A DNA stretch of 33,633 nt from Cytauxzoon felis. Lineage: Eukaryota > Apicomplexa > Aconoidasida > Piroplasmida > Theileriidae. The position numbers and the translations under genes were made by a program. This document shows, one piece after another, positions 1 to 33,633 of this stretch. The stretch is taken from contig JAIQCW010000229.1 of the NCBI GenBank assembly GCA_020283715.1, positions 1 through 33,633 of the forward strand, given 5' to 3'. The first letter of the stretch is position 1. Every line of letters begins with the position of its first letter. The notes below the pieces were generated by a model. It was not told the DNA's origin, did not search any database, and saw nothing but the letters and a program-made list of their open reading frames with translations.

Positions 1-1395
1 ACTGCTTCATTTGATAACAGCATAGGCAACGAATGCTCGAGGGATACCTCGATGTTTTTAATGGGATTTACTATGTTGGTGCAATTGAGATTAGCTATAG
101 CTTGTGCTAAATATGCCGTTATTAGATTCCATCTACCATTGGATAAGATTGGTTTATTTATCAATTTATGTCACAATCCTATGGAATTAATTGGTCTTGT
201 AGGTATCACTTTGGGATATATAATTAGCATACCTACACAAAAATGTATGTTAGCTAAGGCTATATTATCCGTAATAACCAACTGGTTGATGTTCATCTTC
301 TCGGCAATTACTCTTTACGTTTATACATCCGGAGGTGAATTAGGTGATCCTAACCTTTACATGTGGACTCTTATAGCACATCAATTCGTCTTTACTCTGA
401 ATTATAGTTTTACAGTTGGTGTTGAACCTGGGTCTATTAGTTACACAAGTGCTGGAGCACCTCTCTCTGCTGTTTTCGTAACCGTATATCATAAAATATT
501 CTTATACTTTGCTGATAAATATGGTCTAGATGATATAGTGTATTGGCTTGTATTTGGACAAATTTCATCGAGTATATTTTTAACGTATCTTACAGCATAC
601 ACCTGGACCTTACACTGCAGTTATATTCATTTTAATGGAAATAATTGTAAAAATGGATCGACTTCACAATCTAGTCAGGAAAATCAAGGTGATAAAACCG
701 ACACAACTAATGGCTTGATGGAAGCATTAAAGGAAAAATGGACTTGGTCTCCATTCATGCTTGTAGTATTCTCCCTAGGGGCATTGTACTGCGTATACCC
801 TGGTATAGCACCATTCCAATTAGTAGATCCTTATACTGGTTATAAGATTGAGTTAATTAACCTGTTTGTACAAACTATTCCATCTATAATTGTTTGTATT
901 TTGGATGCTTATGGCGTTGGACCAGGTAATAAATGGAAAGAGAAGTGGTGGTGGAATCTTTCATGGGTTGCTGAAGCATATGCCCTCTTTTGTATTTACA
1001 TCTTCTTCACAATACTCCATTACCCAGATTCATTCTTCGGTAAATTGATAATTGGTAATCCAACAATGGTTGGATTCATGACCGTTTCATTTGTAACTGT
1101 ACAAGAAGGTCTGAAGGCAGTGAGCGTGGGTGGAGTAGGTAGGCAAGGTGAAAATCCTAATGGTGATGTTATAACATTTGTATTTATTATATCACTTGCC
1201 ATACTAAGCTATACCGGTTTCTTGGGTGACGCATACCTTCAGATCTATAGGAAGGCTGAATGGGATCATTGGCCCACAGAAGGTTACACGAGATATAGGG
1301 GCTTCAAATTTTGGTTCATCGCAGCGTCTAAGGTAGCAATGAAAACTGTAATGAACTCATTTAACGTAGACGTTAGAAGAGAAATGTTAAAATGA
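1..1395 (+). CDS. Tpr-like polytopic membrane protein, 5' truncated by window edge (copy 1)
   Basis: Multi-spanning membrane protein of unknown function, one of three paralogues here (others at 15888-18436 and 23247-24617). The frame is open from base 1; the first ATG is at 52. Alignment with the paralogue at 23247, which has about 20 residues before the matching MF(L/M)xGF segment, suggests the true start is outside the window. Visible are about ten hydrophobic segments and a short hydrophilic central loop (about aa 195-230, rich in S, Q, N, K). Family signatures: RFHLPLD near the N-terminus, PFQLVDPYTGYKIELINLF, GPGNKWK, LHYPD, GVGRQGE and TRYRGFKFWF near the C-terminus. The layout recalls Theileria Tpr/Tar-type membrane families, but that name is inferred by resemblance. 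Its 3' UTR resembles that of the 23247 copy. No intron is seen. Substrate and location are unknown. Confidence 0.75.
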   Translation, partial: TASFDNSIGNECSRDTSMFLMGFTMLVQLRLAIACAKYAVIRFHLPLDKIGLFINLCHNPMELIGLVGITLGYIISIPTQKCMLAKAILSVITNWLMFIFSAITLYVYTSGGELGDPNLYMWTLIAHQFVFTLNYSFTVGVEPGSISYTSAGAPLSAVFVTVYHKIFLYFADKYGLDDIVYWLVFGQISSSIFLTYLTAYTWTLHCSYIHFNGNNCKNGSTSQSSQENQGDKTDTTNGLMEALKEKWTWSPFMLVVFSLGALYCVYPGIAPFQLVDPYTGYKIELINLFVQTIPSIIVCILDAYGVGPGNKWKEKWWWNLSWVAEAYALFCIYIFFTILHYPDSFFGKLIIGNPTMVGFMTVSFVTVQEGLKAVSVGGVGRQGENPNGDVITFVFIISLAILSYTGFLGDAYLQIYRKAEWDHWPTEGYTRYRGFKFWFIAASKVAMKTVMNSFNVDVRREMLK

Positions 1396-1477
1396 AGTGG
1401 AGTAAAATACACGAAGAATACTCCTGAAATGTTATAAAATGTAGTTTTAAATTTTAAATCCTATCTTAATGCAGTCA

Positions 1478-1500
1478 TTAAATGCCCTTAGGCATTTTAT
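1478..1500 (+). other. Perfect short hairpin in 3' flank of Tpr-like copy 1
   Basis: AAATGCC-CTTA-GGCATTT forms a perfect 7-bp stem with a 4-nt loop about 85 nt after the stop codon and just before an A/T-rich tract. The 3' flank of the 23247 paralogue has a different palindrome (CCCCTAGGGG, near 24676) at a comparable distance. A role in 3' processing or stability is only a guess. Confidence 0.4.
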
Positions 1501-1547
1501 TTTAATTTAATTTAATAATTCATTATATGTTATACACATTCTCGTCT

Positions 1548-2232
1548 ACAACTCGCCGTTCCACCCGAGGTCTTTCCACTGCCGTGGTGGCTCTTCCAAT
1601 TACTTCCCCCTCCGCTTCCCTGAGATCAGCTACAGATATTATAGTTGAGGTGTAATCCACCTAATCATTCCACTCGCCGTTCTGGCCTTTCCATTTAATT
1701 ACCCTCCGCCTAACATTTGTCGGCTACGGAGCATTTACTATAATATATTCAATTAATTTACTATAACAATTCTATATTTTATGTGTAATACTATTTACAA
1801 ACCTCATATAATATTATAATAATTTAATAAAGTATATATAGTTAGTATTATTATAAGTATAATATAGTTACTATAATAGTATTACATCATGTTAATAGTT
1901 ATATAGTATATATATTATAATAATTATTTATATAAATAGATATATACCATCATACAACTATACATCATCCTTCAATTGTAGTAATATACATGTATATATT
2001 ATATTGAACCTAGTATATTAATTAGATTGTTAAATGTGGGATGTTACCCCCATAATAATGGGGTTGTGGTGATGATGAAGGTGTATGATGCTTGATACCT
2101 CTGCCACGATCTCCGGGAGTGGCTTTACTCTTTAGAGATGAATAATTAGAAGAAGGCTCCACGCCGAGTGGAATGAAGAGTTGGATTGGATTCTACCTTC
2201 GGTGGAGGTGTTATAAACTTCGGTGATTGTAT
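1548..2232. repeat. Composite fold-back element with AT-rich cargo (intergenic copy 1)
   Basis: The left arm (about 1548-1735) has decayed modules: CTCGCCGTTCCACCCGAGG, CCACTGCCGTGGTGGC and CCCTGAGATCAGCTAC. An AT-rich block follows (about 1740-2030), closely similar to 15530-15780 and 18620-18880; shared landmarks are GTTAGTATTATTATAAGTA, AATATAGTTACTATA and CATCCTTCAATTGT. The right arm (about 2095-2232) is in reverse orientation: GCCACGATCTCCGGGAGTGGC, CTTTAGAGAT, CTCCACGCCGAGTGGA and a GGTGGAGGTG end. It fills the gap between Tpr-like copy 1 and the 6-Cys gene. No coding potential is seen. Confidence 0.7.
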
Positions 2233-2246
2233 TCATCTATCAAGAT

Positions 2247-4055
2247 TCACTGGTTATATTTCATTGTATCATGAGTAAAATCTTCTTCATTAGTTTCAAT
2301 TGGAATTTGTACTTGTATGGTTGCGAGTGTTTTACCATTTACAGAGTTACAATTACATGAGACAGTTTCAATTTGTACATTATCATTTAATCCTTTAGGT
2401 AAATGAAAATCTAAAATTGTTAGATTTTTACTGGTTACAAATCTAGCATATTTTGTGATATCATTTAAGTTGATGATATTACCATTTGTATTGAATACAT
2501 TTTTAAAACAATTTGGTGGATCTAATATATAATCTTTAGGACAATAGAAACCAATAGGTGACATTATTCTAGAATCTAATAAACATTTTGTTGGTATATT
2601 ATCATCTTTGATACCTTGTTGGAAATCTATACGTTCATCTTTAAAAATGAAATTATAATCAATACCACAACCAAATGTATATGGATCTGTAGGTATTAAA
2701 CCTAATGATATAGTACCAGATATATATGGTTTAATTGATTTATATTGAGAATGCATTTCCCAAAAATATGTTAGATTAGTATTTTCATTTTTTAAAACAA
2801 GTATAGAATCTTTATTATAAGTAATTAAATATTCAAGTCGATCATAAACATTTTGTTTTTCTATTTTAAAATTAGTAGCTGCTATAATAGAATCTAATTT
2901 AACTTGTATAACATTATTACTTTGTATATCATGTATATATGTTAAATTTATAATTTGATTATATGGTGCTAATATACTTTTATATAATCCATTTCCATAT
3001 GTAACATCATCACCATTAAATGGTGTTATTATACGTATAGAATCACCTGGTCTTAATTCTCTACGACATACTTGATCTTTTGGTGTTCTTTTTTTACTAT
3101 CAGCAATAGATTTATAATCACATACATATTCTTTTACTTTTGTAACTTTTAAAGTAGATGTAATATTACCCGATTTATCTAAACATTCACATTTTATATT
3201 AATATCTGTATTATATCCTTGTGATGGTACTTTAAATAAATGTAAACGTGAATTTATATCCATATATTTAAAATCTGGATCATATAATAATTCACCATCA
3301 TTAGTTAAACCAGTATAACATACATCATCAAATACATCACCTTTACCACAATATATACCAATTATCATATCTGGCTCTGGTATTATCTCACATTTAGGTG
3401 ATCCATAATCTATAGTCTCAAATAAATTTGTTATATTATAATTTGGTAATACATTTGAAAATAAATTATAACCTCCACTACCACAACCATATGCTAATGG
3501 TAATACATTTGTAAATTTTATCTCTAACCATCTATATAATTCATTAGTATTATCTTCAGTAGAATTGTATATACATGCCAAATTTAAAGAGAAATCATCC
3601 AACTTTTTGGATACAATTACACTCGAATATGGATGTTGAATTAGATAGCTACCACCCAATATATCCATAGTTTTATGTATAATCGTCCTATCAGACCGAA
3701 ATATATCAAAATTATTCAGTACACGCTTAATACTATCATTTATACCAGATTTTAACATAGGAGCTAATGTATGCTTTACAGGATCTTCAGGATATAATGA
3801 TATAATCTCATCCTTACGATCACTCAAATTACCACATGTATACTTAATCGATTCACCAGGAGCTAATGTAATACTAACAAACCGATCACCCTCAATATCA
3901 AAGTCATTACGATCAGTATATGATATTTTCTTACTAAGAAATGCATAGTCTAGAGCACTCTCAACAGTGCGTGATATCTTATCCTTCAGTGAAATTGTGG
4001 AATATATAGGTGTAATAGATATTAAGAATAGGAATAATAAAGGTATATTATACAT
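2247..4055 (-). CDS. 6-Cys (s48/45-domain) secreted protein
   Basis: Single-exon 602-aa protein. It starts with a clear signal peptide (MYNIPLLFLFLISITPIYS). Two tandem 6-Cys-like domains follow. The first has the YGCGSGGYN, PKCEIIP, GIYCGKGDVFDDVCYTG and CECLDKSGN landmarks. The second has YTFGCGIDYNF, PTKCLLD, SPIGFYCPKDYILDPPNCF and VSCNCNSVNG. The G-F/I-YC-P...P/D-CF pattern is diagnostic of the s48/45 fold used by apicomplexan surface and secreted adhesins. No C-terminal hydrophobic segment or GPI-type tail is visible, so it is probably secreted or held by a partner. It is transcribed divergently from the kinase at 4356, sharing a ~300-nt AT-rich intergenic region. Which 6-Cys family member it is cannot be told from this sequence. 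Confidence 0.85.
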   Translation of the reverse strand: MYNIPLLFLFLISITPIYSTISLKDKISRTVESALDYAFLSKKISYTDRNDFDIEGDRFVSITLAPGESIKYTCGNLSDRKDEIISLYPEDPVKHTLAPMLKSGINDSIKRVLNNFDIFRSDRTIIHKTMDILGGSYLIQHPYSSVIVSKKLDDFSLNLACIYNSTEDNTNELYRWLEIKFTNVLPLAYGCGSGGYNLFSNVLPNYNITNLFETIDYGSPKCEIIPEPDMIIGIYCGKGDVFDDVCYTGLTNDGELLYDPDFKYMDINSRLHLFKVPSQGYNTDINIKCECLDKSGNITSTLKVTKVKEYVCDYKSIADSKKRTPKDQVCRRELRPGDSIRIITPFNGDDVTYGNGLYKSILAPYNQIINLTYIHDIQSNNVIQVKLDSIIAATNFKIEKQNVYDRLEYLITYNKDSILVLKNENTNLTYFWEMHSQYKSIKPYISGTISLGLIPTDPYTFGCGIDYNFIFKDERIDFQQGIKDDNIPTKCLLDSRIMSPIGFYCPKDYILDPPNCFKNVFNTNGNIINLNDITKYARFVTSKNLTILDFHLPKGLNDNVQIETVSCNCNSVNGKTLATIQVQIPIETNEEDFTHDTMKYNQ

Positions 4056-4355
4056 TTTAAACTAGTAAAAGAGTTAATATATAGTAATTTATAATGTTTA
4101 ATTAACAATTTAAATTTTTTAATGATAAAGTGTACAATACTCATCGTTAAATAACTTAGAATAGAAAGACTCGATGATGTACGTTGATGTAAGTTTCAAA
4201 TCAACATGCTAAATTATTTAGAACACATGTCTAGTGCTACTGATGTCGTTGTTAATGTGTGGCACCATCATCCTAGATTTAATCGATCGTTTATTATCTT
4301 ATACTACCTTAAATACTGTCATTTATGTAATATAAATATAAAAATAGTAATGTAA
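4056..4355. promoter_or_regulatory. Divergent intergenic region between 6-Cys gene and kinase
   Basis: 300 nt between two divergent start codons, presumably containing both promoters. It is AT-rich, with long A/T runs near the 6-Cys start. There are no repeat modules and no open frame of note. No specific factor site is recognised. Confidence 0.4.
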
Positions 4356-6207
4356 ATGTCTGATCTCGAAGTTGTAAAGCTTATACACTACGGTAAATAC
4401 AACGACGTATTTGTCGCGGAAGACTCAGAAGGTAAACAATACGCACTCAAACGATTCTATAAGCAAGAACTCCAAAATAGAAAAGATTATACAAATAAAA
4501 ATGGAAAACTTATACGTAATGATTGGATCTCAGACTTTAAACGATCACTCGAAATCCAATTAAAAGTCAAAGATGATTCATGCGTTAGATCTCTCGGAGT
4601 CTATGGAGTCACCTATGACGATAATAATGAACCAACTTTTGATGAAGAAATCGAACTAGGTTCGCCTCTATATACAAATTTAAACCAAAAATCAAAAGAC
4701 CTTCACCCTTCCACCGAAGGTTACACCTACTGTTCCACTCGCCGTTCCACCCGAGGTCGTCTTGCAGACAGCTTCTCTATTTACCTATCTCTAAAGAGTA
4801 TAGCCACTCCCAGAGATCGTGGCAAATATTATGTCTGTTCTTCCGGGTTAACAACTTTTGTTCCTCCGGGTAGAATTCTATGTTCTTAAGGGTAGACATA
4901 CCGAGGATGATCTACGGGAATCCGAGGGACAATTAAATGAAGAGGCCTCCACGGCGAGTGGAGAAGATAGGTGGCTGTAATCTCGAGTGGAGGTGTCATT
5001 TGTTTATCTTGTAAATATAATTATTTTAGTATTGGAGTTGGCTGAGTGTGGTAGTTTGATGAGATTGGAGGTATTTGACGAGCCTATTCCATTGTTCCCT
5101 AGGGGTGTTGTTAAATGTGTAGCCAAGGATATTTTATCTGCAATTAAATACTGTAAGTTGATGAATAATTTCTTCAATAAAATTTCAGTGGAATCTATTA
5201 ATGTTGCACATCGTGATGTTAAACCAGATAATATTTTCATGAATCGTACTGGAAGATCAAAATTAGGTTTGTTTATTTCAATTAATCATATTATATTATA
5301 TCAGGTGATTTTGGTGAATCAGAATTCATGAATGATGGAAAAGTTACCGGTACCAGAGGATCATACTACTTTCTAGCACCAGAAGCACTCTCACTCGAAT
5401 CTACTGGTATGCCACATCCATCCTATCAATACCTTCAATCTCCACCGATGTCCAATCCACATTTCTTCCACTTCCACCTGAGGTCTTTCCACTCGCCGTG
5501 GAGGCTCTTCCAATTCATTCCCCCTCAAACTCCCATAGATCGTTTTCGGGTTCCACTTGAGGTTACATCCAATAAATCCTTAGCACCATCTTCCATCACT
5601 ACCTTCTCCACGATCTCTGGGAGTGGCTATACCGTTTACGGGGGGGGGGGTAATTGTAAGAGCTGACGGCAGGACGAAGAGAGTTGGATTGGACCTCAAG
5701 TGGAGAAGAGCTGACGGCAGGACGAAAAGAGTTGGATTAGACCTCAGGTGGAATGAAGAGTAGGATTGAACATCGGGTTTTATGGATATATATCATTTTG
5801 TTTATATAAAATTTCAGGTATAATTGGTGAGTATGATGGTATAGCGTTGGATATGTGGGCGTTGGGTATAACATTATGGATAATTTATTTTGGTAGATTT
5901 CCGTTTAAGACAGCAACATCTGTGGTCATACAATTATTTATTGAGATAAGATCATTTGATATTGATAAGGAGGTTGATTATCTCAAGACTCAGGGTGTAG
6001 AGACTGATGATAGATTCCTTGATTTTATTAAGAAGATACTTGATAAGGATCCTACTAAAAGAATAAGACCAAATGAAGCATTGGTATGTAGAATTATTTT
6101 AAATGTGTTTATTATATTTTATTAAATAGGTACATGAATGGATACAAGATACAGATTATTCATGTGCAGAAAATTTTGCATTATCGCAGATTGTTCGTGT
6201 TATTTAG
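4356..6207 (+). CDS. Serine/threonine protein kinase, CaMKK/ELM1-like; 5 exons
   Basis: Model: 4356-4659, 5030-5266, 5305-5406, 5818-6083, 6130-6207 (328 aa). Catalytic landmarks are complete only after splicing: beta-3 Lys (YALKRF, K32), a long alpha-C insert ending EIQLK, hinge LELAECGSL, HRDVKPDN (D164), DFG (182-184, formed across intron 2), APE (205-207), then DMWALGITLW and DPTKRIRPNEAL. The insert between beta-3 and alpha-C and the LELAECGSL hinge resemble upstream kinases of the CaMKK / ELM1-SAK1 group; that subfamily placement is inference. Introns 2 (38 nt) and 4 (46 nt) are normal for this genome. Introns 1 (370 nt) and 3 (411 nt) are each filled by a fold-back repeat. The protein is little more than a catalytic domain. 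KRR1 starts 123 nt downstream on the same strand. Confidence 0.85.
4700..4998. repeat. Fold-back element in kinase intron 1
   Basis: The arms are TTCCACCGAAGGTTACACC at the left and a CTCGAGTGGAGGTG end at the right. Internal modules are CCACTCGCCGTTCCACC, CGTCTTGCAGACAGC, CTCTAAAGAGTATAGCCAC and CCCAGAGATCGTGGC, then a ~110-nt module (about 4836-4945) containing CCGAGGATGATCTACGGG. That module also occurs downstream of the Cys-rich gene (26731-26860), and part of it borders the Cys-rich fragment at 13.2 kb. Right-hand hairpin: CTCCACGGCGAGTGGAG. Confidence 0.8.
5462..5769. repeat. Fold-back element in kinase intron 3, with internal tandem duplication and an 11-G run
   Basis: Left arm TTCCACCTGAGGTC, then CCACTCGCCGTGGAGGC and a CCCATAGATCG module, then CACGATCTCTGGGAGTGGC and CCGTTTACG followed by a run of 11 G (5640-5650). 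A unit containing AGCTGACGGCAGGACGAA and ending in GACCTCAAGTGG is then tandemly repeated (about 5657-5704 and 5705-5752) as a double right arm. The G-run and tandem unit are probably replication slippage within the element. Confidence 0.8.
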
Positions 6208-6330
6208 TAAATTATAATTATTGATTTTTTTTATATAAATTAATATACACTTAATTTACTGTACAATTTTATAATTATTTTTACTTTGTGGGATGTATAA
6301 GTTGCACAAGTTGATGTATCAGATCATAAA

Positions 6331-8560
<2,230 letters not shown>

Positions 8561-8643
8561 AATCAATGTAAAATATGTTAATTACATCCCCATAGTTGTT
8601 ATAATGTTATTTTTATATATTTTATGTATTTTATATGCATTAA

Positions 8644-10021
8644 ATGACAGTTAAATTTGGTAAATCCACCTTAGGGGCAATGGCCCCTCGTAATACTAAG
8701 GTGGCTAATATAGCAAAGAGGTCTATAGCGTCATTTAAGACGGGTGTATTGAATTTAATGAAAAAGGTATGGATTCTTTACATTTTTTTATTAAAATTTT
8801 TTAAAATTTAGATTAATGATAATTTAACAGAAGAAGAACGTCAAAAATTGTATGATTATTTATTTATTTTTTAAATTGATTAAATATCCTTTAATAATAA
8901 TACAGGTTAACTGAGGTAAAAAAAATACAAAATCAACGTAACGGTGTTCTAACTGCACTAAATAATTATTCTGAAGAACTTCAAGAGAAGAAAGTTAGTT
9001 TATATCCGTACATTCTTCCCTTGGGATTCAATAAGCACCCCTCATTATTACTGTAGGAATCCTTCTCGTTATATGACAGTTTACTTGATGAATTTAAAGA
9101 TTTCATGAATAAATTAGATGATATAAATGATAAATTAATAAATAATGATAAAATTTCAATAACTATGGATGGTATATCACCATCTTCTACAACTTCACCG
9201 TATGCCACCATTCAACATTTACAACCTTTTAATACATAAATACAGGATAATGGGTGAACAAGTATTCGAGCAAACCTTACCCGCACAGTATGTAACCCAT
9301 AAATAATTTTATAAAACTCCAGCATGAGGTATGAACTCGAATCTGATGTATTAAATGAAAGATCGCAACAAATACAACAACTCCGCTCCAGCGTTTACGG
9401 TATGTTGACATGAACATCTTAAAATAAAGGTTATACACCGTTCCACCTGAGGTTACAACCTTGTCTTCCACTCGCCGTGGAGGCTTCTTCCAATTATCTC
9501 CCCGTAAACGGTAGAGCCACTCCCAGAGATCGTGGCGGAAGTGAAGGTAGTCAAGATGTAACCTCGAGTGGAACCCGCAGCTGATCTCAGGGAAGCGGAG
9601 GGGGAGATAAATAGAAGAGCTAACGGCAGGACGAAGATAAGGTTGTAACATCAAGTGGAGTGGATTGTACATCGGCTGTCTCATTAATTGTACTTTTACT
9701 GATTATTTATTATAGGTATACAAGATTTGTATGAGGAGATTGGTGAGATGGTGGAGTATCAGGGTGATCAATTGGGTAATTTGTGATATTATTGGTAGTA
9801 TATAAAATTATTTTAGATAGTATTGAGAATAACATGTACAATTCATACTTAAATACAAGAGATGCAAATGTTGTGTTAAGAGATATGAATCGTGGTTCAT
9901 CATTACCAAGATCTAAGTATATTTTATATATCATTAAATTCATCGATACATTAGATATTATGTCCTGATCTTATTCTTCTTCGTCGTTATACTCTCACTA
10001 TTAGTCTATAGGAAGATCTAA
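8644..10021 (+). CDS. Syntaxin-type Q-SNARE, tail-anchored; 9 exons
   Basis: Model: 8644-8766, 8812-8849, 8906-8993, 9057-9199, 9246-9287, 9323-9399, 9716-9775, 9817-9916, 9955-10021 (245 aa). The N-terminal part is helical and coiled-coil-like (EVKKIQNQRNGVLTALNNY; LLDEFKDFMNKLDDINDKL). A SNARE motif follows (about 150-205), including QQIQQLRSSV and DLYEEIGEMVEYQGDQLDSI. In the latter, Q186 sits at the expected zero layer and YQGDQLDSIE fits the t-SNARE consensus. The last exon encodes a single C-terminal transmembrane anchor (YYVLILFFFVVILSLLVY) with a three-residue tail. That anchor appears only when the final 38-nt intron is removed. Which compartment it serves is not clear. All introns are under 65 nt except intron 6 (316 nt), which holds a fold-back repeat. 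The first exon is the least certain. Confidence 0.8.
9438..9675. repeat. Fold-back element in syntaxin intron 6
   Basis: A clean example. The left arm CCACCTGAGGTTACAACCTT is mirrored at the right end by AAGGTTGTAACATCAAGTGG. Between them are CCACTCGCCGTGGAGGC, CCCCGTAAACGG, CCACTCCCAGAGATCGTGG, a central ACCTCGAGTGGAA, GCTGATCTCAGGGAAGC and GCTAACGGCAGGACG. The inner pyrimidine tract TTATCTCCCC of the left half pairs with GGGGGAGATAA of the right half. Confidence 0.85.
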
Positions 10022-10328
10022 TTTAATTTTCTACAATCTACACCCATGCATCATGAACTCATCAGTTCCATTCCACTATACCTTCCATCCGCCTGAGGTC
10101 CAATCCGACTCTCTTCGTCCTGCAGACAGCTCCTCTATCTACTTCCCCTTCCAGCACCCGTAGATCGCTTACAGGTATTCCACTTCCACTTGAGGTTACA
10201 TCACTTCCTCCACGATCTCTGGGAGTGGCTCTACTCATTCGAGATAGGAATTTAAAGAAGCCTCCACGGCGAGTGGATGATAAGGTTGTAACCTCAGGTG
10301 GAGTGATTATACTTCATTGTATGATTAA
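10022..10328. repeat. Fold-back element in convergent gap, syntaxin / L22
   Basis: The gap between the two convergent stops has about 50 unique nt, then an element (about 10080-10305). Its modules are CCGCCTGAGGTCCAATCC, CTTCGTCCTGCAGACAGC, CCAGCACCCGTAGATCGC, CCACTTGAGGTTACATC, CCACGATCTCTGGGAGTGGC, CTCCACGGCGAGTGGATGA and ACCTCAGGTGGAG. No gene is seen here. Confidence 0.75.
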
Positions 10329-11056
10329 TTATACGGAGAGTACGACTCGTATATGTGCTTTGGGTTTTCGTATAATATCGCATCGTCCTTTAGCTCTGAA
10401 GAGGGGTCGTTTGATGAATCCACCTACGGTGGCGGATAATTCTTTAAATTTCGGCATGAGTGGTATATTTGGATCATTACCATATAATACTTTGGCATTG
10501 AATAATGCGGATTTAATAACTTTATATACAGCTAATGCATATGGATTAGATCCTCTCTGTGCTAAATCACCTAATGCTACTAGTACAGGCATTTTTTTAA
10601 TTTGTCTTAAGATTTTATTTGCTTTTATAGGTGATAATTGTAACCATTTTGCTACTGCAACAACTTTACGTTCAAATACTAATGTATCTTTTCGGCCACC
10701 TTTATGACGTTTGCGATAGGGCCAATTATATTCTTTAGAATATTCAGCATCTAATGCTGTTCTATAAAAATCTTTCATTGAATTCTTTATCATACGTTGA
10801 CAATGATCTTCAGCTTCATATTTCCTTACAGGAAATATAGAATTTATATGATGGATCTATTAAATAAAAATATACGATTAGACTTTTATATATACGTTAC
10901 CTTTTCCATCTTCTTTGCGATTGGTACTCTTCTATATGCATCTAATATGATATGTCTTTTAAATCTATATTTCAGTATATTAAATTGTATGTATGTTAAT
11001 GCATTGTCTAGAAATATAAATAATAATAATAATAATTTAAATTCTATCCATAGCAT
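10329..11056 (-). CDS. rplV: Organellar (probably apicoplast) ribosomal protein L22; 2 exons
   Basis: Exons on the minus strand: 11056-10901 and 10856-10329, with a 44-nt phase-0 intron (227 aa). The body matches uL22: VVAVAKWLQLSPIKANKILRQIKKMP, the alternating core around YALAVYKVIKSALFNAK, and the C-terminal beta-hairpin FRAKGRCDIIRKPKAHIRVVL that lines the exit tunnel. The first exon gives a signal-peptide-like leader (MLWIEFKLLLLLFIFL) followed by a basic stretch (KYRFKRH). This is the bipartite arrangement expected for import into the apicoplast. The family call is firm; the organelle is inferred from the leader. It is divergent from the Na+/H+ exchanger, with 230 nt between starts. Confidence 0.85.
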
Positions 11057-11286
11057 CATAATATTATTTATATTTATATATTCTGATTCAATATATTGAA
11101 GACATGTAACATAAGGGTGTCGATACCCTTACGATCTACAATGTGTAAATCATACATGGGGACTAACTTATAGTAAATGAATATGTTAAACAATTTATTA
11201 ATATATAATGTTATAGTAAATATGAGGTAAAAAAAATTATATATCTGTAGTCATTGTAAATCTATTTGTTAAATTTATGAATAATA
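11057..11286. promoter_or_regulatory. Divergent intergenic region L22 / NHE
   Basis: 230 AT-rich nt between divergent starts, likely holding both promoters. It includes a near-palindrome AAGGGT-GTCG-ATACCCTT (about 11113-11130). No known factor site is recognised. Confidence 0.4.
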
Positions 11287-14200
11287 ATGAAGTTGTTTTT
11301 AAATACCAAAATTGGTATTTTAATCTTTATATTTAATATATACTATACACATTGTACTGAAAATAATGTATTAATTACATTAGATAATGGATCTGATAAT
11401 AATGATATCGATTGGAGTCGTAAAAGCTCTATTATTAGTGATAGCTTATATGGACAAGATAAATCTAAAATAAATCTATCTGGTTTATCTGATAATGTTA
11501 CAAATATATTATCCGCATTATCTTTTATATTATTATCAGCTTGTATATTACAATTTATAATATCAAAGATAAATGATAAGATACCAATATCAATAGTTCT
11601 ATTTATATTTGGTATGATTACATATATAGTCATATCATTATTTAATACACATCATATATCATCACCATTGGTATCATCATTAACATCTATAAGAAATATT
11701 GATAACTCTATATTATATTATATTGCATTACCAATATTATTATATGAAGCTACACAAAATATTAATTGGTATACATTTTGTAATTTTTTATTAGGTGGTA
11801 TATCATTAGCTGTTGTAGGGGTATGTATCCATATATCTATATCTAATTATAATTTATATAGGTTGTTATACAAGTTGCATTATTAGGTGTCGTCTTTTAT
11901 TATATTATTGGATCTGGATGGAGTTTAAATATCAGCTTCTTATTAGCTTCAATCTTAAGTTCTACAGATCCTATTGCTGTATTAGCTGTTTTAGGTGGAG
12001 TACAATCACCTAATAAATTATCACCCATGTTTAATAGTAAGTTATACCATCTAATTATATTATAAATCATTAGGTGAAGCCCTAATCAATGATGGAACAT
12101 CTGTATTGTTATTTCAATTTTTCTATCTACTTGTAATCGGTATGTTAAATACATGTGATCTTCAATCATATTCAAGGTACATCTACATCAGTATATTATC
12201 ATTTCATGTCATTATTTAAACTCTTGTTTTTGAGCCCCATATTTGGATTATTTGTAGGGCTCCTTGTAATTGTGTGGATAAGTTTTTTCCGTTGTTATCA
12301 TGTATATCAATGTTTATCTGTAATAGCTGTTGGATATTTAATATATTTCATATCCGAATTTAGAATGAATTTATCTGGACCTTTAACAATCGTATGCTAC
12401 GGTGTTGTAATCAAAGCATATGGATTAGTAGCATTTGATCGTGAAGCTCTTGATAAACACCATAATTTTGTAGAAGGTCTAGCAAATATAGCAAACTCAT
12501 CTGTGTTCCTTATAAGTGGTATACTTACAATAGGACTATTAAATGCACAACTAATATTACAAAATGTACAATATAAAATATTAAAATTATTTGCTGTATA
12601 TATATGCCTCAATATCGCCAGAGCCATTATGATCATTTCTTTCATACCACTACTCAATTATATCGGATACCCCATCAATTATAAAGAGGTTTGTAATTAT
12701 TGTGGGGATTAAATACCCCATTTATTATAGGTAATATTATTAATATGGGGTGGATTGCGTGGAGCGATGTCGTTAGTACTATGTCTAAGGATAGAAGCTG
12801 ATCCAAATATAGATCAACCAACAACAGATATGCTAGGATTTTATATTAGCGGTAGCGTAATGTTAATTTTAATCATACAAGGATTAACATTCGAATCACT
12901 ATACTGCTATCTCAACCCATACCCAATGAAAGCATTTCGACAAGTATACCTCATAAAAGTAATGAAAATGATAGAAATACAATATGACAATGAAATAAAA
13001 TCACTAGAATCACATTGGCTATTCAAAAATACAAACACAATCCAACACGCAAATAAACTCGTACCCATACTCTCCAACTTTACCTGGAATAAAATCGGCA
13101 AAATTATATTCCATCATAATAAAAACATCAATGTACGTTCAATAGAATAATATTCCACTCGAGGTCCAATCCAACTTTGTATTCCACTCGCCGTGGAGGC
13201 CTTCTCTATTTATCTCCCCTCGGATTCCCGTAGATCATCCTCGGTATTCCACTTGAGGTCTACTTAATATGACTTATTCCGCACGTGTTTCCATCTTTTA
13301 ATGTATTTGCACCATCTAACAAACAGCATGGGCAAATTATTAATGTAACGCGTTTACGATAGCATGCCATCTCACCATTTACGCATTTGGGCTCACGACA
13401 GACTTCTGTTTTTGTCACTGGTTTACACTCATATTCACCCTTCAATTCCCTCGTATACTCCTCAACTAGTTTAATAAACCCTAACAACCTGGAAGCGATC
13501 TATGGGAGCTGGAAGGGGAAGTAATTAGAAGAGCTGTCTGCAAGACGAAGAGAGTTGGAGATAATACATCAGGTGGATTGGACCTCGAGTGGAATAATCT
13601 TCTTTTAATTGATAAATAATGATATAGGAGTGTGATATACCGATTCATATGATGATTCGTTATGAGAGTGATATATCAGAGTTGTATGTAATGGATGATG
13701 AGTTGGATATAGGTATGCCACTATTTAAATATAGTGGTATACAGGGTGTTAATTCAAGTGATGTAATAAATTATGATCCTAAATTATATTTGAGATTATT
13801 AGAGCATGTTTTAACTATGGATAAAAATGATTCATCATCTGATGATATAATTAATGATATTCAATCACCAAAGGTAGATAATAATTATCCAATAAGATTA
13901 GATACGGATACTACTATTAATCTAGAGACATATTTGAATAATAGTTTTTATAATGAGGTATATATAATAACTATAATAAATATCATATGATAATTTAGGA
14001 TGAAGATGATGATATTATGAAGGGTAAAAAAATATTACGTGTTGAACGTCAAGGTGAATTATATATAATGATATTTAATGCATTTTCATATGTAAGTTTA
14101 TATCCTATCCTATCCATTATATATTAGATGTATAATGATATGTATAAAATGGGTTATATTAATGGTCGATCATTATTAGTATTACAAAAGACATTAGATA

Positions 14201-15390
14201 TATCTGAAGATTTTGCTATAAAGAGATTAAAACAACGCTCAATATCCGTATGTATATTTTAAATACTCTTAATACAATCTTATATATAGGCATGGAGTAA
14301 TGTATTAAATGAATATATTAATGATTCTAATACATTTGAATTTAATAATAATCTTGAAAATATGGATGGATTTGAATTTGAATGGTTCATACTCAAATCA
14401 TTAATCAATGGAACATCAAATAATAATAACTTCTTTAAAATACCCAATAAATTAGATATCTATTCTATACTCGAAATCATTATCGCTTATGTCGATGTAC
14501 ATACACAACTACTCGAACGTGGAGGAAATAACTTCAAAATACTACTAAAATCAAAACTACTGTACGTTTATATAAACATAACAATTCCATCATATTATCA
14601 TAAACCATTCCATCTGAGGTCGTCTTGCAGACAGCTCCTCTATTTACTTCCCCTTCCAGCTCCCATAGATCGCTTCCAGGTTCCACTCGAGGTTATAAAC
14701 CTAATCTCAACGAGATAAGGATAAAGTAACGGAATCAACATTTGAAGTGATATCTCAATGAATATATATTGGAATGAAGTGAGGTTTAGTAAATTCAATA
14801 CAATCATCAAAATCCTCTTCAATGAAGTATTGACATCTGAATTCCATCCAATAGTCATTCCATAATCTTCATTAGTTTCCCCAGAAATTCAGGATTTCCT
14901 TCAAATTTTGGTACTAAAATGAAAAAGTGGAAAACAGTGATTGGACCTCAAGTGGAGAACCCGTAGCTGATCTCTGGGAAGCGAAGGGGGAAGTAAAAGG
15001 AAGAGCTGTCTGCAAGACGAAAAGAGTTGGATTGGACCTCGGGTGGAATGTTATATATAAATAATATAAATTAATTGATTATTATATAGAGCGAGTTACA
15101 AGAGGCATATATTATTGGCTAAGAAGCATATATTTAGGATACGTTTGGATAATATTGAATTATTTAATATGGGTTTATTGAATATAGCTGCTTGTATGAT
15201 GATAAGGATCAAGCGTGATATATCAAATGAACATTGTGCTAATGGATTTCTATTACAAGAAGATCGAAAACAAATCGATGATTTATTAAATGATCAATTA
15301 TATAAAATCTCAACCAGAAATAATTATTTCAATGCATTCAAATTATCATTCAATAAAAAATATAAAACAAACATCAATGAAAGAACATAA
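11287..15390 (+). CDS. Na+/H+ exchanger (CPA1/NHE family) with long C-terminal domain; 10 exons
   Basis: Model: 11287-11820, 11862-12036, 12074-12139, 12177-12688, 12731-13132, 13628-13957, 13999-14091, 14128-14247, 14290-14561, 15090-15390 (934 aa). It has a signal peptide, then about twelve membrane segments. Exchanger landmarks are SILSSTDPIAVLAVLGGVQ, the ion-site-type motif EALINDGTSVL (formed across intron 2) and LIWGGLRGAMSLVLCL. The cytosolic tail (exons 6-10) is hydrophilic; joining it to the transporter is supported by phase-compatible splice sites at every junction and no other start. Reading past 13132 without splicing gives a stop at 13150, so a shorter 568-aa product is possible. 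Introns are 37-44 nt except intron 5 (495 nt) and intron 9 (528 nt), both filled by fold-back repeats. It is probably a plasma-membrane pH/Na+ regulator. Confidence 0.8.
13152..13597. repeat. Fold-back element carrying a Cys-rich gene fragment, NHE intron 5
   Basis: Left arm TTCCACTCGAGGTCCAATCC, CCACTCGCCGTGGAGGCC, TCCCGTAGATCATCCTCGG, CCACTTGAGGTC. Cargo 13260-13487 is a minus-strand fragment of a Cys-rich gene. Then CCTGGAAGCGATC, GGAGCTGGAAGGGGAAG, CTGTCTGCAAGACGAA and GGACCTCGAGTGGAA. Only about 20 nt at the 5' and 31 nt at the 3' end of the intron lie outside the element, together the size of an ordinary intron here. Confidence 0.85.
13260..13487 (-). pseudogene. Fragment of Cys-rich variant-antigen-like gene
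   Basis: A 75-codon minus-strand frame matches the C-terminal part of the Cys-rich gene at 24.9-26.7 kb. FIKLVEEYTRELKGEYECK corresponds to FIRLVEEYTKQLKEKHECK, and LKDGNTCGISH to LKDGYKCGISH. The middle differs but keeps many cysteines. Similarity stops right after the codons for CGISH. It has no start of its own and lies antisense inside an NHE intron. It could be a dead fragment or a donor for gene conversion. Confidence 0.8.
14602..15050. repeat. Fold-back element with ~230-nt cargo, NHE intron 9
   Basis: Left arm TTCCATCTGAGGTCG, CGTCTTGCAGACAGC, CCAGCTCCCATAGATCGC, CCACTCGAGGTTATAAACC. The cargo (about 14693-14930) includes TCTCAACGAGATAAGG and AGTTTCCCCAGAAATTCAGG. Then GGACCTCAAGTGGAG, GTAGCTGATCTCTGGGAAGC, CTGTCTGCAAGACGAAAAG and GGACCTCGGGTGGAATG. 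Confidence 0.85.
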
Positions 15391-15447
15391 TAACATTAAT
15401 GAAGTCCAAGAGTGAATTATCGTCTACTCTACTCATCGTTACAACTC

Positions 15448-16035
15448 TGATCCCACTCGCCGTGGTGGCCTTCTCTATTTACTTCCCCCTTCGCTTCCCT
15501 GAGATCAGCTGCGGATTATAACATTTAATTAATTTACGTCAATTTACTATAACAGTTATAATAATTATCTTCTCTTAATCATTTATAACTGAAGTATAGT
15601 TTTTTAATAATTTATAGAAGTATATATAGTTAGTATTATTATAAGTATAATATAGTTACTATACTTCATATCATGTTAATAGTATTATAGTATATATATT
15701 ATTATAATTATTTATATTAATACATCAATACATCATACAACTATATTTCATCCTTCAATTGTATTGATATAAGAGTAAATGTTATTGTAAAAGACGAATC
15801 TTCATTAGACACGATAATGTAGTGTAATTATAGTGTTTTTTATCCCTACAATTCTGGGGTATGTGTGGTTTAGGTGAGTGTAATTATTTATCTAAATTGT
15901 TCACCCGGAAGCGATATACGGGAGCTGGAAGGGGAAGTAAATAGAAGAAGCCACCACGGCGAGTGGACGATAAGGATGGAGTAGATAGTGGGATTGGACC
16001 TCAGGTGGACATCGAGTGGAAGGTGAACATCAAAG
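15448..16035. repeat. Composite fold-back element with AT-rich cargo (intergenic copy 2)
   Basis: Left arm (15448-15520): CCACTCGCCGTGGTGGCC, CGCTTCCCTGAGATCAGC. AT-rich block at about 15530-15780, like those at 1740 and 18620, then about 120 unique nt. Right arm (15900-16035): CCGGAAGCGATATACGGGAG, GCCACCACGGCGAGTGGAC, TTGGACCTCAGGTGGACATC. The right arm overlaps the 3' end of the minus-strand Tpr-like frame and provides its last codons and stop. Confidence 0.75.
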
Positions 16036-18436
16036 ATGACTGGTGAAGATAAATTGTTATGGAGACATGGGATGATGAATAATTTCGAATACAAATCTTC
16101 GGTAAACATGAAAAATACCATAAATACAAGAAACATAAAACCAAATATCGTTCCGGCGTCATCATTAAAAGTATCTCCACATTTACCACTCACTTGCGCA
16201 CCCATACCACCACCAAATCCAACAGCTTCCATAAATTCCTGTACCCAGGCAAAGAATACACATAGAACTCCAGTTCTAAATACACTTGCCCTGAAATATT
16301 TACCAATGCGTCCGTCGGGAAAGTGCATCATGGAAAAAAATATGTAAATACATATTATATATGGAATGAAAAATAACCATGTAGCGTGATAAATTGCATA
16401 CCATTTTTCGTTACCACCTTCTTTTTCATAATGATAACTCGTCCAAAGTCTACCTGGCCCTTTTTTACAAAGTTCAGTTACGGCGAATGCGATATGGGGT
16501 GTAGCAGAAATTGCCTGGATCCATAACTCAATCTTTTTACCATCAAATGGATCATCAACTAATTGGTAGGGTGATATGGCAGGGTAGAAGAAATAGACTG
16601 TACCTAATGAGAGGGCTACCAAAAAGATCGGGGACCAGTGTAATATATGATACTCCTTAACATCGGCATCCATTCCAAATAGTTTAGCAAGACCGGAATC
16701 CGGATTACTTTTCACTGTATCACTTAAATTGGGATCTAATTTAGGATAACCTGGATCGTTAGTTTTATCAAGTGCTTTTTTAATTTGACCGAGGTTAGTT
16801 GCCAGTTTGGCAATTTCATTTGGATCTGTAGTATTACCAATATCGGCAGTTGCATTGCTCCATGTATAATCAATACCACGACTGTACCATTTGTTATCAT
16901 CTCCTGTACCAGAGGTTCCGTCCTTAGACAAACATATCAATAGCGGTTTCTGACGATCTCTCTCAGCATCTTCCTTTTCAAAATATACAAATACAAATTG
17001 TTTATCAGTAATAGGGGTATCCTGAGCTAAAGTGTCAACATTTACTATCTGTTCATGGATTGTAATTCGATTTATCTTTTGACCAGTAGTGGGAAGACTG
17101 TGTTTAAAACCTTTATATTCAGTACCAATTACTGGACCAACAGTAATTTTATCATTTGGAGCAGCTTGCGGACTTGATTTGTATTTACCTTCTCCCGTAT
17201 TATCCTTTTCAAGCTTAACTTCGTATTGGGCGATGTAATCTCCAAGTTTAGGACTAAGATCATCAGCAACTTGATTATCCTCAGGACCTTTAGATATAGT
17301 AACTGTATCCCATCTCTGCCCTCTCTTATAATATGTCTGACCATTAGATTTCTCAACACAAACTATTAATGGAAATTCATGATTAGGATCATGAGTTTGA
17401 TGATAATATACATAAACTGCCTGAACATTATCATCAGACTGTATTCCATTCAATACTTGATCGTTATGTTTAACAGAACCTAATTTGAACGAACTATTGT
17501 CCTTAGGTTTATGATCAAAACGAACATAACCTTGTGGGACATTTGGATCGTTACCATCCTTCTTTTCAACTTTAAATTGATTAGATCCAGATCCATAATT
17601 AGCTCCATTCGTATCAGTAGTGTTAGTAGGTGTTACACTTGCGTCAATTTCGACATCAGATGATGAGGTAGAATCCATCACCCTAGCTACAGTCCACACA
17701 ACAGAGGTTGCAAATGATAGAATAATCATAATCCATATTTGGTAGAGAACAAGAACATAATCATATTCATCCCAGAAATAAATATAATATAAATATTTAT
17801 ATAATTTATGGAATACAAAAGTGAATAATCCAAATAATGGGAGGCCAACAATATAAAGCGGAGCATTCAATCCTTCAATACCCATGGAAGAGTTTGAATA
17901 CACACCATATATAAAAACAAGCATAACAATATTCCAGAAGAATTCACCAAAATATCCATATTCACCACCAGCCATGAATGAAAAATATGTGATGATAGAC
18001 CATATAAACATTAACCAGATAGATATACCTGATACACAATTCTTTAACATCGTTTTATTATCCTCACTCAAGGCGATCGTTGATAACTTTATTGCCGTAT
18101 TTACGACAGTACCGGCAAAGCTACCTAACTCCATTAAATTATGTATTCGATACACAAACATAGCAACAGTACCCAAGGGTAAATGATACCTCTTTACAAC
18201 GTGATTTGCACATGTAATTGCGATACGATGAGGTGTGAAGAATATAAAGCCAGCTAGGAACATAGATATCTTACATAGAGGATCTTCATGATTACCCATC
18301 TTACAATATCATCATCTTCATCCTCAGTGATTCCACCGCCGGCTTTAGAATCTTCAGCTACGTGTTTATAATATACTTCGGGTGTACTCTCTATTACGCA
18401 TTCAGAATGAGCAGATCCACAATCTAGACTACTCAT
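15888..18436 (-). CDS. Large Tpr-like membrane protein with duplicated extra domain and repeat-derived C-terminus (copy 2)
   Basis: Exons 18436-18305 and 18269-15888 with a 35-nt phase-0 intron, giving 837 aa. The first exon encodes a hydrophilic acidic head (GGITEDEDDDI). The body aligns with copies 1 and 3: YHLPLG, FMAGGEYG, HWSPIFLVALSLG, PYQLVDDPFDGKKIEL, KKGPGRLW, MMHFPDGRIGKY, GFGGGMGAQ. In place of their ~40-aa central loop it has a ~340-aa hydrophilic insert (about 242-584). The insert holds two related domains (about 294-399 and 429-544), each with V(Y/F)VY(Y/F)...PL(I/L)(V/I)C and (Y/W)Y(K/S)RG...W. They recall short repeated domains of Theileria secreted proteins; that link is tentative. 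The usual C-terminal TRYRGFKFWF block is missing. The frame runs into repeat modules (last ~45 residues), so the gene looks 3'-truncated. Confidence 0.75.
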
Positions 18437-18524
18437 TTCTGATATGCACTCTATTTTCCATATCTACTCCAAATTATCCCTCTCCCATTATTTAATGAAA
18501 TAATATCCTGAAGTCCATCACTAT

Positions 18525-19045
18525 CTTCTCCACTAGGCGTGGAGCCTCTTCTATTTATTTCCCCTTCGCTTCCCTGAGATCAGCTACGGGATACACTTGA
18601 GGTCTCCACTCGATGTTCAATCACTAATAATATATTAATTGAATTTAAATACAATAATTATCTTCTCTAAATTATTTACAATTCAAGTATATAATTATAG
18701 TAATTTTATGAAGTTAGTTAAGTTAGTATTATTATAAGTACAATATAGTTACTATAGTACCTTCACATCATATTAGTAGTTATATAGTATATATATTATA
18801 TTAATTATTTATATTAATACATGTATACCTTCATATAACTATACATCATCCTTCGATTGTGTTAATATACATTATAAATCACTGGAAGTATATGAAAATG
18901 ACATAATGTATTTGGAATATGGGGTTTGCCACATAATTATGGTGCTTTGTAGTGAAGGTAATGTAATAACAGACCTCAAGTTGAACCTGGAAGCGATCTA
19001 CGGGAGCTGGAAGGGGAAGTAGATAAAAGAGCTCCATGCAATGGG
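18525..19045. repeat. Composite fold-back element with AT-rich cargo (intergenic copy 3)
   Basis: Left arm (18525-18617): CTCCACTAGGCGTGGAGCC, CGCTTCCCTGAGATCAGC, CACTTGAGGTCTCCACTCG. AT-rich block at about 18620-18880. Right arm (18972-19045): GACCTCAAGTTGAACC, GGAAGCGATCTACGGGAGC, GGAAGGGGAAGTAGATAAAA. It lies between the start of Tpr-like copy 2 and the end of the ENT-like gene. Confidence 0.75.
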
Positions 19046-19115
19046 AAATGATATGGAATACTCTCTACATATTAACTAACTTTTAATATGTATAATTTTT
19101 AAAATATTTAAAATA

Positions 19116-20959
19116 TTATTTGGTGTTTAGTATTATATCGATGATATCTTCGGTTAGACCTCTGGTATTATGTCTGATGAGATATGGTCGACTACTTCTG
19201 TGATTTTCAATTAGTTCGACGAATACATTTGTGAGGAAAGTGAAAAAGAGCATAGATCCGGCATTTATGAATGTAACTATATCTATCATTGTGTTGGAAT
19301 ATTTCTTCACATCATCTGGTATAATCTTCTCTTCACTATTCTCATTTTTCTTCTGTCTATTGAAATATTCAACAGCGGCGTATACAGAATTCATAAAGCT
19401 GGTCATTAAAATACCGAATCCAAATGCTCCAAATAATATTATTGGGAATATTATATGGGTAGTTTTAGAATATGGATGATTATTCCATGCTAATATTGTA
19501 AGGATTATAAATGAACCATGTGAGAATATAAGTAGAAGGATGAATTTTATATCTTTAGAGAATAAAAATTTGAAATGTGATTCATTATCCTTCTTATCTT
19601 CATCATCCAATTCTTTATTTAATGTTGATCCTATGGTTCTACCAATCAAATCACAATATGAGTATAATACATAACCCATTAATTTCATTGACCTTGATAT
19701 ATTCAAACAATATGGTACTAAAAATGGATAATAGAAGTATGCTGGAATATATGAAATCATATACAATAATGGACGCCAATAGAAATATTTCATATATGGT
19801 ACAACCTTTTTAACCTGTTCCCATTTACCTAATTCACTACCACCGGATGGAGAACCATCACCTGTAGAAGTTCCCTGGTCATTATTCTCTTTATCACCTT
19901 CATCATCTTTTACATTCAAACATTCAATATAGAGTATAAATGCCCATATAACAGCAATATATCCCAAAAGAGCTTGTGTAGAATGACATAAGAATACAAT
20001 ACGTCTACATTGCCATATAGTATCCGTACCTATAGTCTTCTCCAATATACCCTGGATTGTACCTAATACTATACGACCTAGCGAAAAACCAACATATAAT
20101 TTAGAATACAACGAAATCAATAAATATTTATTCGTCACGTACGATGCTGTAAAAATTAATATAATGATGTATAGTCAGTTGAAGTTCATCCACCTTATCT
20201 TCCACTTCCACCTGAGGTCCTTTCTTTCCACTCTCCGTGGAGGCCTCTTTATTTACTTCCCCCTCAAGCTCCCGTAGATCACTTTCGGGTTCCACTTGAG
20301 GTTACATTTAACACATCCTTAGAACCATCTTCCATCATTCCCATGATGGATGATCCATCACTACCTTCACCACGATCTCTGGGAGTGGCCCTACTCTTTA
20401 GAGATAGATAAATGAAAGGCCTCCACGGCGAGTGGAATGTTTAGGTAGATTGTACCTCAGGTGGAACGGCATGTGGAAGAGGGAAAGAGGTGTATTTACC
20501 ATCATTCTCTCACATTGTTCGGATAAACATACCTGCTTGTATGAGGAATGATTCGACGAATCCATGGCAGAAGTAGAATAGTATAAAGAGTAATTTGGCG
20601 ATATATCCAGATCCAAATAGGCCAATAAGTGCGTGAGCTGTTTGTGAGAGTGATATTAGTACTTGAAATAATATTAGATATATCGATTTATATGAGATGA
20701 AAAATGTTGATAAGACTAACGATAGACATCCTCCAGTTATATATAACATGAGACATTTACTGGAGAATTCTTCACAATTGAATATTATAGGTGTTAATAG
20801 AGCTGTATTTAAATTAAATGATGCACTTAATCCTATAATAATTATTAAAAATTGATACCTTCTAGCTCTTTCAAATTTCTCCTTTAAAAAGGCATCCTCT
20901 TCAGCTACTGTCTTCTTCTTTACGATGTTAGACCGTAGCCTATGTGATGTTATCCTCAT
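19116..20959 (-). CDS. Equilibrative nucleoside transporter-like protein; 2 exons
   Basis: Exons 20959-20533 and 20146-19116, phase-1 junction, 485 aa. Eleven hydrophobic segments are visible, six before and five after a hydrophilic loop (about aa 218-255, rich in D, E, G, S), the classic ENT topology. TM8 carries CDLIGRTIG (D308...R312), matching the DxxGR motif of ENT purine transporters. The cytosolic N-terminus is basic (SHRLRSNIVKKK). Parasites of this group depend on purine import, so a nucleoside or nucleobase carrier fits, but the assignment rests on topology and one motif. The single 386-nt intron contains a fold-back element; without splicing, neither half would make a plausible carrier. 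Confidence 0.6.
20195..20475. repeat. Fold-back element in the ENT-like gene intron
   Basis: CTTCCACCTGAGGTCC, CCACTCTCCGTGGAGGCC, CAAGCTCCCGTAGATCAC, CCACTTGAGGTTACATT, then CACGATCTCTGGGAGTGGC, CTTTAGAGATAGATAAATGA, CCTCCACGGCGAGTGGAA and ACCTCAGGTGGAACGGC. Each half carries GGAGGCCT next to its CCAC/GTGG hairpin, so the two halves can pair. Confidence 0.8.
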
Positions 20960-21904
20960 TATACTGAAAAATTGTTCATTTAAATGATACTACATTGAAA
21001 TTTAACATAAGTTACTACCATTTTGTAAAAATTTCTGCTAGTTTAACAAATTTTAAAATATAAAAACTAGAAAATACAAACATTAAAACAAAGATTAAGC
21101 TATCATTAGAGATTTAAAGCTACATTTGAAAGGTTTAATAACAAAAATATGAGATACTATATCCGATTTGCACAGAGTACACAAACTCCCATTTAAATAT
21201 TAAAACTACATTATTTTATGATTTTCTATATACTTAAAATCGGTATAATCCAATAGTGAGTTGGTACTTTGAAATTAAAGCCGATATTCAAAGATTTTTC
21301 AAAAAATTTACCGTTCCGGTACTATCAATACCCCCATGGTTAATTCATTAAAAATTAATTATCAAAATTTATTTAATCTCTCCTACACATTTCTTACTTC
21401 TCTACCGATTTTAAATCAATAATATATAATTTATCTTATGTCATTATCATTTTCATTAGTCATTTGGGATTATTATCTATTGCATACATTTTTATCACTG
21501 CCTTCAGCATCAGTTATGAAACTCTTACATATGCAATACTCATCCATATTTTTTACATTATAGAGGTATAAAATATCATTTTCCTTAAGATTTATGTAGT
21601 AATTGTCATAAATGACGATAAAATAATTTTTTAAAAATTTGCCTACCGGCTGGTCCATCCATCCAATGTGTCTATCAAAGGCAGTTCATTGAAGACTAAT
21701 ATAATCATATTTCATCATATATGTAGGTATACTACATATATGATACCTATTTTAAGTCTGTTCGAGTTCCTGCCAGCATGTTGGATACTGCCATAGGTTG
21801 TGATGATAATTTCTATAGAAGATCTTTTACCATTGTTTCCAACATAGGTAAAATCCATTAGACATTCTTCTACAGACAAAGTCCAATATTATTCTCTTCC
21901 TATC
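20960..21904. other. Gene-poor AT-rich stretch
   Basis: Upstream of the ENT-like gene. A 61-codon minus-strand frame (21473-21658) has no recognisable features and is probably chance. No repeat module, RNA gene or conserved protein was found. Confidence 0.35.
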
Positions 21905-22215
21905 ATGAATTATTTCGTCTTGCAGACAGCTTCTTCTATTTAGTTGTTCCTCAAACTCCCATAGATCGTTTTCGGGTATTCCACCTGAGGTCCAATACTT
22001 ATCTCCACATTCCTCCAATGTAGGTCGTCCTGCCGTCAGCTCTTCTATTTACTTCCCCTTCGCTTCCCTGAGATCAGCTGCGGGTAGTCCACCTGAGGTT
22101 ACATCCTGACCTTCATCATCGCCACGATCTCCGGTATGAACAATCAAAAATCTTCAGGAGGTCATTTATACCTTTTAGAGGTAATTAACTGTAAAAACTG
22201 ACGGTAGGAATAATC
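21905..22215. repeat. Rearranged fold-back element in gene-poor region
   Basis: Two left-type arms lie in tandem rather than opposed. First: CGTCTTGCAGACAGC, CAAACTCCCATAGATCG, CCACCTGAGGTCCAATAC. Second: GTCGTCCTGCCGTCAGC, CGCTTCCCTGAGATCAGC, CCACCTGAGGTTACATCC. A broken right end follows (GCCACGATCTCCGG interrupted by about 30 foreign nt, then CTTTTAGAGGTAATTAACTG and CTGACGGTAGG). Confidence 0.7.
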
Positions 22216-23246
22216 TCATGTTTCTTATATAGTAAAAGACATTATTGATACAGTCTATCATACCCGTGGGGTGGATAACATATCAGTAACTATACTCAGT
22301 CAGTTTTAAATATTTAACAAATTTTTCATTTATTGCCCCATTTATGTTATCAATACATCAAGTTGAAAATTTAATTTGCATTTATTAGTGAATAAGTATT
22401 TAATTACTTTCATTTACAAGACAAAATAATTAACATTATGATAGGTGATGAAAATTTTAAATAAAGATGCTCCAACGCTGGAAAATTTCAAAGACATAAT
22501 TCAATAAGAAACAGTGGGGTAAAAATAATGATTTTATCGATGAATAGATATTCAAACATGAATTATTACAACTACAATTTACTGAATATAGCCAAGAAAA
22601 TGAAAAATTTGAAAGCATGGCCAAATATTTTGAAATACTTTAATAATATGGGAAAGTTTGATTTAATTCGATACAAGAGCGTTATAAATTCAAGTTTCAT
22701 TGGTAATTTACAATTTTATCCATCCTTAATATCAAAAATGAATGGATGATGAGTGTCGTCAAGATTCCCATAGGAATCTTTTACACCTTTAAGAATTACC
22801 GATGGAAATGGATGAAGAATAGATGCATAAGACTAGAGAATGGGTAATTCTTACATGTTAACGATGGAAGTATTTATTTTTGGTATTGATCCCAAGGGTA
22901 TGGGACATATATTAAAAGACATGGTTAAAATTCTAAAATCAATATAGAATCGTATAATACATTAAAGATCAATCATTTTCATCGTATAGAGTCTGAATTA
23001 AATGACTATAATCATCGCTTTCTATTTTGAAAAAATTACCGTCACCCAATACGACTACTGAGTTACCCTAGGGTGTAAACTCAAGTTTTCAAGGGATGGG
23101 CATTTTCTACTAAAAATCGCAAAAATGGGAGTGCATTATTTAGTTATCGCATAGTGTAATCCATTCACTCCCAAATAATATCGCATTTGTATACATTAAT
23201 TGACTTTACGTTACACATTTGGTAAAGTTTTACACAGTTGTAGGAA
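22216..23246. other. Gene-poor stretch upstream of Tpr-like copy 3
   Basis: AT-rich, no supported gene. A 73-codon plus-strand frame (22528-22749) is Asn/Lys/Tyr-rich with no recognisable motif. The promoter of the 23247 gene should lie at the right end. Confidence 0.35.
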
Positions 23247-24617
23247 ATGGCGTCAAGTGGAGGAACTGAGACCAAAAATGGGTCTAAACTCAATAAATTC
23301 GCCATGTTTATGGTTGGTTTTAACTTATTATTCATTTTTAGATTAGTTATAACATGTGCAATTTATGCTTTAAAAAGATTTCATTTACCACTGGATAATG
23401 TAGGATTATTCATCAATCAATTTAATAATCCAATGGCATTAGCTTATTTAATAGGTTTTGTTATATCAACAGCAATCACAATATCTACATCGGATAAGAA
23501 GGATATGCATAGATATATATCAATAGCTACCAATTGGTCAATAGTTTTATGTAGTATTGTATTATTCTTCTCCTATACAACTGGAGGAGATACAGGTCAT
23601 GTTACGTATTATTATTGGACTATAATTATTAATGCGTCATTGGCTGGTATAAATTACTCCTTTTGTGTAGCTGTTGATCCAGCTAATATTGTATTTGCGA
23701 ATTTAGGTCTACCATTATCTGGTATATTCGTCTTTTTCTACCATTGGATTTGCATGAAGATATTTAAAAGGTATGACCTGGAAAATATAGAATTCTGGCT
23801 AGTCGTATACCAAATTATCATCATGATCTCCATCACAATTGCAGTCTCCATTCTATGGACAATTGCCCATAAAGAAAAAGGAGATAAAGGCAACGAATCT
23901 GGTGATGCTAGATTTGATTTAAGTAACGCTGGGACATGGTCACCTTTATTAATGGATTTCTTAAGTCTTGGATTTCTATATGTGTTCGTTCCAGCTATAT
24001 TACCATTTCAACTTGTTGACCCACAGACTGGATATAAGATTGAATTAATAAACTTGTTTACTACGGCCATTCCAGCTATTGTTGTATGTACTTTAAATGC
24101 CCTTGGACAGGGTCCAGACAATAAATGGCGAGATTGTCACCGAATATGGCATATGTCATGGATATTATTCTTTATACCATATATATGTTGTATGGCAACT
24201 TGTATAATTACACTCCATTATCCAGACCATTGGATTGCCAAATTTGTACGAAGTGATAGCGTAGTTGTTGGTGTATTGACCATAACTTATATAACATGTG
24301 AAGAACTTTTAGAGGATATAGGATTAGCTGGAGTTGGTCGACAGGGTAGTGGTGATAAGACTAATGGAACTTTAGTATCATTTTCTGTTATGTCTTCTCT
24401 AACATTAATGACAATCACAATGTTCATCTCAGATGGATACCTCCAGACTTATAGGAAAGCTGATAGAGAGAATTGGCCAACACAAGGATACACGAGATAT
24501 AGGGGCTTCAAATTCTGGTTTGGAAGTGGTATTAAAGTTGCTAAAAAGAATGTTAAAACTGCCTTTACACTTGACGTAAGAAAGACATTTTTAGAAAAGG
24601 CCAGTGTAACTGAATGA
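23247..24617 (+). CDS. Tpr-like polytopic membrane protein (copy 3), complete
   Basis: Single-exon 456-aa protein, the intact reference for the family in this window. The N-terminus MASSGGTETKNGSKLNKF is short and polar. About ten membrane segments follow, with a small charged loop near aa 210-232. Signatures shared with copy 1: RFHLPLDNVGLFINQ, TTGGDTG, LPFQLVDPQTGYKIELINLF, GPDNKW, LHYPDHW, GVGRQGS and TRYRGFKFWF. The DNA encoding the last block is nearly identical in copies 1 and 3 (ACGAGATATAGGGGCTTC in both), a sign of recent duplication or conversion. Function unknown; a transporter or parasite-surface protein would fit the topology. A Cys-rich gene follows on the same strand. Confidence 0.8.
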   Translation: MASSGGTETKNGSKLNKFAMFMVGFNLLFIFRLVITCAIYALKRFHLPLDNVGLFINQFNNPMALAYLIGFVISTAITISTSDKKDMHRYISIATNWSIVLCSIVLFFSYTTGGDTGHVTYYYWTIIINASLAGINYSFCVAVDPANIVFANLGLPLSGIFVFFYHWICMKIFKRYDLENIEFWLVVYQIIIMISITIAVSILWTIAHKEKGDKGNESGDARFDLSNAGTWSPLLMDFLSLGFLYVFVPAILPFQLVDPQTGYKIELINLFTTAIPAIVVCTLNALGQGPDNKWRDCHRIWHMSWILFFIPYICCMATCIITLHYPDHWIAKFVRSDSVVVGVLTITYITCEELLEDIGLAGVGRQGSGDKTNGTLVSFSVMSSLTLMTITMFISDGYLQTYRKADRENWPTQGYTRYRGFKFWFGSGIKVAKKNVKTAFTLDVRKTFLEKASVTE

Positions 24618-24932
24618 AGTTTAATTCGGTATGAAATACACAAAGGTACCGAAGAATTGTTTTCTGTCTTGTGTCGCCCCTAGGGGGATTGTCTCTTGTA
24701 GTTTGTATCTTACTGTATAATGTTTCTATTGTCACTGTATAAAGTTTGTAATTTTAGAGGTATAGGAATATGAAATTTAATGTTCCTCAATTTTCATTCA
24801 GTTTTTTTTAATTTTTAAATGTAGTTTTTAATTCTGTTTTCAAAAAATTTTAAATGTACCATATAATGCAGTTTTTAATTTTAATTTAATAAACAATTAT
24901 TTATACATGTCTATTAAAGCGTCAGTTGATGA
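24618..24932. other. 3' flank of Tpr-like copy 3
   Basis: 315 nt with no gene. It shares short stretches with the 3' flank of copy 1 (AAATACAC just after the stop, later AATGCAGT then TTTAATTTAATTTAATAA-like tracts), consistent with a duplicated 3' UTR. It contains the palindrome CCCCTAGGGG at about 24676. Confidence 0.4.
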
Positions 24933-26753
24933 GCTTCTCATACACTCCAGGAGATTATCAATTTATGCAATGAGGATGTGAAAATTGAGTGTCCAATGAA
25001 TAAAAAGAAGGATGAGAAGAAGAAGGCTGAGACTACTTGTGGAACTACTTCTTCTCAAGGAGAGTCTCAAGGTGGTCAACAGAATAATGGTTGTTGTATC
25101 AGTGGGTTGAATGGATCAAAAGATAGTATTGCAAATGACTATATTAAAGAGTTATTGAAAAGCGTAGAAATTAAAGATTGTAAATGTTGTGGTGAGAGTG
25201 AATACATGAAAAAATTCGTGGAGGAATCTATAAAATCTCTAAAGGAATCAGGGAAGCGGTTGATAAAGGAGATAGAGAAGATTCCGTTAAATGACAATGA
25301 AAATACAATTGAGGATGTAAAATTGTTAAAGGAATATACGCATCAAGTCCTGTGGTTTTTAATCTCTTATGTAGCAGTAGAAGAATATATATTAATATGC
25401 AACTGGTTGTGTAGACTTAAAGAGTATTTGTGCGAAATTATCAAATGTATACGGACTCAGGTAACTGGTGAAGGTAAAATGTGTTGTGGACACTTGAGTG
25501 ACACTGAGAATAATGAGAATTGTATATGTAGAATATTTTGTAATATTATCTGTCTACTTATAAAATCTATAAATAGGTTACATGAACATAAAAGGGAGAT
25601 TATTTTAAGGAAGAATGAACCTACTGCTGCTGATTGTGATTGTGAATGTTGTACTCAAACCAATGGAAGATGCAAAACGTGCACATGTGTTAAGAATGTA
25701 CAAAAGATGGAGGATGAATTTTTTACGGTATCAACGAAATCGTTGGATAACATAAGATCAACGATTCTAATATTTTATGGTATGGAGAAGATGATTGGAA
25801 AGTATGAGGGATTATGTAACAAGGGCACTGATGGTAAATGCGCATGTAAGGATAAGTCTGATAAGTATGCAGAATGTCTATCATTATTTTCCGTATGTTT
25901 TAATATTCTGAAGGATCTTTCATCAATGAAGGACGGTATTCTACCCATGGCCGTCACGTGGTTATCAAATTGTTTGAAGTTTGTAGGTGAGAAAGTGGAG
26001 GTTGAGAAATGTCCTTTGGTCACGGATGCCGATTATCAAACTCGTAAGAATAATTATGAATGTAGATCCAAAGAGAATAAGGAAAAGGTTGATACAGTGA
26101 AGAGTAAATATGAGACGATGATTAATGCGGCTAAGGATTTGAGGAGTCTTCAGGGTGAAAATAATGTACAAAATGGTGGAACGAGTTGTAGTAATAATAC
26201 AGCATGTACTACAACTACTGAAGGTTCAGGTGGTTCAACTTGTTCAGGTCAACCATGTAATTGCAAATGTGAAGAATGTACTTGTCCTAACAATCTCGAT
26301 ACAAAGGATGGCGTCTTCAATAAACTATGCGAAATGATGTGTTGCAATGGAACTACATGTACTTGTAGTAATGGTAGTCCTGGGAAGTGTAATTCTATAT
26401 CCACATTTTGTAAGGAAGTAGACCATTTTATGACATTAGTGAAGGAGGTTAAGAAAAATGGAGCACCTGCACAAGAATCTACATCTACTCCCACTCCTCC
26501 AACATGTGAATGCAAGGAAAAGAATTGCGAATATTGTAAAACATGTCGCTTCATCAGACTCGTTGAGGAGTATACGAAGCAGTTGAAGGAGAAACATGAA
26601 TGCAAGAGCGAGAACGGGTGCGAGTGTTGCAAAGAAGACACTGAAAACTGCCTAAAGGATGGATATAAGTGCGGTATAAGTCATGTAATGAAAATATATT
26701 ACTTGAGAGTAATCTACCGATCTTGGGTCTCATCCTCTGTTATTCCGGGTTGA
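24933..26753 (+). CDS. Cys-rich lineage-specific protein, variant-antigen-like; both ends uncertain
   Basis: Open frame of about 600 codons rich in Cys, Lys and Glu. The frame opens at 24933 without an ATG; the first in-frame ATG is at 24996, so either translation starts there or a 5' exon exists. Cys clusters include CKCCGES, DCDCECCTQTNGRCKTCTC, CNCKCEECTC, CCNGTTCTCSNG and CECKEKNCEYCKTC, separated by helical charged stretches. No signal peptide is seen. The pattern recalls VESA-like and other piroplasm Cys-rich antigens, but I cannot name the family. A fragment of a relative lies at 13260-13487, and similarity between them ends at CGISH (about 26685). The next bases are GTAATG, a possible splice donor, and the frame then runs into repeat sequence. 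The last ~20 residues are therefore probably not genuine. Confidence 0.65.
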   Translation, partial: ASHTLQEIINLCNEDVKIECPMNKKKDEKKKAETTCGTTSSQGESQGGQQNNGCCISGLNGSKDSIANDYIKELLKSVEIKDCKCCGESEYMKKFVEESIKSLKESGKRLIKEIEKIPLNDNENTIEDVKLLKEYTHQVLWFLISYVAVEEYILICNWLCRLKEYLCEIIKCIRTQVTGEGKMCCGHLSDTENNENCICRIFCNIICLLIKSINRLHEHKREIILRKNEPTAADCDCECCTQTNGRCKTCTCVKNVQKMEDEFFTVSTKSLDNIRSTILIFYGMEKMIGKYEGLCNKGTDGKCACKDKSDKYAECLSLFSVCFNILKDLSSMKDGILPMAVTWLSNCLKFVGEKVEVEKCPLVTDADYQTRKNNYECRSKENKEKVDTVKSKYETMINAAKDLRSLQGENNVQNGGTSCSNNTACTTTTEGSGGSTCSGQPCNCKCEECTCPNNLDTKDGVFNKLCEMMCCNGTTCTCSNGSPGKCNSISTFCKEVDHFMTLVKEVKKNGAPAQESTSTPTPPTCECKEKNCEYCKTCRFIRLVEEYTKQLKEKHECKSENGCECCKEDTENCLKDGYKCGISHVMKIYYLRVIYRSWVSSSVIPG

Positions 26754-26960
26754 CATTCTCTGTTCCTCCGGGTAGATTTATTGTTCTTAGGAGTTGAACA
26801 TCTTCATTCTTCCGAGTATACATTATACCGAGGATGATCTACGGGAATCCGAGGGGAAGTAAGTATAGAAACTGACTGCAAGACCTCAAGTGGAACGGCG
26901 AGTGGAAGACAAAGCTGAACCTTTGGTGAGGTAACTTCGGGTGTAATGAATGGAAGATAA
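26725..26960. repeat. Fold-back-type repeat 3' of the Cys-rich gene
   Basis: ATTCCGGGTTGACATTCTC, TGTTCCTCCGGGTAGA, then ACCGAGGATGATCTACGGG and AATCCGAGGGGAAGTAAG. These match kinase intron 1 (4836-4945). CTGACTGCAAGACCTCAAG and GGAACGGCGAGTGGAAG follow. The modules adjoining the Cys-rich 3' end also adjoin the captured fragment at 13.2 kb. Confidence 0.7.
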
Positions 26961-27150
26961 AGAATTAACTGGAGTGTATGATTATACTTGCTTTGTGTAA
27001 AAAACTATATTTAATAAATCGTGGTGTAAGTTATGTGGGAGTTGTATAGTAGAATTGATTGGACGATAGAATATAAAATAATGAAAATAATATATTAATA
27101 ATTAATAATTTAATTAATTTTTATATATAAATATTTGTATATTATTAAAA

Positions 27151-28622
27151 ATGATGGATTTTCAGAATAGAGTTGGTCATAAGACCGGTAGTGGCGCTCC
27201 TGCTAGTGCTCAAGATTTAGCTGCTGATAGAAGGGATAGATTACGTAAATTAGCATTAGAAACATTTGATTTAAGTAAAGATCCATATCTTTCAAAAAAT
27301 CATGTAGGACAATTTGAATGTCATCTATGCCTTACAGTCCATAGTACAGAATCATCATATCTCAGTCATACACAAGGCAGAAAACATCAAACAAATCTAG
27401 CCAGAAGAGCAGCCAAAGAACAAAGAGATGGATTCAATATGCCTATGGCACCACCAACCACTTCATCCAAACAGGTTTGACCATATAACATCATTCACCC
27501 ATACTCAACCTATTTCCACTTGAGATCCAATCCTTGTCTTTCCACTAGCCGTGGTGGCCTTTTCATTTACCTATCTCTAAAGAGTATAGCCACTCCCAGA
27601 GATCGTGACAGTGATGGAGTTAGTGATGTAACCTCGAGTGGAATCCGAGACGATCCATGGGAGTGGCTCTACTCTTTAGAGATAGGTAAATGAAAAGGCC
27701 ACCACGGCGAGTGGGTAAGAGATTTGTATTGGACATCGAGTGGAGGTAAACATTTGTTGTAGACTTAAATTGATTTAAAACTATTTATAGAGTATATCGC
27801 GTGTTCAGTCAATAAGGATTGGTAGGCCTGGATATAGGATAACAAAGATGCGTGATCCAGATACTAATCAATATGCGTTATTATTTGAGGTTGAATTTCC
27901 TGAAATTGAAGGTAATCCTAGACATAGATTCATGTCAGCATTTGAACAAAAAATGGAACACCCACCAGATCCAAATTATCAATTTCTATTATTCGCCGCT
28001 AAACCATACGAAACAATCGGTATGTTTAACACAAGAAACCTATATTCCACTCGAGGTACTCCACCTGAGGTCCAATTCTACTCTGATCCCACTCGCCGTG
28101 GTGGCTCTTCCAATTACCTCCCCGTAAACGGTATAGCCACTCCCGGAGATCGTGGCGAAGAATCCGAGACGATCCATGGGAGTCGAGGTGAGGTAATTAA
28201 AAGAGCTGACGGCAGGACGACCTCAGGTGGAGATGGAATGAAGAGTAGTACTGGACCTCGAGTGGAACCCGTAGCTGATCTCAGGGAGTGGCTTTACCGT
28301 TTACGGGGAAGTAAATAGGAGAGCTGACGGCAGGATGGACCTCAGGTGCATTGTATATAATGTATAATATTGGCGTTGATTTATTATATAATATATAGCA
28401 TTTAAAGTACCTAATTTGGAGGTTGACAATACTCCTGGGAAATTATTTTCACATTGGGATTTAAAAAATAAGGTTTATGTATTACAAGTTTATTTCAATG
28501 TAAGTTAATTATTATATATTTATATATTAATATTATATTTATAGAATAAAAGAACAATTAAACAATTACCAGCTTTACCACAACGTCCAAGTGTATATCA
28601 ACATATTTCATCTAAATTATAA
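27151..28622 (+). CDS. SF3A2: SF3A2 / PRP11 (SF3a66), U2 snRNP splicing factor; 4 exons
   Basis: Model: 27151-27474, 27791-28019, 28396-28499, 28545-28622 (244 aa). This is the U2 snRNP SF3a subunit that helps branch-site recognition. Landmarks: MDFQNRVGHKTGSG, the U1-type zinc finger FECHLCLTVHSTESSYLSH followed by TQGRKHQTNLARRAAKEQ, IRIGRPGYRITKMRDP, RHRFMSAFEQKMEHP, YQFLLFAAKPYETI, KLFSHWDLKNKVYVLQVYF. It lacks the proline-rich tail of the human protein and is near the yeast length. Introns 1 (316 nt) and 2 (376 nt) each hold a fold-back element; intron 3 is 45 nt. Its stop overlaps the convergent DnaJ-gene stop by 6 nt. Confidence 0.93.
27517..27748. repeat. Fold-back element in SF3A2 intron 1
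   Basis: TTCCACTTGAGATCCAATCC, CCACTAGCCGTGGTGGCC, CTATCTCTAAAGAGTATAGC, CCACTCCCAGAGATCGTG, central ACCTCGAGTGGAAT, then the mirror: GTGGCTCTACTCTTTAGAGA, CACCACGGCGAGTGGG, GGACATCGAGTGGAGG. The tract CCTTTTCATTTACCTATC occurs in both arms as an exact inverted repeat. Confidence 0.85.
28046..28352. repeat. Fold-back element in SF3A2 intron 2
   Basis: TTCCACTCGAGGTACTCC, CCACCTGAGGTCCAATTC, CCACTCGCCGTGGTGGC, CCCCGTAAACGGTATAGCC, CCACTCCCGGAGATCGTGG, then GCTGACGGCAGGACG, ACCTCAGGTGGAG, GGACCTCGAGTGGAACCC, GTAGCTGATCTCAGGGAG, CCGTTTACGGGG, GCTGACGGCAGG, ACCTCAGGTG. The intron's first ~57 nt, starting at the donor GT, are shared with an intron of the neighbouring DnaJ gene. Confidence 0.85.
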
Positions 28623-31600
28623 ATCAAATAAATTCCCCCACCATTGGAAAAAATATGGGGGAAATAAATATGATAATATGGGGTTATATTTATTTGATTT
28701 TATATTAGTTAGGCAATATTTTTTGAATAAATCATCATGATAATTAATTGGTAGATCATACCAATTAAATATATCATATTCATTATTGATTAATTGATTA
28801 ACCCAATTATAATTTAAATTATCTTCCCAATTACAATTATATGATCCTTTATTATACATTAAACAGAATTTATTTTTAACGATATCTAATAATAATATAG
28901 TACCATTATATTCATCTGTTAATGCCTTCATACCATTACCAATTTTATCACAATTTAATCGGGTCAATTGAAGATCAGTGGGGCCTTCAACAGTATCAAT
29001 TCTATTTAGAATTTCCTTTTCCTTACTAGATTCCAATTCACCCAATTCTATAAGACATAATTTACCCCTCTTATAACCACGACATAATGCATCAAATGAT
29101 TCAATATATAAATCAGGAGGTGGATATAATGTCTAAATTATATAATATAAAGAAGGTATTTCATCTGAGGCCTTCTCATTGCATGGGGCTCTCCACCTGA
29201 GGTCGTCCTGCAGACAGCTTCTCCACTCGAGGTCTTCCCACTAGGCGTGGAGCCTCTTCTATTTAGTTGTCCCTCCAGCTCCCATAAATCATCTACGGGT
29301 TCCACTTGAGGTCCAATCCATATCTCCACTTCCGCCGCGATCTACGGGAGTGGCTATACTCTTTAGAGATAGATAATTGGAAGAGCTGTCTGCAAGACAA
29401 GGAAAGGTGGATATAACCTCAGATGGAGGACCTCGAGTGGAAAATATGTTCATTGTGTTAAACATACTTTAAGTATAGAGTTTATGAATTTGACTACTTG
29501 ATCGAGTTTGAGTTCTAGATGTTTGGCATTGATTAATTTATGGTCATTATAGTATAGAGCGAGTGGTTGATTGTTATTGAGATTGAATTTATTTAATTCT
29601 GTATCATTGGGTAAATATTTATTATTTGTAGTATAGACGAATTGGAATTGATATTTAAATCTTAATGATGCATACTTTAATACTAATGGTAAATTTTTAC
29701 TGTGATAAAACACCAAAGTCGATTTATTCAAAGCTACACCTTCATAATCTTGTACCAAATTCGGGTAATACTCATAAAAATACTCCATAAAATACCCCTC
29801 ATCAAATAATGCAGTCGTAGGAAAAAGCTATTTATATTTATATCTCAAACAAACATTTCCACTCGAGGTCCAATCCAACTCTCTTCGTCCTGCCGTCAGC
29901 TCTTCTATTTACCTATCTCTAAAGAGTAAAGCCACTCCCGGAGATCGTGGCGAAGGTAGGGTAAATTTATTATTATGCGGCAAGTGGGGATATATAACCC
30001 TATAACCCTATAGTTACCCTATAATTCTATAATGGACCGCCACGATCTCTGTGAGTGGCTATACTCTTTAGAGATAGGTAAATAGAGAAGCCACCACGGC
30101 GAGTGGAAGAGAGGCAGATTGGACCTCAGGTGGAGTACCTCGAGTGGAATATAGGTTTCTTGTGTTAAACATACATCATATTTCCCATCGGATGCGAGCA
30201 TGAATACGGCGGGATAAATTCTATTTATTGTAGATATTGAATAGATTTACTTACTGTACATTAAGTGGTAATTTCTTAACTAATTTCTTATGTATTAATG
30301 CATTTATTCTACCAAATTTGGCATAATTACCAAGTTTTTTAGCTATAAATGGGGGTATTTATATGGTGGAAATGGGGCAAATGAAAATACCATAATTATT
30401 CCAATGTGCGGCGAATGATTTGGATGATTTACATTCATCAGAATAAACTTGTATCATCCAAAGATTATCAGAATTTTTAACAAGACTAGAATATAAATAT
30501 ATATTAAATTTAATAAAATTTTAAACATACAATTTATAATTATCGGGTGTTATATTAATAGTATCTGATGGTATAACATCTACAGTTAAACCTTTAGTTT
30601 TATCATAAAGTTCTTTTAGATATGGATTAACTATAGAATTTATAATATCCAATTATAATAAACATACGTATAATTTTATAAGCTTCTTTTATTTTAAGAA
30701 ATTTATCAACACATTCTGGACAATCTTTATTCTTATCTGGATGCCTATTAAAGATTTTATTATTATATATAAAAAAATTACAACCAACCATTTCAATGAT
30801 AATTCCCTATACTTTGCCTTAATCTCAGAAGGATTAGAATCCCTCTGTACACCCAAAATCTCATAAATATCACCAACCTCAATAAAATTACTACGCATTA
30901 TATATGAATCACCCAAATACTTCAATAAAAATATAACTATATATATATAATTAGTCAATAGAATGAATACTCCACCTGAAGTCCAATCCACCTCTCTTCG
31001 TCCTGCCGTCAGCTCTTTTATTTACTTCCCCCTCCGCTTCCCTGAGATCAGCTACGGGTAGTACACTTCCACCTGAGGTTATAAATCTAATCTCGACGAG
31101 ATACGATTAAAGTGACGGAATTCATGTTTGTGGAAGTATCTCAATCAATATGAATTGGAATGAAGTGAGGATGAGTAAACTCAGTACAATCAACAAATTC
31201 CTTTTCAATGAAGTATTGAGATTTAGAATTCATTCAATGATGATTGAGAAATCTTCATGAGTTTCCCCAGAAATTCAGGATTTCCTTCAAATTTTGAGGT
31301 AAAATGAAGTTTTGAAATTAGTGAATATGACCTCAAGTGGAAGTGGAACCCGTAGCTGATCTCAGGGAAGCAGAGGGGGAAGTAAATAAGGAAGGCGCCA
31401 CGCCTAGTGGACAGACCTCAGGTGGAAGTGAAATGAAGAGTAGATTGGATTTCAATCGCATATTCTATCGTGGTTAGAACATACCTATGATAATGACTAG
31501 TATACCGGTAAATATATCATTCTTTTTGAAGAATTTTGGTATACTGGTGAATTTAAAGCCTCTATGACTGGTACTCTTGGACGATTTAGATTTGGTATTC

Positions 31601-31646
31601 TGAAAAATTATGTAACGTGGATATATTTATGGCACCTGTGTGACAT
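28617..31646 (-). CDS. Membrane-anchored DnaJ protein with thioredoxin-like domain; about 10 exons
   Basis: Minus-strand exons: 31599-31485, 30936-30789, 30744-30668, 30630-30531, 30485-30391, 30342-30255, 30220-30175, 29827-29468, 29132-28617, preceded by an uncertain start exon (candidate ATG at 31646). The N-terminus is basic, then a membrane anchor (FTGILVIIIVIFLLKYL, formed across an intron). A J domain follows, with YEILGVQRDSNPSEIKAKYR and the HPDKN loop that stimulates Hsp70. Next is a thioredoxin-like region (LWMIQVYSDECKSSKSFAAHW) with one Cys where CxxC would be, so it is probably redox-inactive. A long C-terminal region completes it. The layout resembles ER DnaJ-thioredoxin proteins such as DNAJC16. 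Three introns (548, 347 and 335 nt) contain fold-back elements; the other five internal introns are 36-48 nt. It is convergent with SF3A2. Confidence 0.75.
29158..29443. repeat. Fold-back element in the last DnaJ-gene intron
   Basis: TTTCATCTGAGGCC, CTCCACCTGAGGTCG, CGTCCTGCAGACAGC, CTTCCCACTAGGCGTGGAGC, CCAGCTCCCATAAATCATC, CCACTTGAGGTCCAATCC, then CCGCGATCTACGGGAGTGGC, ACTCTTTAGAGATAG, CTGTCTGCAAGACAAGG and GACCTCGAGTGGAAAA. On the gene's strand the intron begins GTATGTTTAACACAA. Confidence 0.8.
29858..30152. repeat. Fold-back element in a DnaJ-gene intron, with telomere-like tract
   Basis: TTCCACTCGAGGTCCAATCC, CTTCGTCCTGCCGTCAGC, CTATCTCTAAAGAGTAAAGC, CCACTCCCGGAGATCGTGG. The centre has a tract of ACCCTATA-type units (29995-30032). 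The mirror half has CCACGATCTCTGTGAGTGGC, ACTCTTTAGAGATAGG, CACCACGGCGAGTGGAAG, GGACCTCAGGTGGAG and CCTCGAGTGGAAT. Confidence 0.85.
29994..30033. repeat. Short interstitial telomere-like tract
   Basis: TATAACCCTATAACCCTATA followed by GTTACCCTATAATTC: about four degenerate CCCTATAA units at the centre of a fold-back element. Known Theileria telomeres are CCCTAAA-like, so this is only similar. It could be a repaired break filled with telomere-like DNA, or chance. Confidence 0.4.
30968..31447. repeat. Fold-back element with ~230-nt cargo, DnaJ-gene 5' intron
   Basis: CTCCACCTGAAGTCCAATCC, CTTCGTCCTGCCGTCAGC, CCGCTTCCCTGAGATCAGC, CCACCTGAGGTTATAAATC. The cargo (about 31079-31325) includes TCTCGACGAGATACG and AGTTTCCCCAGAAATTCAGG. 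Then GACCTCAAGTGGAAGTGG, GTAGCTGATCTCAGGGAAGC, CGCCACGCCTAGTGGACAG and ACCTCAGGTGGAAG. The cargo is in the same orientation as at 14693 and opposite to 6767. Confidence 0.85.
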
Positions 31647-32002
31647 CTTTGCCTCTTTTCCTAAATTTTATAGTCATAAGATAATAATTAACATGTATTG
31701 GACGAACCTATGTGTTAACTCCATATTGGTGTCGTGACGAATAGAAATTTTAGACACTGTTATAATTTTATGGTTTAATTAGACAAACACAATGGACATT
31801 ACTTCTTTCCATAATAATAATCCTTTAAATTTAATTAATATACATCAATGGGTATGTAAATTTATACTGTATGTCTTAGGTTATATCCTACACCTATAAT
31901 AATATCATCCACATAATAGACATTAAAAATTAGAAATATCATTTATAAATAATGTCACATAATACATGAGGAATTTTATAAATTTATCAAATTTATATTC
32001 TT
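31647..32002. promoter_or_regulatory. Divergent region DnaJ gene / E2 gene
   Basis: 356 AT-rich nt between the candidate DnaJ-gene start and the E2 start. It contains a small plus-strand frame from an ATG near 31793, with GTATGT following CATCAATGG. It has no recognisable product and may be 5' UTR. No repeat modules are present. Confidence 0.35.
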
Positions 32003-32969
32003 ATGATAATATTTCTTGTATTATTAATACAAATTACCTCTGGTCTAAGGTATAATAATAGATTCCATTATGCCATTGGTATAAATCGCAATAATTTAGT
32101 GAAAAATAGATTACAAAATGTATAACCATTTCAATTTTATACAGTGAACATTCATTTTCTATAGGAACTGATACAATTTAAAAAGAATCCACCACCTCAA
32201 TGTAAATTAGACGTCTATGGTAGTAATAATGACATATGGATCGTAACATGGACTGGATTACCAAAAACAATCTATGAAGGTGAAGTATATCGCTTAAAGA
32301 TTATGTTCCCTAAAGATTATCCACTAAAACCACCAACTATATACTTTCTTCAACCTGGTATTAAGTGTATATAACTATTGTCATTTTCATCCATTCAGCA
32401 CCCGTTCATGCACATGTGTACTCCAACGGAGATATATGTATGAGCATCCTTGGTACAGACTATCTACCCACCGCCTCTATATCAAGTTTTGTAATCTCCA
32501 TCATCTCAATGCTCTCATCCGCCAAAGAAAAACGATTACCCATCGATAACCATTTACGTAAGTTGATAAATTTCATAAATGAACATTAATAATCGATAAC
32601 TACCTGAGGTTATAGTCTTGTCTTCCATTCGCTTCACTGTTGGTCCTGCAGACAGCTTCTCTATTTACCTATCTCTAAAGAGCAGAGCCACTCCCAGAGA
32701 TCGTGGCTAGGTTGAGTAGATAACCTCAAGTGGATTACCCGAGAACGATCTCAGGGAGTGGCTATACTCTTTAGAGATAGGTAATTGGAAGAGCTGTCTG
32801 CAAGACCAAGAGAGTTGGATTGTAACCTCAGGTGGGTAGCTGATGTGTGGATATTGTGTTATGAATCTCGGTGATAATCTCTTGATATTATAAATATATT
32901 TTTGTAGATGCTGATTTGCCACCTGGATCAACGGATGTACGTTACATGTACCATGACGATAAATGTTAA
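32003..32969 (+). CDS. UBE2W-type ubiquitin-conjugating (E2) enzyme with N-terminal signal peptide; 4 exons
   Basis: Model: 32003-32119, 32165-32357, 32399-32557, 32908-32969 (176 aa). The E2 core carries NRLQNELIQFKKNPPP, WTGLPKTIYEGEVYRLKIMF, DYPLKPPTIYFL, then HVYSNGDICMSILGTDYLP with catalytic C117, SISSFVISIISMLSSAKEKR, and the C-terminus RYMYHDDKC. The last matches the unusual YHDDxC end of UBE2W. The first exon adds a hydrophobic leader (MIIFLVLLIQITSGL) followed by an Asn/Arg-rich stretch. Such a leader is unexpected for a cytosolic E2 and suits the apicoplast-associated ubiquitylation-like pathway known in Apicomplexa; that destination is inference. Introns 1 and 2 are 45 and 41 nt; intron 3 (350 nt) contains a fold-back element. 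The perforin-like gene starts 18 nt after the stop. Confidence 0.85.
32603..32838. repeat. Fold-back element in E2 gene intron 3
   Basis: ACTACCTGAGGTTATAGTC, GGTCCTGCAGACAGC, CTATCTCTAAAGAGCAGAGC, CCACTCCCAGAGATCGTGG, AACCTCAAGTGGATTACC, GAACGATCTCAGGGAGTGGC, ACTCTTTAGAGATAGG, GCTGTCTGCAAGACC, TAACCTCAGGTGGGTAGC. The loop of one hairpin differs from that in its mirror half, but both keep CTCTAAAGAG stems. Confidence 0.8.
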
Positions 32970-32987
32970 TATAATGGACTGTATATA

Positions 32988-33633
32988 ATGATTATTTTAT
33001 TTTATTGTATATGTTATTTATTATATATTAATGTATTGTGTGTAGAGGATGATATAAATCATGTAGTTAATAAAACTATAAGTGGTTTAGGTGAGGTAGA
33101 CTAATGATTTATTTCAATATTATATAGAATATCTCGGTTGTGGTTATGATGCCTTGAGTAATGACAATTCAGAAGTTGAGTATGGTATAAATATGAATTA
33201 TAAAGGACCAGTAATTAAATTTCATTGGTCTAATGATATAAAGAATTTGAATAATACATTAGACTGGGTACATCCAATTGATACATTTATATATAATTAT
33301 CCTAATTGTAATATTAAATCAGAAGTATATTAGCACTATATAATCAAATTATAAATTATAGATTACATCATCTGATATATCAACTAAAATTAATTCTAAT
33401 ATAACACTTAATATTATTAATGGGGATATTGAGAATAGTAATAATAATAATATAAATAATATTAAAGATAATTTAATTAATACTGTATATTGTTCAAGTT
33501 ATATTACAGGTACTATATTTAATAGTAATAGGTATATCTATTATAATATAAATATGTTAATATCTATTTTATAGTGACTTTACTAATGAATTTATAAAAT
33601 CATTATATAATATTAAAAAAATAATTAAAAAAA
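32988..33633 (+). CDS. Perforin-like (MACPF) secreted protein, 3' end outside window
   Basis: Exons seen: 32988-33090, 33128-33324, 33362-33531, and 33575 to the window edge. The first exon is a signal peptide (MIILFYCICYLLYINVLC). The second opens with EYLGCGYDALSND and GPVIKFHW. This corresponds to the LGxGYDxxxGNP segment and following strand that begin the MACPF region of apicomplexan perforin-like proteins, pore-forming proteins used in egress and cell traversal. The rest seen here is Asn-rich, and the core membrane-inserting region lies beyond the window, so the assignment rests on this N-terminal block. Introns are 37-43 nt. The donor at 33091 (GTGAGG) and the alternative donor at 33532 were chosen because only they keep frame. 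Confidence 0.65.

What the first reader, a model, noticed from the sequence alone, without database searches (positions are those of the whole stretch)
1548..32838. A dense family of modular fold-back elements, about 22 copies in 33.6 kb
Seen directly: the same vocabulary of short modules recurs across introns and gaps: outer CCACYTGAGGT arms with inverted partners, CCACTCGCCGTGG, GTCTTGCAGAC, CTCTAAAGAG, GCCACTCCCAGAGATCGTGGC and CCCTGAGATCAGC. Module order and number vary between copies, but each copy is built as two opposed halves. No transposase frame or target-site duplication is evident, so these are non-autonomous, MITE- or foldback-like at most. I know of no described piroplasm repeat with this architecture, though I cannot search for one.
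Basis: partly seen in the sequence, partly recalled or inferred. Interest (0 to 1): 0.9.

Follow-up and report, generated by a model that had tools for sequence, protein, structure and literature searches.

The report
Shuffling hairpin elements fill Cytauxzoon genome
The genome of a cat blood parasite is peppered with thousands of small DNA elements built from interchangeable hairpins, which sit between genes, inside introns and even in frame inside proteins, including a vaccine-candidate surface protein.

Summary
The genome is Cytauxzoon felis: the published cf76 antigen matches it 100% over 723 aa. The 11-mer CCACYTGAGGT occurs 6,918 times (reversed control 1); the hairpin loop TCCCNNAGATC occurs 7,145 times (reversed control 14). 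At two loops per element this is about 3,500 elements.

Elements are two facing arms, usually one A and one B arm, assembled from a kit of mini-hairpins. Stems covary through compensatory changes while loops stay fixed. Hairpin types in the two arms assort almost independently. In ten core-bearing copies hairpins are near perfect, although the seven alignable cores differ 10-24% from consensus.

Elements lie between genes, in introns and in exons. In long ORFs, 32 of 33 loops are B-first in one reading frame; cf76 holds two elements. Eight orthologues of one such protein largely lack the stretch.

No target-site duplication or mobilising enzyme was found (the Helitron test was uninformative). 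Best reading: a mosaic, non-autonomous palindromic family that works like bacterial BIMEs and Rickettsia coding palindromes. Whether selection or homogenisation keeps the hairpins is open.

The parts
1561..2171 (.). Element with long AT-rich core: A-like half (1561-1704), core, B half (2103-2171)
   Evidence: joining the two clusters is my reading
4735..4961 (.). B-first element (h1 O h2 c1 b3 ... b4' h1') between coding-like blocks of a kinase-like gene (gene named by eye)
5474..5751 (.). A-first element between coding-like blocks of the same gene
6629..7066 (.). AA element with ~250-bp core, inside KRR1 intron 2 (6567-7123)
7654..7850 (.). B-first element inside KRR1 intron 4 (7626-7942)
8307..8484 (+). 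B-first element in frame in the predicted KRR1 C-terminal tail (peptide [21 protein letters not shown]...[17 protein letters not shown]); past residue 305 there is no aligned counterpart, so exon status rests on the open frame
9443..9658 (.). B-first element, c2 variant; RNA fold z -7.45
10089..10301 (.). A-first element (O h2 T b2 O / b3' c1' h1' O')
13155..13592 (.). Element with two A-type halves (b4, b2')
14610..15046 (.). AA element with ~250-bp core, core in opposite orientation to 6629-7066
15453..16008 (.). AA element with a different, longer core
18530..19028 (.). AA element with AT-rich core that shares 200 nt with 1792-1991
20208..20464 (.). A-first element
21917..22099 (+). Two tandem left A arms without a near partner
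26828..26905 (-). Right A-type arm without a near partner
27516..27743 (.). Element in an intron (27476-27790) of a gene with a zf-met domain (SF3A2-like, name recalled)
28047..28349 (.). Compound element in the next intron of the same gene (28021-28398)
29193..29440 (.). Element in a probable intron of a minus-strand gene (B-first on the sense strand)
29859..30147 (.). BB element between minus-strand coding-like blocks
30972..31425 (.). AA element with ~250-bp core
32600..32835 (.). Element with c1 in both halves, apparently in an intron of a UBC-like gene (gene name and splice sites by eye, not tested)

Best explanation
This is a high-copy (about 3,500), non-autonomous, mosaic palindromic element family of Cytauxzoon felis. 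Each element is two facing arms: outer motif O (CCACYTGAGGT), Y-rich linker, exchangeable hairpin h, linker T, then either module b (A arm, followed by an inner O) or c plus b3 (B arm). SHOWN: the mini-hairpins b, h and c keep fixed loops while their stems change by compensatory pairs; h types assort almost independently between arms; hairpins stay near perfect in copies whose cores have diverged; copies lie between genes, in introns and in long open reading frames; in long ORFs they are B-first in one reading frame; two cf76 allele clusters differ in a block around one such element. INFERRED: hairpin cassettes are continually copied or exchanged between elements by conversion-like events that use the hairpin (single-stranded DNA, or RNA) as the recognised substrate, so modules stay intact while linkers and cores decay. 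Insertions are tolerated in gaps and introns in either orientation. In exons purifying selection leaves only B-first, in-frame copies, which the host translates as a peptide of roughly 60-100 residues, as Rickettsia does with its coding palindromes. The enzyme responsible is unknown.
For: Copy number and controls. Grammar. Reassortment: left and right h types the same in 31 of 73 elements, 26.5 expected; AA elements sharing one core carry different arm types. Structure: 192 of 203 b loops have a stem of 3 bp or more against 65.6 with shuffled partners; covariation score b 0.88 vs 0.34, h 0.83 vs 0.28, c 0.61 vs 0.21, each 0 of 500 shuffles; h1 loop/suffix GCC-GGC 62, GGC-GCC 29, against 3 + 1 + 1 unmatched, Fisher 7e-20 on the 2x2 part. 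Age contrast: 7 alignable cores 10-24% from consensus, yet 20 arms of ten AA elements show 5 mismatches in 340 nt of b hairpin (4 at the two free loop positions) and 2 in 20 h hairpins. Beside 202 intact b loops h differs by 2.9% (A) and 3.9% (B) from the nearest type, the linker by 33% and 29% (shuffled 43-45%). Exons: 32 of 33 loops in ORFs of 250+ codons are B> in frame 2 or A< in frame 0; the stretch of one such protein largely lacks a counterpart in 8 orthologues. cf76 holds two elements and the two allele clusters differ only within residues 119-298.
Against: No insertion event, empty site or exchange was observed directly; no TSD and no mobilising enzyme. The ORF result is partly built in: an ORF can only run through a stop-free orientation. 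In the 13 shorter ORFs (150-249 codons) with loops only 7 of 17 loops are in that orientation and frame, and 7 are A> in frame 0 (many of these ORFs may not be genes). The cf76 allele block also covers flanking residues, so it is not a pure module swap. Selection on a function could explain intact hairpins equally well. Linkers are only weakly matched within an element (p = 0.05), and T pairs on the sense strand show no wobble excess (20 U-G vs 36 C-A). About 260 kb of 8.62 Mb was read.
Confidence: 0.5

Rival explanations
1. The hairpins are functional sites kept by purifying selection copy by copy: for example recognition sites for a hairpin-binding protein acting in chromosome organisation, replication or transcript processing. 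Spread was once by transposition; today they are host parts.
For: Hairpins are intact in copies whose cores have diverged 10-24% and far better kept than linkers. Loops are fixed and stems covary, as expected of sites read by structure. About 7,100 sites.
Against: Strong unevenness: 40 kb of C60 has no site where 33 are expected. Spacing is not regular (CV 0.88 over 99 gaps). Module type is nearly random between arms, odd if each copy has been kept by selection from one ancestor.
Confidence: 0.25
2. An ordinary MITE/foldback DNA transposon family: long imperfect terminal inverted repeats moved by a lost or undetected transposase, decaying after insertion.
For: Mostly 200-480 bp, inverted arms, thousands of copies, many in AT-rich gaps and introns.
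Against: No TSD signal in 76 elements. No MULE, DDE_3, Y1 or tyrosine-recombinase domain in the genome, while controls ring; Helitron search silent in the controls, so uninformative; other superfamilies were not searched. Uniform decay is contradicted by intact hairpins beside diverged cores and linkers. Arms are of two types that reassort.
Confidence: 0.12
3. Hairpin perfection arises by mutation alone: template switching within quasi-palindromes rewrites one side of a stem from the other, giving compensatory changes without function or exchange.
For: Explains covarying stems; the process is discussed as a cause of maintained coding palindromes in PMC6649704 (passage).
Against: Does not keep the loop TCCCNNAGATC, which is not self-complementary, nor the h1 loop-suffix match; does not explain module types recurring genome-wide.
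Confidence: 0.06
4. Introners: the elements carry splice sites and create introns as they insert.
For: Many copies in introns; three introns in the window share the 5' sequence GTATGTTTAACACAA.
Against: That sequence occurs only at those three neighbouring places in the genome. Of 13,861 flank pairs 21 score above the largest control score, and by eye most of the shown ones are outlying degenerate modules, not splice sites. Copies also lie in ORFs and gaps.
Confidence: 0.03
5. Assembly or sequencing artefact.
For: Short repeats with inverted arms can confuse assembly.
Against: Flanks differ from copy to copy, conserved genes run through or around them, and the cf76 gene record in the protein database carries two.
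Confidence: 0.01

Closest known systems
Rickettsia palindromic elements (RPE), protein-coding palindromes of Rickettsia and Wolbachia
   Same: Small palindromic repeats found between genes and fused in frame inside conserved protein genes (PMC2229807, passages).
   Different: RPEs are 105-146 bp bacterial elements; here mostly 200-480 bp, about 3,500 copies, in a eukaryotic nucleus, also in introns, modular with exchangeable covarying hairpins. RPEs are said to lose repeat identity with time (PMC6649704, passage); these hairpins do not.
Bacterial interspersed mosaic elements (BIME/REP/REPIN)
   Same: Mosaics of palindromic units in alternating orientation, high copy (title and abstract start of PMC2817692 seen in the listing).
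   Different: BIMEs are bacterial repeats associated with a REP-associated tyrosine transposase (title of PMC2817692; that its domain is Y1_Tnp is recalled); no Y1_Tnp domain here.
MITEs and foldback transposons (for example Tm1 of root-knot nematodes)
   Same: Non-autonomous, inverted arms, high copy (Tm1: title and abstract start in listings; general features recalled).
   Different: No TSD signal, no transposase found; two unlike arms; hairpins conserved beyond the rest of the element.
Coding palindromes in Nematomorpha mitochondria
   Same: Inverted repeats inside protein-coding genes, thought to be actively maintained (PMC6649704, passages).
   Different: Those are perfect repeats in mitochondrial genes; not a dispersed modular family.
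Introners (for example Amoebophrya)
   Same: Heavy element load inside introns of a protist (PMC7789003, PMC9860276, listings only).
   Different: Splice sites are not part of the unit here.

Membership tests
Rickettsia palindromic element (RPE) | Palindromic repeat inserted in frame in protein-coding genes | tested here: met
Rickettsia palindromic element (RPE) | Rickettsial host / sequence homology to RPE families | tested here: not met
   Host is C. felis. One exact 22-base module pattern has 0 hits in genome contigs; RPE sequences themselves were not compared
BIME/REP | Mosaic of several palindromic units in facing orientation | tested here: met
BIME/REP | Associated Y1 transposase | tested here: not met
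   PF01797: 0 matches, rings in 5 of 14 controls
MITE/foldback DNA transposon | Inverted arms, high copy | tested here: met
MITE/foldback DNA transposon | Target-site duplication | tested here: not met
   76 elements; best z 4.0 over 1,764 offset/length combinations, which I take as chance; element ends are uncertain
MITE/foldback DNA transposon | Autonomous partner or transposase in the genome | tested here: inconclusive
   MULE, DDE_3 none; Helitron none but control silent; other superfamilies not searched
Introner | Element supplies the splice sites of a new intron | tested here: not met
   KRR1 introns extend beyond the element on both sides
LINE/SINE-type retroposon | Reverse transcriptase source in the genome | tested here: inconclusive
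   Two RVT_1 matches in one ORF of 1,010 aa in C56, probably telomerase (not tested)
Any Rfam RNA family | Match to a covariance model | tested here: not met
   0 at gathering on the window; 0 up to E = 1 on window 9400-9700

The most novel reading that the evidence does not exclude
A nuclear genome carries a running hairpin-cassette exchange system: about 7,000 small hairpins, recognised by loop and fold rather than by stem sequence, are swapped between some 3,500 docking elements, in and between genes and inside reading frames. It rewrites introns and diversifies in-frame peptide segments in many proteins, among them the vaccine candidate cf76. I know of no transposon, intron or repeat class that works this way in a eukaryotic nucleus.
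Probability: 0.3. Interest if true: 0.95.

Novelty: new variant of a known kind. Interest (0 to 1): 0.86.

Why it matters
A survey of 64 apicomplexan genomes reported no transposable elements in C. felis, no DNA transposons in Apicomplexa, and discarded its MITE candidates as false positives (PMC9141347, passages). Here module clusters, cores included, span 14.2% of the first 220 kb read and 12.0% of all 260 kb. It gives a nuclear counterpart to bacterial coding palindromes, with structural covariation that can be tested. It also matters in practice: peptides like those of the cf76 elements recur at many other places of the genome, a good part of them in long open frames (95 matches to cf76, its own included and some with stops inside; a lower bound). 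A serological signal against the C-terminal part of cf76, which contains one element, could therefore be shared by other proteins. Gene models of this parasite should be revisited.

Tried and rejected
Target-site duplications: none beyond chance. Introner idea, raised by a shared 5' intron sequence: the sequence is confined to three neighbouring introns. RNA-level pairing of the long arms: no wobble excess on the sense strand, and the fold z-score is -7.45 for one element but -1.11 for another, so the long fold-back is not the main conserved feature. Inverted duplication as the origin of the two halves: arms are mostly A and B and match their own partner only marginally better than others. Retroposition: RVT_1 in one ORF only. 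Known RNA family: none. Viral or bacterial source: one module pattern each has no hit in viral contigs or genome contigs. Frame kept in all copies: A arms outside ORFs show none (16/14/14), B arms some (22 of 39). Sense orientation between same-strand coding blocks: B-first 23, A-first 10; of the 12 open right through, 11 are B-first and 1 A-first, leaving 12 to 9 for the rest. My automatic splice-site finder was unreliable; only KRR1, whose exons align to yeast Krr1, and the two introns listed are relied on. One search measured module decay with windows that missed part of the A arms; it is replaced. An 18S rRNA search failed three times because the machine was busy, so the organism was fixed through cf76. 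The expected number of A-B pairs under random pairing (about 37 of 74) is my arithmetic.
Full report
WHAT WAS CHECKED. The window is contig C132 of an assembly of 8,623,106 bases in 181 contigs. CCACYTGAGGT occurs 29 times in the window, 0.02 expected, and 6,918 times in the genome, 1 for the reversed pattern. The window has 24 clusters of three or more modules, 0 when read backwards. I read 260,317 bases in all: the window, L009-L027 and L030-L033. In the first 220,317 bases, 108 clusters span 14.2%; the added 40 kb hold none, giving 12.0% overall.

WHICH ORGANISM. A 6-Cys protein of the window is 45% identical to Theileria equi. A search with an element-encoded peptide returned only two proteins at E up to 10, both surface antigen cf76 of Cytauxzoon felis, among 189 candidates scored (candidates were limited to 0.55-1.75 times the query length and had to share exact words). 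cf76 then matched the genome 100% over 723 aa at C114:6540-8708. The published C. felis genome is 9.1 Mb with 31.8% G+C (PMC3748084, passages).

ANATOMY. Each arm, read inwards, is O (CCACYTGAGGT), linker (about CCAATCCAACTCTCTTC), hairpin slot h, linker T (about TTCTATTTAC), then one of two endings. A arms go on with TTCCCC, hairpin b (several types) and an inner O; B arms with hairpin c and hairpin b3. Of 74 paired elements 31 are AB, 27 BA, 11 AA and 5 BB. Ten of the 11 AA elements have a long core; seven of these ten cores align to one 250-bp sequence. Extra O-h layers may be stacked outside.

STRUCTURE. The loop TCCCNNAGATC was found 203 times in the 220-kb part. Of these, 192 are closed by a stem of at least 3 bp (G-T allowed); with partners shuffled the mean is 65.6. 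Seven different Watson-Crick stems close the same loop: CAC/GTG 79, GCT/AGC 71, AGC/GCT 22, AAC/GTT 9, GAT/ATC 5, AGT/ACT 2, GAC/GTC 2. On 31 distinct b sequences the covariation score is 0.88 against 0.34 shuffled; on 10 distinct h2/h4-type sequences 0.83 against 0.28; on 11 distinct c sequences 0.61 against 0.21. No shuffle of 500 reaches any of these scores, and slid structures score lower. Two of the five measures, counts of pairs and of pair types with changes, do not exceed the shuffles in any of the three. The h set left out h3, which has no such stem, and one further variant. The rows were chosen by loop or context, and related sequences can inflate such scores. In h1 the last three loop bases match the suffix after the stem: GCC-GGC 62, GGC-GCC 29, against 3, 1 and 1 unmatched, and the neighbouring loop base varies on both. 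Genome-wide the loop occurs 7,145 times, 14 for the reversed pattern.

CONSERVATION. Seven alignable cores of AA elements differ by 10, 10, 12, 12, 13, 16 and 24% from their consensus. In the 20 arms of the ten AA elements, b hairpins have 5 mismatches in 340 nt to the nearest known type, 4 of them at the two free loop positions, and the 20 h hairpins have 2. Detection used T and the TTCCCC after it, not b or h. Taking the nearest of several types lowers the counts somewhat. Beside 202 intact b loops (120 A, 82 B), h differs by 2.9% and 3.9% from the nearest type, O by 7.7% and 7.0%, T by 9.7% and 18.7%, and the linker by 33% and 29%; shuffled sequence gives 34-45% for these. The linker figure may include real variety of linkers as well as decay.

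REASSORTMENT. The two arms of an element carry the same h type in 31 of 73 cases, 26.5 expected; linker similarity to the own partner is borderline (p = 0.05). Elements that share the same core carry different h and b types. The two cf76 allele clusters differ only between residues 119 and 298, a block that contains the first element (residues about 179-275), and are identical elsewhere. The paper on cf76 reports 91-100% identity among eleven samples and a 30-bp tandem repeat that one sample has only once (PMC3748084, passages). The C-terminal element of the genome copy contains EADGRNVTSGG twice, 33 nt, which is an h3-O layer; that it is the reported repeat is my inference.

WHERE THEY SIT. 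KRR1 in the window is a clear case. Its spliced product aligns to yeast Krr1 over residues 11-305 with only small gaps, none at the element-bearing introns. Elements lie in two of its five introns (557 and 317 nt; the other three are 36-39 nt), and a third lies in frame in the C-terminal tail. Of 96 clusters that could be judged in the 220-kb part, 52 lie between coding-like sequence of the same strand (a rough codon model). ORFs of 250 or more codons cover 36.6% of the 260-kb sample and hold 34 of 203 loops, a 2.2-fold depletion. In such ORFs 32 of 33 loops that lie at least 60 nt from the ORF ends are B forward in frame 2 or A reverse in frame 0; of 56 A-B elements none lies in such an ORF on the A-first strand. 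In 13 ORFs of 150-249 codons, however, only 7 of 17 loops fit this and 7 are A forward in frame 0; some of these ORFs are probably not genes. The pattern is partly a consequence of where stop codons fall, so by itself it does not prove selection. The stronger point is that long or conserved proteins carry them: a 2,067-codon ORF (the part tested has a weak, below cut-off Cpn60_TCP1 match) holds eight loops, and in an 859-aa protein most of the element-bearing stretch faces gaps in T. equi, T. orientalis, T. annulata, T. parva, three Babesia proteins and one unnamed relative (eight of the 15 hits were aligned; the region around it is poorly conserved in all). Outside ORFs, 12 of 50 A-B elements are open on the B-first strand, 6 of 50 on the other, 8.4% in shuffles.

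WHAT IS MISSING. No TSD signal in 76 elements. Domain searches of the whole genome found no MULE, Y1_Tnp, DDE_3 or tyrosine recombinase, with controls ringing; the Helitron search is uninformative because its controls were silent. One ORF with RVT_1 matches is probably telomerase (not tested). Rfam has no match. No other piroplasm genome could be searched at the DNA level.

HOW IT MOST LIKELY WORKS. The conserved unit is the mini-hairpin, not the long fold-back. Module types vary freely between arms, yet modules are near intact even in copies with diverged cores. Two processes can do that: repeated replacement of modules by intact ones (conversion or cassette exchange), or selection on each hairpin. 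The near-random assortment and the variable cf76 block favour replacement; the sheer perfection is compatible with both. I put replacement first at 0.5 and selection at 0.25. The exonic pattern is explained by tolerance: only the B-first, in-frame insertion usually leaves a gene readable, as in Rickettsia coding palindromes (PMC2229807, passages).

NOVELTY. The Apicomplexa mobilome survey included C. felis, found no elements in it and removed all MITE candidates (PMC9141347, passages). My paper searches (open-licence PMC texts only) found no description of this family; of the papers I saw passages or listings only, none whole, and subscription papers were not searched. I file it as a new variant of a known kind, mosaic palindromic elements that can be coding, and keep the bolder reading as the novel case.

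Noticed in passing
L030-L033 (G000:C60:20001-60000): An element desert: 40 kb with no b loop and no O motif even with one mismatch, where 33 loops are expected at the genome average, although ordinary long ORFs are present. Domains rich in and free of elements are unexplained.
   Followed up: partly
window 28020-28043 (+), 29444-29467 (-), 30151-30174 (-): Three neighbouring introns share the 5' sequence GTATGTTTAACACAANRAACMTAT, found nowhere else in the genome: apparently local copying of an intron end together with its element.
   Followed up: partly
window 1792-1991 and 18673-18872: A second, AT-rich core type shared between two elements (200 nt, 84% identical).
   Followed up: no
window about 4840-4900 and 26740-26820; L014/L015 ORFs: A further short repeated motif (TTCTTCCGGGT) within or next to elements, apparently also read in frame as NPEEQ-like peptides in two ORFs of contig C10 (seen by eye).
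   Followed up: no
L034, cf76 locus: The C-terminal part of cf76, reported as seroreactive, contains an element-derived peptide with many similar places elsewhere in the genome, so antibody cross-reaction is possible (serology from PMC3748084 passages).
   Followed up: partly
window 23244-26753: A multi-membrane-span ORF (457 codons) and a Cys-rich ORF (606 codons) lie between unpaired left arms (21917-22099) and an unpaired right arm (26828-26905); the membrane protein seems to have a larger paralogue at 15888-18308 (judged by eye).
   Followed up: no
G000:C56:73693-74436 (L028, L029): The only reverse-transcriptase domain found in the genome, in a 1,010-codon ORF; probably telomerase.
   Followed up: no
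P0006 and P0012: Two proteins from sources without a name (53% and 44% identical to the 859-aa C. felis protein) may come from unsequenced piroplasm relatives; P0006 lacks most of the element stretch.
   Followed up: partly
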